A stretch of 64,000 bases of DNA from Niallia sp. XMNu-256 (GTDB taxonomy: Bacteria; Bacillota; Bacilli; Bacillales; Cytobacillaceae). The notes below the pieces were generated by a model, which saw only the letters and a list, made by a program, of their open reading frames with translations, was not told where the DNA came from and did no database searches. Below, piece after piece: positions 1 to 64,000 of this stretch (position 1 is the stretch's first letter; each line of letters opens with the position of its first letter). The position numbers and the translations under genes were made by a program. Where the stretch lies: assembly GCF_036670015.1 (NCBI RefSeq), contig NZ_CP137636.1, positions 3,636,501 through 3,700,500 of the forward strand. The letters are read 5' to 3'.

Positions 1-2
1 AA

Positions 3-2276
3 TCAACTATGACAGGCTTCACATTCCTCGATTTCCGTTTGAGATGTACTGCGGACATAATACGTCGTCTTTAACCCGCTTTTCCATGCTTCAAGATGAA
101 GGTTGAGTAAATCCTTCGCTTTAATATCATGCTTAACGTATAAATTAAAGCTGATGGCCTGGTCAATATGTTTTTGCCTTGCTGCATTTTGTTTAATACT
201 CCACACTTGATCCAACTCATGTCTGGCGCGGCGATAATAGTCGTACGTAATATGGTTTAAATCTGGGGCGGTTACTTTGAATTTAAAGTTTTTCTTTTCT
301 TCGGCGTATTCCACTGAATAAATCGGGTCAATTCCATCAGTTGAACCGCCCAATTTTGCTGTTGAAGAATTGGGCGCGACAGCCATCAACCAGCCATTAC
401 GAAGTCCGTTCTCAGCAACCTCTTGTTTTAACTGGTTCCAGCGATCGGACACATAGCCCTTTCGATCAAAATAACGGCCGGTTTCCCACTCAGATCCTGA
501 AAATTGACTGTACGATCCTTTTTCAGCTGCCAATTCCTTTGAAGTTCGAATCGTATAATAAGCAATGTCTTCATATAATTGGTCCGCAAAATGAACCGCT
601 TCCTCAGTCTCCCAGTAAATCCCTTTTATAGCTAAAAGATGGTGCCAGCCAAATGTTCCTAAACCGATCGCGCGATATTTTTTATTCGTTTTCTCCGCTT
701 GTCCTACCTTGATTGTGTTGATATCAATCACATTATCTAACAATCGTACCTGGATCTGGATGACCCGTTCGAGTACCCCATCTGGAAAAGCTCTCGCTAG
801 ATTAATAGATGAAAGATTACAAACAACAAAATCGCCTGGCTTTCGTACGATAATGATGTTCCCATGCTTTTCATATTCGTTCACAACCGTCGTTGCAGAC
901 ATGTTTTGGGCAATTTCGGTACATAAATTGCTGCAATAAATCGATGTGCGCCCTTTCCCGTTTACATGTTTGTTTGGATTTTGACGATTGACTTCATCGC
1001 GGTAAAACATATATGGAGTTCCTGTTTCTAGCTGCGAAATCATGATGCGAGCCATAATATCCATCGCACGATACGTCTTTCGTGGCAGTAAAGGATGATT
1101 GACGGCCTCCTGATATTTTTCTGAAAAATACTTGTGGTCCTTTTCATCATAAAAATCTTCAAGTCCAAGCGGATTTCCGTTTTCATCCTTCCAGCCCATG
1201 ATTTGTTTAACCTCATGCGGACAAAACGTATGCCACCTGCCAATGCTTTTTCCGTTCTCATCTCTTTCCTGTAATTTTTCCATAAATAAATCAGGAATGG
1301 ACACTCCAGTAAAAATATCATGGGCTTTACGGCGCTCATCCCCATTATTTGTTTTCAAATCAAGAAAGCCATTCATAATATCTTTATGAAAAATATCGAG
1401 ATAGACCGCGATTGCACCCTGGCGCTGGCCCAATTGATCAACACTGACAGCGGTATCATTAATGAGTCGGATCCACGGTACAACGCCTGAGGAATTTCCT
1501 TTAAATTTCTTGATGTCCGATCCAAGCGCACGTACCTTGCCATAATAAATCCCAACACCCCCGCCATCTTTACTTAATCGAGCTGTGTCCCAGTTATTTA
1601 AGTAAATCCCATCAAGTGAATCGTCTACCATATCAATGAAACAGGAGGAAAGCTGACCAAAACTTTTCCCGGCATTGGCCAATGTCGGTGTAGCAACAGT
1701 CATATATAAGTTGCTTAGTGCCCAATAAGCCTCCTTTACAAATTGTAATCGTTGGGTTTTTTCCTCATCTTTCATTAAATGCATGCTGATCACCATGAAT
1801 CGTTCCTGTGGCAGCTCGTAAAGATTGCGATCATGGTCTCTCGCCAAATAGCGGTCAGCTAGTAAAAATAGTCCGATGTAATTGAACAGATGATCCCGCT
1901 CCGGATCGATTTCGGAGGCTAGCTCTGTGATTTCTTTTTTCGAATAAGAGAGTAATAGTTCGTTTGAATAGATTCCTTTATCGGTTAAAAGCTTTAATAA
2001 CTCATAAAAATCGCCATACTTTTCAGAAGGATTGTACCGTCGATTTGAAGCAGCTAGTTCGTATAATTCATTTAAATGGGCATGTGCCGCAACAAACGTC
2101 CAGTTCGGCTGATCCATCGAAATTTTATTTAAGGCATAATAGAGAGCTTGCTCGTTTACCTCTCTTTGTTCCCCTTGAAAAGACTGAATTTCCTCGGTAT
2201 CTAATCCATATTTTTCAGCCGTGTTTACTAGATTTTGTAATAAAAGAGTCTCCTTCGTTTGTGTGATCCCATTCAT
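3..2276 (-). CDS. Class I ribonucleoside-diphosphate reductase, alpha (catalytic) subunit
   Basis: Reduces ribonucleoside diphosphates to deoxyribonucleotides in the cytoplasm together with a radical-generating beta subunit. The 757-residue product carries family motifs: the catalytic-loop NLCTEI, the loop MAVAPNSST, and a C-terminal redox pair CEAC next to the end (EECEACHS). The gene is complete; its stop lies at bases 3-5, and the small-subunit gene would lie beyond the left edge. I chose the ATG at 2276 because AAAGGGG lies 8 bases upstream. An open frame reaches 2354, but that extension runs through an intrinsic terminator and has no ribosome site. A cobalamin riboswitch precedes the gene, so vitamin B12 probably represses it. 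This suggests the cell also has a B12-dependent (class II) reductase, which is an inference. Confidence 0.93.
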   Translation of the reverse strand: MNGITQTKETLLLQNLVNTAEKYGLDTEEIQSFQGEQREVNEQALYYALNKISMDQPNWTFVAAHAHLNELYELAASNRRYNPSEKYGDFYELLKLLTDKGIYSNELLLSYSKKEITELASEIDPERDHLFNYIGLFLLADRYLARDHDRNLYELPQERFMVISMHLMKDEEKTQRLQFVKEAYWALSNLYMTVATPTLANAGKSFGQLSSCFIDMVDDSLDGIYLNNWDTARLSKDGGGVGIYYGKVRALGSDIKKFKGNSSGVVPWIRLINDTAVSVDQLGQRQGAIAVYLDIFHKDIMNGFLDLKTNNGDERRKAHDIFTGVSIPDLFMEKLQERDENGKSIGRWHTFCPHEVKQIMGWKDENGNPLGLEDFYDEKDHKYFSEKYQEAVNHPLLPRKTYRAMDIMARIMISQLETGTPYMFYRDEVNRQNPNKHVNGKGRTSIYCSNLCTEIAQNMSATTVVNEYEKHGNIIIVRKPGDFVVCNLSSINLARAFPDGVLERVIQIQVRLLDNVIDINTIKVGQAEKTNKKYRAIGLGTFGWHHLLAIKGIYWETEEAVHFADQLYEDIAYYTIRTSKELAAEKGSYSQFSGSEWETGRYFDRKGYVSDRWNQLKQEVAENGLRNGWLMAVAPNSSTAKLGGSTDGIDPIYSVEYAEEKKNFKFKVTAPDLNHITYDYYRRARHELDQVWSIKQNAARQKHIDQAISFNLYVKHDIKAKDLLNLHLEAWKSGLKTTYYVRSTSQTEIEECEACHS

Positions 2277-2403
2277 GACCATTTCCCCTTTTCGTTTTTT
2301 TCCATAAAAAAATCCGCTCAGGGATGTGAGCGGAAGAAGAAATGACAACATCAAAAAGGGGATTCGATAGAGTTACGAAATCAGATCCTTTTTGAGCCAC
2401 CAT
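2215..2403 (-). CDS. Possible leader ORF (62 codons) overlapping the reductase start
   Basis: An ATG at 2403 has a strong Shine-Dalgarno site (GGAGG, 7 bases upstream). Its 62-codon frame crosses the leader terminator and ends 60 bases inside the reductase gene, in another frame. The product shows no recognisable domain. It may be a translated leader whose ribosomes affect terminator folding, or simply chance. The good ribosome site is the only support. Confidence 0.25.
   Translation of the reverse strand: MVAQKGSDFVTLSNPLFDVVISSSAHIPERIFLWKKTKRGNGHEWDHTNEGDSFITKSSKHG
2306..2333 (-). terminator. Riboswitch-linked intrinsic terminator in the reductase leader
   Basis: On the minus strand CCGCTCA, a six-base loop and TGAGCGG form a perfect 7-bp stem, followed at once by ATTTTTTT. 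It sits between the cobalamin aptamer and the reductase ribosome site. That is the position expected of the expression platform of a transcription-terminating riboswitch. Confidence 0.75.
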
Positions 2404-2497
2404 TTCATCTCCTCCATCCCCGAAGAAGTTGAAACTGAAGAAAAGCGTGTTGTGGTTGTCTATATTCGTACACCCAACCCTTTGCTTTTCATCTCAA

Positions 2498-2695
2498 TAA
2501 GACAGGTCTCCTGACTCATGCTTCATTCTACTCTAAAGCCTTCCCATATAAGCACCTAACATAGTTAAGCTCTCTTATACAGTGGTTTCTTTATTTCGTC
2601 AGCATTCACAGTTGCGGGGGCAGTTTCGGTCTTTCACCGAATTCCCTATTAAGCGAATCTCGCATCTTATCGCAAGGCTAAACACTATATGTAGT
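2498..2695 (-). promoter_or_regulatory. Cobalamin (B12) riboswitch aptamer
   Basis: Read on the minus strand, the region carries the conserved blocks of the cobalamin riboswitch in order: AATAGGGAA, GGTGAAA, the core ACTGCCCCCGCAACTGTGA, a CCACTG block, GGGAAGGC, and the 3' box GTCAGGAGACCTGTC. Spacing fits the family's roughly 200-nt length. It lies upstream of the reductase gene, with a terminator between. B12 binding would be expected to stop transcription. Confidence 0.92.
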
Positions 2696-2876
2696 TGTAT
2701 TAAACTGAGTGATTATCAATATATTGAATTGACTATCTCTTATAGTAAAGGATATTAGTAAAATTTACAAGAGAAAATAAGGTGCCAAGTAGCCCATAGA
2801 AGAATGGTGCCTGACACCTCATGATATACCCCACAAAAATGCAGCCAAATAAAATAGTTGTTAAGGATCTATTTAG

Positions 2877-3139
2877 TTATTTATATACATCCCCACGATT
2901 ATCAATCGTAAGGATATAAACTATTTTCTCGTTATGATCTACTTCAAATATCGTACTAAAGGTTCCAATCCTTAACCTTAACAATCCCTTTTGACCTTTT
3001 AAAGGTTTGATATCACCTAAAGGTGGTTGAATTGTCAACCCTTTTAGAGCATTAGTAATTCTCAGTTGAACTGATTTTTCTTGTTTTTTAGAAATTTGAT
3101 TGATTCACGACTTAGTGTCAGCTGGTAAGTTAAGCTCAT
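2877..3139 (-). pseudogene. RelE/ParE-family toxin, interrupted by a -1 frameshift
   Basis: The gene starts at an ATG (3139) inside the 3' end of the antitoxin gene, and its first residues MSLTYQLTLSRESIKFLK look like a RelE N-terminus. At an A6 run (3084-3089) the frame breaks: frame 0 stops after seven further codons. The -1 frame continues to 2877 with RelE-like sequence including LRIGTFSTIFEVD and VYILTIDNRGDVYK. The combined product would be about 87 residues, the usual toxin length. The break lies exactly on A AAA AAC, a classical -1 slippery heptamer in register. It could be a decayed toxin, a homopolymer sequencing error or programmed frameshifting. Confidence 0.75.
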
Positions 3140-3362
3140 TTAAAGCTTCCTCCCAAGACACGAATTCTGAGTTGCACTTAAGTTGACGTTCTTCTTCCTT
3201 ACTCAAAGGGGTTTCATCTGATTCTAATTCAATAATTCCATGCCAGTCCGGACGAGTATGACTTATTGTTAAAAATCTTAAATAATCGTATGCCGACTTC
3301 TTAGCAGATTGTGGTAGTTGATTGATCAACTCAACTAATTCTTTATTGCTAATTGCCATCAT
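3105..3362 (-). CDS. Antitoxin of a RelE-type toxin-antitoxin pair
   Basis: An 85-residue acidic protein, typical of small antitoxins, with an N-terminal helical part (SNKELVELINQLPQSAKKSAYDYLRFL) and an acidic C-terminal half. The ribosome site AGGAGG lies just before two consecutive ATG codons at 3362 and 3359. The toxin frame starts inside its last 35 bases, the overlap expected for co-translated type II modules. It would neutralise the toxin and probably autoregulate the pair. I recognise the role from context, not from a named family. Confidence 0.7.
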   Translation of the reverse strand: MMAISNKELVELINQLPQSAKKSAYDYLRFLTISHTRPDWHGIIELESDETPLSKEEERQLKCNSEFVSWEEALNELNLPADTKS

Positions 3363-3452
3363 CTAACCTCCTTTGAATCAATCTTAATTCCTTTATACTA
3401 TTTTATCATATACCTTTACAATGAGATCATATTACAATGCTTTTTCCCACCA

Positions 3453-3779
3453 TTATTGACGCGGTCCCAATAATATAACGCCTACCCCAACTAAACAGAT
3501 TCCAGCCCCAACCCAATCGTACAAGTCTGGGGTTTTTTTATCGATTCCCCAGCCCCATAATACGGAAAGGATGACAAATACTCCTCCATAGGCCGCATAT
3601 ACTCGGCCGAACGACGGAAATGATTGAAAAGTAGCGATTACTCCATATAAGGCCAATGTAACCGCTCCAAAAATCCCCCAAAGAAGCGGCTTTCCTTCCC
3701 TTAACCATTGCCAAATTAAATAGCCGCCGCCGATTTCTGCAACTCCGGCGAGTAAAAATAAGACGATTGCTTGTATCAT
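3453..3779 (-). CDS. YnfA family (UPF0060) small membrane protein
   Basis: A 108-residue, four-helix membrane protein matching the YnfA/UPF0060 family. It begins [20 protein letters not shown] and contains [12 protein letters not shown] and a C-terminal helix ending LLGPRQ. Homologues are related to small multidrug-resistance transporters, but the substrate here is unknown. I chose the ATG at 3779, preceded by GAAGGAG about ten bases away, over an upstream in-frame ATG that would add ten unlikely polar residues. The gene stands alone and is divergent from the LysE-family gene. Confidence 0.88.
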
Positions 3780-3941
3780 ATTAAACGAACTCCTTCTTTC
3801 GTAATGCATAAAGGTATTATAACAACAAAATGAGATTCTAAAAGAAATTCACCTTTTTCAATAAAATCATTACATACCTCTTCCATCCTTCACATAAAAT
3901 GTACAAGTTGTTCTATAAGCCTCGGGCGGGAGTGATCATAC

Positions 3942-4574
3942 TTGAGTTTGACCGTTTTATTTAGTTATATATTATTAGGATTTACTTTAGCGGCACCAAT
4001 CGGTCCTGTTAATTCGGCCCGGTTAGATAAAGGAATTAAAAACGGGTTTTGGCATGCGTGGATTGTCGGGGTCGGCTCGATGATTGCTGATGGATTTTTC
4101 ATGCTGTTCGTTTATTTAGGAATGGTCCAATTTTTGGAAGTTCCCATCGTGCAAATTTTCCTTTGGTTATTCGGTGCATTCGTGTTGATTTATTCCGGTG
4201 TAGAAGGGTTGGTCAAACTCCATTCCATTACTCTTGCAGATAACAGAGGGAAGGATTCATTAGTAAGTTGCTTTCTAATTGGATTTATGATGTCGATCTC
4301 AAGCCCCTTATCCATTCTTTTCTGGCTCGGAATTTATGGTTCTGTTTTAGCTAAAACGGCACAAACGTACGGAACAGAGCAATTACTCATTTATAGTGCA
4401 ATGATTTTTCTTGGACTGGCTTTATGGGATATTCTTGTAGCCGCGCTAACGAACGGCCTGCGGAGATTTTTAACCGTAACAAGCCTCAAATTTATTTCAA
4501 TTACTTCTTGCCTTTCATTAATTGGCTTTGGTCTATTTTTTGGTTATCAAGGGATTTATGCCCTATTTGGATAA
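3942..4574 (+). CDS. LysE family transporter
   Basis: A 210-residue inner-membrane protein with about six hydrophobic segments. The N-terminal signature GFTLAAPIGPVNSARLDKG is typical of the LysE/RhtB exporters of amino acids and related solutes. Translation probably starts at TTG 3942, preceded by GGGAG at about nine bases; no ATG lies nearby in frame. The substrate cannot be read from the sequence. The gene is monocistronic, followed by about 285 bases in which I see no gene. Confidence 0.85.
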   Translation: MSLTVLFSYILLGFTLAAPIGPVNSARLDKGIKNGFWHAWIVGVGSMIADGFFMLFVYLGMVQFLEVPIVQIFLWLFGAFVLIYSGVEGLVKLHSITLADNRGKDSLVSCFLIGFMMSISSPLSILFWLGIYGSVLAKTAQTYGTEQLLIYSAMIFLGLALWDILVAALTNGLRRFLTVTSLKFISITSCLSLIGFGLFFGYQGIYALFG

Positions 4575-4859
4575 GAAGATGGGGTAACCGTTAAAAGCCT
4601 TCCAGAAAATAATGATCTACTTTTAAACGATTCATAAAAGATATGTGAAATGAATATATATTTTTTTAGGAAAATAAATTTTAAGAAAAAGGAGCTTTGA
4701 ACAATCTAAAATAGGGTAAAAACAAAGGAATAACTTTTGGATTTTTGGAGTCGATTTCAAATTAAAAGAGGTCTACTAAAATTAATAGGGGGGGATTGAG
4801 GCCTTCCAATTCAAAGTCAAACGAGATACATAATTACTTTAAAAAAGGTGAATAAACAT

Positions 4860-5201
4860 ATGGCAAGATCTTTTTATAGCAGTAAAATTCTTATTCGTAT
4901 GATGCTGTCTTTTGTTTTATCTTATTTATTATTTCCTTATTTGTATAAAATGATTTTTAATGAACAGCCTTATTTCTTTGCCCCTGTTCTGATTTTCCCC
5001 ATTCTTTATGGGCTTTTCGGTGTGATCTTTTATAAAGCTAGATTAAAAGATTTCGTTAGTGATCTAAAAGTAGGCTTAATCGTGTTGCTACCTGGTTTGG
5101 TTTTATCCTTTTATACTCCCGGACATATTATTTATTTATGTTTATTTTATTGGATGGCTTTAAAGGCCAAGAAAGCTCATCCCAAACATTCCAACAACTG
5201 A
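4860..5201 (+). CDS. Small membrane protein of unknown function
   Basis: A 113-residue protein with three to four hydrophobic segments (SFVLSYLLFPYLY, APVLIFPILYGLFGVIFY, GLIVLLPGLVLSFY, IIYLCLFYWMAL) and a basic tail (KAKKAHPKH). I recognise no named family. The ATG at 4860 is preferred because AAAGGTG lies nine bases upstream; that GTG (4848) is an alternative start. A strong terminator follows directly. Confidence 0.7.
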   Translation: MARSFYSSKILIRMMLSFVLSYLLFPYLYKMIFNEQPYFFAPVLIFPILYGLFGVIFYKARLKDFVSDLKVGLIVLLPGLVLSFYTPGHIIYLCLFYWMALKAKKAHPKHSNN

Positions 5202-5230
5202 TTGTATTTTATGTAAAGTTTATACTGAGT

Positions 5231-5265
5231 AAAAAGTCCAAGGAAAAATTCTTTGGACTTTTTTT
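5231..5265 (+). terminator. Intrinsic terminator
   Basis: AAAGTCCAA and TTGGACTTT form a 9-bp stem with a short AT-rich loop, followed by a T-run. It ends the small membrane-protein gene just upstream. Confidence 0.85.
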
Positions 5266-5324
5266 CGTCATCCAACTCCTCCTCTTCATGGATAATATCC
5301 CAAAGATAGGAAAAAATACTTTCC

Positions 5325-5480
5325 ATAAAGTGAAACTTCCATCAGTGGGGGTTTTCTTTCATCCCTCACTGATGGTTAGTTGAACCAATCGGAGCTTTAC
5401 GGACAGTTGATCCCCCACCTATCTTCTTTTTTTACTCAGAATCTTGAGGTGGGGGTCTTACTGCCCGTAAAGCCTGATAA
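5325..5480 (+). repeat. Dispersed structured repeat R1, copy 1 (156 bp)
   Basis: Begins ATAAAGTGAAACTTCC and ends GTAAAGCCTGATAA. It holds two hairpins: TTCCATCAGTGGGGG paired with a matching arm after a short loop, and GGGCAGT...CCCCCACCT paired with AGGTGGGGG...ACTGCCC. It lacks the central hairpin of full-length copies. Eight copies occur in this window. Confidence 0.85.
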
Positions 5481-5518
5481 TTCCCTTAAGAAATTCATTT
5501 TACTAGGAGTGGGTAATC

Positions 5519-6244
5519 GTGGATTGGTTTAGCAAGGATAATCGGGCTTTCGACTTTAATATGTTTTCTCTAAGCCACTTTGCTGTATTAGCTATTTTTA
5601 TTTTGACCACAATCGTTATTTTCCTAAATCGAAAAAAATGGAGTGGTGTGAAATGGAGAAGCTGGGAAGTAGGCATAGCCATTTCTTTAATTTTATTTGA
5701 AATCACGAATCAATTTTGGATGTATACTAATGGTATTTGGAAACTAGGCCGATCCATGCCGTTAGAATTATGTAATATTGGTCTCATATTAAGTATTATT
5801 TTACTATTTACGAGAAAAAAGTTAGTATTTGAACTTTTATTCTTTATTGCCATTTTAGGTGCACCTCAGGCGATCTTTACTCCGGCTCTAACATACGATT
5901 TTCCACACTTTCGATTTTTTCACTTTTTCTATGCCCATATGATGGTTGTCTGGGTTACACTCTACTTTACTTGGGTAAGAAAATATTACCCTACATTTCA
6001 GACATCATTAAAAGTGATTATTTTTATTAATCTACTTTTACCTCTTATTTTATTTGTGAACAAGACTGCTGATGGCAATTATTGGTTCCTGCGCCACAAA
6101 CCGAATAGTCCAAGCTTACTCGATATGCTCGGTCCGTACCCTTGGTATATTTTTACTTTGGAAAGTTTACTAATCGTCTTAAGTTTAATCACGTGGCTTA
6201 TTTTTCGAAAACAGGCGAAAAAATTCCGAAGAACATTCATATAA
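5519..6244 (+). CDS. TIGR02206 (YwaF-like) integral membrane protein
   Basis: A 241-residue protein with about seven transmembrane segments, resembling the YwaF/TIGR02206 family of Bacillales. It has the landmarks RSMPLELCNIG in the third segment, FFYAHMMVVW, and DMLGPYPWYIF near the C-terminus. The function of the family is unknown. The GTG start at 5519 is supported by AGGAG nine bases upstream. It lies directly after a dispersed repeat and converges on the manganese catalase gene, with a shared hairpin between them. Confidence 0.82.
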   Translation: MDWFSKDNRAFDFNMFSLSHFAVLAIFILTTIVIFLNRKKWSGVKWRSWEVGIAISLILFEITNQFWMYTNGIWKLGRSMPLELCNIGLILSIILLFTRKKLVFELLFFIAILGAPQAIFTPALTYDFPHFRFFHFFYAHMMVVWVTLYFTWVRKYYPTFQTSLKVIIFINLLLPLILFVNKTADGNYWFLRHKPNSPSLLDMLGPYPWYIFTLESLLIVLSLITWLIFRKQAKKFRRTFI

Positions 6245-6258
6245 ACCATTGATAAAAA

Positions 6259-6296
6259 CGACTGGCACCTTCCAGACGATGGATAGGTGCCAGTCG
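6259..6296 (-). terminator. Intrinsic terminator between convergent genes
   Basis: A perfect 12-bp stem (CGACTGGCACCT / AGGTGCCAGTCG) with a 14-base loop. The T-run lies on the minus strand (TTTTTATC), so it mainly serves the catalase gene, but it may work on both strands. Hairpins with GGTGCC arms recur at 2780-2818 and 28371-28407. Confidence 0.8.
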
Positions 6297-6300
6297 ATCA

Positions 6301-7155
6301 TTATTGGTTTAAATCATGTAAGCCTGGGCTGTGTTCGTTTGGCATTTCAGGCATCATCGGAATTGGATAGCCTGCTGGTGGGTCCACTACTTTTAGTTCC
6401 CCATCGTCTCGGCTTGGCGATTCTCCTTGGAAGATCTCTCCAATTCTTGTATCATCTAATCTGAAGTTAAATTGTGCATTGTGGAAGCCCATTTCCACAT
6501 ATTTTCTACACTCTGGATATTTATTAATATCATAATTTGGAACCGGCAAAATTTTTCCCCAGTTTACCCCTAGCGTTTCCAATGCTTTAGCAAAGGCATT
6601 TTGATGGGCATTATCACGGACAATTAAGAAAGCAAGTGTTTCTCTGAAGGTTTTATTTGAACTCATTTCATAGATTCTTGTCTTCTGTAAAACCCCGGTT
6701 GATTCAAGTACAAGGTTATCAAGCAAATCGCTAATTAAATTCCCATGGCTGTATACATAATTCCCAGTCCAAGGATTTCCGCCGGCATCAACAGGCAAGG
6801 AGCTTTGCGCACCCATTATGTAGTGATGTGGATTTGCATGCAACACCGCTTCATCTAACGGAGAACCATCTGGACCTGCAGCACCTACCCCTGGATCCCC
6901 TGAACCGTTGAGCAATTGATTGATCGTTGTTTGGACAAGTTCCACATGGCTGATTTCTTCAAGAAAAATCCCTCGTATTAAATCTCGGTATTGTTTTGCA
7001 TTCCCGCGAAAGTTGGAGCTTTGAAAAAAGAATTGCATCATCGTTCGCATTTCACCGAAACGACCACCCAATGTTTCTTGTAATACTTTAGCTGCGGCAG
7101 GATCAGGTTGATCCGGAACAATCATATTGATTAAATCCTCTTTATAAAAATACAT
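6301..7155 (-). CDS. Manganese catalase family protein
   Basis: A 284-residue di-manganese catalase, which disproportionates hydrogen peroxide. Ferritin-like helices carry the expected metal ligands: E in GGRFGEMRTMMQ, EEISHVE, E in LVLESTG, and the DNAHQ histidine. Related Bacillus proteins (YjqC, CotJC) are found in spores or under general stress; which applies here is not visible. The ribosome site AAGGTGG precedes the ATG at 7155. No PerR-type operator was recognised upstream. Confidence 0.93.
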   Translation of the reverse strand: MYFYKEDLINMIVPDQPDPAAAKVLQETLGGRFGEMRTMMQFFFQSSNFRGNAKQYRDLIRGIFLEEISHVELVQTTINQLLNGSGDPGVGAAGPDGSPLDEAVLHANPHHYIMGAQSSLPVDAGGNPWTGNYVYSHGNLISDLLDNLVLESTGVLQKTRIYEMSSNKTFRETLAFLIVRDNAHQNAFAKALETLGVNWGKILPVPNYDINKYPECRKYVEMGFHNAQFNFRLDDTRIGEIFQGESPSRDDGELKVVDPPAGYPIPMMPEMPNEHSPGLHDLNQ

Positions 7156-7513
7156 AATAAAACCACCTTAATTTATTTTTAATTACAAAGGTATTATTTG
7201 TTTCATTGATGGTTTTATTAATCTTTTTTAAAGTTTCTCTAAATTTCCAAGTTATGACGAATGCAGATAAACAAGTATCTTCTAAGGAAAGTTTCATATT
7301 AAAATCCCCCTATCTGCTGCCTTTACACCTTTTTTGTACAGAGATTTCATTAAATGCTGAACTTGTTTGAAGTCATTCCTTCACTTAAAATGATTTGTAG
7401 ATTAACTTTTTCGTTGGTCTAAAATGATAACCATGTTTCACCTTATATCTTTCAAGCTCTTTTATACGTTATAATAATGATAATGAAATATTTTTATTTG
7501 TCAGAGGTGGAAA
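7156..7513. other. Intergenic region between catalase and modA
   Basis: An AT-rich 358-base divergent spacer that must hold promoters for both neighbours. A run TTATAATAATGATAATGAAATAT near 7465-7490 could supply a -10 element for modA. No RNA motif, repeat or open frame with a good ribosome site was found. Confidence 0.4.
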
Positions 7514-8308
7514 ATGAAAAGGTGGTTTCTATTCGCTAGCATTATCTTAGCTTTACTATTTGCCTCATCATGTGCGAATAACAAAAATACAGATAAACAA
7601 GAAACAGAAGGTAAAAATAACGTGGAATTAACGGTTTCGGCCGCTGCTAGTTTGGCGGATGCCATGAATGTCATCCAAAAAGCCTATCAAGCGGAGCATC
7701 CTGAAGTAACGTTAAGATTCAACTTTGGAGCCTCTGGTTCTTTGCAGCAACAAGTCTCTCAAGGAGCACCAGTAGATTTATTTTTCTCAGCAGCGGAAGA
7801 TAAGTTTGACTTATTAGTTGAGGAAGGTGTTATTGCAGAAGAGGATGGGATGGACCTTCTAGGTAATGAACTCGTCTTAATTGTCCCAAAAGAGGGTTCA
7901 ATGATTAAGAACTTTGAAGATCTGGCAAAAGCAGGTATAGATAAAATCTCAATTGGAACACCTGAAACCGTGCCAGCGGGTAAATATGCAAGAGAGTCTC
8001 TTGAAAATATAGGGTTATGGAAAGATGCTGAGTCAAAAATCGTTTATGCAAAGGATGTCCGTCAAGTATTATCCTATGTAGGAACCGGTAATGTTGAAGC
8101 TGGAATGGTGTACAAAACAGATGCATTAGGTTCTGATCAAGTTGAAATCATTGCGACTGCTGAAACGGATACACATACACCGATTGTTTATCCAGTTGGT
8201 GTGATTAAGGATTCAGAGCATTATGAGGCTGCAAAAGATTTTTACGAGTATTTACAAAATGACGAAGCATTAAAGGTATTTGAGAAATATGGATTTACTA
8301 TTAAGTAA
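7514..8308 (+). CDS. modA: Molybdate ABC transporter substrate-binding lipoprotein ModA
   Basis: Binds molybdate or tungstate outside the membrane and delivers it to the ModB channel. The 264-residue product has a lipoprotein signal (hydrophobic core then FASSC, lipidated Cys at about residue 20). The ModA core follows, including SAAASLADAMN, NFGASGSLQQQ and SAAEDKFD. It overlaps modB by about 20 bases, so the two genes are translationally linked. AGAGGTGG lies seven bases before the ATG. No modC ATPase gene is present beside them. Confidence 0.95.
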   Translation: MKRWFLFASIILALLFASSCANNKNTDKQETEGKNNVELTVSAAASLADAMNVIQKAYQAEHPEVTLRFNFGASGSLQQQVSQGAPVDLFFSAAEDKFDLLVEEGVIAEEDGMDLLGNELVLIVPKEGSMIKNFEDLAKAGIDKISIGTPETVPAGKYARESLENIGLWKDAESKIVYAKDVRQVLSYVGTGNVEAGMVYKTDALGSDQVEIIATAETDTHTPIVYPVGVIKDSEHYEAAKDFYEYLQNDEALKVFEKYGFTIK

Positions 8309-8957
8309 CGATTTTTGGAGTCCCATATGGTTATCCTTGAAAATAGCTACAATTGCGGGCATGGTTGTGATTGTCATTGGAACTTTGGCTGGGCGACTTT
8401 TAGCGAGAAGAGATTTTAAAGGTAAGGCTGTTTTGGAAACCATTCTTATGCTCCCAATGGTTCTCCCCCCTACTGTTGTCGGATTTTTCCTCATAGTCAT
8501 TTTTGGAAAAAATAGTATTGTTGGACAAGCAATAGAGTGGCTTTTTGATGGGCCGATTATTTTCACATGGTGGGCGGCTGTCATTGCATCGATCGTTGTC
8601 GCCTTCCCACTTATGTATCAATCTGCAAAATCTGGATTTCAAGAGGTCAGCCTTGATATTGAAGACGCTGCAAGGGTAGATGGTGCGAATGAATGGAGAG
8701 TTTTCTTATTGATTTCGATTCCTCTCGCTTCAAAGGCGCTTATTTCGGGAAGCATCTTAAGCTTTGCCCGAGCATTAGGTGAGTTTGGTGCTACCTTAAT
8801 GTTCGCTGGTAATATTCCAGGGGAAACCCAAACGATTCCTACAGCAATTTATATTGCGATTGACTCTGGCAATATGACATTGGCATGGATGTGGGTGATT
8901 TCAATTGTTATTATTTCCTTCATCATGCTGCTGACTGTCCGGGTCAGAGACAAATAA
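8289..8957 (+). CDS. modB: Molybdate ABC transporter permease ModB
   Basis: The membrane channel of the molybdate importer, 222 residues with five to six transmembrane segments. The permease-ATPase contact loop is visible as EDAARVDGANEWRVF, and the ModB-typical RALGEFGATLMFAGN follows. I chose the ATG at 8289; a TTG at 8280 is closer to the AAAGG site and is an alternative. It needs a ModC-type ATPase, which is not adjacent here; B. subtilis has a similar modA-modB pair. A terminator begins at its stop codon. Confidence 0.95.
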   Translation: MDLLLSNDFWSPIWLSLKIATIAGMVVIVIGTLAGRLLARRDFKGKAVLETILMLPMVLPPTVVGFFLIVIFGKNSIVGQAIEWLFDGPIIFTWWAAVIASIVVAFPLMYQSAKSGFQEVSLDIEDAARVDGANEWRVFLLISIPLASKALISGSILSFARALGEFGATLMFAGNIPGETQTIPTAIYIAIDSGNMTLAWMWVISIVIISFIMLLTVRVRDK

Positions 8958-9006
8958 AGGTACTAGGCGTATTCCAAAAAGTTGGAGTTACTTAGTACCT
9001 TTTTCT
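8956..9006 (+). terminator. Intrinsic terminator of modAB
   Basis: AAAGGTACTA and TAGTACCTTT form a 10-bp stem around a long loop, followed by TTTTCTTTATTTTT. It starts within the modB stop codon. Confidence 0.8.
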
Positions 9007-9011
9007 TTATT

Positions 9012-9040
9012 TTTATCAGGCTTAACAGGTTTCACTTTAT
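9012..9040 (-). repeat. R1 repeat remnant, copy 2 (ends only)
   Basis: Read on the minus strand it is ATAAAGTGAAAC joined directly to the right end GTTAAGCCTGATAAAA. All internal hairpins are missing. The left end supplies the TAA stop codon of the neighbouring YkvA-like gene, so the element overlaps its 3' end. Confidence 0.6.
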
Positions 9041-9540
9041 TGTAATTTCCCATCGATTTCCGCAGTGTTTACCTCTTCGCCAAACCAATTCTTGAGCTTT
9101 TCTTTTGCTTGGTTTTTCACATCATCATCAATATACATCGAAACTTGCCATAAAGCTGCAAGAAGTGCTCCTAGATCATCGGTATAGCCGATTACTGCTG
9201 CTACATCGGGGATCAGGTCTAAAGGCAAAATAAAATAACCTAATGCACCAATAATAATCGCTTTATTTTTCTTAGGTACTTCTTTCTTTTGCAACACATA
9301 ATAAAGAAGTAGAACGACATATACGGCTGATGAACCCGCTTTTTTAGCGTATTTCTTTATCTTTTTCCAAAGCCCGTCCTCCGAATAATGCTTACTAAGC
9401 TTTTGAAGGGTCTCTTCATCCATCGTTGCTGCCTCACGCTTTAACTCCACTATTTCTTCATCGCTTAGTTGAATCTCTTTCTCTTCAATTGCTTCAAGTT
9501 GCTCTTGCCCTTGGCTTTTCTTTCTAAATTTCTCAAACAT
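9037..9540 (-). CDS. YkvA family (DUF1232) protein
   Basis: A 167-residue protein with a charged N-terminal half and a C-terminal DUF1232 core (GALGYFILPLDLIPDVAAVIGYTDDLGAL), the hallmark of the YkvA family of small membrane-associated proteins. Function is unknown. I chose ATG 9540, preceded by GGAGGGAG, over an in-frame start at 9582 without a ribosome site. Its stop codon is contributed by a repeat remnant. Confidence 0.88.
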   Translation of the reverse strand: MFEKFRKKSQGQEQLEAIEEKEIQLSDEEIVELKREAATMDEETLQKLSKHYSEDGLWKKIKKYAKKAGSSAVYVVLLLYYVLQKKEVPKKNKAIIIGALGYFILPLDLIPDVAAVIGYTDDLGALLAALWQVSMYIDDDVKNQAKEKLKNWFGEEVNTAEIDGKLQ

Positions 9541-9810
9541 TGATCTCCCTCCGATGTACTGCTTATAAACATAAGATACCACATATGTATAATACCCGCT
9601 TCCATTGAATTGAAATCAATCTATTACTATACGTGACAACGAATAGAGAAACAGAAAATTAAACTATACTTGGTTTCTAAATATAGACCAAAGTGACGTG
9701 CCTAAATATTCTCAATTGCCTTTTCTTGTTTGACTCAGTTATATGACCAAGCATGTCCACCATTCTTGAATACATTATATAGATAACTAAATTCAAGGAG
9801 TGGATTTTAA

Positions 9811-10476
9811 GTGGAAAGAAGAGATTTTTGGGATGGTATTCTTTTTGGATCTGATCGTAATCGTCATGATCGGGAAAACATTCGCGAGGAATTCGATGTA
9901 GAGTCAGAATTCGATGACAGGAGACATCACAATATGAGGTCTCATAGAGATGATCACAGGAGACATCACGATATGGAGTCTCATAGAGATGATCACAGGA
10001 GACATCACGATATGGAGTCTCACAGAGATGATGACAGGAAACATCACGATATGGGGTCTCACAAAGATGATCACAGGAGACATAGGTCAACTTGTGAAAA
10101 ACTTGCAGATATCATGGGGGGAGATGTGATTACATCGTCACCTGCTTGTGTTGTACAGCGACTTCGGAACATTGATGCCACGATCCTAGGTCGTCGAACT
10201 CAATCCCCGCTTGCCCTTCCATTTGCACTTTCCTTTGAAAATAATCAAGGTGGCGAAACTTTAAACCTTGGAGAAACAGTTATTCTTCAAAAGGAAATCA
10301 ATCGATTCCTAACCGAACTGCGTAAAAGAGGGATTATTGTTACAGCCCTTCATAACCATTGGCTGTTTGATGAGCCGCGATTAATGTATATGCACTGGGA
10401 AAACGTTGGTGATCCATTTACATTTGCCAAAAACAGCATTGAAGCAGCCAGGGATGCAGGGCTTTTTAAGAAATAG
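9811..10476 (+). CDS. DUF1259-like protein with N-terminal His/Asp-rich tandem repeats
   Basis: A 221-residue protein. Residues 30-90 consist of four 13-residue units of the type RRHHDMESHRDDH, encoded by near-identical 39-bp DNA repeats. The C-terminal part (EKLADIMGGDVITSSPAC, NNQGGETLNLGETVILQKE, VTALHNHWLFDEPRLMYMHWE) resembles the DUF1259 (LppY/LpqO) domain, including the HNH and H-W motifs. The GTG start at 9811 follows AAGGAGTGG. The His-rich repeats suggest metal binding, which is an inference. No signal peptide is seen. A hairpin terminator follows. Confidence 0.8.
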   Translation: MERRDFWDGILFGSDRNRHDRENIREEFDVESEFDDRRHHNMRSHRDDHRRHHDMESHRDDHRRHHDMESHRDDDRKHHDMGSHKDDHRRHRSTCEKLADIMGGDVITSSPACVVQRLRNIDATILGRRTQSPLALPFALSFENNQGGETLNLGETVILQKEINRFLTELRKRGIIVTALHNHWLFDEPRLMYMHWENVGDPFTFAKNSIEAARDAGLFKK

Positions 10477-10504
10477 TTAATACACTACAACCAATTACAC
10501 AAAA

Positions 10505-10540
10505 AGAGAGTCTCATCGTCGGTTATGATGACTCTCTTTT
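10505..10540 (+). terminator. Bidirectional intrinsic terminator
   Basis: AAAGAGAGTC and GACTCTCTTT form a 10-bp stem with flanking A- and T-runs, so it can act on both strands. It serves the DUF1259-like gene (+) and the small-ORF transcript on the minus strand. Confidence 0.8.
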
Positions 10541-10654
10541 CGGGTAATTGTTATTTGTTAATTGAAAAAACAAATAGGAAATATAACTGTTTAAATGGAA
10601 ACGCTCGTCAATGACAAAGTCTAAAATCGTTAATTTATTATTTTCCTTCGACAT
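10523..10654 (-). CDS. Small ORF, 43 residues, strong ribosome site
   Basis: Begins MSKENNKLTILDFVIDERF and ends YPKRESS, overlapping the terminator. GGGGAGGTG lies seven bases before the ATG, a site as strong as any in the window. I recognise no family. It lies downstream of a 23-codon ORF and a cre-containing promoter on the same strand, which suggests one short transcript. Confidence 0.5.
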   Translation of the reverse strand: MSKENNKLTILDFVIDERFHLNSYISYLFFQLTNNNYPKRESS

Positions 10655-10764
10655 CTATTTCACCTCCCCTTAACTATTATTCTTCCATACATATTAAACT
10701 TTTAAAATTCTCTTTTTAAATTTATCTCTAAAAATTCGTTATTCTTGATGATCTTTAAGCGCCA

Positions 10765-10836
10765 TTAGGATCGTTCCGAATAACCTTTTATCATGTATTG
10801 GCCCCACCTACGCCATATACTATGATGGCCACGCAT
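10765..10836 (-). CDS. Small ORF, 23 residues, behind a cre-containing promoter
   Basis: A basic, tryptophan-containing peptide starting MRGHHSIWRRWGQY. GGAGGG precedes the ATG by about five bases, and the ORF starts only some 12 bases after the predicted transcription start. No family recognised. Alternatively the transcript may be a regulatory RNA with incidental ORFs. Confidence 0.45.
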   Translation of the reverse strand: MRGHHSIWRRWGQYMIKGYSERS

Positions 10837-10854
10837 GCCATCCCTCCTAATTAA

Positions 10855-10884
10855 ATTATAGTTGAAACCGTTTACAATCATCAA
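10855..10884 (-). promoter_or_regulatory. Sigma-A promoter with an embedded perfect cre box
   Basis: Minus strand TTGATG, an 18-base spacer and TATAAT. The spacer contains TGTAAACGGTTTCA (10863-10876), which matches the CcpA consensus TGWAANCGNTNWCA at every position. CcpA bound there would block RNA polymerase, so transcription should be glucose-repressed. Confidence 0.65.
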
Positions 10885-11067
10885 GAATTTCCGTACCAAA
10901 TATTTCGACAGTTTTCCCTATGGGTGAGGGTTTTAACGTTCAAGAACGCTTAGGATCTCCTTATACATAATGCCATACTAGCTATTCTGCGCCCATTCTA
11001 ATTAGGATAAGTACCTAATTTTCTCTAATCACATAAACTAAGTGCAGTAATGAAAAAGGAGAGATCG

Positions 11068-11556
11068 ATGTTGGACCATAAAAACCCAAAAACCCTTGCA
11101 TGGCATGAAACCCTCGAAATGCATGAGTTAGTCGCATTTCAATCTATCGGACTCATGAAACTAAAAACAGGATTAGGGAATATACAGGACTCTAACTTGA
11201 AAAGGATTTATCAACAAACAATTGAAGAACTACAAATGAATTTAAAAGAACTGCTTCAATTTTATCCTGCGGCTCCCCACCCTGGTGAATCAAATGAATA
11301 CCGGGTTACAGACAGCTTCTTGGCAGGGGATTTATTAGCCTTCTCAAAAACGGCCGTAAGGAACTATGGGGTAGCCATTACAGAAACAGCTACACCGGCT
11401 TTAAGAGCGGTTCTAAAGAAACAACTAAATCTGGCCATCAATGGTCATGAAAGAATCTTCAATTATATGTATAGAAATGGGCTGTACCAATCTTATGATT
11501 TAAATAAGCTTCTTCAAAATGATATGAAGCTTGCTAGAAGAGCAATCTCCATGTGA
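11068..11556 (+). CDS. CotF-like spore coat protein
   Basis: A 162-residue helical protein of the CotF-like coat family. It has the segment TLAWHETLEMHELVAFQSIG, a central LAGDLLAFSKTAVRNYGVAITETATPALR, and a C-terminal MYRNGLYQSYDL. These proteins associate with the spore coat. The ATG at 11068 has AAGGAG six bases upstream; an earlier in-frame ATG (11050) lies before that site. A GC-rich hairpin and two copies of the R1 repeat follow. Confidence 0.8.
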   Translation: MLDHKNPKTLAWHETLEMHELVAFQSIGLMKLKTGLGNIQDSNLKRIYQQTIEELQMNLKELLQFYPAAPHPGESNEYRVTDSFLAGDLLAFSKTAVRNYGVAITETATPALRAVLKKQLNLAINGHERIFNYMYRNGLYQSYDLNKLLQNDMKLARRAISM

Positions 11557-11565
11557 TGATCACAA

Positions 11566-11608
11566 GGCGCCAGGTACCCACGCACTTTTTGGAAGTTGCC
11601 TGGCGCCC
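11566..11608 (+). terminator. Hairpin after the CotF-like gene, probable terminator
   Basis: GGCGCCAGG and CCTGGCGCC form a 9-bp GC-rich stem, but only a weak T-rich tail follows (CTAATCCCTCTTCT). It resembles the other GGTGCC/GGCGCC-armed hairpins in the window. Confidence 0.5.
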
Positions 11609-11632
11609 TAATCCCTCTTCTAATTAGGACTT

Positions 11633-11744
11633 ATAAAGTGGAAACTTCCATCAGTAGGGATTTTCTTTCATCCCCCTACCTATCTTCTTTTATTATACTT
11701 AGAATCTTGAGGTGGGGGTCCTACTGCCCGTTAAGCTTGATAAA
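11633..11744 (+). repeat. R1 repeat, copy 3 (112 bp)
   Basis: Left end ATAAAGTGGAAACTTCC, right end GTTAAGCTTGATAA. The segment between the first hairpin and the right-hand hairpin arm is shortened. It lies 41 bases before copy 4. Confidence 0.85.
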
Positions 11745-11785
11745 TCTTATTACACTAATGTTTGGACAAGTATCCGTATATAGCA

Positions 11786-11991
11786 ATAAGGTGAAACTTC
11801 CATCAGGGGGGGGTTCAATCATCCCCCATTGATGGAAACCTTTAGGCACGGCTCATACAGATGTTGCCACAGGCGTATTTAGTCTGTGTTCTTTCTTTTC
11901 TGAGCTTTACGGGTAGTTTAACCCGTCTATTTTCTTTTATTATACTTAGAATCTTGAGGTGGGAGTCTTACTGCCCATTAAGCCTGATAAA
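11786..11991 (+). repeat. R1 repeat, copy 4 (full length, 206 bp)
   Basis: Contains all three hairpins. The left one has CATC(A/-)GGGGG arms, the central one pairs around the loop between CATACAGATG and AGTCTGTGT, and the right one ends with GAGGTGGGAG...CTGCCC. It ends AAGCCTGATAA. Short open frames within it are artefacts of the repeat. Confidence 0.85.
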
Positions 11992-12239
11992 TATTTATTT
12001 CTTAACTACGTTTTTTTCAACTTGTATTCTAAATAACAGGGTTAGTATTCTCTTGTGTAATAACTCAAACTGTGACATTTGACTTTGATAGAATCCACTT
12101 TTACCCCTTTCTAGCATTTCTGTCCCCTTTTATTTACATGATTTTTCCTAAATTGACAACATATCCATGCTTGTCCATTTCAAATTATAAAAAATTACAT
12201 ATATTATCTTAAGTCTAGTGAAGGAGGAGGTGGAAGTTT

Positions 12240-12344
12240 ATGTCATATGGCGGCGGGTGCAGCAGTGGTTCTGGTTTTGCATTAATTGTTGTACTCTTCA
12301 TCCTATTGATTATTGTTGGTACTCAATTCATGAGCGGCTATTAA
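12240..12344 (+). CDS. YjcZ family sporulation protein (34 residues)
   Basis: A tiny protein: MSYGGGCSSGSGFALIV, then a hydrophobic helix, ending TQFMSGY. The glycine/serine head with YGGG and the single membrane helix are diagnostic of the YjcZ/YtzL-type sporulation proteins of Bacillales. An excellent ribosome site (AAGGAGGAGGTGG) precedes the ATG. Confidence 0.9.
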   Translation: MSYGGGCSSGSGFALIVVLFILLIIVGTQFMSGY

Positions 12345-12449
12345 GTTTTTGTTATCTTCCGGAAAAAGTTGAGTTGGATTCTAAGAAATTTAGAGTCCTC
12401 TCTTTTGATTTACAGAAAAGGACCCGATCTATTCTTCAACCCGTCTATC

Positions 12450-12498
12450 AAATGAAACTTCCATCAGTAGGGGCCTTACTGCCTGTTAAGCCTGATAA
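12450..12498 (+). repeat. R1 repeat, copy 5 (short form, about 49 bp)
   Basis: Left end AATGAAACTTCCATCAGT is fused through GGGG to CCTTACTGCCTGTTAAGC and CTGATAAA. Only the left arm of hairpin 1 and the right arm of hairpin 3 remain. Short copy 7 has the same structure. Confidence 0.75.
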
Positions 12499-12537
12499 AA
12501 AACTTTAAATTTTATCATTAGGAAAGGGGGGAACAAA

Positions 12538-12735
12538 ATGCATAGACTTATGAGACACAGAGGTCATGAAGTTGTTATTCATGGAAGAGACGGTAGAATG
12601 TTTAGAGGAGTTATGGACGGAGTAGATCCACCAAGGGGTGTTTTTATCCGAGATGGATTTGGTAGAAGAAGGTTTTTTTCATTTGTATTTGTAGCTGCTA
12701 TTTTCTCTTTTAGGGGAAGACGACGTATCTTTTAG
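12538..12735 (+). CDS. Small basic protein, unrecognised
   Basis: A 65-residue protein with an Arg/His/Gly-rich head (MHRLMRHRGHEVVIHGRDGR), a FRGVMDGVDPPRGVFIRDG strand-turn segment and a hydrophobic C-terminal helix ending RGRRRIF. The VVIHGRDGRMFRGVM stretch recalls small Sm-like beta barrels, but this is weak. GGAAAGGGGGG lies seven bases before the ATG. It is probably a spore-related small protein, judging by its neighbours only. Confidence 0.7.
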   Translation: MHRLMRHRGHEVVIHGRDGRMFRGVMDGVDPPRGVFIRDGFGRRRFFSFVFVAAIFSFRGRRRIF

Positions 12736-13013
12736 GAATCTTCTTTAAGTATGTTCACAGAGAATGACACAGACCTTTCTTTACGTCCTATATCATTATT
12801 GCTACTTTGTTTTCCGAACGCTACTATTTTTAAATGGGAAAACACCTGTCAATTAGTAGAGATTAGAGGATGAGCATAAACATTAAATTCGACAATCAGC
12901 CTTCCCCTTCCATTTTCATAATATATGGAGTGTAGTAACTGTAACCATCGCTCATCCTCATTTACATAATGATCAAGACAAGACGAGTTAGTAATTAATA
13001 GTATGACAAACAT
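12732..13013 (-). pseudogene. Possible disrupted gene with an in-frame TGA
   Basis: From an ATG at 13013 (AAAGGTTG seven bases upstream) a frame runs 54 codons to TGA (12849-12851), then continues in the same frame for 38 codons to TAA at 12732. Both halves look protein-like (GRLIVEFNVYAHPLISTN, then SHLKIVAFGKQSS and SVSFSVNILKEDS). No family recognised. It may be a decayed gene of about 93 residues, or chance. Confidence 0.35.
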
Positions 13014-13161
13014 TTTGCTACAACCTTTTTTTCATAAACCAAGAAAACTCATGACTCCAAACCTAGAGGAATTTGCTTTTGGTTAAGCTCTAAATCCTTA
13101 GTCATATTTTTTCTTTATCAACATATGTTCTTTCGACGACATAAATAGGAAGGTGAGCCTA

Positions 13162-13545
13162 ATGGAGATACCTGTTACTGGTTTTATCATTGAGTCATCT
13201 GATTTAAATAAACACGGTGAACATTCGCATGCTTTATACCTTACTTCTTGGGATGGAAGACCCGTTCATAGGCATCATTTCTCAGGGGTTACCTCTGTTA
13301 ATGATGGACATGATCATAGGTATGCTGGCACAACTGAACCAGCACCTACTGGAGTACCACATACACATAAATATATGACGGTTACTGCTATCAACGATGG
13401 ACATAGACATGAGATTCGGGGTGTTACAGGGCCAGCCATTCCTTTGCCTGAGGGAGGTCATTATCATAACTTTCGCGGAGTTACAACGGTAAATGGTATT
13501 CATCCCCATTCACATAAATACAGTGGCAATACTAGTCCCGGTTAA
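13162..13545 (+). CDS. YmaF family protein
   Basis: A 127-residue protein matching Bacillus YmaF. It starts MEIPVTGFIIESSD and has LYLTSWDGRPVHRHHFSGVTS, AGTTEPAPTGVPHTH and GHYHNFRGVTTVNG. Histidine pairs (HSH, HRHH, HDH, HTH, HRH, HYH, HPHSH) recur about every 20 residues, suggesting repeated strands that bind metal. The role is unknown, but family members occur in spore formers. AAGGTG lies six bases before the ATG at 13162. Confidence 0.9.
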   Translation: MEIPVTGFIIESSDLNKHGEHSHALYLTSWDGRPVHRHHFSGVTSVNDGHDHRYAGTTEPAPTGVPHTHKYMTVTAINDGHRHEIRGVTGPAIPLPEGGHYHNFRGVTTVNGIHPHSHKYSGNTSPG

Positions 13546-13681
13546 ATACTGACAATGGTCTTGCTCCATTACTTTTGTGAATAGAAGCGTTTTTTATTAT
13601 TTTGACATTATAGTTAGTGTAACTAGGTCCTTATCCTACAAATTTAGGAAAAATTTTCTTTTAAAGGTGAGGATTAAATTA

Positions 13682-14188
13682 ATGACAACTCCCAATATGG
13701 ATATGAATTCCGACCATAGAATCTTTTATCTTCATGCTATCCATTCTGCATTAGAGAAAGGAATGGCTGCTAAAGAAGTCGTATGCTCCATTACTACGGG
13801 TTTTCGCTCTATTCCTTCCTTACGAACTGCCCCTGGACTTAATCCATATCATGCTTCTGTAGCAGATATCGGATATGGATTTGATGCAGCTCAAGGAACC
13901 ATTCAACGACTACTTAGTGGAGAGCGGATTCCTCTCGCAAAAGAGGTGCTGGTGTTTGACCTAGATACTTTACGGATTAGTGAAAAACAATTAAGCCCTA
14001 ATTTTGAACTAGCTGTTAAAGAGGCATCTACAGACATGTTATATCTGGTCGGGCACAGTCGATATTTAAATAATCAAATTTCCATTAGAATTAAAGAAGC
14101 CATAAGACTTGGTCAAATGCTTCTAGGTTCTGAATGGGAAATGGTTCGTTCAAGGATAAAAAACGTTCAAGCAATCCCGCGACTTTAA
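13682..14188 (+). CDS. Hypothetical protein, first of a diverged pair
   Basis: A 168-residue soluble, mixed-helix protein. ATG 13682 follows AAGGTGAGG. It shares a short motif with the next gene: here ASVADIGYGFDAAQGTIQRLLSGE, there AVSEISYGHAGIRGCIRRAFSGE. The two genes are 24 bases apart and likely arose by an old duplication. No named family recognised. They lie among spore-associated genes. Confidence 0.65.
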   Translation: MTTPNMDMNSDHRIFYLHAIHSALEKGMAAKEVVCSITTGFRSIPSLRTAPGLNPYHASVADIGYGFDAAQGTIQRLLSGERIPLAKEVLVFDLDTLRISEKQLSPNFELAVKEASTDMLYLVGHSRYLNNQISIRIKEAIRLGQMLLGSEWEMVRSRIKNVQAIPRL

Positions 14189-14212
14189 GAAGATTAACAA
14201 GAGGAGGAAATC

Positions 14213-14725
14213 ATGCCATACACACAAACGCTGAGTATGAGTGAAGAAGATCAATATCGTTTATTAGAGTGGTGGAACGCAACAGAGTCAGCTAAGGTGG
14301 TTGTTCGACATTTAGCCTCACTAGTTAGTGAGCTGCGCTTACACCCGGAATCAAGTCATACAGATGGAATGGTTCTTTTTTATCGAGCAGTCTCTGAAAT
14401 ATCATACGGACATGCTGGAATTCGGGGATGTATTCGCCGAGCTTTTTCAGGAGAATATTCTGATGGCCTTCGGAAGAATATGATCATGTGTCATAACTTT
14501 GCCCACAAATATTCGGTTGATGCAAAAGTGCTGCTTGAACGTGTAGCTAAGCAAATTACTGGAGGAGATGCCCTCCTATTGATAAGACTGATTCGTAAGA
14601 CGTTATTGAAAAATAATGAAATGTTAATTGAAATATCCCAAAAGTCTGAGGCCTTCTTTGGAAAAGAAGCCTTACATTCCTTACAAAATGAAGTAAAGCA
14701 ATCAACTACTTTACCCATAAAGTGA
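14213..14725 (+). CDS. Hypothetical protein, second of a diverged pair
   Basis: A 170-residue helical protein beginning MPYTQTLSMSEEDQYRLLEWW. GAGGAGG lies just upstream. It shares the YG...RR.SGE motif with the preceding protein. Its last codons overlap the left end of an R1 repeat (TTACCCATAAAG), so its C-terminus LPIK is partly repeat-derived. Function unknown. Confidence 0.65.
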   Translation: MPYTQTLSMSEEDQYRLLEWWNATESAKVVVRHLASLVSELRLHPESSHTDGMVLFYRAVSEISYGHAGIRGCIRRAFSGEYSDGLRKNMIMCHNFAHKYSVDAKVLLERVAKQITGGDALLLIRLIRKTLLKNNEMLIEISQKSEAFFGKEALHSLQNEVKQSTTLPIK

Positions 14726-14917
14726 AGCTTCTATTCAGCGGGAGTTTTCTTTCATCCCCAACTGATGGAAAGCCCGAGGCCTGCAGCTTGCTGGTCACAC
14801 AGACTTTGCCGTAGGTGTATTTAGTCTGTGTTCAGCTTCCGGAGCTCTACGGGCAGTTGATCCCCCACCTATCAGAATCTTGAGGTGGGAGTCTTACTGC
14901 CGGTTAAGCCTGATAAA
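14717..14917 (+). repeat. R1 repeat, copy 6 (full length, 201 bp)
   Basis: Complete three-hairpin form, from ATAAAGTGAAGCTTC to GGTTAAGCCTGATAA. The central hairpin pairs CACACAGACT with AGTCTGTGT. It overlaps the stop codon of the upstream hypothetical gene. Confidence 0.88.
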
Positions 14918-15107
14918 CATTTATTCAGTTCGCAAAATATTACATTTGGGAGTTTAGAATACCGCTTAATGTAATATTTTATGTGCAACATTTTCCTTGT
15001 TTTTAATCTTCGAATCCTGTCCCAAAGATCTTCCTTTTGATAGTAAGACTATGTGTTCCCTGCCACTATGGTCAAGAGGCGTAAGTATCAACCTAAAACC
15101 AGTGACT

Positions 15108-16097
15108 TTAAGACATTGGTGGGTTATAGTACTGTTTATACCATTGAATAAACCTTTTAATCCCCTTTTCAATCGAAATATTTGGTTGGAAGTGAATATC
15201 CTCTATTAATTCATCAATATCAGCATAGGTTTTATGAACGTCTCCAGGCTGAATGGGCAACAATCTCTTTTCCGCTTTTATGCCTAATTCTTTTTCTAGT
15301 AAATGAATTAAGTGGTTAAGTTGGACGGGCTTATTATTACCAATATTATAAACTTTGTATAAAGGATCCTTTGGAGGACCTTTTTTTATTAATAGAAAAA
15401 TAGATTGAATGACATCATCAATATAAGTGAAGTCCCGTTGCATATCCCCGTAATTGTAAACATCAATAGGCTTTTGTTCGATCATCGCCTTCGTAAAAGA
15501 ATAGATCGCCATATCTGGTCTGCCCCAAGGTCCGTAAACGGTAAAAAAGCGCAATCCCGTTGTCGGCAAGCGATATAAATGGCTATACGTATGGGCTAGC
15601 AGTTCATTGGCCTTTTTCGTTGCTGCATATAAACTTACAGGCTCATCGGTGCGATCTGAGACTGAAAATGGAATCTTCTTGTTTCCACCATAAACGGAAC
15701 TGGATGAGGCATAAATAAAATGGGAAATTTGATGTTTTTTACAGCATTCTAACAAATTTGTAAATCCCACAAGATTTGATTGGATATACGCGTGCGGATT
15801 TGTAAGGCTGTATCTAACCCCTGCCTGTGCCGCAAGATGGACAACCACCTCTAAATCATATTGATCGAAAAGGCTTTCAAGTAATTCAAGATTTTCTAGA
15901 GAGCCTTTTATAAAAGTAAAGTTGGGCTGCTTTTTTAATACGTCCAATCGGTCATGCTTTAATTGGGGATCGTAGTAGTCATTAAGATTATCCAATCCGA
16001 GAACATGATAGCCTTCGTTAAGTAAGCGCTCCGATAGATGGAATCCGATAAATCCTGCACTGCCAGTCACTAAGACGGGCTTATCCTTTTGCTGCAT
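15108..16097 (-). CDS. NAD-dependent epimerase (UDP-glucuronate 4-epimerase-like)
   Basis: A 329-residue extended short-chain dehydrogenase. It has a Rossmann motif GSAGFIG near residue 12, LGLDNLNDYYDP (typical of UDP-glucuronate epimerases), the catalytic S-S-S with YAATKK (YxxxK), and GRPDMAIYSFTKAM. It probably interconverts UDP-glucuronate and UDP-galacturonate in the cytoplasm for surface polysaccharide. It stands alone; the next genes encode coat glycosyl-transfer proteins on the other strand, which may use its product. Confidence 0.85.
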   Translation of the reverse strand: MQQKDKPVLVTGSAGFIGFHLSERLLNEGYHVLGLDNLNDYYDPQLKHDRLDVLKKQPNFTFIKGSLENLELLESLFDQYDLEVVVHLAAQAGVRYSLTNPHAYIQSNLVGFTNLLECCKKHQISHFIYASSSSVYGGNKKIPFSVSDRTDEPVSLYAATKKANELLAHTYSHLYRLPTTGLRFFTVYGPWGRPDMAIYSFTKAMIEQKPIDVYNYGDMQRDFTYIDDVIQSIFLLIKKGPPKDPLYKVYNIGNNKPVQLNHLIHLLEKELGIKAEKRLLPIQPGDVHKTYADIDELIEDIHFQPNISIEKGIKRFIQWYKQYYNPPMS

Positions 16098-16561
16098 AAT
16101 ACTCCTCCTTTTTTCTACTTTTGTATCCTATGCTTTTGAAAATCCATTTGTATAAGCATTCGTCTATCATGATCGAATTCGTCCCACCCAATTTATACCT
16201 TGATTTTATCTTGCTTCAGTAAGGCTTATCCCAATATCTGTCCTGACTAGGAAATTGTGTCTATCGTCGAACTCGCTTGATCAAAAACGTTAAAAACTCA
16301 CAAATCTTACCAGAGGCCCAGGCTATTCAACGGGGGCTGGCCCCCCAATGAAACATATGACCCTTTGGCATTAACCCGCACTTATAGATGTGGAAGACTT
16401 CCGTTGAATCGAGTTAAGAACAAGATTTTTGACTACTACCTAATGAACCTGTCCAAGCAATCCTAAGGTGACAACATAAAATGCAAAAGAGCCAGGTCAT
16501 TAACTTTTCCTAAATGTACCAATCTAAGGCTCTTAATTAATTATGTGTTGAAGGTGGGATT
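16098..16561. other. 464-base divergent intergenic region
   Basis: Separates the epimerase from cotS. It has one AAGAGCC...GGCTCTT inverted repeat (about 16486-16534) and a short GC-rich palindrome (GGGGGCTGGCCCCCC). No ORF with a ribosome site and no recognised RNA were seen. Confidence 0.4.
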
Positions 16562-17671
16562 GTGTTGGATGAATTATTAATTGGCCCATGGGCAATGGAA
16601 ATGGATGCAACCATCCATGGCGACCTATTTGTACCGGACTATATTACAGAAATCGGAAAAGAGGTCCTTACACACTACGACTTTTCCTGGCAAAGTATGG
16701 AGGTCATGGCGACCAAACCGTTTAAAGGAGGAGTCATTTGGAGAGTAGAAACAAGCGCAGGACCAAAGAGTTTAAAGTTACTACACCGAAGACCCGCAAG
16801 AAGTTTGTTTAGTTTAGGTGCACAAGAATATTTAGTGGATGTCCAGAAGGCGAAAGTTCCACCGATTGTTAAAACAAAGGATGGACAGAATTATGTGGAA
16901 GCTGGTGGAAAACTATGGTTTGTTGCAGAATGGATCCAATCATTGACACCCGTATCAGATGATTTAGAGGGCACAAAGGAGCTCGTTTCTGCTCTTGGTG
17001 AATTCCACCGTTTGACTAAAGGTTATATTCCTCCAAAAGGTGCAGAAGTAGCAACAAGGTTGACGAAATGGCCAAAGAAATATGAAAAAATGATCCGAAA
17101 AATGGATTGGTTTAGAAATATTGCCTTGGCATATCCTGAATTGCCAGCCAGTTCCCTATTATTACAGGTTCTGGATACATTTGAAGAACAAGCTAGAAAC
17201 AGTTTAGAGAGGTTAAACCAATCGCCTTATTTTGACTTGGTGCAAAAAGGAAATGAATATTGGGGTCTCGTTCACCAAGATTATGGCTGGTCAAATGGTC
17301 AAAAGGCTGACGATGGCATGTGGGTCATTGATTTGGATGGAGTTGCCTATGATCTTCCCATCCGTGATTTACGGAAACTAATTCAAGGAAAAATGTCAGG
17401 TCTCAATCGATGGGATGCCTCCTGGATTCGAGAAATGATTAACGCCTATCACGAAACGAATCCGATTACACCCGAATTGTATGACATTTTGATGATTGAG
17501 CTATCCCTCCCAGACGAATTTTATAAAAATATCAAGGAAATGGTTTATGAGCCGGAAGTATTCCTTAACGAGGGAACCGCTTCCATGCTTCAATCGATTG
17601 TGGAACTCGAAGAATCTAAATGGCCTGTATTAGATGAAATTAAAAATGACTGGAAGGGAGTCAAAGCCTAA
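16562..17671 (+). CDS. cotS: CotS family spore coat protein (kinase-like fold)
   Basis: A 369-residue member of the CotS/YutH/YsxE group of spore-coat proteins, which have an aminoglycoside-phosphotransferase-like fold. The Brenner-type motif LVHQDYGWSNG and the metal-binding WVIDLDGVAYD are intact, so small-molecule kinase activity is possible. The GTG start follows AAGGTGG. Its stop overlaps the start of the next gene (TAATG), and in B. subtilis cotS and cotSA are likewise adjacent. Confidence 0.88.
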   Translation: MLDELLIGPWAMEMDATIHGDLFVPDYITEIGKEVLTHYDFSWQSMEVMATKPFKGGVIWRVETSAGPKSLKLLHRRPARSLFSLGAQEYLVDVQKAKVPPIVKTKDGQNYVEAGGKLWFVAEWIQSLTPVSDDLEGTKELVSALGEFHRLTKGYIPPKGAEVATRLTKWPKKYEKMIRKMDWFRNIALAYPELPASSLLLQVLDTFEEQARNSLERLNQSPYFDLVQKGNEYWGLVHQDYGWSNGQKADDGMWVIDLDGVAYDLPIRDLRKLIQGKMSGLNRWDASWIREMINAYHETNPITPELYDILMIELSLPDEFYKNIKEMVYEPEVFLNEGTASMLQSIVELEESKWPVLDEIKNDWKGVKA

Positions 17672-19518
17672 TGAAAATCTTAATGATTTGTACAGAAAAA
17701 CTGCCCGTTCCTCCCGTATATGGCGGAGCGATTCAAACCTATATTGCCGGCATCTTGCCTATTTTAAGTAAAGCACATGATATTACTGTTTTGGGGGTTA
17801 ACCATCCTGCCCTTCCTGATACGGAAACGATTGAGGGCGTCAAATATGTACGGATCCCAGGGAGTACTTTTGATGTGTATCAAGAAGAAGTCGTTCGCTA
17901 CCTTCAATCCAACCAGTATGATTATATTCATATGTTCAATCGGCCTCGCCTCGTTCTTCCGGTTCGAAAAGTAGCACCTTATTCCAAACTGATTCTTAGT
18001 ATGCATAACGATATGTTTACTCCTGAGAAAATTAATCCTGAAGAGGCCAGCGCCGCTATAGCAGAGTTATCCAAAATCATTACGATCAGCAAATATGTTG
18101 GCAATGTCATTAAAAACTTATATCCACAAGCGGCTCCAAAACTTCAGCATATTTATTCTGGTGTAGACGCCAATCGATTTTTACCTGGAGATCATCCAAA
18201 CATGCGAAGTATTCGGAGTCAAATCAGGAAAGAACATGGGTTAGAAAACAAAACAGTTATTTTATTTGCGGGCAGATTATCTTTTAACAAAGGGGTAGAT
18301 CGACTCGTTCGAGCATTACCGGCACTTTCTAAGAAATTTGATAATCTGGCATTAGTGATCGTAGGAAGCAAATGGTTCAGCCAAGATGAAATCACCGATT
18401 ATATCGCATACGTAAAAGCCTTGGCGAAAAAGGTGCCTGTGCCTGTTGTTGCAACAGGGTTTGTCTCCCCTAGCGAAATCCAAAATTGGTATGCGGCTGC
18501 GGATTTATTTGTTTGTACGTCGGTGTGGCAAGAGCCAGTGGCTAGGGTTCATTACGAAGCAATGGCAGCAGGTTTGCCAATTGTCACGACTGCAAGAGGC
18601 GGAAATCCCGAGGTCGTTTCTCCAGGTGAAAATGGCTTAATCGTAGAAACTCCTGAAAACCCAGCAGAATTTGAGGAAAAAATCACTACGCTTTTATCAA
18701 ATAAGGCGTTAATGAAGAAAATGGGCGAAAAAGGCAGAGAACTTGCCCTTTCATTATATAAATGGGAAAGAGTCGCATCCGAAGTGCTTCAAGTTTGGGC
18801 TCAAGTGGGACAAGAGTCTATCGAGACTAGTTATAGTGAAAATTATGCGGGACAACAGTCTAGCGAAACTGGGTATGATGAGAATTATGCAGAACAACAG
18901 TCTAGCGAAAATGGCTATGAAGAGCATTATGCGGAACAACAGTCTGGCGAAAATGATTATGATGAGAATTATGTAGGACAACAGTCTGGCGAAAATGGTT
19001 ATGATGAGGATGATGTAGGACAACAGTCTGGCGAAAATGGTTATGATGAGGATTATGCGGGACAACAGTCTGGCGAAAATGAATATGATGAAAATTATGT
19101 AGGACAACAGTCTGGCGAAAAAGGTTATGATGAGGATGATGTGTGGACCCCCGAGTATACTCGATATAAACGTCCTTCTAGACGTAATGTAGATATCGAA
19201 GAGATTGTAGAAATCGTAGATATATTCGAGGAACACCTGGATAGTAGTAACGAGCCTGGGGTTAGAGATGAAAGTAAATCAAGAGAACAACACAGTGTGG
19301 ACTCCATTATGGAAAGAATCAATTCCATCTATAGAAAACAGGAACAGACAAAGCAGGAATACGACAAGAAAACGGAGTACACTTGGGATTCTAACAAACA
19401 CATGGAAAATGAGGAATCTCCTAACAGTCCTTCTAGAAAATATGCCTTAAGAGGCAGCAGGCGGTCGTCACAAGGAAAATCCGGTAGATTTTCTAAGAAA
19501 TACGTATTCAAAAGATAA
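17671..19518 (+). CDS. cotSA: CotSA-like spore coat glycosyltransferase with a long repeat tail
   Basis: Residues 1-380 form a GT-B, family 4 glycosyltransferase: PPVYGGAIQTY, FAGRLSFNKGVDRLV, and the donor-site EPVARVHYEAMAAGLPIV. This is the length of B. subtilis CotSA. It continues for about 235 more residues: eight 14-residue acidic units of type GQQSGENGYDEDYA (about 382-493), an acidic helix, and a basic Ser/Arg-rich tail ending KKYVFKR. The tail probably anchors the protein in the coat or is itself modified. Start overlaps the cotS stop. Confidence 0.88.
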   Translation: MKILMICTEKLPVPPVYGGAIQTYIAGILPILSKAHDITVLGVNHPALPDTETIEGVKYVRIPGSTFDVYQEEVVRYLQSNQYDYIHMFNRPRLVLPVRKVAPYSKLILSMHNDMFTPEKINPEEASAAIAELSKIITISKYVGNVIKNLYPQAAPKLQHIYSGVDANRFLPGDHPNMRSIRSQIRKEHGLENKTVILFAGRLSFNKGVDRLVRALPALSKKFDNLALVIVGSKWFSQDEITDYIAYVKALAKKVPVPVVATGFVSPSEIQNWYAAADLFVCTSVWQEPVARVHYEAMAAGLPIVTTARGGNPEVVSPGENGLIVETPENPAEFEEKITTLLSNKALMKKMGEKGRELALSLYKWERVASEVLQVWAQVGQESIETSYSENYAGQQSSETGYDENYAEQQSSENGYEEHYAEQQSGENDYDENYVGQQSGENGYDEDDVGQQSGENGYDEDYAGQQSGENEYDENYVGQQSGEKGYDEDDVWTPEYTRYKRPSRRNVDIEEIVEIVDIFEEHLDSSNEPGVRDESKSREQHSVDSIMERINSIYRKQEQTKQEYDKKTEYTWDSNKHMENEESPNSPSRKYALRGSRRSSQGKSGRFSKKYVFKR

Positions 19519-19591
19519 TCGTGAAAAGTGGCAATATAGCTGATGTTTTCATTTATAACAGATATATTATTGGATATTCTTTTGCAATCAC

Positions 19592-19630
19592 AAAAAAAAG
19601 CTAATCTTTACGTTAAGTAGAGACTAGCTT
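19592..19630 (-). terminator. Terminator of the tRNA cluster
   Basis: On the minus strand AAGCTAGTCT pairs with AGATTAGCTT (one mismatch), followed by a T8 run. It lies nine bases after tRNA-Cys. Confidence 0.8.
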
Positions 19631-19638
19631 ACATATGA

Positions 19639-19710
19639 AGGCAGCAACTGGATTTGAACCAGTGAATAAAGGTTTTGCAGACCTTTGCCTTACCACTTGG
19701 CTATGCCGCC
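19639..19710 (-). tRNA. tRNA-Cys (GCA)
   Basis: Cloverleaf on the minus strand: acceptor GGCGGCA/TGCTGCC, anticodon loop CTGCAAA, T-arm GGTTCAAATCC, discriminator U. CCA is not encoded. Confidence 0.95.
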
Positions 19711-19831
19711 AAAAAATAGAAAATACTTTAGCTCGCTCAATCTAACTAGGTTGCCCCTACTAAATAGTTAAATTTTAGGCATGGACCCCACACTTATTAA
19801 GAAGGAGACTGCCTCTAAATGACGTTTAATG

Positions 19832-19906
19832 GGGCGACTGATGGGAATCGAACCCACGAATGTCGGAACCACAATCCGATGCGTTAACCACTTCGCCACA
19901 ATCGCC
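19832..19906 (-). tRNA. tRNA-His (GTG)
   Basis: Acceptor GGCGATT/AGTCGCC, anticodon loop TTGTGGT, T-loop GGTTCGATTCC, discriminator C. CCA is not encoded. Confidence 0.95.
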
Positions 19907-19976
19907 ATGTCATTATTAAACAAATAGTAGGAATCGAAGTGCATACCTACAGATGATTTTCTAAAACTTAGTATGG

Positions 19977-20050
19977 CGGTCCGGACGGGACTCGAACCCG
20001 CGACCTCCTGCGTGACAGGCAGGCATTCTAACCAACTGAACTACCGGACC
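19977..20050 (-). tRNA. tRNA-Asp (GTC)
   Basis: Acceptor GGTCCGG/CCGGACC, anticodon loop CTGTCAC, T-arm GCGGGTTCGAGTCCCGT, discriminator G. Confidence 0.95.
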
Positions 20051-20053
20051 AAA

Positions 20054-20127
<74 letters not shown>

Positions 20128-20151
20128 ATAATATTATTTAAGTTGATATGG

Positions 20152-20225
20152 TCGGGAAGACAGGATTCGAACCTGCGACCCCTTGGTCCCAAACCAAGTG
20201 CTCTACCAAGCTGAGCTACTTCCCG
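20152..20225 (-). tRNA. tRNA-Pro (TGG)
   Basis: Acceptor CGGGAAG/CTTCCCG, anticodon loop TTTGGGA, T-arm GCAGGTTCGAATCCTGT, discriminator A. Confidence 0.95.
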
Positions 20226-20237
20226 TTAATAAACAAG

Positions 20238-20311
<74 letters not shown>

Positions 20312-20364
20312 ATAACAATCAATTTTTTTAATTGAACTAATTCCAAACACCGGTAACAATTATT

Positions 20365-20393
20365 ACTATACCAATTTTAATCACAGAAGTCAA
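20365..20393 (-). promoter_or_regulatory. Promoter of the tRNA cluster
   Basis: Minus strand TTGACT, a 17-base spacer and TATAGT, a near-consensus sigma-A promoter. It lies 54 bases upstream of tRNA-Arg. Confidence 0.8.
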
Positions 20394-20786
20394 CTTCCTT
20401 TATTGTTATTCTCTTTTTAAAAATTTGACTGGGATTTTTTTGGGATTAATAACTAGTGACGAGGTTATATATTAGCATCGTCTAGATGGGAAACCAATTA
20501 AAGTCATTTGATTTTAGCAATAGTGAATGTTCGTTAACTATTTCAATATTACATGCCGTAAAGAATAAAGGAAGAATCTGTTTCCATCCAGCGACCTATA
20601 TCTATTTGAATCACATTCGGTCACCTAAACATCGCTTAGGTTGAAAACTGCACTCGCTTGATACAATACCGTAATGAATTTCATGCTCGCAGGGAGGCTT
20701 AACTTATTTATTAGGGCATAAACTTTTACCATTTGCACAAAATAAAGATGGGAATCATTTCAATTAATAGAGATGGAGGCTTTTTT
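20394..20786. other. Intergenic region without recognised features
   Basis: About 390 bases between the tRNA promoter and the coiled-coil gene. No ORF with a ribosome site, no repeat unit and no RNA motif were recognised. Confidence 0.4.
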
Positions 20787-21032
20787 ATGACGAGGCACAA
20801 CGATCACTTAGAACAATTACAAAAGGCACAGCAAGATGTTCAATCAGCCCATCAACGTTTACAGGAAGAAGAACAAGAATTGCTTGAAGCTCAGCAAAAG
20901 GTTCAGTCTCTTACACAACAATTAATTCATGCCCAAGGTGAAGTTAAAAAAGAACAGGAAGATATCCTGCAAGCACAAGATGAACTACAAGAGGCTCAAA
21001 CCATTTCCAATAATTATTCAAACATGGAATAA
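20787..21032 (+). CDS. Small coiled-coil protein, unknown function
   Basis: An 81-residue, Gln/Glu-rich protein built of continuous heptads (HLEQLQKAQQDVQSAHQRLQ and similar) and ending NNYSNME. ATG 20787 has GGAGG seven bases upstream; the open frame extends further but without a ribosome site. It probably forms a long parallel coiled coil. No family recognised; it is followed by the 52-bp tandem array. Confidence 0.7.
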   Translation: MTRHNDHLEQLQKAQQDVQSAHQRLQEEEQELLEAQQKVQSLTQQLIHAQGEVKKEQEDILQAQDELQEAQTISNNYSNME

Positions 21033-21230
21033 GCGAAGAAAACGGGATCTCTCTTTGGATTTACCGAGTTCTCTATGAAAGTACAAACAAGATAAGAAGC
21101 TTGGGGATTCGTTTAATCATTCTCCACGCTTCTACTTGTGTGTCTATTTCAACAAAACTGACGAAGATTTTACTTGATTTATACCTAGAGGAGAGCGTGC
21201 TCAGATAGTCTTCATAAGTATTCCACTAAT

Positions 21231-22062
21231 CTTGTCCGTAAACTGGATCCATTCGGACTCTATCCACATTCGTTCCACTAGTCTTGTCCGTAAAATGGCT
21301 CTTTTCGGACCTTATCCACATTCTTTCCACTAATCTTGTCCGTAAACTGGATCCATTCGGACTCTATCCACATTCGGTCCACTAGTCTTGTCCGTAAAAT
21401 GGCATCATTCGGACTGTATCCACGTCTTTTCCTCTGGTCTTGTCCGTAAAATGGCATCATTCGGACTCTATCTACGTTTTTTCCACTAATCTTGTCCGTA
21501 AACTAGCATCATTCGGACCTTATCCACATTCGGTCCACTAGTCTTGTCCGTAAAATGGCATCATTCGGACTGTATCCACGTCTTTTCCTCTGGTCTTGTC
21601 CGTAAACTGGCATCATTCGGACTCTATCTACGTTTTTTCCACTAATCTTGTCCGTAAACTGGCTCTTTTCGGACTCTATCCACATTCGGTCCACTGATCT
21701 TGTCCGTAAAATGGCATCATTCGGACTTTATCCACGTCTTTTCCACTGATCTTGTCCGTAAACTAGCATCATTCGGACCTTATCCACATTCGGTCCACTA
21801 GTCTTGTCCGTAAAATGGCCTCATTCGGACTTTATCCACGTCTTTTCCTCTGGTCTTGTCCGTAAACTGGCCTCATTCGGACTCTATCCACATTTTTTCC
21901 ACTAATCTTGTCCGTAAACTGGCTCTTTTCGGACTCTATCCACATTCGGTCCACTGATCTTGTCCGTAAACTGGCCTCATTCGGACTTTATCCACGTCTT
22001 TTCCTCTGATCTTGTCCGTAAATAGGACCCATTCAGAACTTATCCACAATCATTCCTCAGTT
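21231..22062. repeat. Tandem array A: sixteen 52-bp units with DnaA-box-like 9-mers
   Basis: CTTGTCCG recurs at 21231 and then at every 52nd base to 22011, sixteen times without one indel. Each unit holds an inverted pair GTCCG...CGGAC (15 bases apart) followed by a 9-mer resembling TTATCCACA. Four units match it exactly (21312, 21520, 21780, 22040); most others differ at one end base. Units also follow a three-step order (CGGTCC, CGTCTTTTCC, TTTTTTCC endings), a 156-bp higher-order repeat. Open frames in the array are artefacts. Confidence 0.95.
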
Positions 22063-22095
22063 GCGGTCTGAAGGTCTAAACGGAAAGGATTATTT

Positions 22096-22111
22096 AATCA
22101 AACGTTTGATT
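22096..22111. promoter_or_regulatory. 16-bp perfect palindrome
   Basis: AATCAAACGTTTGATT, between the array and the kinase gene. It looks like an operator for a dimeric regulator, but none is identified. Confidence 0.4.
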
Positions 22112-22199
22112 GATAATGGGTGCTACTGGGCTGGGGCTTTCCCCACTTTCAGAATTTGGAAAACCTTTTTCTCTCATAATCTGTTCAAATTCTACAAAG

Positions 22200-22208
22200 T
22201 TCGACAAA
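22200..22208. promoter_or_regulatory. Spo0A-type box upstream of the kinase pair
   Basis: TTCGACAAA matches the Spo0A box (TGTCGAA complement). It lies 132 bases before the kinase start, in an otherwise AT-rich promoter region. Spo0A control of these sensor kinases is plausible but inferred from one site. Confidence 0.4.
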
Positions 22209-22339
22209 AAACTTTTGTGTTCTGGTATATACTCTAATAAAGTTACAAATTTAGACACAACCTTTGACACAGTAGGTTGTAAATTGCCAGTATATTAAAG
22301 GTAATCAAACTTTTCATTACCGGAAACGGAGTCGAAACC

Positions 22340-25078
22340 ATGAGGAAAGCAATGTCCATTCGCTTTTTAATCAGTGCATCTTTTGTAATTCTGATGGTCG
22401 CCACCTTGATTGCGGCCAGTTCCGTTATTTTCACTAGTTGGAGCAAATCCTCTAATATTATTATTGAAAAAATGGAGAATGATGCGAGTAAAGATATCGT
22501 TAATGAAATCGACACGCTCTTACACATTCCCATTAATATTAATAAACTTAACGATCATATCATTGCAAATAATTTAATCGATTTTAATAATGACAAAGAA
22601 CGGGATGTTTATTTTGCTAGCACAATCCAATCGAGTGACGCAGAAATTTATAGCTTTAGCTATGGTTTAGAAAATGGGGAGTATTACGGAGCCCGTCGAA
22701 ACTCTAACGATCAAATTGAAATTTATCAGAGTACTCCTGGAACAGCCGGACATTCATTCTATTATTCTACAAATGAAGACTTGACCAAAGGCCGACTTGT
22801 GGAGGACTTTGGCGAGTATGACCCTCGGACGAGAGAGTGGTATCAATTGGCAAAGGAGACGGGGGTTCCGATCTTTTCCAAGCCGTACAAACATTTTGTG
22901 AATAATGACCTTGCTATTACATCTGCTTACCCCATTTTTAATAACGATGGGAGTCTACAAGGTGTATTAGGGGCAACGATGACGTTAACAAAGTTAAACC
23001 GATTTTTAGAAGAAACTCTTGAGGATAAAACGCGAACGGCTCTTGTTATTGATCGAAATACAGGAGAACTAGTAGGAAATTCGCTGGGTAGCCCTAACTT
23101 CACCCCTCTTTCCGATGGAACTTATGAGAGGTTGACCGTCCATTCAATCAAGAACAATGCGATTGTAGCTGCTTATGAAGCCTATAAAGAGAATGCATCG
23201 AATAAGGATTTCATCCAGGAAGTGAACAATGGAGAGGTACATGTTAAATTAACTGAATACAAACATCCAGGGATTGACTGGTTAATTATTACCGCCATTC
23301 CTGACACGATATTCACAGCGGAAATCAACCAAAACATTCAGACCGCTATTCTTTTATCTGCTATTGCTCTGCTCCTTTCATTTGTTATTTATGGAAAAAG
23401 CACGGATGTAATTTTAAAACCGATTAATGAACTGATCGGAACAGCCGAGAAGTTTTCAAAGGGGGATCTCCGCCAAAGAGCGAAGGTGTATAAGAATGAT
23501 GAAATTGGCAATCTTACCAGCGCCTTTAACAAAATGGCAGATGAACTGGATAAACATATTCACCATCTTGAAGATAAAGTTAAAGAAAGAACAGCAGAAA
23601 TTGAAAAAACCAATCTTGAATTAAAATGTGCGAAACTGGAAGCAGATAAGGCCAATCAAGCGAAAAGTGAATTTCTCGCTAATATGAGCCATGAAATCCG
23701 CACGCCTTTAAACGCGGTCATTGGATTCAGCGAACTCTTATCCAATACCATTCAGGACGATAAACAAAAGAATTATATTCAAACGATTAACGTGGCAGGA
23801 AATAATCTGCTCACCATTATCAATGATATTCTTGACCTTTCCAAAATCGAAGCTGGCAAAGTTGAATTGCACTTTAAACCGATTAACTTAAGAACGATAT
23901 TGAAAGAAATACAAGCGATGTTCACACACAATGTTCAAGATACAGGGATTGAGTTTATCCTCGACGTTCAGGATGACTTGCCAGAATTGATTCTATTTGA
24001 TGATGTACGAATCCGACAAATTTTATTAAATTTAGCTAATAATGCGGTTAAATTTACGGAAAAAGGGCATGTAAAGATTACTTTACAAGTTTCCCCCTCT
24101 CGTTCCCATGATCTTAGTTCGATCGATCTCAAGATTTTCGTTGAAGATACCGGGATTGGGATCCCTGAAAACGAAAAAGACAGAATCTTTGAGGCGTTCA
24201 CCCAAATATCCGGCCAAAGCATTAAAAAATACGGGGGCACTGGATTGGGACTTTCTATTACGAAGAGATTAATAGAAATGTTGAATGGATCCATCATAGT
24301 TGAAAGTGAAGTTGGAAAAGGCTCCACGTTTTTCATTCAATTTAATAATATCCAAGTGGCTGCAACGGGTGACATACATGAACAAACTGATTTGTATTAC
24401 CATTGGAAAGATAAGTTTTCTAATGAAACGATTCTTGTTATTGATGACATTGAGACGAATCGATATTTATTAAAAGAATGGCTCACTTCATTTGGCTTTC
24501 AGGTCATATTGGCAGAAAATGGATATGAGGCTTTAAAAATCTGTGAATCTCAAAAACCAAATCTAGTAATTACAGACTTAGTTATGCCTGTTATGGACGG
24601 ATTCGAAACAGCTAGGAACTTGAAGGAAAAGCTAGAAACGAACAATATTCCGATCATTGCCTTAAGTGCCTCTACTCTTATAGATAAGCCCGAGGGTTAT
24701 TTTGATGATTATTTGATTAAGCCTGTCAATATTGGGCAATTGTTAAAGAAAATCGCCAAACATCTTCATTTGGAAAATGAAACAGACAGTCCGCTGTCAA
24801 AAGAGGAAAAGTCGTTTCAATCGGACATGCTTACACATGAAATAAGAGAAGAACTGAAGCCATTAACGGTTAAATTAAACTCTTCCTTGATCATAAGTCA
24901 TGTCAAACACTTTGCTGGAACGCTGATTTCATTGGGTGAAAAGCATCAATTGGAGTGGATGATTGCCGAGGGAGAAGAATTGCTGAGCTATGCCAATTGT
25001 TATGATATCGTGAAAATTAAATTCCATTTAAAGAAATGGAAAAAAATAATAATAGAGGGTAAACCAAATGGAAAATAA
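22340..25078 (+). CDS. Hybrid sensor histidine kinase (Cache-HAMP-HisKA-HATPase-REC)
   Basis: A 912-residue membrane sensor. Order: TM helix 10-33; extracellular Cache-type domain (about 40-330); TM helix about 335-352; HAMP ([19 protein letters not shown]); coiled linker; HisKA with phospho-acceptor in [18 protein letters not shown]; HATPase with [16 protein letters not shown] and GGTGLGLS; and a receiver with DD ([10 protein letters not shown]), acceptor D in [11 protein letters not shown]. The last 110 residues are helical and may be a phosphotransfer-like region. GGAG lies eight bases before the ATG. It overlaps the next kinase by 11 bases, so the two probably form one phosphorelay. Confidence 0.92.
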
Positions 25079-26720
25079 TTTAGTGTTAATGGTTGACGAT
25101 AATCCGAATAATATTCAAGTGTTAGCCACGATTATGGCTGAATGCGGGTATGAGCTCGGGATTGCTCAAAATGCTCATGAGGTTTATCAATTTCTGCAAA
25201 TGTACTCTCCCGAACTGATTTTACTTGATGTCGAGATGCCTGATATCGATGGCTATGAAGTTTGTGCAACAATTAAAGCAGACCCAAGGTTTCATGAAAT
25301 TCCAATCATTTTTTTAACAGTAAAAAGTGAGATGGACGATATTGTCAAAGGATTTGAGCTTGGTGCGGTTGATTATATTACAAAGCCCTTTAATCGAAAA
25401 GAACTGATTTCGAGGGTGCGGACGCATATTTCTCTCAAACGTTCACGCGACGAATTGGAAATAAAGAATGCCGAGCTCGAACATTCTCGGGATGCACTAG
25501 CCACAAAGAATGCTCAATTAGAAGAGGCTTTGTCTATACAGAAAGAGTTGGAGAAGGAAAAAGATCGATTAACAGAGGAATTATTACAGCATCGTGACTT
25601 ATTGGAAAAAAAGGTTGTCGAACGAACAGTAGAATTGGCAACCGCCAATGAAAAAATTACGAATATCATTGAGAGTATTTCTGATGGATTTTTAGCAGTG
25701 GACGAGGATTGGACAGTGATTTACTTGAACAATCATCCCTATTTTCCCGGCGGTATGACTGCTGACGATGCATTAGGAAAAAAGGTTTGGGACGTCTTTC
25801 CGAATGTAGTGGACTCGATTTGGTACAAAGAACTTCAACTGGCCATGTCTGAGAGGATGACAAGAACGTTCGAGACACCTTCTTTGTATAAAGAAGGATG
25901 GTTTTCTGTTCATGTATACCCATTTAGTGAGGGAATTTGTTGTTTTTTCCGTGATATTACCGAGACGAAAAATTATGAGCGGGAAATGAAGCGCTTATCT
26001 GGCTTGGATTTAATTGGGCAGATGGCAGCAGGGATCAGCCATGAAATTCGTAATCCGATGACAACTGTTCGCGGATTTTTGCAGCTTTTAAGTACGAAAG
26101 ATGATTGTAACCAGTATCACGAGTTTTTTACCTTGATGATTGATGAGTTGGATCGTGCGAACTCCATCATTACTGAATTTCTATCGATGGGCAACACAAG
26201 GTCTTCCGATTTAGAAAAGCTAAGTCTTAATTCGATCCTAACGGACATCACTCCATTATTGCAAGCAGATGCTTATAACCAAAACAAGCAAGTTCAATTG
26301 GAGTTATCAGAGATTCCTGATCTGTTGCTGAATCGGAATGAAATTAGACAATTAGTATTAAATTTGTATCGAAATGGTTTAGAGGCGATGAAGCCTGGCA
26401 AAACGTTAACGATCCGAACCTATACCGATAAAGATGAGGCCGTGCTAGCCATACAAGACCAAGGGGCTGGCATTCAACCCGAAGTTCTTGAAAAGCTTGG
26501 AACCCCTTTCTTTTCAACGAAAGACAATGGCACTGGCCTCGGCCTCGGCGTTTGTTATGCCATTGCTGCCCGCCACCAAGCTAGAATTGACATCGATACC
26601 GGAACAAATGGCTCTACCTTTTATGTGAAATTCTCCAAATGGGATGAACAAAAAGCTGGTCTCGGTTCCTGGGGGGTAAAGCAAGGGGATTCTTCGAGGG
26701 TTTCATCATTGGATCATTAG
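25068..26720 (+). CDS. Receiver-PAS-histidine kinase
   Basis: A 550-residue cytoplasmic protein with receiver domain 1-120 (VDDNPNN, acceptor in [17 protein letters not shown]), a coiled coil (about 125-195), a PAS domain (about 200-300) and a sporulation-kinase-type transmitter with the acceptor in [22 protein letters not shown], then [10 protein letters not shown] and [12 protein letters not shown]. The H box and [12 protein letters not shown] stretch resemble KinA-KinE kinases of Bacillus. It has no DNA-binding output, so it probably receives phosphate from the upstream hybrid kinase and passes it on, perhaps to Spo0F. The start overlaps the upstream gene. Confidence 0.9.
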
Positions 26721-26760
26721 TTAAACAAAAGGAATACAAGTTTATAAAAAACTGAGGTTC

Positions 26761-26792
26761 GATTGATTCTTATTTAAAATAAGAATCAATCG
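26761..26792. terminator. Bidirectional terminator
   Basis: GATTGATTCTTAT and ATAAGAATCAATC form a 13-bp stem. TTTT follows on the plus strand, and a T-run follows on the minus strand beyond CCTCAG. Confidence 0.7.
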
Positions 26793-26822
26793 GATTTTAC
26801 TACTTCTTCAAACCAACGGATT

Positions 26823-26990
26823 TTATTTCCCTGGTTGTTTATTTACTTGGCGCCCGCTTTTTTTCTGGCTTTGATGGCCTGCCGGATTGCCGAAATCAAA
26901 CTCACTGCCTAATTCAACACTATTCTTTTGATCTTGTTTCTCGATTTGTGATCTTGTTTGCTCTTTGTTTTGCATTCCTTGGTTTGACAC
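26823..26990 (-). CDS. Small hydrophilic protein, possibly SASP-like
   Basis: A 55-residue, Gln/Lys-rich protein (MSNQGMQNKEQTRSQIEK ... NSVELGSEFDFGNPAG ... KQPGK). AAGGAG lies nine bases before the GTG. The Q-rich head followed by GSEF resembles a single unit of gamma-type small acid-soluble spore proteins, but similarity is too short to be sure. It is monocistronic and ends at a shared terminator. Confidence 0.5.
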   Translation of the reverse strand: MSNQGMQNKEQTRSQIEKQDQKNSVELGSEFDFGNPAGHQSQKKSGRQVNKQPGK

Positions 26991-27083
26991 AAGCGTCATC
27001 TCCTTTTAATTGATCCCTTTTAATATGTACAATTTTGACTGAATTAACCGATAAGATGACGTCAATAAATTGAATAACACACC

Positions 27084-27119
27084 AAAAACAGCTCTCATAT
27101 TTGCTATATGAGAGCTGTT
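27084..27119 (-). terminator. Terminator of the lipoate ligase gene
   Basis: AACAGCTCTCATAT and ATATGAGAGCTGTT form a 14-bp stem, with TTTTTGG following on the minus strand. Confidence 0.85.
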
Positions 27120-27135
27120 CCTTGTTTGAAATTTT

Positions 27136-28131
27136 TTAGTAGATCAATCCAATAAATTCGTCTTTCTCGATGTTTCCAAAGTAGTGTGGGATGTCAATGT
27201 CCTGTAATGCTTCTTCAAGGGCAGTTCTTTCGTAGCGTACCCCTTTTAGCTTTTCTTCAATATCAGCTACTTCGCCCCAACCGAAGAAGTCGCCATAGAT
27301 TTTGATATCCTTGATAACCCCTTTTGCGACATCAAGACGCACATCGATGGTTCCTACCGGGAAACGATGGGAGTGTTGCATATCAAATTTAGGGGACTTT
27401 CCATAATTCCATTCCCATGTTTGATATTTATTTTTCGAAAGCTCATGGATTTTCTCCCAATCCTTGTCTGTGAGCACGTATTCCTTGATCTCGCCGCCTT
27501 CTTGTTCAAACACGCTTTTCAATATGAATTGGCGAAACTCCTCAATTGTCATCGGCTCATTGATAAAATCGGAAATATTTCCAACCCGAGCCCGAACGGA
27601 TTTAACGCCTTTGGATTCAATCTTTTCCTTTTTCGGCCTTAATGCTTTCCCTACATTGTCCAGATCCGATTGGAGCATAAGTGTTCCATGTGTATACATC
27701 CGGCCGCCTGTAGCAAATTGAGCCGTTCCAGATACCTTCTTTCCATCAATCTCAATATCATTACGACCCATTAATTGAGCATTTGCGCCCAACCTCTGAA
27801 GTGCATCAATTACCGGCTTGGTGAACTTTTTAAAATTATCTTGCAGACTATTGCCTTCATCTTTTGTAATAAAACTATAATTTAAGTTGCCTAAGTCATG
27901 ATACACGGCCCCACCACCAGACATCCGGCGTACAACAATTACATTGCTCTTTTCAACATACTCTGTATTAATCTCTTCAATCGTATTTTGATTACGACCA
28001 ATGATAATGGAAGGAGCATTAATATAAAAAAGCAAATAAGATTCATTAATATCCAAGTGCGTTAAGATGTACTCTTCAATGGCTAAATTAATTTGCGGAT
28101 CGTTAATTCCTTTATTATCGACAAATAACAT
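27136..28131 (-). CDS. lplJ: Lipoate-protein ligase A family
   Basis: Attaches free lipoate, via lipoyl-AMP, to lipoyl domains of 2-oxoacid dehydrogenases and GcvH. The 331-residue length fits LplA/LplJ with its C-terminal accessory domain. The binding motif RRMSGGGAVYHDLGN and the catalytic lysine in KKVSGTAQ are intact, as is GRNQNT near residue 46. It is a single-gene unit with its own terminator; a short R1 repeat lies just upstream of the start. Best match by eye is Bacillus LplJ. Confidence 0.92.
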   Translation of the reverse strand: MLFVDNKGINDPQINLAIEEYILTHLDINESYLLFYINAPSIIIGRNQNTIEEINTEYVEKSNVIVVRRMSGGGAVYHDLGNLNYSFITKDEGNSLQDNFKKFTKPVIDALQRLGANAQLMGRNDIEIDGKKVSGTAQFATGGRMYTHGTLMLQSDLDNVGKALRPKKEKIESKGVKSVRARVGNISDFINEPMTIEEFRQFILKSVFEQEGGEIKEYVLTDKDWEKIHELSKNKYQTWEWNYGKSPKFDMQHSHRFPVGTIDVRLDVAKGVIKDIKIYGDFFGWGEVADIEEKLKGVRYERTALEEALQDIDIPHYFGNIEKDEFIGLIY

Positions 28132-28152
28132 ATTACACTCACCTACTTTTTA

Positions 28153-28204
28153 TTTATCAGGCTTAACGGGCAGTAAGACCCCACTGATGGAAGTTTCACT
28201 TTAT
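28153..28204 (-). repeat. R1 repeat, copy 7 (short form, 52 bp)
   Basis: Minus strand ATAAAGTGAAACTTCC, then CATCAGTGGGGTCTTACTGC, then CCGTTAAGCCTGATAAA. It is the left and right ends of a full copy joined through a GTGGGG tract, as in copy 5. Confidence 0.85.
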
Positions 28205-28365
28205 CCGAAAATGTTCTAACCCCCATCAGGATGCCCATTTTATCCACTTTTATGTATAGTTGCTCAGGCCTCGGTTTCCGGGGTAACATTTTGATTCATT
28301 ACATACTTATCCTTTTGTTTGAGTTCTCAAACTTGAATCATTATTCGATAGCATACACTAACAAA

Positions 28366-28412
28366 AATAAAGGTGCCCGCAGCCCTCCAAAGGAAGGTAC
28401 CGGCACCTCTTT
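28366..28412 (-). terminator. Terminator of the HPr gene
   Basis: AAAGAGGTGCCGG and a GGGCACCTTTATTTTT partner form a stem around AGGTGCC/GGCACCT on the minus strand, with a T-rich tail. The gene-free bases 28205-28365 hold nothing recognised. Confidence 0.75.
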
Positions 28413-28418
28413 ATTTGA

Positions 28419-28682
28419 TTAGATTAATTTGTTTTCTTGCATGGCTGTTGTTAAAGCTGCCATTGCATCTTCTGAATCGTCACCTTCTGCAATGATCTTT
28501 ACTTCCGATCCTTTAGAAACACCTAAAGACATCACACCCATGATCGACTTAAGGTTTACCTTTTTGCCGTTGAATTCCATACTAATATCGGAACTGAATT
28601 TTGTTGCGGTATTAACTAAAAGTGTTGCTGGACGTGCATGGATTCCTGCTTCATCAACAATTGTAAATGTTTTTTCTGCCAT
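28419..28682 (-). CDS. ptsH: Phosphocarrier protein HPr
   Basis: An 87-residue PTS phosphocarrier. The active histidine lies in GIHARPAT (His15), and the regulatory serine in [11 protein letters not shown] (Ser46), so this is HPr and not Crh. It carries phosphate from enzyme I to sugar permeases, and as Ser46-P acts with CcpA. ATG 28682 follows GAGGG. Unusually there is no ptsI beside it; it stands alone, 93 bases after transketolase on the same strand, and may be co-transcribed. Confidence 0.93.
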
Positions 28683-28775
28683 TTCAAATCCCTCTTTCGC
28701 TGTGGTAATTTTTTTCAAAATTATTCATGTTTCCTTTGATGTTTGTCGGGAAAACTAATTTACACTAAACTAGTT

Positions 28776-30791
28776 TTATTGTTTTACTACCCTTTTAAAC
28801 GTTGCTACTACATTTTCCACAGTAAAACCGTATTCTTGTAATAGCGTGCTCGCTGGTGCAGATGCTCCAAATTGATCAATGGTTATTGTTTCACCTTTTA
28901 GACCAATATATTCTCTCCAACCAAATGAAGCGCCTAATTCAATTCCAACCCTGGCTTCTACATTTGATGGAAGGACACTTTCTTTATATTCGACAGATTG
29001 CTCTTGGAAACGCGGCCAGCTAGGCATGCTGACTACTGATACAGAGATTCCTTCTTTTTCTAATTCGTTTTGCGCTTGAAGTGCTAAGGAGACTTCTGAA
29101 CCCGTTGCGATTAAGAGACCTGCTGTTTCCCCTTTTGCTGGTGAAACAACGTAAGCACCTTTTTTCACACCTTCATAAACTTGTTCTTGATCGTTTGCCA
29201 GTGTTGGTAAATCTTGGCGTGTTAAAATTAAAGCAGTTGGGCGGTTGACACTTTCTAGTGCCAATCTCCATGCAGCTTGTGTTTCTTTCGCGTCAGCCGG
29301 ACGAATTACATCCACATTCGGCATTGCCCGTAATGCGGCAAGATGTTCAACTGGTTGGTGTGTTGGTCCATCTTCTCCAACGGCAATACTATCATGTGTA
29401 AACACATACGTTACCGGTAAGTTCATTAGAGCGGCTAAGCGAATCGCAGGACGTAGATAATCAGAGAATACAAAGAAAGTCGCACCGAATACTTTGACAC
29501 CGCCATGTAAGGCCATTCCGTTGATCGCTGCTCCCATCGCAAATTCACGAACACCGAACCAAATATTTCGGGCAGCATAGCCATCAAGCGCATAATTTTT
29601 TTCTGATGAGATCAACGTTTTATTAGAGCCAGCCAGGTCTGCAGAACCACCAATTAATTGTGGAACAACGTCAGCCGCTGCATTTAAGACTTTTCCAGAT
29701 GAAGCTCTTGTTGCCATTTTTGAATCATCTTCAAAGGTTGGAAGAGCCGCTTCCCAGTTCTCAGGAAGTTCACCTTTAACCGCGCTTTCCAATTGAGCCG
29801 CAAGTTCTGGATAGGCTTCCTTATAGTTAGCAAAAAGATCATTCCATGCTTGCTCTTTTGTTTTCCCTGCTTCAACGAAAGTGTTGTAATGTTCCCTTAC
29901 TTCTTCAGGTACATAAAATGGTTCTTCAAAATTCCAACCATAGAAAGACTTCGTTAATTTCACTTCATCTGTTCCAAGTGGCGCACCATGACTAACTGAT
30001 GAACCTGATTTATTTGGCGAACCATATCCAATGGTTGTCTTCACTTCAATTAAAGTCGGACGGTTTGTATCTGCTTTTGCCTCTTGAATCGCTTTTTGGA
30101 TCTCGTCCAAATCATTTCCATCTTCTACACGAAGGACTTGCCAGCCGTATGCCTCATAACGTTTGGCAACACTTTCAGAGAAGGATAGATTTAAATCCCC
30201 ATCTAAAGAGATGTCGTTTGAATCATATAGAACAACTAGACGGCCTAGTTTGAGGTGAGCTGCTAGAGAAGCCGCTTCTGCAGAAACCCCTTCCATTAAA
30301 TCCCCATCGCCACAAAGGCTGTATGTATAGTGGTCAATTACTTGATAATTTTCTTTATTGTATGTTTCGGCTAGGTGTCGTTCAGCCATTGCCATTCCCA
30401 CTGCCATCGCAATTCCCTGACCTAGTGGACCTGTTGTGGCATCCACTCCTGCTGTGTGGCCGAACTCCGGATGTCCTGGTGTTTTACTTCCCCATTGACG
30501 GAAATTTTTCAAGTCGTCAAGGGATACATCATAGCCAAATAAGTGAAGCATGCTGTATAATAACGCCGATCCATGACCAGCCGATAATACAAAACGATCA
30601 CGGTTCAACCAATCAGGATTACTTGGATTGAAGTTCATCTCTTTTGCCCATAATGTGTATGCCATTGGAGCAGCACCCATCGCAATTCCCGGATGACCTG
30701 AATTGGCTTTTTCAATGGAATCAATAGATAATGTACGGATTGTGTTGATGGCTAATTGCTCAATATTTTGTTTCGTTTGTAATGACGTCAA
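28776..30791 (-). CDS. tkt: Transketolase
   Basis: Transfers two-carbon ketol units in the pentose phosphate pathway. Full length (671 residues). The thiamine-diphosphate motif begins GDGDLMEG and ends at [10 protein letters not shown]. Substrate and cofactor residues are seen in SGHPG, GPLGQG, and [17 protein letters not shown]. It carries no fusion or damage. A full R1 repeat lies directly upstream, between it and the next gene. Confidence 0.96.
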
Positions 30792-30842
30792 CGCTCTGAT
30801 ACCACCTTACGATTCATTTTCATGATGAAAAAATAGATTAGC

Positions 30843-31045
30843 ATAAAGTGAAACTTCCGTGAGTCGGGTTTCCTCTCATCCCCCACTGATGGAAAGCTTA
30901 AGCCACAGCTTGCTAGTCACGCAGACGTTGCCGGAGGCGTATTTAGTCTGTGTTCAACTTCCGCAGCTTTACGAGCAGTTGATCCCCCCACCTATCCTCT
31001 ATTATTATTGAGGTGGAGGTCTTACCGTTCGTTAAGCCTGAAAAA
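30843..31045 (+). repeat. R1 repeat, copy 8 (full length, about 203 bp)
   Basis: From ATAAAGTGAAACTTCC to GTTAAGCCTGAAAAA. The central hairpin pairs CGCAGACG-side sequence with AGTCTGTGT, and the right hairpin pairs CCCCCCACCT with AGGTGGAGG. It sits in the promoter-proximal region of transketolase, opposite to its direction. Confidence 0.85.
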
Positions 31046-31285
31046 CCTATCTTACACCATGCTTTTTAGGATATCTGCACAAATGTGACAATGTGCAGTA
31101 TCTATTAATTATTGTAGAATTTATTAGTAGAACTGTCCATATGAAACTAGTAAGTTTCTGACCTATAAAAGGATTCGTTCAAATTCTGGTGACTTTTTCT
31201 AGTTTTCCGATTCCAAAAAGGAAATATTCCTCAAGTTAAAGGATCAGCAGATATTAAAAACTCATCCTATTATTTCACCTTCCCT

Positions 31286-32755
31286 TTATAAAGGTATTTC
31301 ATTCGCGTAAAATAAATCTGCGATCCCTTCGTTGTTCTTTTCCATTTGTTTGATTTGTTCGCTCACAATTCGATGCTTTTGAGTTAACCTTTTTAAAGTC
31401 GCTTCCTGTTTTTGTTTTCCCGCTTCTTCTCTATTTTTAGCCGCTCTTAATTCAACCATATTTCTCTCCATTAAACGAACTTTTTCACGTTCATTTCGCG
31501 CAAATGGGCTCGTCGATTTTAAAACAGCCTCGACCATTCTATCTAAAATCAAATCTAATTTGTTTTCTTCATCCTTAATATCTAATGGTGTCGTCAAACT
31601 CTTGATTTGACTGCTAATTTTCCTAAATAAGTTCTTTTCAATGGATGGGTTTTGTCGTGGAGATTCTAATTCTCTTATCTTGTTTATTACTATCCGATAT
31701 TCATCTTTATGCTGTGAAAAAGAGGAAGATATGTTTAATGTATCAAAGTTGATTAATTTTAAGGCAGATTTAATCCGTTGCTTCTCAGCCTCTATCTTTT
31801 CTAGTTCCTCAGAGATGAGAAACTTGTATTTCTTTATTTCCCCCTCATGTTGATCGAATTGCAGGCTCGCTTCGATTTGATCGTTTTCAATTTTCCCCAA
31901 CCTTCCTTGAAGGCGTTGATACCTCTTATAGCGTCTTTCCCATTCCTGAATAAATGACTCATATTCAACGTCGGTCCCAGCTTTATTCATATAAGGGAGG
32001 ACCATTTGCATAATAACAATCGGTAATAATTTACTTTGATGGCTAACAAGCAATGCTTGATTGCCTAATAAAAGCGAAATATTTGCGGCTAGATTCGCTG
32101 TTGTGATGTTAAAGGCAAAACCACTCACTTCAGCAATTACAGAAAACACCACACTTGTTCCTTGGGTATACATCGCTTTCCAAACGCTTTCAACTGTACA
32201 TGGATCCATTCCTAGTTTTTCCTTGATTAGTTCTTGATCGTGCTCTGCCAAACTACAAATATATGTATGGACCTGGGTTGCAAACTTAGTCTGATCTTCA
32301 ATTGAAAACTCTAGAAAACTATTGTCTAACTCTCGATATACTTTTCCCATTTGAAACTGAACGATTTGCTGTAATTTAGTTAACTGTGATTGACTCTCTG
32401 TAAATTCACGAAACGACTTGTCTTGCTTGTGGTACAGCTCATATACCGCCTGAATCAATTCACTACATTGGTTCTCTATTTCTGTTTGTGATGTGTACTT
32501 GCTTACACGCAATTTTAGTAGTTTTACCATTTCTAAAAGTAAATCTACTTGGATCTCAGGGTCGTTTTTATCGAGTTTATTCATCTCTTCTTCTAAATGC
32601 TTTGAGAGATGATCGATGCTTTCTTTTGAAAACAGGTCTTTTGTTTTCGACGTTAAAAGATGTCCACTGTTCGTCCTACATAATAACGCATAGATCCTTT
32701 TAAGATCTTTTCCCTTTAAAGACACTAAACCATTGGCTAGTATTTGACCGTCCAT
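31286..32755 (-). CDS. Large coiled-coil protein with a central hydrophobic segment
   Basis: A 489-residue protein I do not recognise. Residues 40-180 and 265-485 are mostly charged helices with heptads. Between them, residues about 200-260 are hydrophobic with small residues (IAEVSGFAFNITTANLAAN and LLPIVIMQMVLPYM). There is no signal peptide. This layout resembles the YaaW/DUF3944 type, where a glycine/alanine-rich segment follows a helical part, or a membrane-inserting hairpin of helical toxins, but neither is established. ATG 32755 has AGGGGTGG eight bases upstream; it is monocistronic. Confidence 0.7.
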   Translation of the reverse strand: MDGQILANGLVSLKGKDLKRIYALLCRTNSGHLLTSKTKDLFSKESIDHLSKHLEEEMNKLDKNDPEIQVDLLLEMVKLLKLRVSKYTSQTEIENQCSELIQAVYELYHKQDKSFREFTESQSQLTKLQQIVQFQMGKVYRELDNSFLEFSIEDQTKFATQVHTYICSLAEHDQELIKEKLGMDPCTVESVWKAMYTQGTSVVFSVIAEVSGFAFNITTANLAANISLLLGNQALLVSHQSKLLPIVIMQMVLPYMNKAGTDVEYESFIQEWERRYKRYQRLQGRLGKIENDQIEASLQFDQHEGEIKKYKFLISEELEKIEAEKQRIKSALKLINFDTLNISSSFSQHKDEYRIVINKIRELESPRQNPSIEKNLFRKISSQIKSLTTPLDIKDEENKLDLILDRMVEAVLKSTSPFARNEREKVRLMERNMVELRAAKNREEAGKQKQEATLKRLTQKHRIVSEQIKQMEKNNEGIADLFYANEIPL

Positions 32756-32890
32756 GTTTACACCCACCCCTAGCGTTTGTTCGTTAGTTCAATTATATCG
32801 TTCATCAGTCACAGTGGCGACTTAGATGATTGAATTTTATGAAAATAGATGTGGAATGGTGGTTTTCTTACCGATTTTACTTAAATAATC

Positions 32891-33110
32891 GAGTTTTGTG
32901 ACGTTCTATTCCGTTCTGCTGATAACAGCAATTTTCACTTATATCATCCATTTTTGCGTTTATCTCCTAGTCGATAAACGCATTTTTATAGCTTCCTTCT
33001 CGATTTTGCGGCCATCAAGCTGCCGATAACGGCAAATTTTACTTATGCTATCAAGTTTTGCGGCTATCCCCCTGTTGTTAACTGCAAAATCTCCTTTTAT
33101 GTGTGAAATT
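32891..33110. repeat. Tandem array C1: four units, mostly 52-bp period
   Basis: Units begin TTTTGC(G) at about 32894, 32952, 33004 and 33056; the last two intervals are exactly 52. Each holds an inverted pair, best seen as TGCGTTTATC/GATAAACGCA. Related units lie at 50527-50690. The rest of the 32756-33249 spacer is AT-rich and holds the promoter of the ABC operon. Confidence 0.8.
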
Positions 33111-33249
33111 TCCCTTCATTAATATTGTAATAAAGAGGATAGAATAATAGTATATACATATTGGTTTTGTTCGGCTGAATGTTCAGTTTTGCAGTTCTAG
33201 AGCATATCTATGAATAGGTGGACTATTTATTAATTGTGAGGTGAATGAT

Positions 33250-34857
33250 TTGAAAGGAAACCATTTCAGATTTATATTTTTTGCTCTTTTTATTTTTGTG
33301 CTTGCGGGCTGTACGGAGTCGAAGCCCGCTCCCGAAAATACAAAAGACAACGAACGAAAAAATGACGAGCTAGTGCTTGCCTTTGGGTCGGAGCCTGAAA
33401 GTGGTTTTGATCCGACGACAGGCTGGGGGCGCTATGGCTCTCCGCTTTTTCAAAGTACATTGCTAAAAAGAGATGACAAACTTAATATTGTTCATGATTT
33501 GGCAACAGGCTATGAGGTGAATGAAGCGGGCAATGTTTGGACCGTCCACATCCGAGATGATGTAAAATTCTCAGATGGACAACCTTTAACGGCTGACGAT
33601 GTTGTATTTACGTTTGAAACAGCTGCGAAAAATGGGTCTGTCGTGGATTTACATCTTTTAGAAAAAGTCGAGGCAACAGATAAGCATACTGTCCAATTTA
33701 CTTTAAAAGAGCCGCAATCAACCTTTGTGAACACGTTGATAGCTACGGGAATTGTGCCAGAACATGCATATGGGTCAGACTATGCTGAAAATCCGATCGG
33801 ATCTGGGCCGTTTCAGCTCGTCCAATGGGATAAAGGACAGCAAGTCATTGTTGAAGCAAATCCTGAATACTATGAAAAGCAGCCTTATTTTAAAAAGATA
33901 ACCTTTCTATTTTTAAACGAGGATGCTGCATTTGCTGCTGCTCAAGCGGGTAAAGTTGATTTGGCCGCCATCCCTGCAGCCTTTAGCAAACAAGAAGTAC
34001 CAGGGATGAAGTTGGAATCGTTCGAAACCGTTGACAATCGCGGAATTGCGTTTCCATATGTTAAGTCAGGAAAGCTTACAGAAGACGGGCATCCCATTGG
34101 GAATGATGTAACGGCCGATCCAGCGATTCGCCAAGCGATTAATCTGGCCGTTGACAGACAAGCCCTTGTTGATGGGATCTTAGAAGGACATGGTACCCCT
34201 GCTTATACGTCTGTTGACGGTCTTCCATGGTGGAATCCGGAAACCGTTATTGAAGAAGCTGATTTAGAAGGGTTAAGAAAGCTTTTAACGGAAGCAGGCT
34301 GGAAAGATGGGAACGGAGATGGAACGTTAGAGAAAGGGGCTTTAAAAGCTGAATTCACTCTGTATTATCCAGCGAATGATACGATACGACAATCCCTTGC
34401 GATTGCCGTTGCGGATAGGATGAAGCCACTTGGGATTGGCATCCACTTAGAAGGAGCCAGCTGGGACGTCATTGAAAAAGAAATGCATGCCAATCCTGTT
34501 CTAATGGGCTGGGGAAGTCATGACCCTTATGAAATGGTATCGATTTATGGAAGTGAAAATGCCGGGGTAGATTACTTTAACACAGGTTATTATCAAAATA
34601 AAACAGTAGACGACTATTTTGAAAAGGCGCTTCATGCTTCCACTGAAGAAGAAGCCATTCAATATTGGAAAAAAGCTCAATGGGATGGAACGACCGGTTT
34701 GAGTGCAAAAGGGGACGCTCCATGGGCATGGCTCGTGAATATTAATCACTTATACCTCGTGAAAGAAGGATTGGATATGGGTGAACAAAGAATCCATGTG
34801 CACGGACATGGCTGGCCAGCTACCGATAATATTGCCGATTGGAAGTGGACTGATTAA
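33250..34857 (+). CDS. ABC importer substrate-binding lipoprotein (nickel/peptide family 5)
   Basis: A 535-residue extracytoplasmic solute-binding protein of family 5 (NikA/CntA/OppA type). The lipoprotein signal ends VLAGC at about residue 20. Visible landmarks are LATGYEVNEAGNVWTVHIRD, SDGQPLTADDVVFTFE, GSGPFQLVQWDKG and a His-rich tail HVHGHGWP. It would deliver nickel, a nickel-metallophore or peptides to the downstream permeases. TTG 33250 is chosen, with GAGGTG six bases upstream. It converges on the nickel-pincer gene larA, which supports nickel as cargo by inference. Confidence 0.85.
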   Translation: MKGNHFRFIFFALFIFVLAGCTESKPAPENTKDNERKNDELVLAFGSEPESGFDPTTGWGRYGSPLFQSTLLKRDDKLNIVHDLATGYEVNEAGNVWTVHIRDDVKFSDGQPLTADDVVFTFETAAKNGSVVDLHLLEKVEATDKHTVQFTLKEPQSTFVNTLIATGIVPEHAYGSDYAENPIGSGPFQLVQWDKGQQVIVEANPEYYEKQPYFKKITFLFLNEDAAFAAAQAGKVDLAAIPAAFSKQEVPGMKLESFETVDNRGIAFPYVKSGKLTEDGHPIGNDVTADPAIRQAINLAVDRQALVDGILEGHGTPAYTSVDGLPWWNPETVIEEADLEGLRKLLTEAGWKDGNGDGTLEKGALKAEFTLYYPANDTIRQSLAIAVADRMKPLGIGIHLEGASWDVIEKEMHANPVLMGWGSHDPYEMVSIYGSENAGVDYFNTGYYQNKTVDDYFEKALHASTEEEAIQYWKKAQWDGTTGLSAKGDAPWAWLVNINHLYLVKEGLDMGEQRIHVHGHGWPATDNIADWKWTD

Positions 34858-34859
34858 CT

Positions 34860-35855
34860 GTGGCTTATCAAATAATTAAGTTTCTCTTATTAAAAGGAAT
34901 CCGGATGGGAACGTTGCTTGTTGCCATCTGTTTCATTTCCTTTCTACTCGTCAAAAATTCTCCGATTGACCCGGTTCAAGCCTATATCGGGGCAGATATG
35001 TTGAAAGTAAGTCCCGAGCAGCGTGCGGCAATTGAAAATTATTGGGGACTTAATGAACCAGTGATGGTTCAGTTTATCAACTGGGGATCTGCCTTGTTCA
35101 GCGGAGATTTAGGAACTTCAATGATCTTTCGCCGTCCTGTTGTTGACATTATTGGTGAACGTTTCTTCAACTCCTTAGCTCTCATGGTAACGGCTTGGGT
35201 GTTATCCGGCATTATCGGCTTTACTATGGGTGTCATTGCTGCGATGAAGAAAGGAACGTGGATCGATCGCATCATTAAATGGTATTGTTTCACCCTCGCC
35301 TCGACTCCAACATTTTGGATGGGGTTGCTGATTTTGATTGTTTTTGCTGTATGGCTAAAATGGTTTCCGATTGGGATGGGTGTTCCAGCAGGGGTCCTTG
35401 CCGAAGATGTGACATTGGCAGATAAAATTAACCATCTAATTCTCCCTGCTCTAACGCTTAGCATTGTCGGAGTGGCGAATGTCGCTTTGCATACAAGACA
35501 AAAGTTGATCGATGTGCTCGCTAGTGATTATGTGCTTTTCGCAAGAGCAAGAGGGGAATATGGCTTTCGCCTCTTTTGGAGACACGGGTTAAGAAACATC
35601 GCCTTGCCAGCGATTACGTTACAGTTTGCAGCGTTTAGCGAATTGTTTGGAGGGGCCGTGTTAGCTGAGCAAGTTTTTTCCTACCCTGGATTAGGACAGG
35701 CTACCGTAGAGGCTGGATTAAGAGGGGATGTTCCTTTGCTGCTAGGATTAGTTATTTTTAGTACCCTGTTTGTTTTTGCTGGTAATTTACTAGCGGATCT
35801 TAGTTATCGATTTTTAGATCCACGGATAAGAGAGGAGCGTTCGCTAGGATCATGA
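34860..35855 (+). CDS. ABC importer permease, NikB/DppB type
   Basis: A 331-residue permease with six membrane segments. It shows the N-terminal signature of this class (ISFLLVKNSPIDPVQAYIG) and the coupling loop DYVLFARARGEYGFRLFWRHGLRN. It starts three bases after the binding protein and overlaps the next permease by four bases (ATGA), so the operon is translationally coupled. Confidence 0.9.
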   Translation: MAYQIIKFLLLKGIRMGTLLVAICFISFLLVKNSPIDPVQAYIGADMLKVSPEQRAAIENYWGLNEPVMVQFINWGSALFSGDLGTSMIFRRPVVDIIGERFFNSLALMVTAWVLSGIIGFTMGVIAAMKKGTWIDRIIKWYCFTLASTPTFWMGLLILIVFAVWLKWFPIGMGVPAGVLAEDVTLADKINHLILPALTLSIVGVANVALHTRQKLIDVLASDYVLFARARGEYGFRLFWRHGLRNIALPAITLQFAAFSELFGGAVLAEQVFSYPGLGQATVEAGLRGDVPLLLGLVIFSTLFVFAGNLLADLSYRFLDPRIREERSLGS

Positions 35856-36688
35856 GGAACATACTCTCTGTTAATAGAAGGCAAAGAACCCTTTTTTCAA
35901 TCGTCTTTGCCGCTGTTTTTTTGGCACTGATTCTTTTAGGAAGCTTTTTACTCAACGAAAAAGGTCTAGCAAGCAATCTTCAAATTCGCCATTCTCCTCC
36001 CTCCTTTACCCATCCTTTTGGTACCGATTGGTTGGGAAGAGATATGTTTACACGAACAATAAAGGGGCTTTCGTTAAGTATTTGGGTTGGTTTAATTGGA
36101 GCGATTAGCAGTGTATCGATCGCTCTTTTTCTAGGGATGGCTGCTGCAACCATGGGGAAAGCAGCCGATCGATTCCTCTCATGGCTGATTGACCTTTTTC
36201 TAAGTGTCCCGCATTTAGTCACCTTGATTTTGATCTCCTTTACTCTCGGTGGCGGCTTTAAAGGGATTGTCATCGGCCTGGCGTTAACTCATTGGCCAAG
36301 CTTAGCCCGTGTGATTCGTGCAGAGGTGATGCAAGTTCGCTCCGCAGAGTTTGTGGAAGTGTCCCGGAAAATGGGAAAGTCAACATGGTGGATTGCGGTT
36401 CATCATATTCTCCCCCACGTTTTTCCCCAGCTTTTAATTGGGTTTATGCTGATGTTTCCACATGTGATTTTACATGAAGCAGCGGTTACCTTTTTAGGTT
36501 TGGGGATGTCTCCTCATGAACCAGCCATTGGGGTAATTTTATCGGAATCAATGAAACATTTATCTGCGGGAATGTGGTGGCTCGCTTTTTTCCCAGGGCT
36601 CTGCTTGCTGTTCATTGTCAGGGCATTTGATCAGATTGGTGAAAATGTGAGGGTGTGGATCGATCCAACGAGAGCTCCCGATGAATAA
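35852..36688 (+). CDS. ABC importer permease, NikC/DppC type
   Basis: A 278-residue partner permease. It has the DppC/NikC landmark HPFGTDWLGRDMFTRTIKG, the coupling loop AEFVEVSRKMGKSTWWIAVHHILPH, and AAVTFLGLGMSPHEPAIG. It forms the channel with the preceding permease. It is followed after 29 bases by the first ATPase. Confidence 0.9.
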   Translation: MRNILSVNRRQRTLFSIVFAAVFLALILLGSFLLNEKGLASNLQIRHSPPSFTHPFGTDWLGRDMFTRTIKGLSLSIWVGLIGAISSVSIALFLGMAAATMGKAADRFLSWLIDLFLSVPHLVTLILISFTLGGGFKGIVIGLALTHWPSLARVIRAEVMQVRSAEFVEVSRKMGKSTWWIAVHHILPHVFPQLLIGFMLMFPHVILHEAAVTFLGLGMSPHEPAIGVILSESMKHLSAGMWWLAFFPGLCLLFIVRAFDQIGENVRVWIDPTRAPDE

Positions 36689-36717
36689 TAAAAGACAAAT
36701 GTTGAGAGGTTAAAAGC

Positions 36718-37641
36718 ATGTCTATTTTAGAAGTAGAAAATTTTTCCGTACGATTCAAACAATATGGCGCTGGCCTTAAAAAAATGGATCAGATAGCGAT
36801 TTCGAATGTAAGTATTTCCCTAGAGGAAGGCGAAATTCTGGCGGTTGTAGGGGCGAGTGGATCAGGGAAAAGCTTGCTTGCCCATGGGATTCTCGGGATT
36901 CTGCCAAGCAATGCGAAAACGAGTGGCATCATTAAATATAAAGGGGAACTTCTAACCTTGAAACGACAAAAGGCTTTGCGTGGAAAGGAAATTGCACTCG
37001 TTCCACAATCAGTCAACTTTCTCGATCCGCTTATGCGTGTTGGAAAACAAGTCCGTGCATCTGCCAACAGTGGAGATCGGGCTGCACTTCAACGTAAAGT
37101 GTTCAAGCGTTATCATTTAAAAAAAGAAGTAGAAACGATGTATCCCTTTCAGCTTTCGGGTGGAATGGCGCGGAGGGCACTTCTTTCGACTGCAATGGTC
37201 AGCGGGGCAAACGTAATCATTGCGGACGAACCGACTCCAGGTCTAGATCCGGTCGTGATTAAAGAGGCTTTAACCAATTTCCGAGAGTTTGCTAATCAAG
37301 GCTGTGCCGTTATGTTGATTACCCATGATATCGAATCGGCTCTTCACATCGCCGATAAAATTGCTGTATTTTATGCGGGAACGACAGTGGAAGTCGCTCC
37401 AGTGGAGGATTTTGCAGGACAAGGGGAGGCCTTGAGACATCCGTATACGAAGGCGTTATGGAGGGCGCTTCCGCAAAATGATTTTATACCGATTCCAGGC
37501 TCACAGCCCCGTTCAAACGAGTTGCCTAAAGGGTGCTCATTCGCCCCCCGTTGTCCAATCGCAACTTCTAAATGTGAAGGAGTCATGCCAGACATAAGGG
37601 AAGTGCGCAACGGTTGGGTGAGGTGTGATCATGCATATTGA
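36718..37641 (+). CDS. ABC importer ATPase, NikD/DppD type
   Basis: A 307-residue ATP-binding subunit: Walker A GASGSGKS, Q-loop VPQSVNFLDP, signature LSGGMARRA, Walker B VIIADEPTPGLD, and the H-loop ITHD. The C-terminal extension contains the oligopeptide-type Cys motif (GCSFAPRCPIATSKCEG), as in importers of nickel and peptides. It overlaps the second ATPase. Confidence 0.92.
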   Translation: MSILEVENFSVRFKQYGAGLKKMDQIAISNVSISLEEGEILAVVGASGSGKSLLAHGILGILPSNAKTSGIIKYKGELLTLKRQKALRGKEIALVPQSVNFLDPLMRVGKQVRASANSGDRAALQRKVFKRYHLKKEVETMYPFQLSGGMARRALLSTAMVSGANVIIADEPTPGLDPVVIKEALTNFREFANQGCAVMLITHDIESALHIADKIAVFYAGTTVEVAPVEDFAGQGEALRHPYTKALWRALPQNDFIPIPGSQPRSNELPKGCSFAPRCPIATSKCEGVMPDIREVRNGWVRCDHAY

Positions 37642-38236
37642 GGCAAATGCGATTGGATTTCGCTATGAAAAAGGACCATGGTTGTTCCGAGATGTGAATT
37701 TAACCTTTCGTTCCGGGGAAATCATTGGAATAACCGGACAGAGCGGCTACGGGAAAACAACCTTTTGCCGAATATTGGCTGGGTTCGAGAAGCCTGTTGA
37801 AGGAACGGTAACTTTTGATGGGAAGCCGTATAGTAACAAAAGCTATCATCCGGTTCAGCTGGTTTTTCAACATCCTGAAAAAGCGGTCAATCCACGCTGG
37901 AAAATGAAAAAAGTACTGAATGAAGGATGGCAGCCTGATGGGGAAATCCTTGATTTATTAGGAATTCAGCAGGAATGGTTAGAGCGTTGGCCCAATGAAT
38001 TATCCGGTGGAGAGCTGCAACGCTTTTGTGTCGCTCGAGCATTGGGACCACATACCCGCTTTCTCATTGCTGATGAAATGACTACGATGCTTGATGCTAT
38101 TACACAAGCCCAAATCTGGCATGCCGTATTGGAAATTGCCCAACAGCGAAACATGGGGATCATCATCGTCAGTCATGAAGCCAAGTTGCTCGAGAGACTT
38201 TGCCACCGCATCATCCAGTTTGATCAATTAAAATAA
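37631..38236 (+). CDS. ABC importer ATPase, NikE/DppF type
   Basis: A compact 201-residue ATPase, Walker A GQSGYGKT, signature LSGGELQRF, Walker B FLIADEMTTMLD and H-loop VSHE. It lacks the C-terminal oligopeptide domain of its partner. ATG 37631 follows GAGGTG; a GTG six bases earlier is possible. Note Met in DEMTT, where DEPTS is usual. Confidence 0.9.
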   Translation: MHIEANAIGFRYEKGPWLFRDVNLTFRSGEIIGITGQSGYGKTTFCRILAGFEKPVEGTVTFDGKPYSNKSYHPVQLVFQHPEKAVNPRWKMKKVLNEGWQPDGEILDLLGIQQEWLERWPNELSGGELQRFCVARALGPHTRFLIADEMTTMLDAITQAQIWHAVLEIAQQRNMGIIIVSHEAKLLERLCHRIIQFDQLK

Positions 38237-38290
38237 GAGGCTCCCTTTCTACTCTCCAGAAACTGGAAGGTAACTCAGGGAACCTCTTTA
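38234..38290. terminator. Bidirectional terminator between the ABC operon and larA
   Basis: AGAGGCTCCCT pairs with AGGGAACCTCT (one mismatch) over a long loop. TTTATTTATTT follows on the plus strand and TTATTTTAATT on the minus strand. Only this hairpin separates the two convergent units. Confidence 0.75.
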
Positions 38291-38295
38291 TTTAT

Positions 38296-39546
38296 TTACA
38301 TCGGTAAGAAGTAGCCGTCTTCGTCGAACTTCATTTCTTGCAGATCTTCTAATACTTCGATGTTCTCTTTGTCTTTTAGCTCATTAAAAATGACTTCAGA
38401 TACATATAACTCGCCAATATGAAGGGTATTTGGAATTCTTACAATTCTAGCCTCTTCGGATTTGACTCCCCAGGTCGCTCGTAGCGCTGCTTTAAGGGCT
38501 TCTTGGTCATTATCTAGCACAATTGGAATTTTGGCCCGATCTAAGAATGTACTTGTGACCACATTTTCATTCATGACTTTCTTATCAATTTTTTCAAATA
38601 GACGTTTTGTAGTTAAGTCAGATAAGCCAATTCCTAACGCATTTCCATGACTCACATCACTCAAGTTAGAAGCGATTAAATATTTGACTCTTGGTTTTTC
38701 TGGTTCTTCTACTCCAAGCACGCGGATACGACCAATAATATTCGTATCCATTCCTGTTCCACTGTAGTTTTTACCGATTTCATCTACAACTAAAATATCC
38801 ATTTCATCGACAGGAAGACTTGGCATTAAATTGAACGCCTGTTTCAACAACTCACTCTCACGCTCTTCGATTTGATCGGGTTCAACGGCTTCAATAATCG
38901 CTGTTTCCTCATGAGCATTTTCGACAATGCCAATCCCGAATAACGTTTTTGAGTTGCTGATTGCAACCTTCCCTACTTCAGGCATCATTTCACTAATTCC
39001 TTTTACGCCATATGTATGGAGGGCTAAAGCCTGTTTGTGTTTTCCCATTCCAATTGAAGCCATTTTTAAGATACCGCTCTCAATTTTATTTTTGAAATCA
39101 GTATGTGGCTTAATTCGGCCCATGACGATGATTCCGTCCGCATTGAAGGCAATCTCGTCTACATAAACAGGAACACCGTCTGATGTTTTACCAACTTCGA
39201 CAACTTCCATTGAAGAGCGAATTTCACAACCTGTGTATTCTTCCGTAATGCCTAGGCTCTCTAACATTTCCTTCTGGCCTTCAGCAGTTGCTCCGCCATG
39301 ACTTCCCATTGCTGGAAAAATAAATGGCGTTGCGCCTCTTTTTCTAATTTCATCAGCCACAGATTTAACAATTAAAGGAATATTGGCAATCCCACGGCTT
39401 CCGGCTGTAATGGCAACTTCCATGCCTGGCTTAATCTTTTCATCGGCGTTAACGGCTAGGAATTGCTCAGTAATTGTCGCTGGAATATCTTTTAAACTAT
39501 CTGCCTGAAACTTTTGTCTGATTTTTGCAACCTTTGGAAATGACAT
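38296..39546 (-). CDS. LarA family nickel-pincer racemase/epimerase
   Basis: A 416-residue LarA homologue (DUF2088 plus C-terminal domain). LarA-type enzymes racemise or epimerise 2-hydroxyacids with a covalently bound nickel-pincer nucleotide. Candidate site residues in the right spacing are R51, H83 (MGSHGGAT), H148 (KPHTDF), K161 (GILKM, cofactor lysine) and H177 (ALALH). The substrate is not lactate by default: the neighbours are acid-sugar genes (pdxA2, dtnK, gntP), so a C2-epimerase for a sugar acid such as D-erythronate/D-threonate is my inference. AAAGGAG lies eight bases before the ATG. It is separated from pdxA2 by array B. Confidence 0.9.
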   Translation of the reverse strand: MSFPKVAKIRQKFQADSLKDIPATITEQFLAVNADEKIKPGMEVAITAGSRGIANIPLIVKSVADEIRKRGATPFIFPAMGSHGGATAEGQKEMLESLGITEEYTGCEIRSSMEVVEVGKTSDGVPVYVDEIAFNADGIIVMGRIKPHTDFKNKIESGILKMASIGMGKHKQALALHTYGVKGISEMMPEVGKVAISNSKTLFGIGIVENAHEETAIIEAVEPDQIEERESELLKQAFNLMPSLPVDEMDILVVDEIGKNYSGTGMDTNIIGRIRVLGVEEPEKPRVKYLIASNLSDVSHGNALGIGLSDLTTKRLFEKIDKKVMNENVVTSTFLDRAKIPIVLDNDQEALKAALRATWGVKSEEARIVRIPNTLHIGELYVSEVIFNELKDKENIEVLEDLQEMKFDEDGYFLPM

Positions 39547-39612
39547 GTACTACACTCCTTTTCCTAGTTCAATTAAGATATATCTAAATTTTAGACTTTA
39601 TCAGGGGATGGG

Positions 39613-39855
39613 ATGATGACCTTTTTATCCTATTTCTAAGGGATTTCGGTCCTCATAAGCCTGATGAAGACATTTTTACCTTGGTTCTAATGCGGTTTCG
39701 GTCTTCATTTGCTCGATGAAGACACTTTATCCTTGGTTCTAATGTGTTTTCGGTCTTCATTTGCTCGATGAAGACACTTTATTCTTGGTTCTAATGTGTT
39801 TTCGGTCTTCATGAACCTCATAAAGACCCTTTATCCTTGGTTCTTACACAGCCTT
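39613..39855. repeat. Tandem array B: four to five 52-bp units
   Basis: CGGTC(T/C)TCAT recurs at 39647, 39699, 39751 and 39803, exactly 52 bases apart, with a partial unit before. Each unit contains GTCTTCAT and ATGAAGAC as an inverted pair, followed by (A)CTTTATCCTTGGTTC. It fills the space between pdxA2 and larA. Confidence 0.92.
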
Positions 39856-39895
39856 CAGCAGATCTATGTAATACATCGGTTTTTAAAACAAGGGA

Positions 39896-39923
39896 AGCAA
39901 GAGAACATAAATGATCTCTTGCC
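39896..39923 (-). terminator. Terminator after pdxA2
   Basis: GGCAAGAGATC and GTTCTCTTGC form a stem of about nine pairs on the minus strand, with CCCTTGTTTT after it. It implies that larA has its own promoter. Confidence 0.55.
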
Positions 39924-39956
39924 TGTTGCCTGTAACGTTGATTCAGTTTAGTATGC

Positions 39957-40955
39957 TTAATTCTTCGGAGCCAATTCAATCGCCATGCGTAGAGCTTCTT
40001 TTAATGATTGCTCATCAGCGATGTTTTTCCCAGCGATATCAAAAGCAGTACCATGGTCAACACTTGTTCGGATGATTGGTAAGCCGACTGTAATGTTGAC
40101 TCCAGCTTCTAGGCCTAGAACTTTAATTGGGCCGTGGCCTTGGTCGTGATATTGGGCAACAACGATATCGAAGTCCCCGCGTTTTGCTCTAAAGAATAAC
40201 GTATCTGCTGGAAGTGGACCCTGTACATCGACTCCCTCTGCCTTTGCCTTTTCAATCGCTGGAATAATTTTTTCTTCCTCTTCACCATGACCAAAAAGTC
40301 CATTCTCACCCGCATGTGGGTTAATTCCACATACAGCGATTCTTGGTGATTCGATTCCTGCTTTTTTCAATGTATCATGTGCAAGCTTGATTACTTTATA
40401 TTGGCGGTCCACATTTATCGTATTGATTGCATCCAATAATCCGATATGTGTTGTTACATGAATGACTCTTAATCCAGGTGCAGATAGCATCATCGCGAAA
40501 TCTTTTGTGTTCGTTAATTCTGCCAAAATTTCAGTATGGCCTGGATACATATGCCCTGCTTTATGAAGCGCTTCTTTGTTGAGTGGAGCCGTACAAATTC
40601 CTTGAATTTTTCCCTCATTCGCATAAGAGATTGCCTTTTCTAAATAGCGGAAAGCTGCGTTTCCAGCCTCTGAATTTACCTCTCCCCATGGTAAATTTTC
40701 AGAAACTAAGTCTAGATCGATGATATCAATCGTTCCGTGTTGGAACTTTCCTTCTTCAGGATTTGCTATTGAATTTAGTTCTAGGTTTATATTCGTAATG
40801 CCTAATGCTCTTTTTAAAATCTTAAAATCTCCAACTACAAACGGTTGGCATTGATCATAAATATTAGGATCATTTAATGATTTAGCGATAATTTCAGGTC
40901 CGACACCTGAAGGGTCCCCCATTGTAATTGCAATGATTGGTTTGTATGTAGTCAT
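39957..40955 (-). CDS. pdxA2: PdxA2: 4-phosphoacid-sugar dehydrogenase (4-phospho-D-threonate type)
   Basis: A 332-residue PdxA-family enzyme. In the D-threonate pathway PdxA2 oxidises and decarboxylates 4-phospho-D-threonate to dihydroxyacetone phosphate. Seen: MGDPSGVGPEI at the start, metal-ligand segments GHTEIL, HVTTHIGL and YHDQGHGPIK, and RTSVDHGTAFDIAG. The YHDQGH variant and the neighbouring dtnK separate it from pyridoxine-pathway PdxA. ATG 40955 is preceded by GGAGG. Confidence 0.9.
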   Translation of the reverse strand: MTTYKPIIAITMGDPSGVGPEIIAKSLNDPNIYDQCQPFVVGDFKILKRALGITNINLELNSIANPEEGKFQHGTIDIIDLDLVSENLPWGEVNSEAGNAAFRYLEKAISYANEGKIQGICTAPLNKEALHKAGHMYPGHTEILAELTNTKDFAMMLSAPGLRVIHVTTHIGLLDAINTINVDRQYKVIKLAHDTLKKAGIESPRIAVCGINPHAGENGLFGHGEEEEKIIPAIEKAKAEGVDVQGPLPADTLFFRAKRGDFDIVVAQYHDQGHGPIKVLGLEAGVNITVGLPIIRTSVDHGTAFDIAGKNIADEQSLKEALRMAIELAPKN

Positions 40956-41060
40956 CGTGATTCCTCCATATTGCCCAAACATATGTCTATGTATGAGACA
41001 GATGTTTGGGGATTTTTATATATCTCAAATTCGCTCGCCGAGGACTTCGGCTGAATGAAG

Positions 41061-42383
41061 TTAAACATTGGTTTTACTATTTTTATGTGCATAGACTTGA
41101 ACGATCGTCTCAAGAGCTTTTGAAAGAGCTTGTTCCGTTCCGAAGGCGCCAGCCTTTGTCACAATTGGCATGCCATCAAATAAGCCACCGAATAATTTCC
41201 CATAAGGAATACCGGACTCTACTTCACCAATGACTCGAATTCCTTCGCTATTTAGTACTTTACAAGTTGCTCCGGCAATGTCCCCTCCGGTTAACACCGT
41301 CCCGGAAATGGATTTTGTTTTGATCAACTCACCAGCAATGCTTCCCATCGATTCCGCAATGATTTTCCCAGATTGGAAAGGAGACAATCCAAGCTGTTGT
41401 TGAAGTTCCTTAATTCTCTTAATCGCCTTTTGCTCCCGATTCGTTGTTACTACTAAATCGCCTTTTTCTAGGATTGCTTGTCCTTCTCTTACAATCCGTT
41501 CCATTTCAAGTTTTCTCCGATCCTCATAAAAAAATTCTTCCGGAGAAATGATAATTTCATTTATGCGATTTTTTTCTTTTAACACCTTAATTTGCTTATC
41601 GACCACAGGATTTACACTACCCGCTACAATCAGTACAGGAGGCCGATCTTCGAGTTGGATGGTCTTTATGTTTTCCTCATCTTGATCCTGATTAAACAAA
41701 TGAGAAGCAATCCCCGCTGAACCCACCCAGAGGAAGTTCTCGTTTACCCCTTCAGTGGCTTCAACAATCGTTTGTAGTTCTTCATCTGTTGTTGCATCAA
41801 TAATGATGACTTTTGACGACTGATCAGAGGAAAACTCTTTCATCTTTTCCGATAAATGGCCTTTTCCTTTTCGTACATCTGTAATCGAAAGGAGTCCGAC
41901 CGTACGTTTCGTTTGCTCTTGCAGCAACTTAGGCAAGTAACTTTCCTTTACAGGAGTAACAGGATCTCGAGCAATTTCCGTTTCTTCTAGTCGTTTGCCA
42001 TTTACATAATGATATCCATCGATGGTCTCACGCTTGCCTTTTGGAAAAGCCGGTACGACTAAGGCTAGTTTGAAATGAAAAGCATCCATGACCGCATCAA
42101 TTTCCGAACCTATATTTCCTCTCATAGTTGAATCGATTTTCTTATAGATCTTGGAAACATTTAATTGCTTTAAGCTATCGGATAACTGAAAGACGCTTTC
42201 ATAAGCTTTTTCAGGAGTTAAGGCACGACTATCTGAGCTTAAGACAATGACATCATCTTTTAAATGATCGGGTTGTAATTTTGTCTCCGAAAATAGCACG
42301 GTTGTCTTTAAGTTTTGTCTGGCAAATTGAACCCCCGTATCATTTGCACCTGTTAAATCATCTGCGATTACCGCTAGTTTCAC
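41061..42383 (-). CDS. dtnK: Four-carbon acid sugar kinase (DUF1537), D-threonate kinase type
   Basis: A 440-residue DUF1537 kinase that phosphorylates a four-carbon acid sugar at C4. It has the N-terminal signature IADDLTGANDTGVQFA, KKIDSTMRGNIG, AFPKGKRETIDGYHYVNG, and the C-terminal ATP-site loop TGGDIAGATC. With pdxA2 beside it, D-threonate or D-erythronate is the likely substrate. The GTG start at 42383 follows AAGG. The 297-base upstream region carries a cre-like site and four TTGCA motifs. Confidence 0.9.
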   Translation of the reverse strand: MKLAVIADDLTGANDTGVQFARQNLKTTVLFSETKLQPDHLKDDVIVLSSDSRALTPEKAYESVFQLSDSLKQLNVSKIYKKIDSTMRGNIGSEIDAVMDAFHFKLALVVPAFPKGKRETIDGYHYVNGKRLEETEIARDPVTPVKESYLPKLLQEQTKRTVGLLSITDVRKGKGHLSEKMKEFSSDQSSKVIIIDATTDEELQTIVEATEGVNENFLWVGSAGIASHLFNQDQDEENIKTIQLEDRPPVLIVAGSVNPVVDKQIKVLKEKNRINEIIISPEEFFYEDRRKLEMERIVREGQAILEKGDLVVTTNREQKAIKRIKELQQQLGLSPFQSGKIIAESMGSIAGELIKTKSISGTVLTGGDIAGATCKVLNSEGIRVIGEVESGIPYGKLFGGLFDGMPIVTKAGAFGTEQALSKALETIVQVYAHKNSKTNV

Positions 42384-42680
42384 TGCATCCTTACCCCCTT
42401 TGTACCAAATGACATGAATTTCTTTTTTCTTTGTTGCACGTTAATTTTATTCAACATGAACTTTTTTCTAGTTTCAAATCGTAAATATAAAATTCAAATG
42501 ATTATTATTTATTTATGCAACACACTCATTATGTTTTTTATAAGATATGCGCTTTAAAAACGCTTACAGTTGTAATCATAAATGAAAACGTTGCATTTGG
42601 CAATATCTTTTAATGAAAAGTGATAAATAAATAATTATAGTTGCAATAAACAACATACAATATCAAAAAGGCACAAGTTT
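42384..42680. promoter_or_regulatory. Regulatory region upstream of dtnK: cre-like site and TGCAAC motifs
   Basis: Minus strand TGTAAGCGTTTTTA (42555-42568) matches the CcpA consensus with one mismatch. GTTGCA or its complement occurs at 42434, 42515, 42590 and 42640, far above chance. The same motif recurs upstream of larE and gntP, so it is a candidate operator of the local PrpR-type regulator. Confidence 0.5.
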
Positions 42681-44459
42681 TTATTTTAACTTGCGCCACA
42701 ATGTAGAACGATTCACTCCTAATCGTTTTGCTGCTTTCGATTGATTAAAGCCTTCCTCTTCTAACACCTTTGTAATGATTTGCTTTTCGATCTCTTCCAA
42801 TGTACCACTTAAATCAATCGAGTCTTCTTTCCTCGCTTCAGCGATCTTATCAACTTGCTTCTCTATCCCTTTTAACACTTTCTCAACATCTTTTTTCTCG
42901 ATATAGTAAGAGTTTGAACCAATAAACAATTGTTCGATGACTCTTTTCAATTGTCCCACATTCCCTGGCCAATCATAGTTCATCAGTTCCTCTAAAGCAT
43001 CCGGGCGAATTCCGACAACCTCATTCCCATATTTAGGATGAAACTCTGAAATAAAAACAGGGACTAAATCTTCAATGTCTTCCCGTCGTTCACGGAGAGG
43101 CGGGATAGAAATGATTTGCTTTGCCACCACGTCATATAAGCCATCATGGAATGTTCCTTGTTTGACCATTCCCTCAAGATTCTCCTCTGAGGACACGAGC
43201 CATTGTAATCCTTGGTTGTTATCATTGGTAGCCAATGTATATAGCTGTTTTTGAATGTCAGAATTTAACCGATCCATATTTTTCAAATAGATGATTCCAT
43301 TGGCGTATTTTTGAAAAAAGTTTTCCGCAATAAGCGTTTCCCATTGTTCTACACTCAATAATTCACATTGGAAAATAATATATGGTTCATTCTCTGTCTT
43401 TCTATTGAAATAAATCGAGCCAGCCGCCACATCTTTTCCACTGCCTTTTTCACCGTAAATGAGAACAGGCATTTTGTTTTTGCCATACTGTTCTATTTGA
43501 TGGAGTACGCCTTTAATGGACTCGCTTCTCCCGGCATTTGGGGTATAGACCGCAGAGGTATGAATCTCAATGGCATTCTCATTCATATTCCCACTTTGGG
43601 AAGCATGGGTATGGGTACTTTTTTCGAAAAATAAAGCGATGATATTTTCTTGAGGACATGCCTTTACATTCCAGAAAGTTTGATTCATATAAATGGGAAT
43701 TGCTTGATTTTTCTCGGTTAAAATAGTTTCTTTGATTAATTCATTGATTTCCTGTTTATTCTCCAGTTGCATCCATTGAAATTCACTATGAAAAGATTGG
43801 TTTCCATAAATAAGTTGCTTTTCATGATTAATTACTACAACCCCTTGCTCCTGACAGTCAAGGATGTCTTTAAGCATTGAAACTTTCTGCTGCATGCCTG
43901 AAAAGACGCGATAGGTCCTGCGCGCTTCTTCTAGTGCTTCGAAAATGGCTTCTTTTCCAGATGTGATTAGAACGCCAGTCATTCCTAATTCCTTTGCGGC
44001 ATTTATGGTTACAACGTCACCGATGATGACTTCAACCCCATCCTTTTTTAGCCTCTCTAGTTTCTCTTTTACCTGTTTGTCTTTTGTAATCGTAGCGGTG
44101 GTAATCTCAATATCAAGGAGTTTACAAATGGTCGAAGCACCTTGAGTAATATTAGCGAACCCAACAATTGCCGCTTTCCGTGAAAATCCTTTCACAAGGG
44201 TGATCATTCGTAAGACATCATAGCCAGATACTTGAATGTCAATTACAGGGATGGAGACGGCTTCCTGAATCATCGAAGCTGTACCCCCTCGGCTAATGAT
44301 CACATGATACCCATCATTTTCAGCCGCTTTGGCAATTGCCACCCCTTCATATAAGTTCCCTAATTCAATCTGAAATAGAAAATCGTGAACCTCTTGCTGG
44401 ATTTCCTTCATCATTTCAAACAGCCCATCATAAGGGACAATCACTAGAGCTTTAATCAT
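42681..44459 (-). CDS. PrpR-N/AAA/Fis-type regulator with a degenerate ATPase domain
   Basis: A 592-residue regulator. Residues 1-185 are a PrpR-N sensor domain (SRGGTASMIQEAV, VIDIQVSGYDVLRM); a PAS-like part follows (about 195-280); residues about 310-530 are an AAA domain of the sigma-54 activator type; and the end is a Fis-type helix-turn-helix (FNQSKAAKRLGVNRSTLWRKL). Walker A is present (GEKGSGKD, 336-343), but the GAFTGA loop is absent, and Walker B reads GIIYLKNM where GxxFLDEI is expected. It probably cannot drive sigma-54 promoters and may act as a ligand-responsive DNA-binding protein. The start overlaps no other gene. Confidence 0.85.
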   Translation of the reverse strand: MIKALVIVPYDGLFEMMKEIQQEVHDFLFQIELGNLYEGVAIAKAAENDGYHVIISRGGTASMIQEAVSIPVIDIQVSGYDVLRMITLVKGFSRKAAIVGFANITQGASTICKLLDIEITTATITKDKQVKEKLERLKKDGVEVIIGDVVTINAAKELGMTGVLITSGKEAIFEALEEARRTYRVFSGMQQKVSMLKDILDCQEQGVVVINHEKQLIYGNQSFHSEFQWMQLENKQEINELIKETILTEKNQAIPIYMNQTFWNVKACPQENIIALFFEKSTHTHASQSGNMNENAIEIHTSAVYTPNAGRSESIKGVLHQIEQYGKNKMPVLIYGEKGSGKDVAAGSIYFNRKTENEPYIIFQCELLSVEQWETLIAENFFQKYANGIIYLKNMDRLNSDIQKQLYTLATNDNNQGLQWLVSSEENLEGMVKQGTFHDGLYDVVAKQIISIPPLRERREDIEDLVPVFISEFHPKYGNEVVGIRPDALEELMNYDWPGNVGQLKRVIEQLFIGSNSYYIEKKDVEKVLKGIEKQVDKIAEARKEDSIDLSGTLEEIEKQIITKVLEEEGFNQSKAAKRLGVNRSTLWRKLK

Positions 44460-44532
44460 TTCTCCATCACCTACTATTTCTGCTATATCGTTTCCTGTGT
44501 TATTCTACTGTAATTCGTATATCGTACAAAAA

Positions 44533-45333
44533 TTAAGATGTTAATACCTTATTCATACTTCCACTTTCATAGCCTTTTAGATCGAGAGTGACATATTTAT
44601 ATCCAAATTGTTGAAGCTGCTCCATAATCTCTTTATGGTTCGCTAAAATGGTTCCCATGTCCTGTGGCTCAACTTCGATTCGAGCAATTTCTTCATGGGT
44701 CCGTACACGGATTTGTTTAACCCCCAATGATTTTAGATAAGCCTCTGACTTCTCTACCTTTGTTAATTTTTCCTGTGTAATTCTTTCCCCGTAAGCAATC
44801 CGTGAAGACAAGCAGGCAAATGATGGTTTTTCCCAAGTTGGTAAGTCTAAGTGTTTGGAGAGTTCTCGAATTTCCTCTTTATAAAGATTCGCTTCTTGAA
44901 GCGGTCCACGCACACCATGTTCTTTTGCTGCCTGCATTCCAGGGCGATGTTCACTCATATCATCAGCAATTAAGCCGTAAACGACATTTTCAAACCCATG
45001 TTTATGCATGACTGGGATGATTTCCTCAAACAAGCCATTTTTACAAAAATAACAGCGATTCCGGTCATTTTCGGCATAGCCTGGGATATTTAGTTCAGAT
45101 GTTTCAATGACTTTATGGGTCACACCTATTTTATTAGCTAACCTTTTTGCTTCTTCTAGTTCACTTGAAGGATAGGTTTCCGAATCCGCTGTGACGGCCA
45201 AGACATTTTCAACCCCTAGGACATCAACAGCTACTTTTAATAAAAAGGTGCTATCAACGCCACCTGAAAAAGCAACGACGACATTGCCCATTTCCTTTAG
45301 GATTTCCTTCAGACGTTCATATTTCTCGTTCAT
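44533..45333 (-). CDS. larE: LarE, sulfur transferase of nickel-pincer cofactor synthesis
   Basis: A 266-residue PP-loop enzyme that activates and thiolates the pyridinium-dicarboxylate mononucleotide. The ATP motif AFSGGVDSTF is at residues 21-30. Cys174 (FACLSSR) corresponds to the sacrificial cysteine of lactobacillar LarE. Two further cysteines, C94 and C97 (RCYFCK), would allow an iron-sulfur cluster form that spares the enzyme; that is an inference. ATG 45333 is preceded by GGGAGG at seven bases. Confidence 0.93.
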   Translation of the reverse strand: MNEKYERLKEILKEMGNVVVAFSGGVDSTFLLKVAVDVLGVENVLAVTADSETYPSSELEEAKRLANKIGVTHKVIETSELNIPGYAENDRNRCYFCKNGLFEEIIPVMHKHGFENVVYGLIADDMSEHRPGMQAAKEHGVRGPLQEANLYKEEIRELSKHLDLPTWEKPSFACLSSRIAYGERITQEKLTKVEKSEAYLKSLGVKQIRVRTHEEIARIEVEPQDMGTILANHKEIMEQLQQFGYKYVTLDLKGYESGSMNKVLTS

Positions 45334-45391
45334 TGTCATTCCTCCCATTCTATTGATTTACATAGTCTAAAAGGGAAGTTCAATTTTACCG

Positions 45392-45409
45392 TTTGCATTT
45401 TGCAACACC
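45392..45409. promoter_or_regulatory. TTGCA/TTGCAACA motif upstream of larE
   Basis: TTTGCATTTTGCAACACC, about 60 bases before larE. It contains the TTGCAACA motif seen upstream of dtnK and gntP. Confidence 0.4.
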
Positions 45410-45476
45410 ATTACAATTATATGCGAACTCCCTGTAAAGTAAAAGTCGTACCCACGATTTTCTGTTATTAAATGGA

Positions 45477-45520
45477 AAAGGGCTATCCAAAGTCGTTAAT
45501 ACGACGGTTTGGACAGCCCT
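45477..45520 (-). terminator. Terminator of gntP
   Basis: Minus strand GGGCTGTCCAAA pairs with TTTGGATAGCCC (one G-T pair), with an inner CGTCGT/ACGAC stem, then TTTTCC. A T-run on the plus strand also exists. Confidence 0.8.
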
Positions 45521-45541
45521 CAGCTTTTTTGTATATTCGTA

Positions 45542-46888
45542 TTATACAAATAGATCTAATATTAACGTGAATACCAATCCACAAACTGCAACAATTGTTG
45601 ACAGAACCGTGTAGGTTCCAAAGGCTTCTTTTAAGTTCATGCCTAAAGATTCTTTAACCATCCAGAATCCTGCGTCATTAACATGGGATGCAATCGCACT
45701 ACCCGCTCCAGTTGCAAGTGCAACAAGCGCTAAGTTGACATCAGGCATTGTAGCAAGTAATGGAATGACTAACCCAGGAGTTGCTAGCGTCGCAACGGTT
45801 CCAGAGCCTAAACAAATACGTAATAACGCAGCTACTGTCCAAGCAAACAAAATTGGTGACATCGCTGTACCTTCAAATAATGTAGCGATATAATCCCCAA
45901 CACCGCCATCAATTAGAACTTGCTTTAAGGCACCGCCGCCCCCGATAATTAATAGAAGCATTCCTAGTGCATTAACGGCAGATGTACAAGACGCCATTAA
46001 TGTTTTCATTGGAATTTTTCTGCGTAATCCCATTGTATATAGGGCGAATAATACAGAAAGCACCATAGCAGTTGATGATGTAGCAATAAAACGAATAAAT
46101 ATTACAAGTCCATTATCCCCAAATCCTAAAGCTGGTTGCACCATATCTACAATCGCACCAAATCCCATTAAGATAACTGGGAATAAAGCTGTAAATACAC
46201 TGATTCCAAAACCAGGTGTTTCTTCTAATTTAAATTCTTTTTTAACACCAAAAGATTCGCTTCCTTCTCTAGTAAAGGCAGTTGGTACAATTTTTTGCGC
46301 AATCTTCGGATACCAAATCCCAGCAATGATACAAGTTGGGATGGCAACAATAATTCCATAGATTAATACCATTCCCACACTTGCTCCATACTCAGCAGAA
46401 ACCGCAGTTGGACCTGGATGTGGAGGCAAGAATGCGTGAGTTGCTAACGCAGCCGTTACCATTGGTAGTCCTAATTTTACAATTGAAACTTTTAATTCTC
46501 TCGCAATAGAGAAAATAATTGGAACTAATAATACAATTGTCACTTCAAGGAATAAAGCGATTCCACAAATGAATGATGCAAAAAGAACAGCCCAATGAAC
46601 TCTCTTTGCACCGAATTTACCAATTAAGGTTGTAGCAATACGGTGAGCACCACCGGAATCAGCAATTAATCGACCAAGCATCGCGCCTAATCCAAAAATA
46701 ATCCCGATATGACCGAGCGTTCCCCCTAAACCGCTTTCAATTGAGCCCACTACATCCATCACTGGAATTCCAAGAGCTAATGCCACAAGGAACGATACAA
46801 TGATTAAGGATACAAATGTATTCAATTTGAACTTCATAATAAGGATAAGTAATAATAATACCCCTATAGCTATAATGACCAAAGGCAT
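45542..46888 (-). CDS. GntP family acid-sugar permease
   Basis: A 448-residue permease with about 12-14 membrane segments. It shows the GntP-family landmarks GLGAMLGRLIADSGGA, FLPPHPGPTAVSAEYGA, and the C-terminal GAGSAIASHVNDAGFWMVKE. GntP proteins import gluconate and related sugar acids by proton symport. Given dtnK and pdxA2, a four-carbon acid (threonate or erythronate) is likely. A sigma-A promoter with a perfect cre box lies about 280 bases upstream. Confidence 0.9.
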   Translation of the reverse strand: MPLVIIAIGVLLLLILIMKFKLNTFVSLIIVSFLVALALGIPVMDVVGSIESGLGGTLGHIGIIFGLGAMLGRLIADSGGAHRIATTLIGKFGAKRVHWAVLFASFICGIALFLEVTIVLLVPIIFSIARELKVSIVKLGLPMVTAALATHAFLPPHPGPTAVSAEYGASVGMVLIYGIIVAIPTCIIAGIWYPKIAQKIVPTAFTREGSESFGVKKEFKLEETPGFGISVFTALFPVILMGFGAIVDMVQPALGFGDNGLVIFIRFIATSSTAMVLSVLFALYTMGLRRKIPMKTLMASCTSAVNALGMLLLIIGGGGALKQVLIDGGVGDYIATLFEGTAMSPILFAWTVAALLRICLGSGTVATLATPGLVIPLLATMPDVNLALVALATGAGSAIASHVNDAGFWMVKESLGMNLKEAFGTYTVLSTIVAVCGLVFTLILDLFV

Positions 46889-46930
46889 AATTGATTGTCC
46901 CCCTAAACCTTTTTATATTTTTGTATGTTC

Positions 46931-47091
46931 GTTGCAAAACTATTCTTTTTAGTGAAGCTTCTTCCCCTGCAACATTAACTACTATGACCCTGTGAACATT
47001 GGGCCAGTATCATTAATCTCTATACGTAGAAGTCTAAACGAATGGTTATTAGCCTTATTGTAAACCTCACGAAAAAGATAAAATTGCAACA
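46931..47091. promoter_or_regulatory. Three TTGCAAC motifs in the gntP leader
   Basis: GTTGCAA at 46931, TGCAACA at 46968 and TTGCAACA at 47084. The first two face each other as a dyad. They lie between the predicted transcription start and gntP. Confidence 0.4.
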
Positions 47092-47155
47092 CACCGATCC
47101 ACTTGACGCCAGTAAAACATACATCTTTTTACAAACTGTTGTTATTAGCATCATG

Positions 47156-47169
47156 TGTGAACGTTTACA
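47156..47169 (-). promoter_or_regulatory. Perfect cre (CcpA) box at the gntP promoter
   Basis: Minus strand TGTAAACGTTCACA matches TGWAANCGNTNWCA at all fixed positions. It begins two bases after the -10 element, so CcpA would block initiation when glucose is present. Confidence 0.75.
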
Positions 47170-47170
47170 T

Positions 47171-47198
47171 TGTATAATGATATGTCGAACCTTGTCAA
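47171..47198 (-). promoter_or_regulatory. Sigma-A promoter of gntP
   Basis: TTGACA, a 16-base spacer and TATACA on the minus strand. Confidence 0.7.
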
Positions 47199-47248
47199 CA
47201 TAATAATTTTGTTTCTTTTTACAACATATTATTTGTTATTTATCGCAT

Positions 47249-47286
47249 AAAAATGCGGATAGAGGCAAGACCCTTTTATCCGCATT
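47249..47286 (-). terminator. Terminator after larC2
   Basis: AATGCGGATA and TATCCGCATT form a 10-bp stem, followed by TTTTTATG on the minus strand. It separates the lar operon from gntP. Confidence 0.8.
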
Positions 47287-47376
47287 CATTGATTTATTTA
47301 ATTAAAATGGCTAGATCGTCATGGGTATAGTTGAGGGAAAATTACTTAGAAGGCTTGAAAAGAATCGTACCTAACC

Positions 47377-47847
47377 TTAATTGGAATCCATTGTTTGCCA
47401 AACTTGTTGATACACTTCTTTTAAGGGGACCTTGTGACGTGTTGCTAATTCTTTACATTCCTCATATTCTGGAGCCCTTTGAACGAGGTTTCCCTCATAA
47501 TATCCCTCTTTTATTGTTACAGGGCCCCATTTCGTTTCAACCGTTTTGAACCTTCTTTCGAGTCGATGTACGGTCAATGGGTAATAGCGAACCCCTAATG
47601 TCGTTGTTTCATTAAATAAAATTTCCTTTATTGCGTTGAGTTTTTGTCTGGATGAAAGAGTTTGAAGTAATACGCCTGGTCGATTTTTTTTCATATAAAT
47701 GGGGGTGTAAAATACATCATTTGCCCCCGCATCGAACAGCAAATCCATAACATAGCCAAGCCACTCCCCTGACACGTCATCAAGATTCACTTCCAACTTG
47801 ACCATTTCTTCATCCATATGTTCATCGTTATGAGGGTGAGATTTCAA
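47377..47847 (-). CDS. larC2: LarC2: C-terminal part of nickel-insertion protein LarC
   Basis: A 156-residue protein equal to the C-terminal domain of LarC, the CTP-dependent nickel chelatase that completes the pincer cofactor. Motifs: VKLEVNLDDVSGEWLGYVMDLLF, TPIYMKKNRPGVLLQTL and RYYPLTVHRLERR. It is separated from larC1 by about 114 bases with in-frame stops; both lie in the same frame. TTG 47847 is the best start, with GGGAGGAG eight bases upstream. In Lactiplantibacillus the two parts are joined by programmed frameshifting; here they appear to be separate polypeptides. Confidence 0.88.
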   Translation of the reverse strand: MKSHPHNDEHMDEEMVKLEVNLDDVSGEWLGYVMDLLFDAGANDVFYTPIYMKKNRPGVLLQTLSSRQKLNAIKEILFNETTTLGVRYYPLTVHRLERRFKTVETKWGPVTIKEGYYEGNLVQRAPEYEECKELATRHKVPLKEVYQQVWQTMDSN

Positions 47848-47872
47848 TTTTACTACTCCTCCCATTTAAATA

Positions 47873-47934
47873 CTTGTCCGATCTTTAGCTGCTGATTCGG
47901 ACTTCTTCGCGCAAGTATATACCTGCTCTGTCCG
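47873..47934. repeat. Isolated array-A-like hairpin unit between larC1 and larC2
   Basis: CTTGTCCG...TTCGGAC (GTCCG at 47876, CGGAC at 47898) has the same arms as array A, and a second GTCCG follows 54 bases after the first. It lies in the spacer that splits larC. Confidence 0.6.
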
Positions 47935-47961
47935 ATTAAGCTATTTAGTTATGGTAAATCC

Positions 47962-49089
47962 CTATTCACCAATAACTACGCGAAGGAGATTCGGATGGTC
48001 TTTAAAGGTTTTCGTTCCAGCTCCATAACCAATCGCTTGGACTTTCATTGATGGAAGCACACAAAATTCCTCAGCAAGTACCGCTGCAATGGCTGCACCT
48101 GTTGGGGTCGTTAGTTCAAATTTGACATCACTTTGTTGAATTGGCACCCCTTTTAAGATTTCGAGGGTGGCTGGCGCAGGGACTGGATAGATTCCATGGT
48201 CAATATGTATTTTTCCAGAGCCGACAGGGATGGCAGCTGATTTTATGATCTTTATATCGAGTTGATGAATTAAAATCGCTGCCCCGACAATATCAATGAT
48301 CGAATCAACGGCACCGACTTCATGAAAATGAACTTCTTCTAGTGGCATTCCATGTATATGTCCCTCAGCTTCACCTATTTTGCGAAAGATTTTTAATGCG
48401 GTTTCTTTTACTTCCTCTGCTAACTCGGAAGTTTGAATCATTTTTACAATATCCTTGTATGAGCGGTGATGGTGACCATGTGCGTGGCTATGATCGTGAT
48501 TGTGCCCATGACTATGATCGTGATCATGATTATGATCATGGGTATGACTATGTTCGTGATCATGGCTGTGATAATGGGTATGACTATGTTCGTGATCATG
48601 ATTGTGATCATGTGCATGACTATGTTCGTGGTCATGATTGTGATCATGCGCATGGCTATGTTCGTGGTCATGGCTGTGATCATGCGCATGGCTATGTTCG
48701 TGGTCATGATTGTGATCATGTGCATGACTATGTTCGTGGTCATGATTGTGATCATGCGCATGGCTATGTTCGTGGTCATGGCTGTGATCATGCGCATGGC
48801 TATGTTCGTGGTCATGATTGTGATCATGTGCATGACTATGTTCGTGATCATGACTGTGATCACGGGCATGACTATGTCCGTGGTGAGTAGTTGTCAACTC
48901 AACATCAAACTTCGTGCTAGTAATTCCGTTCTTGTTTACTTTTTTCCAAATCAACTTATACTCATCTTCAAATTTTAGTTTCTTTAATTCTCTTTCTAAA
49001 GTGATTGGATCTGCCCCTGCATCTAGAAGGGCGCCGATGAACATATCACCGCTTATTCCTGAAAAACAATCAATATACAGGGTTTTCAT
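47962..49089 (-). CDS. larC1: LarC1: N-terminal part of LarC with a very large His-rich insert
   Basis: A 375-residue protein. The start (TLYIDCFSGISGDMFIGALLDAGA) and the C-terminal half (HEVGAVDSIIDIVGAAI, ELTTPTGAAIAAVLAEEFC) are LarC. Between them, residues about 68-215 consist almost only of repeats of the type HSHAHDHNHDHE, twelve residues long and encoded by near-identical 36-bp repeats. That is roughly 75 histidines, probably a nickel store or delivery domain; such inserts are known in LarC and HypB but this is very long. It overlaps larB by four bases. Confidence 0.92.
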   Translation of the reverse strand: MKTLYIDCFSGISGDMFIGALLDAGADPITLERELKKLKFEDEYKLIWKKVNKNGITSTKFDVELTTTHHGHSHARDHSHDHEHSHAHDHNHDHEHSHAHDHSHDHEHSHAHDHNHDHEHSHAHDHNHDHEHSHAHDHSHDHEHSHAHDHNHDHEHSHAHDHNHDHEHSHTHYHSHDHEHSHTHDHNHDHDHSHGHNHDHSHAHGHHHRSYKDIVKMIQTSELAEEVKETALKIFRKIGEAEGHIHGMPLEEVHFHEVGAVDSIIDIVGAAILIHQLDIKIIKSAAIPVGSGKIHIDHGIYPVPAPATLEILKGVPIQQSDVKFELTTPTGAAIAAVLAEEFCVLPSMKVQAIGYGAGTKTFKDHPNLLRVVIGE

Positions 49090-49841
49090 TCATTCTTAGC
49101 TCCTTTTTTTGCGATATTATCAATTAGTACTGCATTATAGGCGGCACCGAATCCATTATCGATATTGACTACACTAATTCCCGATGCACAGGAATTTAAC
49201 ATCGTTAGCAATGCTGATAACCCATTGAAATTAGCACCATAGCCAACACTTGTTGGAACAGCAATAACTGGATGTGACACAAGCCCTCCGACCACACTTG
49301 GAAGTGCCCCTTCCATTCCCGCAACAACAACTGAGACGGTTGCTTGTTGGATTTGTTCAATATGATCAAACAAGCGGTGGATTCCCGCAACCCCTACGTC
49401 ATAAAAACGACGAACTTCACTTCCCAATGCCTCTGCTGTAACAGCCGCTTCCTCAGCGACTTTAAGATCTGATGTTCCGGCACAAACAATCGCAATATAC
49501 CCGTGGGTAGATGGCTTCTGTTTCGTATCCTTTTTCCAGTAAAGAATGCTTGCTGTTTCATTGTATGTAAACTCTGGATAATCACGCAGAATCGAATCTG
49601 CTTTATCTTTAGAAATTCTCGTAACTAATACATTGTCACCTTTCGATCGAATGGCTTTTATAATCGCATGAATTTGTTCCGTTGTTTTCCCTTCACCATA
49701 AATGACTTCTGGGAACCCTTGACGATTCTTTCGGTGGTGATCGACCTTTGCAAACCCTAGATTCTCATAGGTTGCTAACTTTTCCTTTGCCTCTGTAACA
49801 CTTAATGTGCCTGCTTGGACTTGCTTTAAAATTTCTTCCAT
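49086..49841 (-). CDS. larB: LarB, carboxylase/hydrolase of nickel-pincer cofactor synthesis
   Basis: A 251-residue enzyme that carboxylates nicotinic acid adenine dinucleotide at C5 and releases AMP, the first step of the cofactor pathway. The PurE-like C-terminal domain is clear: VCAGTSDLKVAEEAA, RFYDVGVAGIHRL, VVAGMEGALPSVVGGL, PTSVGYGANFNGLSALLTMLNSC. An N-terminal segment carries FPEVIYGEGKT. I chose ATG 49841, where the family start (MEEILKQVQ) lies. Its 3' end overlaps larC1. Confidence 0.95.
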   Translation of the reverse strand: MEEILKQVQAGTLSVTEAKEKLATYENLGFAKVDHHRKNRQGFPEVIYGEGKTTEQIHAIIKAIRSKGDNVLVTRISKDKADSILRDYPEFTYNETASILYWKKDTKQKPSTHGYIAIVCAGTSDLKVAEEAAVTAEALGSEVRRFYDVGVAGIHRLFDHIEQIQQATVSVVVAGMEGALPSVVGGLVSHPVIAVPTSVGYGANFNGLSALLTMLNSCASGISVVNIDNGFGAAYNAVLIDNIAKKGAKNE

Positions 49842-49902
49842 TATTGTTTCCCACACCTTACAAAAAATTTGGATGCCGCGCCCATCCTTCATTTAGCTAG
49901 AG

Positions 49903-49929
49903 CCCAATATAATCGGACTCTATATTGGG
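49903..49929. promoter_or_regulatory. Inverted repeat upstream of larB
   Basis: CCCAATATA and TATATTGGG, nine-base perfect arms nine bases apart. There is no T-run, so it is more likely an operator or RNA hairpin than a terminator. Confidence 0.45.
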
Positions 49930-50012
49930 ACATGTCATTATACACTTCATTGTAGATAAATGAAAAGTTTGGAGGCGGCTCTTATTCCTTATAATCTTAC
50001 GCCCAAGGAGAC

Positions 50013-50327
50013 TTATTCCTCTAAAAGACTTTCGACTCTCGCTACTTTATCTTCCATTTTGCGCTGTTTATCACGACGATCATCAATTCGAATATTTGTA
50101 CAAACCCTAGCAAGTCCCTTTTCAAAAGGAACTTCATGGATCGCCTGAATGACTTCAAATAGTTTAGGTAGATCGCCTTCAATGATCGTATTCATCGGAG
50201 TTAATTGGAAGCGGATATCCCCTTGCTCCTCATATTTTTTCAACACCTTCTGAATATCGGCCACATAATGACTCACACTAGGAGATTCTGTACCTACAGG
50301 GATTACCGTCACATCAACAATTGCCAT
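50013..50327 (-). CDS. MTH1187/DUF77 family thiamine-binding-like protein
   Basis: A 104-residue protein of the DUF77 family (YqgV-like): MAIVDVTVIPVGTESPSVSHYV, LTPMNTIIEGDLPKLFEVI and VCTNIRIDDRRDKQR. Members form ferredoxin-like tetramers, and some bind thiamine. It lies 171 bases upstream of larB on the same strand with no terminator, so it may be the first gene of the lar operon. A role linked to the pyridinium cofactor would be new and is speculative. Confidence 0.85.
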   Translation of the reverse strand: MAIVDVTVIPVGTESPSVSHYVADIQKVLKKYEEQGDIRFQLTPMNTIIEGDLPKLFEVIQAIHEVPFEKGLARVCTNIRIDDRRDKQRKMEDKVARVESLLEE

Positions 50328-50526
50328 CTTAATCACCATTCCTTCGCTATACTGTCGTTATTATTTAATAGTAGTAGTTTAACATAAGCTATGATTTCGA
50401 TTGTAATTTGTATTGGTTTAAGAAACAAGCATATGATTATAAAATGCGGGGAGCAAATGAAGTTAAGTTAGTAAAAGGGTTTGTTTCTTTATCTACCAAT
50501 AACAGTAAACTTTGCTTTTTACTCGG

Positions 50527-50690
50527 TTTTTTGCAGTTATAGTCATAGTGATAAACGCAACTTTTAACTTTGTAACGAGTTTTTGCCGCTATCCCTGTCC
50601 TGATAGACGCAATTTTCAACTTTGCAACGGATTATTGTGGCTATCCCTGTCCTGATAAACGAGATTTTTATATTTTCAATCTTTGTTTGC
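50527..50690. repeat. Tandem array C2: three 52-bp units
   Basis: TGC/TGT at 50532, 50584 and 50636 mark units exactly 52 bases apart. Each has an inverted pair of type TTGCCGCTATC...GATAGACGCAA. Sequence is related to array C1, 17.5 kb away. The rest of 50328-50810 holds no gene I can support. Confidence 0.85.
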
Positions 50691-50810
50691 TTCTATTAGT
50701 TATCGATAATAACAAAGGTTCTAACATGTGATAATAAAAGGATTAAAAAAGGGGGAATGTGAAAGGTATTCGGATGAGCTCTTATAACTAAGCATTGTGG
50801 CGAAATAAAA

Positions 50811-50844
50811 AATGAGTATCTGCTGATTAGATCAGATACTCATT
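50811..50844. terminator. Symmetric hairpin, probable terminator
   Basis: AATGAGTATCTG and CAGATACTCATT form a 12-bp stem with A- and T-runs outside. It lies downstream of the OsmC pseudogene on the minus strand. Confidence 0.65.
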
Positions 50845-50981
50845 CAAAAATGGGGAATACATTGTTATGTTTTCCCATTTTTCCAAATTCTATACATGTT
50901 TTTGAAAAATTTCTGTTTTTATTGCTTATCAGTCCAAAATAAGCAGGGGCCCGGGAGAATAGTGAGGCTCCCCCTCCTTAT

Positions 50982-51218
50982 TTACTGTTTTCCTTCAACC
51001 CCATTAATTGTAAAGCTTACAGTAAGACCTGTGTTTAATGAATGTGTGACCGAGCAATATTTATCATTAGCTAGTTGGATGACGCGTTCGACTTTATGTT
51101 CCGGCAATTTCAGTGAAATATAGCATTTCAGAACAAATAAGCATTTTTTCTACGAGGATACGTACGCTTTCCCGGCCAAATCAACGAATTTGAGCGTGGT
51201 TTCCGTGTTTTTCATCAT
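50982..51218 (-). pseudogene. OsmC family protein, degraded
   Basis: From ATG 51218 (strong site GAGGGGGTGG) a frame reads MMKNTETTLKFVDLAGKAYVSS, meets TAG, then continues in frame to 50982 with a clear OsmC C-terminus (LPEHKVERVIQLANDKYC, SVTHSLNTGLTVSFTINGVE). At 78 codons it is much shorter than the usual 130-140, so the middle is deleted as well. One peroxide-reactive cysteine (DKYCSV) remains. Confidence 0.8.
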
Positions 51219-51300
51219 TCGCCACCCCCTCTTTTTCCGGTTATTGTAAAGGCACCCGGGAATACATGGAACAAGTGCACGTTCCAGAAGGTGCATCTTT

Positions 51301-51813
51301 ATGAATTTCGAACAATTAGCGGCACAATATTCCAACATGATCCACTCTATTATTCATTCTCTTCATATATATAAAGACCACGATGAGTTTTATCAAATTG
51401 GTTTGATTGCTCTTTGGAATGCTTATGAAAATTTTGATGAAGCGAAGGGTCGTTTTTCTACCTATGGTTATCGTTTTATTAAGGGACGGATGCTCAATCA
51501 CTTGAAAAAGGAGAAAAAACAGGAAGATTATTGTTCAGCCATATCTGAAGAAGTTTGGCTTGGATTCGGTTATGAGGCTTGTTTTCTGGAGAGGGAAACG
51601 CTATTGGGCTATTTTTATCGTTTAACCGATAAGGAACAACAATGGGTGTTGCTACGTTTTTATGAAGGCCTTAGTAATAGCGAAATTGCCGATCGCCTTG
51701 ATTTGAAGGTAACAAGTGTTCGTTCGTGTGAAAGGCGAGCAATGAGAAAGCTAGTAATCGATAAAAATTCCCTTTCAACCGATTCATATTGTCCTAAAAA
51801 TATTCTTTTATAA
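51301..51813 (+). CDS. Sigma-70 family RNA polymerase sigma factor (ECF-like)
   Basis: A 170-residue sigma factor with region 2 (DEFYQIGLIALWNAYENFDEAKGRFSTYGYRFIKGRM) and region 4 (LTDKEQQWVLLRFYEGLSNSEIADRLDLKVTSVRS). Regions 1 and 3 are missing. AAGGTG lies seven bases before the ATG. No anti-sigma gene is adjacent. It is followed by DUF1659, DUF2922 and YvrJ-family small genes on the same strand, a combination seen in other Bacillales; whether it transcribes them is not known. Confidence 0.88.
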   Translation: MNFEQLAAQYSNMIHSIIHSLHIYKDHDEFYQIGLIALWNAYENFDEAKGRFSTYGYRFIKGRMLNHLKKEKKQEDYCSAISEEVWLGFGYEACFLERETLLGYFYRLTDKEQQWVLLRFYEGLSNSEIADRLDLKVTSVRSCERRAMRKLVIDKNSLSTDSYCPKNILL

Positions 51814-51874
51814 AAAGATGGGACACAATTCTCCTTTACTTCTGTATAACAATCATGAAAGGAGAGGATGAAGA

Positions 51875-52090
51875 ATGGCAATTTTGGTGGCGATGGATTC
51901 AAAATTACGGTTGATTTATGAAACAGGGATTGGTGAGGGTGGAAAACCGATTTACAAAGCAAAATCGTACGGCAATATCGTCGAAGGGGTCACAGCCAAT
52001 CAGCTGCAACAAGTAGCACAAGCCTTAGCTTCCTTGTCGAACGACCCATTAAGTGGGATCGAGCAAAGCGAACTGCATGAAATTGTTTAA
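51875..52090 (+). CDS. DUF1659 family protein
   Basis: A 71-residue protein of the DUF1659 family: LIYETGIGEGGKPIYKAKSYGNI and VTANQLQQVAQALASLS. GAAAGGAGAGG precedes the ATG. Function unknown; it lies 61 bases after the sigma gene and before the DUF2922 gene, its usual partner. Confidence 0.88.
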   Translation: MAILVAMDSKLRLIYETGIGEGGKPIYKAKSYGNIVEGVTANQLQQVAQALASLSNDPLSGIEQSELHEIV

Positions 52091-52129
52091 GTTTTTTCAG
52101 CAAGTCTCCCATTACTTTAATAAGAAAGG

Positions 52130-52357
52130 ATGAATATAATGGCAAAAATAGTTGAATTGCATTTTAATAGCAGTCTTGGCAAAGTGGTTAAATTAGCGGT
52201 GGATAATCCAGTGGAACCCATTGATCCGATAAAAGTAAAAGGGGTCATGGATACAATTATTGCGGCAAATATCTTTAGCGGTCAATCAGGAGCTCTGATC
52301 AGTCCAAAAGAAGCCCGTCTTGTTGAACATAATGTAACTGCATACGAACTTATTTAA
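52130..52357 (+). CDS. DUF2922 family protein
   Basis: A protein of about 72 residues with the DUF2922 pattern ELHFNSSLGKVVKLAVDNP and VKGVMDTIIAANIFSGQSG. AGAAAGGATG lies before MNIMAKIVE; the internal ATG at 52139 is the likelier start by distance from the site. Function unknown. A terminator follows. Confidence 0.88.
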   Translation: MNIMAKIVELHFNSSLGKVVKLAVDNPVEPIDPIKVKGVMDTIIAANIFSGQSGALISPKEARLVEHNVTAYELI

Positions 52358-52370
52358 AACAATCATTTGT

Positions 52371-52405
52371 AGAGGCTGCTCGCATCAGAGCAGTCTCTTT
52401 TTCTT
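52371..52405 (+). terminator. Terminator after the DUF2922 gene
   Basis: AGAGGCTGCTC and GAGCAGTCTCT form an 11-bp stem (one mismatch), then TTTTTCTT. Confidence 0.85.
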
Positions 52406-52435
52406 AAATATTGATTTGAAATGGGGTAAGTATGA

Positions 52436-52573
52436 TTGGATCTAGCGGTTCCTTTCATTAGTGAGGTCGGGTTTCCGATTGCCTCACTCTTTATTCCCTT
52501 TACCCGAATTAAAGCAAAGCTTGATGTGGTCGTCCAATTGCTTCAAAACTTGCCAAAGCGTATAGAGGAATGA
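52436..52573 (+). CDS. YvrJ family protein (45 residues)
   Basis: A tiny protein starting at TTG: LDLAVPFISEVGFPIASLF, then IPFTRIKAKLDVVVQLLQ and ending KRIEE. The GFPI segment, a short hydrophobic stretch, then KLD...L are typical of YvrJ. GGGGTAAG lies about eight bases upstream. It is flanked by terminators on both sides and belongs to the sigma/DUF1659/DUF2922 group. Confidence 0.75.
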   Translation: MDLAVPFISEVGFPIASLFIPFTRIKAKLDVVVQLLQNLPKRIEE

Positions 52574-52574
52574 C

Positions 52575-52611
52575 AAAGTATCCAGCAAGATGAACTTGCT
52601 GGGTATTTTTT
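52575..52611 (+). terminator. Terminator after the YvrJ-family gene
   Basis: CCAGCAAG and CTTGCTGG form an 8-bp stem with GTAT/GTATTTTTT flanks. Confidence 0.85.
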
Positions 52612-52620
52612 CAATAAAAA

Positions 52621-53103
52621 TTAAACTAAGACCAGTTCTTTTTGAGTTTCGTTCAATAGATTAACCGTGAATTCTTTATGTAAACTAGAAAAAAGAGCTT
52701 CTATATACTGATAAACGTGTTCCCTAGAATATGGATCAACAAATAAATAATTATAGTACGGGGAATCTTGAGATCCTTTTAATTCTGTACGGTACCGCTT
52801 AAAATGGTCCCATGCTGGTTCAATACCCAATGCATGTAAAGGGGCTAGATTAAGTTTAAGTGATACCCCCACTAATTCATTTTGTAATAATTGATGCGTT
52901 TCAGCGATATATTCGACCGTTGCTACTGGAAGTTGTACACTTGGACGAGACACCCTTTGTTGTGTATTTGTGTCATAGAAAAATGATACGAATTCAGTTT
53001 CACTTTCGTTCGAGGGCATTGCCTCATCTGACACAAGATTTAAATCCTTTAACCTCTTACACAGCTCCTCAAATAACTCCTTGCCTTCCGGATTCATCAT
53101 CAT
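52621..53103 (-). CDS. Hypothetical protein
   Basis: A 160-residue acidic soluble protein I do not recognise. It starts with MMMNPEGKELFEELCKRL (three ATGs; AAGGAGAGG upstream) and includes YIAETHQLLQNELVGVSLKL and YYNYLFVDPYSREHVYQYIE. No membrane helix or signal is visible. It is monocistronic and converges on the YvrJ gene. Confidence 0.6.
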   Translation of the reverse strand: MMMNPEGKELFEELCKRLKDLNLVSDEAMPSNESETEFVSFFYDTNTQQRVSRPSVQLPVATVEYIAETHQLLQNELVGVSLKLNLAPLHALGIEPAWDHFKRYRTELKGSQDSPYYNYLFVDPYSREHVYQYIEALFSSLHKEFTVNLLNETQKELVLV

Positions 53104-53244
53104 AACATAAACCTCTCCTTAAAAGATCTGAAATCGCTTTCAAAATGACAGTATAATAGATTAGAAAAGAACTCACTATTTTTAATATATCATTATCTGG
53201 GGGCGAAAAAGATGACACTTCTGTGAAAGTTGTCCCCTTCATAT

Positions 53245-53415
53245 TTAGAAATCGAATTTCTGTACAAATCCGCACCCTTGGCACGCTCTTCCTAATTGTT
53301 TTCCCGTTTGTGGGTCTTTGAAATAGGTTTCGTCAAAACCACACACTTCACATTCTATCACATGCAGGATTTCTCGTGAACCAAATAGAGCATTCAATAG
53401 ATATTCAAAATACAT
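53245..53415 (-). CDS. Small zinc-ribbon-like protein (56 residues)
   Basis: Starts MYFEYLLNALFGSREIL and carries two CxxC knuckles, CEVCGF and CQGCGF, 24 residues apart, which fits a zinc ribbon. GAGGTACGGAG lies before the ATG. Specific function unknown. Confidence 0.65.
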   Translation of the reverse strand: MYFEYLLNALFGSREILHVIECEVCGFDETYFKDPQTGKQLGRACQGCGFVQKFDF

Positions 53416-53751
53416 TCTCCGTACCTCTTATAATTTTTTTCTATTAATTTATCATATCATTTGTTCAAAGAAACGAGAATTCTGTCAGTTATCTTTATTT
53501 AAATTTCGCGCCTTCGAAATAAATTAATTTTTTTAAGAACTTCTCTTCAAAATCCATCAGTTTCTCGCAGCAAACGGGGTATTTAGATAGAAGAATTTCG
53601 TTGTTTTTCTCCTTATTCGCTGAGAAGGCACGGTTTAAGAAAAAATATGACGATAGAAAGGCGGTCTATTTTACAAGGAAAATAGCTGCAAATATGGAAT
53701 TACTAGACACAGGGAAAAACAAACCCTATCTTTCGGAAAGGTAGTGATACC
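53416..53751. other. Intergenic region without recognised features
   Basis: 336 AT-rich bases between divergent small genes. No repeat unit, RNA motif or supported ORF was seen. Confidence 0.4.
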
Positions 53752-54051
53752 ATGTTTTATGTAATTGTACAACGAAAGGTTCCTGCAAAGTCCCAAGTTT
53801 CCGGTGAAGGGGAAGCGAGGGAGACTGTCCGAAATGTTCTTGCGTTACAGCGGGTGAAAGTCATGACGATGTTTCGCATGAGCGAGAAAGCGAAAGGGAT
53901 GCTCGGAAAGATGGAGAGGTTTAGTGAGTTGATCGCCAAGCGCGGTGAACGTGTCACCAGCCAAATCCGAATACAATTGGAGGACATCAAGGGAAAAGTG
54001 CTAGCCCTCTCTCCTTCGGTCTTACAATTTATAGGTCCAGGTGATCATTGA
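53752..54051 (+). CDS. Small basic hypothetical protein
   Basis: A 99-residue basic protein (MFYVIVQRKVPAKSQVSGEGE, then LQRVKVMTMFRMSEKAKGML). GGAAAGG lies ten bases before the ATG. Strand-helix pattern without membrane segments. No family recognised; the gene stands alone. Confidence 0.55.
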   Translation: MFYVIVQRKVPAKSQVSGEGEARETVRNVLALQRVKVMTMFRMSEKAKGMLGKMERFSELIAKRGERVTSQIRIQLEDIKGKVLALSPSVLQFIGPGDH

Positions 54052-54201
54052 TAAACCATTTTAGTGGAAAGGTGGTGGTAGATGAAAAATTCTCTGCGAT
54101 AAATTATTTGGAAAATGAAATGGAATTTGAAGTTATTATAAATAATAATAAAATATTCATGAATAGAGTAAATATAAACCTGTAGCCGCCTTCTGCAGAA
54201 A

Positions 54202-54229
54202 AGCACTCCTTATGGATCGAGGAGTGCTC
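54202..54229. terminator. Hairpin terminator
   Basis: AGCACTCCT and AGGAGTGCT, nine-base perfect arms. The T-rich side is on the minus strand (TTTTCTGC), so it probably serves floT. Confidence 0.6.
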
Positions 54230-54295
54230 ATTGTTAAGTGACTGCAGACACCTTTATTTCAACCATTTTCTTTTACTTACCTATATAAGAGATCT

Positions 54296-55801
54296 TTATT
54301 CCCCATCCGGTTTCGGACTCGTGCTTGAAGCCTCATTTTTGAGTTCCTTCCCTGCAGCTACTTCTGGTTGGATGATTGTAGTTGTTGATCCTTTTGTATA
54401 GTTTTTAATCAGTTCAGCAATATCAATACCGGTCATTTCCTTTAATGGCTCTTGCATATCAACCATTGTTCTCGTTATGCTTTTTCCAAATGACGGAACC
54501 CCTTGGCCATTGCCGGAATCAATGATTTTGACGGAATCAATATTATTAAGCGGCTGAGCAATTTTTTCCGCAAAGACAGGCAGCATTTCGATTAATTTCT
54601 CAGTGATGATGACTTCGCCATGTTTTTCCATTGCTTCTGCTAGTAACTTACGAGCTTCTGCTTCGGCAATCCCGCTTTCACGAATGACATCAGCTTCCGC
54701 TTTACCGCGTTGACGAATAACTTCCGCCTCGGCAGAACCTTCTTCCCGACGAATTTTTGCCTTCGCTTCCCCGTCAATTTCCGCTTTGCGTGCTTGGGCC
54801 TCAGCTTTACGGGTCGTCTCATAGTACTCTGCATCGGCTTTCGTCTTCCGCACTTTGCTTTCCTCTTCTTCTAACTTAACGGCACGTTCTCTTTCTAAAA
54901 ATTGAAGCGTTAATTCTTCCTCCTTAACTTCCTTAGCTAATTTTGCTTTTTCTAACTCATACGACTGTTCTGACTTCGCACGAGCCCGCTCGGTTTCTTC
55001 TTTAAAGGCTGCATCCTTAATATCTTTTTCCTTTTTCGATTCAGCGACAGCAATTTGGCGTTTGTATTCTTCTTCCTTCGCCTCTTGCTCCATTTTCGCG
55101 CGATGAATCCGTGTTTCCCGCTCCGTATCGGCCTCTGCAATCTCTGCCAACTTTCGAACTTCCGCAATCCGTGGCCGTCCTAAATTTTCAAGATAGCCAT
55201 TTTCCTCATCTGCATCCCGTAAATCAGTTAGCCCCAATGAGGTGATTTTGAACCCCATTAAGTCAAGTTGTTTCTGTGCTATATCTTGGACATCATAATT
55301 GAATTTCTCGCGGTCGCTATTAATGTCCTCAACCGTCATTTTTGATAAAATCGCCCGAAGGTTACTACCAAGGACTTCAATGATTTCTGCTTCAATCTCT
55401 TCTTGTTTTTTTCCTAAAAATTGCTCCGCATAGTTGGCGATTCCATTCAAGGTATCGGCGACTTTAACCATGGCCACCGCATCAGCAACAATCGGAACTC
55501 CGCCAAGGGTGTACACTCTTGGAGTTGATAACTTTAATTGGAACGAGGTCAGATTAACTGGTGTTGAGGTCTGGAATCGTCTTAACCGATAGCCTCCCCC
55601 ACGAATAATTTTCATTGAACGGCCTTCCTGATCGCTAAAAATATTCGTTTCTTTCTCTGGATCTCCGAGTTTTGGACCAGTAATAATTAAGGCTTCATTC
55701 GACTTCGCTGTTCGGTAGCGGATTCGCACCCAAAAGTAATACCCGATCCCGCCAAGAGCGGCCAAAATCAGAATTGGAATAAAGATGATTGCAAATAACA
55801 T
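54296..55801 (-). CDS. floT: Flotillin FloT
   Basis: A 501-residue membrane scaffold protein of functional membrane microdomains. Order: N-terminal membrane hairpin (about 4-25), SPFH domain (about 30-200), a long Glu/Ala coiled coil (about 210-400, with repeats such as AEADVIRESGIAEAEARKL), and a C-terminal tail with LIKNYTKGST. Length and layout match B. subtilis FloT (YuaG). GGGGGAAAGAG precedes the ATG. No neighbouring yuaF-like gene is seen. Confidence 0.95.
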   Translation of the reverse strand: MLFAIIFIPILILAALGGIGYYFWVRIRYRTAKSNEALIITGPKLGDPEKETNIFSDQEGRSMKIIRGGGYRLRRFQTSTPVNLTSFQLKLSTPRVYTLGGVPIVADAVAMVKVADTLNGIANYAEQFLGKKQEEIEAEIIEVLGSNLRAILSKMTVEDINSDREKFNYDVQDIAQKQLDLMGFKITSLGLTDLRDADEENGYLENLGRPRIAEVRKLAEIAEADTERETRIHRAKMEQEAKEEEYKRQIAVAESKKEKDIKDAAFKEETERARAKSEQSYELEKAKLAKEVKEEELTLQFLERERAVKLEEEESKVRKTKADAEYYETTRKAEAQARKAEIDGEAKAKIRREEGSAEAEVIRQRGKAEADVIRESGIAEAEARKLLAEAMEKHGEVIITEKLIEMLPVFAEKIAQPLNNIDSVKIIDSGNGQGVPSFGKSITRTMVDMQEPLKEMTGIDIAELIKNYTKGSTTTIIQPEVAAGKELKNEASSTSPKPDGE

Positions 55802-56077
55802 TCTCTTTCCCCCTTTAGAATAATCTTATTAAACCTACAAATGTAGGGTGGAACATGTGATAAATTGGACTTGTTTTAAGAGTTGCGGAATGTGCTTTTG
55901 TAGAAAGTGGGATTAGATACGAGAGGTTAAATATTGGGAGGAACAGAATCTAAAAAACCACGAATCTTGCACACTGTTTCATTATATAACTAGCTATATA
56001 TATTATTACGAATAAAAAAGGAAGAAGGTTTCATTAATTTGAATATATGAAAAAATTAAAGTGTACAGCAGCCTTGT

Positions 56078-57277
56078 CTAAAAAACGAAACCTTCTTTTT
56101 GAAAGGCGAGTTTTCCTCGGGTAAATGTCATCACGATGTCCAATTGTTCATCTAAAATCACGATATCGGCATCTTTTCCAATTTCAAGACTGCCTTTGCG
56201 GTCGAATATCTTTATTTGCTTTGCTGGGTTAACAGCCGCCATTCTGATCGCATCTTGAAGAGAGCATCCAGTATAGGAGATCATGTTTTTCAAAGCATTC
56301 CCTAATTTCAAGACACTTCCAGCAAGGGTTCCATCTTTTAAGACTGCCTTGCCATTTGTCACGATGACCTCTTGACCGCCGAGATCATACGAACCGCTTT
56401 TCAAGCATTTTGCCCTCATTGAATCGGTGATTAATACGATCCCATCCTTGCCTTTTTGCTTATAAGCAAGCTGGACGATCTCAGGTCGGACATGGATCCC
56501 ATCGACAATTAATTCAGCTTTAACATCCTCACGTAATAAAGCAGCCCCCACTACACCTGGTTCTCGATGATGCAACCCTTTCATTTGATTAAAAAGATGA
56601 GTAACATGGCTGACTCCTGCTTCAATCGCTTCAATCGTTTCATTGTAAGTGGCATCGGAATGACCGATTGATGCGGTGATTCCATTCCTTATCAAGTAAT
56701 CAACCATCTGCATTCCCCCTTGTTGCTCTGGCGCTAGAGTTACAAGTTTTACATGATTTTTTGAAAGGGTCTGCCACCTTTTTAGCAGATTCAAATCAGG
56801 GTCCACTATATATTTTTCCGGCTGTGCCCCTGCTCTTTTCGGATTGATAAAAGGTCCTTCCAAATGAAGGCCAAGGATTTCTGCCTTACCTGAAGGGGAT
56901 TGCTTCTCAATATAGGATCCTGCATTTTTTACCGCGTTTTCAATCGCCTCTACACTTTGGGTGATCGTTGTAGCTAGGAAACTTGTTGTCCCTTCTGAAG
57001 GAAGAGTTTCGGTTATATTTGCTAATGCTTCCACCGTGCCATCCATTACATCTGATCCATTTACCCCATGGATATGAAGATCAATCAGACCTGGAATAGC
57101 TGCATAATGGGCAGGCATGTCAATGATCCGGTAACCATCTTCCTTTATTAAGTGATTCATCAAGCCAAGGTCGATAATTTTCTCTCGATGAATTTTAATA
57201 AAACCCTTTTCAATGATTTTATCGGCTGTATATATTTTCATATTTTTTATTAAAATGCTTTGAGCTTTCTGGTTCAT
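56078..57277 (-). CDS. nagA: N-acetylglucosamine-6-phosphate deacetylase
   Basis: Deacetylates GlcNAc-6-phosphate to glucosamine-6-phosphate. The 399-residue product has LIDLHIHGVNG, the metal Glu in LGLHLEGPF, GHSDATY, HLFNQM and the catalytic Asp in LITDSM. It stands alone here; nagB is not adjacent. ATG 57277 is chosen (AAAGG nine bases upstream) over the ATG six bases earlier. It lies downstream of the galactose genes on the same strand, after a hairpin. Confidence 0.94.
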   Translation of the reverse strand: MNQKAQSILIKNMKIYTADKIIEKGFIKIHREKIIDLGLMNHLIKEDGYRIIDMPAHYAAIPGLIDLHIHGVNGSDVMDGTVEALANITETLPSEGTTSFLATTITQSVEAIENAVKNAGSYIEKQSPSGKAEILGLHLEGPFINPKRAGAQPEKYIVDPDLNLLKRWQTLSKNHVKLVTLAPEQQGGMQMVDYLIRNGITASIGHSDATYNETIEAIEAGVSHVTHLFNQMKGLHHREPGVVGAALLREDVKAELIVDGIHVRPEIVQLAYKQKGKDGIVLITDSMRAKCLKSGSYDLGGQEVIVTNGKAVLKDGTLAGSVLKLGNALKNMISYTGCSLQDAIRMAAVNPAKQIKIFDRKGSLEIGKDADIVILDEQLDIVMTFTRGKLAFQKEGFVF

Positions 57278-57349
57278 GGTCATGTTCCTTTCGTGATAAC
57301 CATTTGCACGGCTGCAAAAGCTATCCCATCTGTCAAATGATCGACAAAA

Positions 57350-57383
57350 CAGGAAATGCCAAGCACCTTTTGGTTACTTGGCA
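57350..57383 (-). terminator. Terminator after galM
   Basis: TGCCAAG and CTTGGCA form a 7-bp stem, then TTTCCTGTTTTG on the minus strand. Confidence 0.6.
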
Positions 57384-57483
57384 ATATCTTATCATTAATT
57401 TAGGCTCTGTAATAGTTATGTCCACGTTAAAATTGGCCTTTAAATTTTAACAACAAACTTTACGAAACAGCCTTAATTCATGT

Positions 57484-58524
57484 TTATCTAAACTTCCACT
57501 TCGTATAAGCGGTATATACTTGACCCTTTTCAAGGATGCACGATGGGAAATGTGGATGGTGGATCGAGTCTGGCAATCCTTGGGTTTCGAGGCAAAGACC
57601 TAAATGCTTTCGAATTGGAACCCCATCATGCACAGTGAAGTCCCCTTCAAGTTGATTGCCTGTATAAAGCACTACACATGGCTGGTCGGTTTCTATTGTT
57701 AGGCTACGGCCACTTTCCTCATCTTTAAGAACAATTGGATCGGGCTCGTCTTGTAGCAAGAATGGATGATCATAGCCATGTCCGGCTAGTATATTTTGAG
57801 GATGTTCCGATTCCACCCCATCTCGTATCGCTCTTCCAGTTGAAAAGTCGAACGGTGTTCCCTCAACAGGAAGGATGGTTCCAGTCGGAAGCAGCTCTTC
57901 AGTGAGTTGGAGAAACTCCTTACTTTTTAACTGCAATAAATGGTCCTGGATATCCCGTTTTACATTACCTGATAGATTGAAATACGTATGATTGGTTACA
58001 TTAAGCAAGGTTGTCTTGTCTGATACCCCTTCATAGGCAAGAATAAATTCATTGTCATTATTTAATGTGTAGGTGATTTTCATCTGCACATTTCCAGGGT
58101 ATCCACTTTCACCGTCCTTACTTAAATAGGAAAATACTAAACTGACATTTTCGTCAGTTTCTACAGTCTCTACATTCCAAATAACCTTATCTAAGCCCTT
58201 TACCCCACCATGCAGATGGTTTCCACGATCATTCTTCTCTAGTTGATACACCTCATCGTTCAATTGGAATTGGGCTTCTCCGATTCTTCCAGCTACCCGT
58301 CCAATGATTGCCCCAAAATAGGGAGAATGCGTTTGATAGTCTTCTAGCTTGTCAAAGCCTAGAACAACGTTTTCTATATTCCCCTGTTGATCAGGAACCA
58401 TCATTTTTGTAATAATGCCTCCGTAATTAAGGCTTGTCACTTTCATCCCTTGATTATTCACCAATGTATAGGCCGTCACTTCCCGGCCATCCCACTCTCC
58501 AAACTTTTCTTGATAAATATTCAT
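57484..58524 (-). CDS. galM: Aldose 1-epimerase (galactose mutarotase)
   Basis: Interconverts alpha and beta anomers of galactose before GalK. The 346-residue product has IIGRVAGRIG, NHLHGG (first catalytic His), and LLNVTNHTYFNLSG (second His). Final gene of the Leloir block: GH2, galK, galE, galT, galM run in the same direction. Confidence 0.94.
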   Translation of the reverse strand: MNIYQEKFGEWDGREVTAYTLVNNQGMKVTSLNYGGIITKMMVPDQQGNIENVVLGFDKLEDYQTHSPYFGAIIGRVAGRIGEAQFQLNDEVYQLEKNDRGNHLHGGVKGLDKVIWNVETVETDENVSLVFSYLSKDGESGYPGNVQMKITYTLNNDNEFILAYEGVSDKTTLLNVTNHTYFNLSGNVKRDIQDHLLQLKSKEFLQLTEELLPTGTILPVEGTPFDFSTGRAIRDGVESEHPQNILAGHGYDHPFLLQDEPDPIVLKDEESGRSLTIETDQPCVVLYTGNQLEGDFTVHDGVPIRKHLGLCLETQGLPDSIHHPHFPSCILEKGQVYTAYTKWKFR

Positions 58525-58632
58525 TTGCGAAACTCCAATCTTTTAATCAAAAATGCAAACAAGGGCGAGCCCTTTGTTTTTACAAAGAGTAAGCAACTCT
58601 TAGGTTTTTTCAAAGAGCCCCCCTATTTCTAA

Positions 58633-58683
58633 AATGAAACGCGAGAACCGTCCCCATGTTTCAAAGAACCGTCATGTTTCATA
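58633..58683. repeat. TGAAAC/GTTTCA-flanked repeat at the galT stop codon
   Basis: ATGAAACGCGAGAACCGTCC, CCATGTTTCA and AAGAACCGTCATGTTTCAT: GAACCGTC and ATGTTTCA occur twice within 50 bases. The element supplies the galT stop codon. Confidence 0.5.
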
Positions 58684-60166
58684 GTGTGGTTAGAAAGCGT
58701 TGAAAGGCTTGTTGGCCTTGTTGGTTTCTCTTGAATACTCCTGCGTCTTCGAGGACTCGGAGGAATTTTCTGCCGACTTCTTTTTGGATGATCTTATTGA
58801 CGGTTTCTTCGTTTAGGTTTGAGTGATGTTTTTTGATTTCCTCTGCCCATGCTATGTGGTATGGCGGAATGTCATTTTCTTTGTTTAATAGAAACTTTTC
58901 TACTTCGGCTAATTCCGTTTTCAAGCGGGCAGGCAAGACCGCTAATCCCATCACTTCAATCAAACCGATGTTTTCCTTTTTAATATGATGCACATCCGGA
59001 TGAGGATGAAAAATCCCTAGCGGGTATTGTTCGGTTGTCCGGTTATTTCGTAAGACGAGGTCAAGCTCATACTCATCGTTACGCCTTCTCGCAATTGGGG
59101 TGATCGTGTTATGACGAGTTTTGCCGGAATAAGCAACAATCTCTACTTCAGGATCACTGTAATTCTTCCAAGCTTCAAAAATATAATCGGCAGCGGCGAC
59201 GAGCTTCTCTGGAGTTTCTCCCTGCAGACGGATTACCGACATCGGCCATTTTACGGTTGCGGCATGGACACCAGGAAAATTTTTTATTGTAAAAACATGC
59301 TCCTCTTCCGCTATTGCCATCGCAAACTCGTAATTCCCTCCTTGATAATGATCATGAGTAAGAATGGAGCCGCCAACAATGGGCAAGTCGGCATTCGAGC
59401 CGATAAAATAATGAGGAAATTTACCGACAAAGTCCAATAGCCTGACAAACGTTTCCCGATTAATCACCATATCGCGATGTTCTCCAGCTAACACAATGCA
59501 ATGTTCGTTGTAATACACATAAGGAGAATATTGGAGGTACCAGTCCTCACCGCTCATCTCCATTCGAATCATCCGATGATTTGAACGGGCTGGATGCCCA
59601 ATTCTACCTGCATATCCTTCATTTTCAATGCAAAGCTGACACTTCGGATAATGGATATCAGTAAGCTTGCTTTCTTTTTCTAAGGCAATCTGTTTCGGGT
59701 CTTTCTCTGGCTTGGATAAATTAATCGTAATATCAAGCTCGCCATACGCGGTTTCTGCCTTGTAATGAATGTTTTTTGCAATTCGTTTCGTTTGAATATA
59801 GTTGCTGCATTGACTTAACCGATAAAAATAATTGGTCGCTATTTGTGGATCCCTTACGAACTTTTCGAAAAAAGTTTGATTCACCTCAGATGGCTTTGAG
59901 ATGAACACATTCATGATTTTGCTGGACAGGATTTCTTTTTCATCCAATACATCTGGAATCAACCCTTGTTGAACGGCATAGTTTGTTAACTCTTCTACCA
60001 AGTCTGGCAAATCCTTTTCAGGAATAGCTGGGACCGCTTCAGGAAAGGAGTCCAAACGTAAATGGGCCAGAACCTGATTACGGGCATATAATTGGTCTTC
60101 CTTCTGAATTAACCCTGCTGAAACAGCCCCCTGAACTAACCCTTGTATCGTACTGTATACCTCCAT
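58679..60166 (-). CDS. galT: Galactose-1-phosphate uridylyltransferase (Firmicutes type)
   Basis: Exchanges UMP between UDP-glucose and galactose-1-phosphate. The 495-residue length matches the long Bacillus type (about 510), not the 350-residue Escherichia type. Seen: CQLCIENEGYAGR, YYNEHCIVL, GSNADLPIVGGSILTHDHYQGG (His-rich catalytic stretch) and FHPHPDVHHIK. ATG 60166 is preceded by AGGAGG at eight bases; an open frame extends into galE without a site. It begins 13 bases after galE. Confidence 0.95.
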   Translation of the reverse strand: MEVYSTIQGLVQGAVSAGLIQKEDQLYARNQVLAHLRLDSFPEAVPAIPEKDLPDLVEELTNYAVQQGLIPDVLDEKEILSSKIMNVFISKPSEVNQTFFEKFVRDPQIATNYFYRLSQCSNYIQTKRIAKNIHYKAETAYGELDITINLSKPEKDPKQIALEKESKLTDIHYPKCQLCIENEGYAGRIGHPARSNHRMIRMEMSGEDWYLQYSPYVYYNEHCIVLAGEHRDMVINRETFVRLLDFVGKFPHYFIGSNADLPIVGGSILTHDHYQGGNYEFAMAIAEEEHVFTIKNFPGVHAATVKWPMSVIRLQGETPEKLVAAADYIFEAWKNYSDPEVEIVAYSGKTRHNTITPIARRRNDEYELDLVLRNNRTTEQYPLGIFHPHPDVHHIKKENIGLIEVMGLAVLPARLKTELAEVEKFLLNKENDIPPYHIAWAEEIKKHHSNLNEETVNKIIQKEVGRKFLRVLEDAGVFKRNQQGQQAFQRFLTTL

Positions 60167-60179
60167 CTCTAAACGCCTC

Positions 60180-61169
60180 CTATTCGTTATAGCCATTTGG
60201 GTGGTGCTTGTGCCAATTCCACGCATCCTGAATGATTTCATGAATGGAGTTACGCTTAGGGCTCCAACCTAATCCTTCTTGCGCCTTTGTTGAAGAGGCA
60301 ATTAATCGGCTTGGATCTCCTGCACGACGTTCTACAATCTGAGCTGGGATCTCATGACCGGTTACCTTCCTTGCTGCTTCAATGATTTCTTTCACGGAAA
60401 ATCCTTTGCTTGATCCAAGGTTAAAAATGTTGCTGTCTCCGCTTTGCTGCAAATATTTTAGTGCAAGGATATGGGCGTCAATCAAATCTTCTACATGAAT
60501 GTAGTCACGAATACATGTACCATCTTCCGTGTCATAATCATCCCCAAAAATCGAAATAAACTCGCGCTTCCCTTGGGCTACCTGCAGAACAACTGGAATT
60601 AAGTGGGTTTCTGGTTGATGATCCTCTCCAATTTCACCTGTTGCCCTTGCCCCAGCGACATTAAAATAACGAAGGGAGACAAATTTAATGCCATGAGCCT
60701 TGTCGCACCACTTCATCATTTTTTCCATCGTTAACTTTGTCTCACCATACGGATTTGTCGGTTTTGTCATCATCTCCTCGGTAATCGGCATGATCTCCTG
60801 TTCTCCATAAGTTGCCGCTGTGGAGGAAAAGACGATAGGTTTGACACCAAATTCAATCATGACATTGAGGAGCACTTCTGTCCCATGAACATTGTTATTA
60901 AAATATTTTATCGGGTCTGTCATCGACTCTCCGACTAATGAGCTCGCTGCAAAGTGAAGTACCCCATCAATTTTCTCTTGCTGAAAAACAGTTTGTAAAA
61001 ATGCCTGATTACGGATATCTCCTTGATAGAAAACCGCTTTTGGATGAATCGCTTTCTCGTGGCCGGTCAGAAGATTGTCCACCACCACTACCTCATATTG
61101 TTGGTCAATCAACTGATAGACCGCATGGGAGCCAATATATCCTGCGCCGCCAAGAACAAGAATTTTCAT
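60180..61169 (-). CDS. galE: UDP-glucose 4-epimerase
   Basis: Interconverts UDP-galactose and UDP-glucose. The 329-residue enzyme shows GGAGYIGSH near residue 8, FSSTAATYG and YGETKLTME (YxxxK), and a [10 protein letters not shown] segment. It overlaps galK by four bases and galT follows directly, so galK-galE-galT are coupled. Confidence 0.96.
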
Positions 61170-62359
61170 GACAAAACCTCCCGTGTAATCTCTTTTGCTC
61201 CTTCTCCTACATTTGCAACGTAGAAGTCAGCTTGATGACCGATGGTTTCCTCGTACTTTTTGCCAACTTCTTCAATAAAGGTTTCTACCCCATCGGTTTC
61301 CACAATGGCAATGGCACACCCGCCAAAGCCCGCTCCTGTCATCCGAGCACCAAGGGTTCCTTCCTGTTCCCAAGCGGCCTCTACTAACGTGTCTAGCTCA
61401 ATTCCGGTTACTTCGTAATCATCCCGTAAAGAACGGTGCGAATCATTCATTAATTGGCCAAACCTCTTTAATTCATTGCTTCGAAGGGATGAAAGGGCTT
61501 TCAGCGTTCGGCGATTTTCATATACGGCATGCCTTGCTCTTTTAACAAGTGTTTCATTTTCAATCAAATGTTTGTTTGCTTCGAAATCCTCTTGTGACAA
61601 GTCACCAAGAGAATCAATAGCAAGCTCTGTTTGCAGTTGGCTAAGTGCGGTTTCACACTCTTGGCGTCGTTCATTGTATTTGGAATCTGACAGCTCTCTC
61701 CGTTTATTCGTGTTCATAATGATAATTTGATAGTTCAATAGATTGAGGGGCGCATATTGATAGTCTAACGTGTTGCAATCAAGCAAAATTCCGCAATCTT
61801 TTTTTCCCATCCCAACGGCAAATTGATCCATAATCCCGCTGTTGACACCAATAAACTCATTTTCTACTTTTTTTCCTAATTCAACGAGAGTTAAGCGGTC
61901 AAGTCCGAGTTCAAACATTTCATTGACCATCACACCAATCAACATTTCCAGTGAGGCCGATGAGGATAATCCCGCTCCATTTGGAATATTGCCCTGAATA
62001 AGGATATCAAGTCCACATGACAGCTTCGCCCCTGTTTCCAATAAATAACGGAACATTCCTTTTGGATAATTCGCCCAGCCATGATGCTTTTGGTAATTTA
62101 AATCTGAAAGGGAAAACTCAATCACCCCTGAGTTAGGGAAATTAAGCGAATGCAATCGAATCCGATCATCTTTCCGTTTTCGTGCAGCCCCATACGTTCC
62201 AAACGTAATGGCACAGGGAAACACATGTCCGCCATTATAATCGGTATGCTCCCCAATTAAATTAATCCGACCTGGTGAAAAAAAGAGTCGCACTTTTTCC
62301 TCATGACTATTTTCCGGGAATATTTCTTGAAATTGTTGGATCAACTTCATCGTTTCCAT
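61166..62359 (-). CDS. galK: Galactokinase
   Basis: Phosphorylates galactose at C1. The 397-residue GHMP kinase shows the galactose signature [15 protein letters not shown], the ATP loop [14 protein letters not shown], the catalytic Asp in GIMDQFA and [14 protein letters not shown]. The start is taken at 62359, with GAGGGG upstream. Its end overlaps galE. Confidence 0.95.
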
Positions 62360-62437
62360 TTCTGTCAGGTCCCCTCTCCAAAGATACCTTTGTTACCGGC
62401 AGCAGCAGGAAAGCCCACTGCCGCCCTTTTCCAAGTA

Positions 62438-64000
62438 TTAAATCGTCCAAGGACGATAGAGTTCGTTAATTTTCTTAATCTTAGATAAATCACATTTCGG
62501 TTTACGATCATACGTTAACAACCCATTGATTTCTTGCTCCACATCTGTTAACTGTGTATAGCAATAGCCGTATAAAACCTTTGAAGCATAGACAGCCTCC
62601 ATAATGCGCTCGTAATCATCTAAAAATTCATCGGCATTGGCTACTGACGTGTAGCCCCAGCCGGCATCCTCTCCGACTTTATAGCCAATTCCGCCAAATT
62701 CGGTTAACAGAATCGGTTCTCCTTCATGTTCAAACCCATTCGCATAAATTGAGCGGCCGGCTGCTTTCGAGTTCAGAATGCTTTCCTTTGTCGCTAAATC
62801 CTCTTGGTACTGCCTATATTTTCCTGTTTCCTCTTTGCTTCCATGGTTATAGTTATGAATCGCACAAATATCTGTTTTCGTTAATTCCCATCCATCATTT
62901 GATATCACTAATCGTGTCGTATCAAGGGAATGAATTAAATGGTACATCGCCAACGAATGATGCTGCTGCTGACGATTGTCACGTATTTGCGGGATTCCCC
63001 AGCTTTCATTTAACGGAACCCATGCAACAATACTTGGATGATTATAGTCACGTTCAATAATTTCAATCCATTCCTTCGTCAACCGAGCGGCACTATCCTC
63101 ACTATAAGAAGCAGACGCTGCACACTCGCCCCATACTAAAAATCCAAGCTTGTCAGCCCAATAAAGAAAACGGGGATCCTCCACTTTTTGGTGTTTACGG
63201 CAGCCATTAAAGCCCATTTCTTTCGAAAGTTCAATGTCCTTTTTAAAATCTTCATCACTCGGTGCTGTTAATAGTCCTTCTGGCCAGTAGCCTTGATCAA
63301 GGACAAGCTTTTGATAATATGGGCGATTATTTAAATACACCATGCCATTTTCCGTGTGGATCTTTCTCATCCCAAAATACGTATCTACAACATCAAGCAC
63401 TTGATTATTATCGCGAACCTTTAGGACCACATCAAAAAGGTTGGGATTCTCTGGTGTCCATGTCCATCCATTATGATGGAAACTTGTTCTGAAAATTTTC
63501 CGATTAAAAATATCAAAATAACGTTTCGTATATGGTTCCTGGATGACAATCGTATCCTTGATGACTTTTTCTCCTTTAAAGGAAATGTCGATTTCAACCT
63601 CTTTCCCATAAAAATCACCAGCCAGTTCAAACTCAACACCAACCGCTCCTCTATCAACATCAGGGGTAAAACGGAGCTTCTGGAGATGGGTAGGATTCAC
63701 TGCTTCAAGCCATACGGTTTGCCAAATTCCCGTCGTCCGGGTATACCAAATGCTGTCAGATTCCTCAATCCAGAACTGTTTTCCCCGTGGGATCGTTTCA
63801 TCTGTTGAAGGGTCCTCCACTTTTACAACAAGTGTTTGCGGACCAGCTGTTAACACATCTGTAACATCAAAGTGAAAGCTGACATTTCCTCCTTCATGGA
63901 ATCCGATGAACTGTTCATTCACATAAACCCACGCCCGGTAATCTACCGCCCCAAAGTGCAGGATGACTCGATTTCCCTGCCAACTCTCTGGAACTTCGAA
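62438..64000 (-). CDS. Glycoside hydrolase family 2 (beta-galactosidase-like), 5' end cut
   Basis: The frame is open from the window edge to its stop at 62438, giving at least 520 residues; the N-terminus lies beyond 64000. The sugar-binding domain (VPESWQGNRVILHFGAVDYRAWVYVN), the Ig-like domain and a TIM barrel follow. Visible catalytic residues are the acid/base Glu in VPLNES and the nucleophile in LTEFGG. The galactose genes downstream suggest beta-galactosidase, but glucuronidase or others cannot be excluded. Confidence 0.88.
   Translation of the reverse strand, partial: FEVPESWQGNRVILHFGAVDYRAWVYVNEQFIGFHEGGNVSFHFDVTDVLTAGPQTLVVKVEDPSTDETIPRGKQFWIEESDSIWYTRTTGIWQTVWLEAVNPTHLQKLRFTPDVDRGAVGVEFELAGDFYGKEVEIDISFKGEKVIKDTIVIQEPYTKRYFDIFNRKIFRTSFHHNGWTWTPENPNLFDVVLKVRDNNQVLDVVDTYFGMRKIHTENGMVYLNNRPYYQKLVLDQGYWPEGLLTAPSDEDFKKDIELSKEMGFNGCRKHQKVEDPRFLYWADKLGFLVWGECAASASYSEDSAARLTKEWIEIIERDYNHPSIVAWVPLNESWGIPQIRDNRQQQHHSLAMYHLIHSLDTTRLVISNDGWELTKTDICAIHNYNHGSKEETGKYRQYQEDLATKESILNSKAAGRSIYANGFEHEGEPILLTEFGGIGYKVGEDAGWGYTSVANADEFLDDYERIMEAVYASKVLYGYCYTQLTDVEQEINGLLTYDRKPKCDLSKIKKINELYRPWTI

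Follow-up and report, generated by a model that had tools for sequence, protein, structure and literature searches.

The window analyzed here, a 64,000-nt stretch of contig NZ_CP137636.1 from Niallia sp. XMNu-256, a relative of Bacillus, carries an operon that probably mediates uptake of a four-carbon (C4) sugar acid, its nickel-dependent epimerization at C2 (D-erythronate <-> D-threonate), and its conversion to DHAP by a kinase and a PdxA2-type dehydrogenase. More tentatively, and at slightly under an even chance, we propose that C4 acid-sugar catabolism in Bacillales and beyond has a dedicated and conserved step, catalyzed by a nickel-pincer D-erythronate 2-epimerase, by which erythronate merges into the D-threonate route and nickel becomes necessary for growth on it, and that LarA superfamily group 22 comprises C2-epimerases of C4-C6 sugar acids, which would be its first function. 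If true, a LarA group frequent in the phylum of the window would gain a function, a nickel cofactor would enter a carbon pathway for which we know of none, and it would become clear how a single DUF1537 kinase and a single PdxA could let a genome use both C2 epimers.

The genes named in a preliminary description of this DNA were all found at the places given there (ORF list, Pfam, and NCBI profiles). An ABC operon on the + strand is convergent with the lar, kinase, and pdxA2 genes on the - strand. The features are as follows, in window positions.

33241..34857, +, YntA-type nickel-binding lipoprotein of an ABC importer (PF00496; 4ofl/4ofo, 500.7 bits)
34860..35855, +, ABC importer permease 1 (PF00528; operon order)
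35852..36688, +, ABC importer permease 2 (overlaps the preceding ORF; same-order homologue in locus L100, 57% identity)
36718..37641, +, ABC importer ATPase 1 (PF00005, oligo_HPY)
37625..38236, +, ABC importer ATPase 2 (overlaps the preceding ORF; in-order homologue in L100, 41%)
38296..39546, -, LarA homologue of NPN isomerase group 22, proposed 2-epimerase of C4 sugar acids, D-erythronate/D-threonate (NF052515, Lar_N)
39957..40982, -, PdxA2-type dehydrogenase, proposed D-threonate-4-phosphate dehydrogenase (PF04166; TIGR00557, 382 bits, cut-off 290)
41061..42383, -, DtnK-like kinase of four-carbon acid sugars, DUF1537 (PF07005, PF17042)
42681..44459, -, PrpR_N/AAA+/Fis-HTH regulator without the sigma-54 contact motif (Pfam)
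44533..45348, -, larE, sulfur transferase of NPN synthesis (TIGR00268, 377 bits, cut-off 150)
45542..46888, -, GntP-family sugar-acid/H+ symporter, proposed substrate importer (TIGR00791, 576 bits, cut-off 293)
47377..47865, -, larC2, C-terminal part of the nickel insertase (NF052512, 151 bits, cut-off 50)
47962..49089, -, larC1, N-terminal part of the nickel insertase (TIGR00299, 226 bits, cut-off 90)
49086..49892, -, larB, carboxylase/hydrolase of NPN synthesis (NF033503, 316 bits, cut-off 175)

The gene at 50013-50339 was rejected as a member of the system, as it encodes a thiamine-binding-protein homologue (PF01910).

In the proposed pathway, GntP (a TRAP transporter in some relatives) would import the four-carbon sugar acid, a specificity that we infer, and the YntA-type ABC importer would bring nickel. 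LarB, LarE, and LarC would build the nickel-pincer nucleotide (NPN), and the cell's single LarA homologue would receive it as cofactor. This enzyme would invert C2 by transient hydride transfer to NPN, the most likely reaction being D-erythronate <-> D-threonate, with both substrate and direction predicted. The DUF1537 kinase would then phosphorylate D-threonate at C4, and PdxA2 would oxidize C3 with loss of CO2 to yield DHAP. Because the PdxA2 step abolishes the configuration at C2, one kinase and one dehydrogenase should suffice for both epimers. The adjacency of all these genes suggests a role for nickel in opening a single short pathway to two sister forms of one food. The chemistry of DtnK and PdxA2 in D-threonate degradation was reportedly worked out by Zhang et al. 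in 2016. The window cluster resembles that pathway in its DUF1537 kinase and PdxA-type dehydrogenase and in the TRAP transporter of 18/65 relatives, and differs from it in adding a LarA homologue, its own cofactor genes, and a nickel importer. In locus L161, the binding protein of the linked TRAP transporter is encoded at 5950-6981. We know of no nickel or LarA step in the D-threonate pathway.

The LarA homologue belongs to group 22 by the curated profile for nickel pincer cofactor-dependent isomerases (NF052515, 552 bits against a cut-off of 400) and contains a Lar_N domain (38.8 bits, cut-off 23.3). Its counterpart in Heyndrickxia coagulans 36D1 (locus L157) is 81% identical. This group was frequent in the phylum of the window, with 85 of 398 sampled genomes above the cut-off. 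The family name carries no substrate, and we propose one here for the sub-clade tied to DUF1537 and PdxA. Run as a profile against PDB sequences, the group alignment A2 gave nothing at 0.01, whereas a fold search did find matches and assigned the protein the LarA fold. On alignment at low sequence identity, the NPN-binding residues R75, K184, and H200 of LarA correspond to R51, K161, and H177 and the catalytic histidines H108 and H174 to H83 and H148, each invariant in 130/130 sequences, and the Lys-to-His spacing is 16 in both proteins. Asp72 of LarA aligns with Ser50 and Lys298 with Arg275, at sites where the alignment is uncertain; the Arg275 position varies within group 22, and excerpts of PMC7583248 describe other LarA groups that also miss residues, K298 among them. 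NPN loading and C2-epimerase activity are predicted for the window protein.

Directly after the second catalytic histidine, a polar Thr-Asp stands in place of the Phe-Phe of LarA, which disfavors lactate as the substrate. The lactate racemase model scored 23 bits and the malate racemase models 24 and 37 bits, against cut-offs of 460-500. Together with the loop residues, these scores led us to reject both racemase assignments, and either acid is an unlikely substrate as judged from sequence. The D-gluconate 2-epimerases GntE1 and GntE2 (LarAH19 and LarAH20; 4NAR) share 15% identity with the window homologue in structural alignment; they act on C6 substrates in a hexonate context, whereas the window homologue lies in a tetronate context.

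The names dtnK and pdxA2 given in the preliminary description were upheld by the domains and the nearest structures but not by the NCBI cut-offs for D-threonate kinase and D-threonate-4-phosphate dehydrogenase. The kinase, the sole DUF1537 protein found in a genome search, scored 346.5 bits with the D-threonate kinase model NF047819 (cut-off 450), which was still the best DUF1537 model, and 192 bits with the 3-oxo-tetronate kinase model (cut-off 350). It probably works like DtnK, although it is not filed as such, and the higher score of the D-threonate model points to the D series. PdxA2, the sole PdxA of the genome, scored 366 bits with NF002891 (D-threonate-4-phosphate dehydrogenase, cut-off 583). 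Its closest PDB sequence was 4jqp (456 bits), named 4-hydroxythreonine-4-phosphate dehydrogenase, followed by 2hi1 (4-hydroxythreonine-4-phosphate dehydrogenase 2, 327 bits) and 6e85 (D-threonate 4-phosphate dehydrogenase, 323 bits), with the remaining PdxA structures at or below 212 bits.

In the LtnD/DenD route, dehydrogenases remove the C2 hydroxyl. As described in parts of PMC10580937, this LtnD/DenD/OtnI/OtnK/OtnC route for D-erythronate and L-threonate resembles the window cluster in that C4 acid sugars are degraded with a DUF1537 kinase; it differs in its OtnK, as the only DUF1537 protein of this genome is DtnK-like and falls below the 3-oxo-tetronate kinase cut-off. The same enzyme class and pathway could act on another C4 acid, such as L-erythronate/L-threonate or, with epimerization following the kinase, the 4-phosphate esters. 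Passages of PMC11770544 report low-efficiency epimerization of D and L 4-deoxy-threonate/erythronate by some LarA homologues, which indicates that either configuration at C3 is tolerated in the family, and the succession of the steps cannot be read from the arrangement of the genes. We nevertheless consider this unlikely, given the kinase scores and since no phosphorylated LarA substrate appeared in the excerpts of the LarA literature. Among the literature matches listed, none joined LarA with DUF1537, PdxA, threonate, or erythronate apart from these 4-deoxy compounds, although supplementary Table S1 of PMC7583248, which covers the neighbours of each LarA group, may name DUF1537 or PdxA for group 22.

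A role in salvage or detoxification, in which the cluster recycles erythronate formed inside the cell out of 4-phosphoerythronate or supplies precursors of vitamin B6, would agree with the origin of erythronate from 4-phosphoerythronate in Bacillus and with DUF1537 action on 4-hydroxythreonine, both given in sections of PMC7954711. However, PdxJ (PF03740) gave no match in this genome, whereas 4 of 14 controls matched; PdxA thus cannot yield B6 by the DXP route, and we rejected a B6 function for it. Moreover, 29 of the 32 close loci have a GntP- or TRAP-type importer in the vicinity of larA, and we regard salvage as very improbable relative to the degradation of an imported acid.

The preliminary description had proposed surveying genomes for larA-dtnK-pdxA2 linkage, and the survey was positive with exceptions. 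The kinase and pdxA2 genes were both near larA in 42/65 clade loci versus 0/53 contrast loci, which exceeds chance. In the near clade the linkage held in 28 of 32 loci; it recurred in Rubrobacter and in divergent Bacillota, and linked loci clustered on the tree. The tie to the DUF1537/PdxA pathway is thus more than mere neighbourhood. That a lactate- or malate-type racemase module came to lie beside an unrelated tetronate operon by chance or history is highly unlikely in view of this recurrence, the Thr-Asp loop, and the low racemase scores, even though larB, larC, and larE also accompany other group 22 genes (e.g. L103, L106, and L108) and the pair is missing from 23/65 clade loci.

These 23 loci count against D-erythronate/D-threonate epimerization, the reading that we prefer, as do the kinase and dehydrogenase scores below the NCBI cut-offs, the name of 4jqp, the alignment of Asp72 and Lys298 with Ser50 and Arg275, a possible use of the nickel by urease, and the residues of L122 and L214 described below. 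Of the 23 loci, five are cut or gapped (L170, L190, L204, L205, and L206), two have lost the kinase gene and carry a decayed pdxA2 next to an intact larA (L159 and L169), and one is a lone larA (L168). The other 15, 11 of them from Paenibacillus, are complete intermediate loci in which larA has different neighbours, for sugar acids or sugar transport, and a nearly identical residue signature, so that their substrate may be broader or different. Separately, L204 and L087 were rejected as split larA genes because the run of N is an assembly gap. Genomes G750 and G758 carry a DUF1537 gene elsewhere, at a distance from the locus without the pair.

The signature comprises H, Q, T, N, E, R, and W at positions 170, 172, 264, 326, 327, 356, and 359 in 43/43 linked main-clade rows. 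If R at 326 or K at 356 is allowed, it recurred in L203, L208, and Rubrobacter, and position 275 and others varied. Clade members without the gene pair matched it fully or almost so (for example, L198-L200 have K at 356 and L202 has S at 264), whereas two lineages outside the clade that do possess the pair, L122 and L214, lacked most of it; we therefore rejected the signature as proof of substrate.

The LarA homologue might instead serve a wider range of C4-C6 sugar acids, with the C4 pathway as one of several outlets. Near-signature members adjoin a ManD-type dehydratase (L195), a galactarate-dehydratase-type protein (L196), and tartronate-semialdehyde-reductase-type dehydrogenases (L175 and L189), all below the curated cut-offs, as well as sugar ABC transporters, and genes for hexonate or hexuronate enzymes neighbour further members of group 22. 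We likewise regard this as unlikely, because linkage to the kinase and PdxA2 prevails in the near clade and extends to Rubrobacter, and the window genome has this LarA homologue only.

The regulator and 43/43 homologous ORFs of >500 aa lacked a GAFTGA-like motif, which we take to be the sigma-54 contact motif, and -24/-12 sites, sought throughout the window with at most two mismatches allowed, numbered 22 where 26 were expected. We therefore rejected a sigma-54 activator.

The idea of a self-contained nickel-pincer system was supported, as a genome search found a single LarA homologue, and larB, larC, larE, and the importer adjoin it. The operon described earlier as nickel/peptide-type comprises five genes (33241-38236), and its binding protein can be specified as YntA-type, probably for nickel: it is closest to the extracytoplasmic nickel-binding protein YpYntA of the Ynt importer (4OFL, 4OFO) over nearly its full length (residues 44-537 of 538), and the next kind of binding protein scored 178 bits. 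The importer adjoins the lar genes, whereas the urease genes lie elsewhere in the genome; nickel import may also serve urease.

The two parts of larC share one reading frame, separated by a stop and 96 bases, and a programmed -1 frameshift was rejected for the window on this ground. In relatives, where start codons were chosen by nearest match, the gap and frame vary. LarC1 contains a histidine-rich repeat of 140 residues (69-208), 71 of them His, and a DNA tandem array spans 48473-48884 within larC1.

The reading of this window in the preliminary description, namely that its LarA homologue epimerises D-erythronate (or another four-carbon acid) at C2, is the best available. It now draws support from a linkage survey, from the presence of just one such homologue in the genome and from a structure model, while D-erythronate is a candidate substrate. 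The parts are known individually; the novelty lies in their combination and in the added LarA step, neither of which was found in the literature searched (a neighbour table in one paper's supplement lay outside the search).

Open reading frames and profile searches recovered the gene content first described, that is, lar genes, gntP, regulator, kinase, pdxA2 and ABC operon.

Minus strand, in transcription order: larB, larC1, larC2, gntP, larE, PrpR_N-type regulator, DUF1537 kinase, PdxA-type dehydrogenase, LarA homologue (38296..39546)
Plus strand, convergent with the minus-strand lar, kinase and pdxA2 genes: five-gene ABC operon

LarB, LarC1, LarC2 and LarE passed their NCBIfam cut-offs in profile searches. 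The LarA homologue is a LarA-superfamily member and scored 552 bits (cut-off 400) with 'nickel pincer cofactor-dependent isomerase, group 22', the only LarA-family model whose cut-off it passes; lactate and malate racemase models gave 23 to 37 bits. Assignment of the kinase and dehydrogenase is certain at the domain level. Against the D-threonate kinase and D-threonate-4-phosphate dehydrogenase equivalogs, they scored 346.5 bits (below the cut-off of 450) and 366 bits (below 583), respectively, and we refer to them as DtnK-like and PdxA2-like. The solved structure nearest to the dehydrogenase is 4jqp, named 4-hydroxythreonine-4-phosphate dehydrogenase (456 bits), followed by 2hi1 ('dehydrogenase 2', 327 bits) and 6e85 (D-threonate 4-phosphate dehydrogenase, 323 bits), with the remaining PdxA entries at 212 bits or less. 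The 410 bases that separate pdxA2 from larA hold about four copies of a 52-base unit (39612-39844), which had no match elsewhere in a search of the genome.

The genome (4.36 Mb, 99.74% complete) contains a single LarA homologue in Lar_N and group 22 model searches, so the lar cofactor genes serve one enzyme, within sight of these models. DUF1537 and PdxA genes are also single. A profile search of the genome gave no match for PdxJ, and thus the window PdxA cannot feed vitamin B6 via the DXP route. One control genome, Haloferax volcanii, had matches for group 22, DUF1537 and PdxA and none for PdxJ; the trio may also occur in haloarchaea. The ABC-operon binding protein matched the nickel-binding protein YpYntA over almost its full length (500.7 bits), and in another genome (locus L100) homologues of all five ABC-operon genes sit next to a larA of group 22 together with larB and larE. 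Urease is present and NiFe hydrogenase was not found in the window's genome; the importer may serve urease too. A 36/108-base tandem array (48473-48884) encodes a larC1 stretch of 140 residues, 71 of them histidines, which is perhaps a nickel store.

For the larA-dtnK-pdxA2 linkage survey that the preliminary description had called for, 16 aligned clade members served as the query for a scan of GTDB contigs, and neighbours were sought by tblastn (E 1e-8, window genes as queries) within 10 kb where the contig permitted. Among the best 80 of 124 loci, kinase and pdxA2 were both present in 28/32 with larA at least 70% identical, 14/33 at 55-65% and 3/15 at 54% or less. The 32 nearest of these 80 also had the regulator (30), a GntP or TRAP transporter (29) and at least one of larB/C/E (25). 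Neither kinase nor pdxA2 was found within about 9 kb on each side in 53 group 22 contrast loci from the order and phylum (39-48% identity; some genomes also carry a clade larA), a set from which L122 (52%) had been excluded beforehand because it has both genes. Same-order regions with larA at least 59% identical had the pair in 24/26, in genomes partly overlapping the 80 loci. A DUF1537 gene occurred in 27/27 order genomes with a clade larA (away from larA in two) versus 138/370 others, a comparison that assumes two samples of 397 to be identical and is inflated by relatedness. In a tree of 130 rows (built by quick search, with SH-aLRT as the only support measure), the linked state changed 12 times versus 38.7 in shuffles, and 0/500 shuffles were as low. 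Beyond Bacillota, kinase, pdxA and larA (52.6% identical) form a single gene run on a plasmid of Rubrobacter indicoceani.

The linkage has exceptions. Among the best 80 of 124 loci, the full pair is not seen in 23 of the 65 near and intermediate (clade) loci, five of them cut or gapped (L170, L190, L204, L205, L206). The four at 70% identity or more are L204 (assembly gap), L168 (lone larA), and L159 and L169 (Paenibacillus sp. FJAT-29882 and Peribacillus huizhouensis), where larA is intact, the kinase lost and pdxA2 decayed (8900-10000 in both). Fifteen complete intermediate loci lack the full pair, 11 from Paenibacillus. In those examined, the place of the pair is taken by sugar ABC transporters, MFS transporters, proteins of dehydratase or tartronate-semialdehyde-reductase type, or TRAP accompanied by aldehyde and alcohol dehydrogenases, and the letters at the compared LarA positions match those of linked loci fully or almost fully. 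In these loci, either other routes supply or receive the same acid, or the LarA homologue has a lower specificity. Two divergent linked lineages, L122 and L214, lack most of the signature residues (positions 170, 172, 264, 326, 327, 356 and 359); in L214, kinase and pdxA2 lie 7 kb from larA on the opposite strand. L170 also encodes an aldehyde:ferredoxin oxidoreductase homologue (6293-8020) together with TRAP, larA and alcohol dehydrogenase. The group 22 gene of L068 has a canonical LarA (15062-16324; 552 bits, lactate racemase cut-off 460) about 4.5 kb away, and so some relatives have several LarA enzymes.

Clues to the substrate came from relatives. TRAP transporters (DctM count) occur in 18/65 near and intermediate loci among the best 80 of 124. 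In the near clade they separate kinase from pdxA2, and in the intermediate clade they mostly separate kinase from larA. The TRAP binding protein (L161 protein model) shares 51-52% identity with 4pdd and 43-44% with 4pdh, 4p9k and 4pak; we take 4pdd, 4pdh and 4p9k to be D-erythronate complexes. Related closed TRAP-binding-protein structures are reported to hold pantoate or erythronate, with the stated warning that these ligands co-purified (PMC11668362). If the ligands are right, the importer would bind erythronate, the kinase being of the D-threonate kinase type, and a C2-epimerase would be the missing step. Among the best 80 of 124, intermediate loci have aldehyde dehydrogenase in 14/33 and iron alcohol dehydrogenase in 15/33; an aldehyde or polyol is perhaps the source of the acid there. 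In L173 (11220-13930) and other intermediate loci, a lactaldehyde-dehydrogenase-like enzyme and an iron alcohol dehydrogenase (named in L173 from models below their own cut-offs) lie between larA and pdxA2, a position suggesting an aldehyde or polyol step.

Six further plasmid regions with a group 22 gene were examined. Five have as a neighbour a dehydratase (altronate/UxaA-type or mannonate), glucuronate isomerase or a member of the mandelate racemase family; the sixth (Haloarcula) has none of these. Four of the five are on plasmids of Sulfitobacter, Haladaptatus, Paenibacillus and Sporomusa (L227, L228, L229, L231), where larA lies beside genes for glucuronate isomerase or for one of the two dehydratases, and these LarA proteins are candidate hexonate epimerases. 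Such hexonate/hexuronate neighbours suggest sugar-acid epimerases of several chain lengths.

The regulator has PrpR_N, AAA+ and Fis helix-turn-helix domains. Because the GAFTGA motif is absent from it and from 43/43 homologous open reading frames, and a scan of the whole window gave no excess of -24/-12 sites, it probably acts without sigma-54, judging from sequence. Elsewhere in the window, a cobalamin riboswitch lies on the minus strand (2484-2684).
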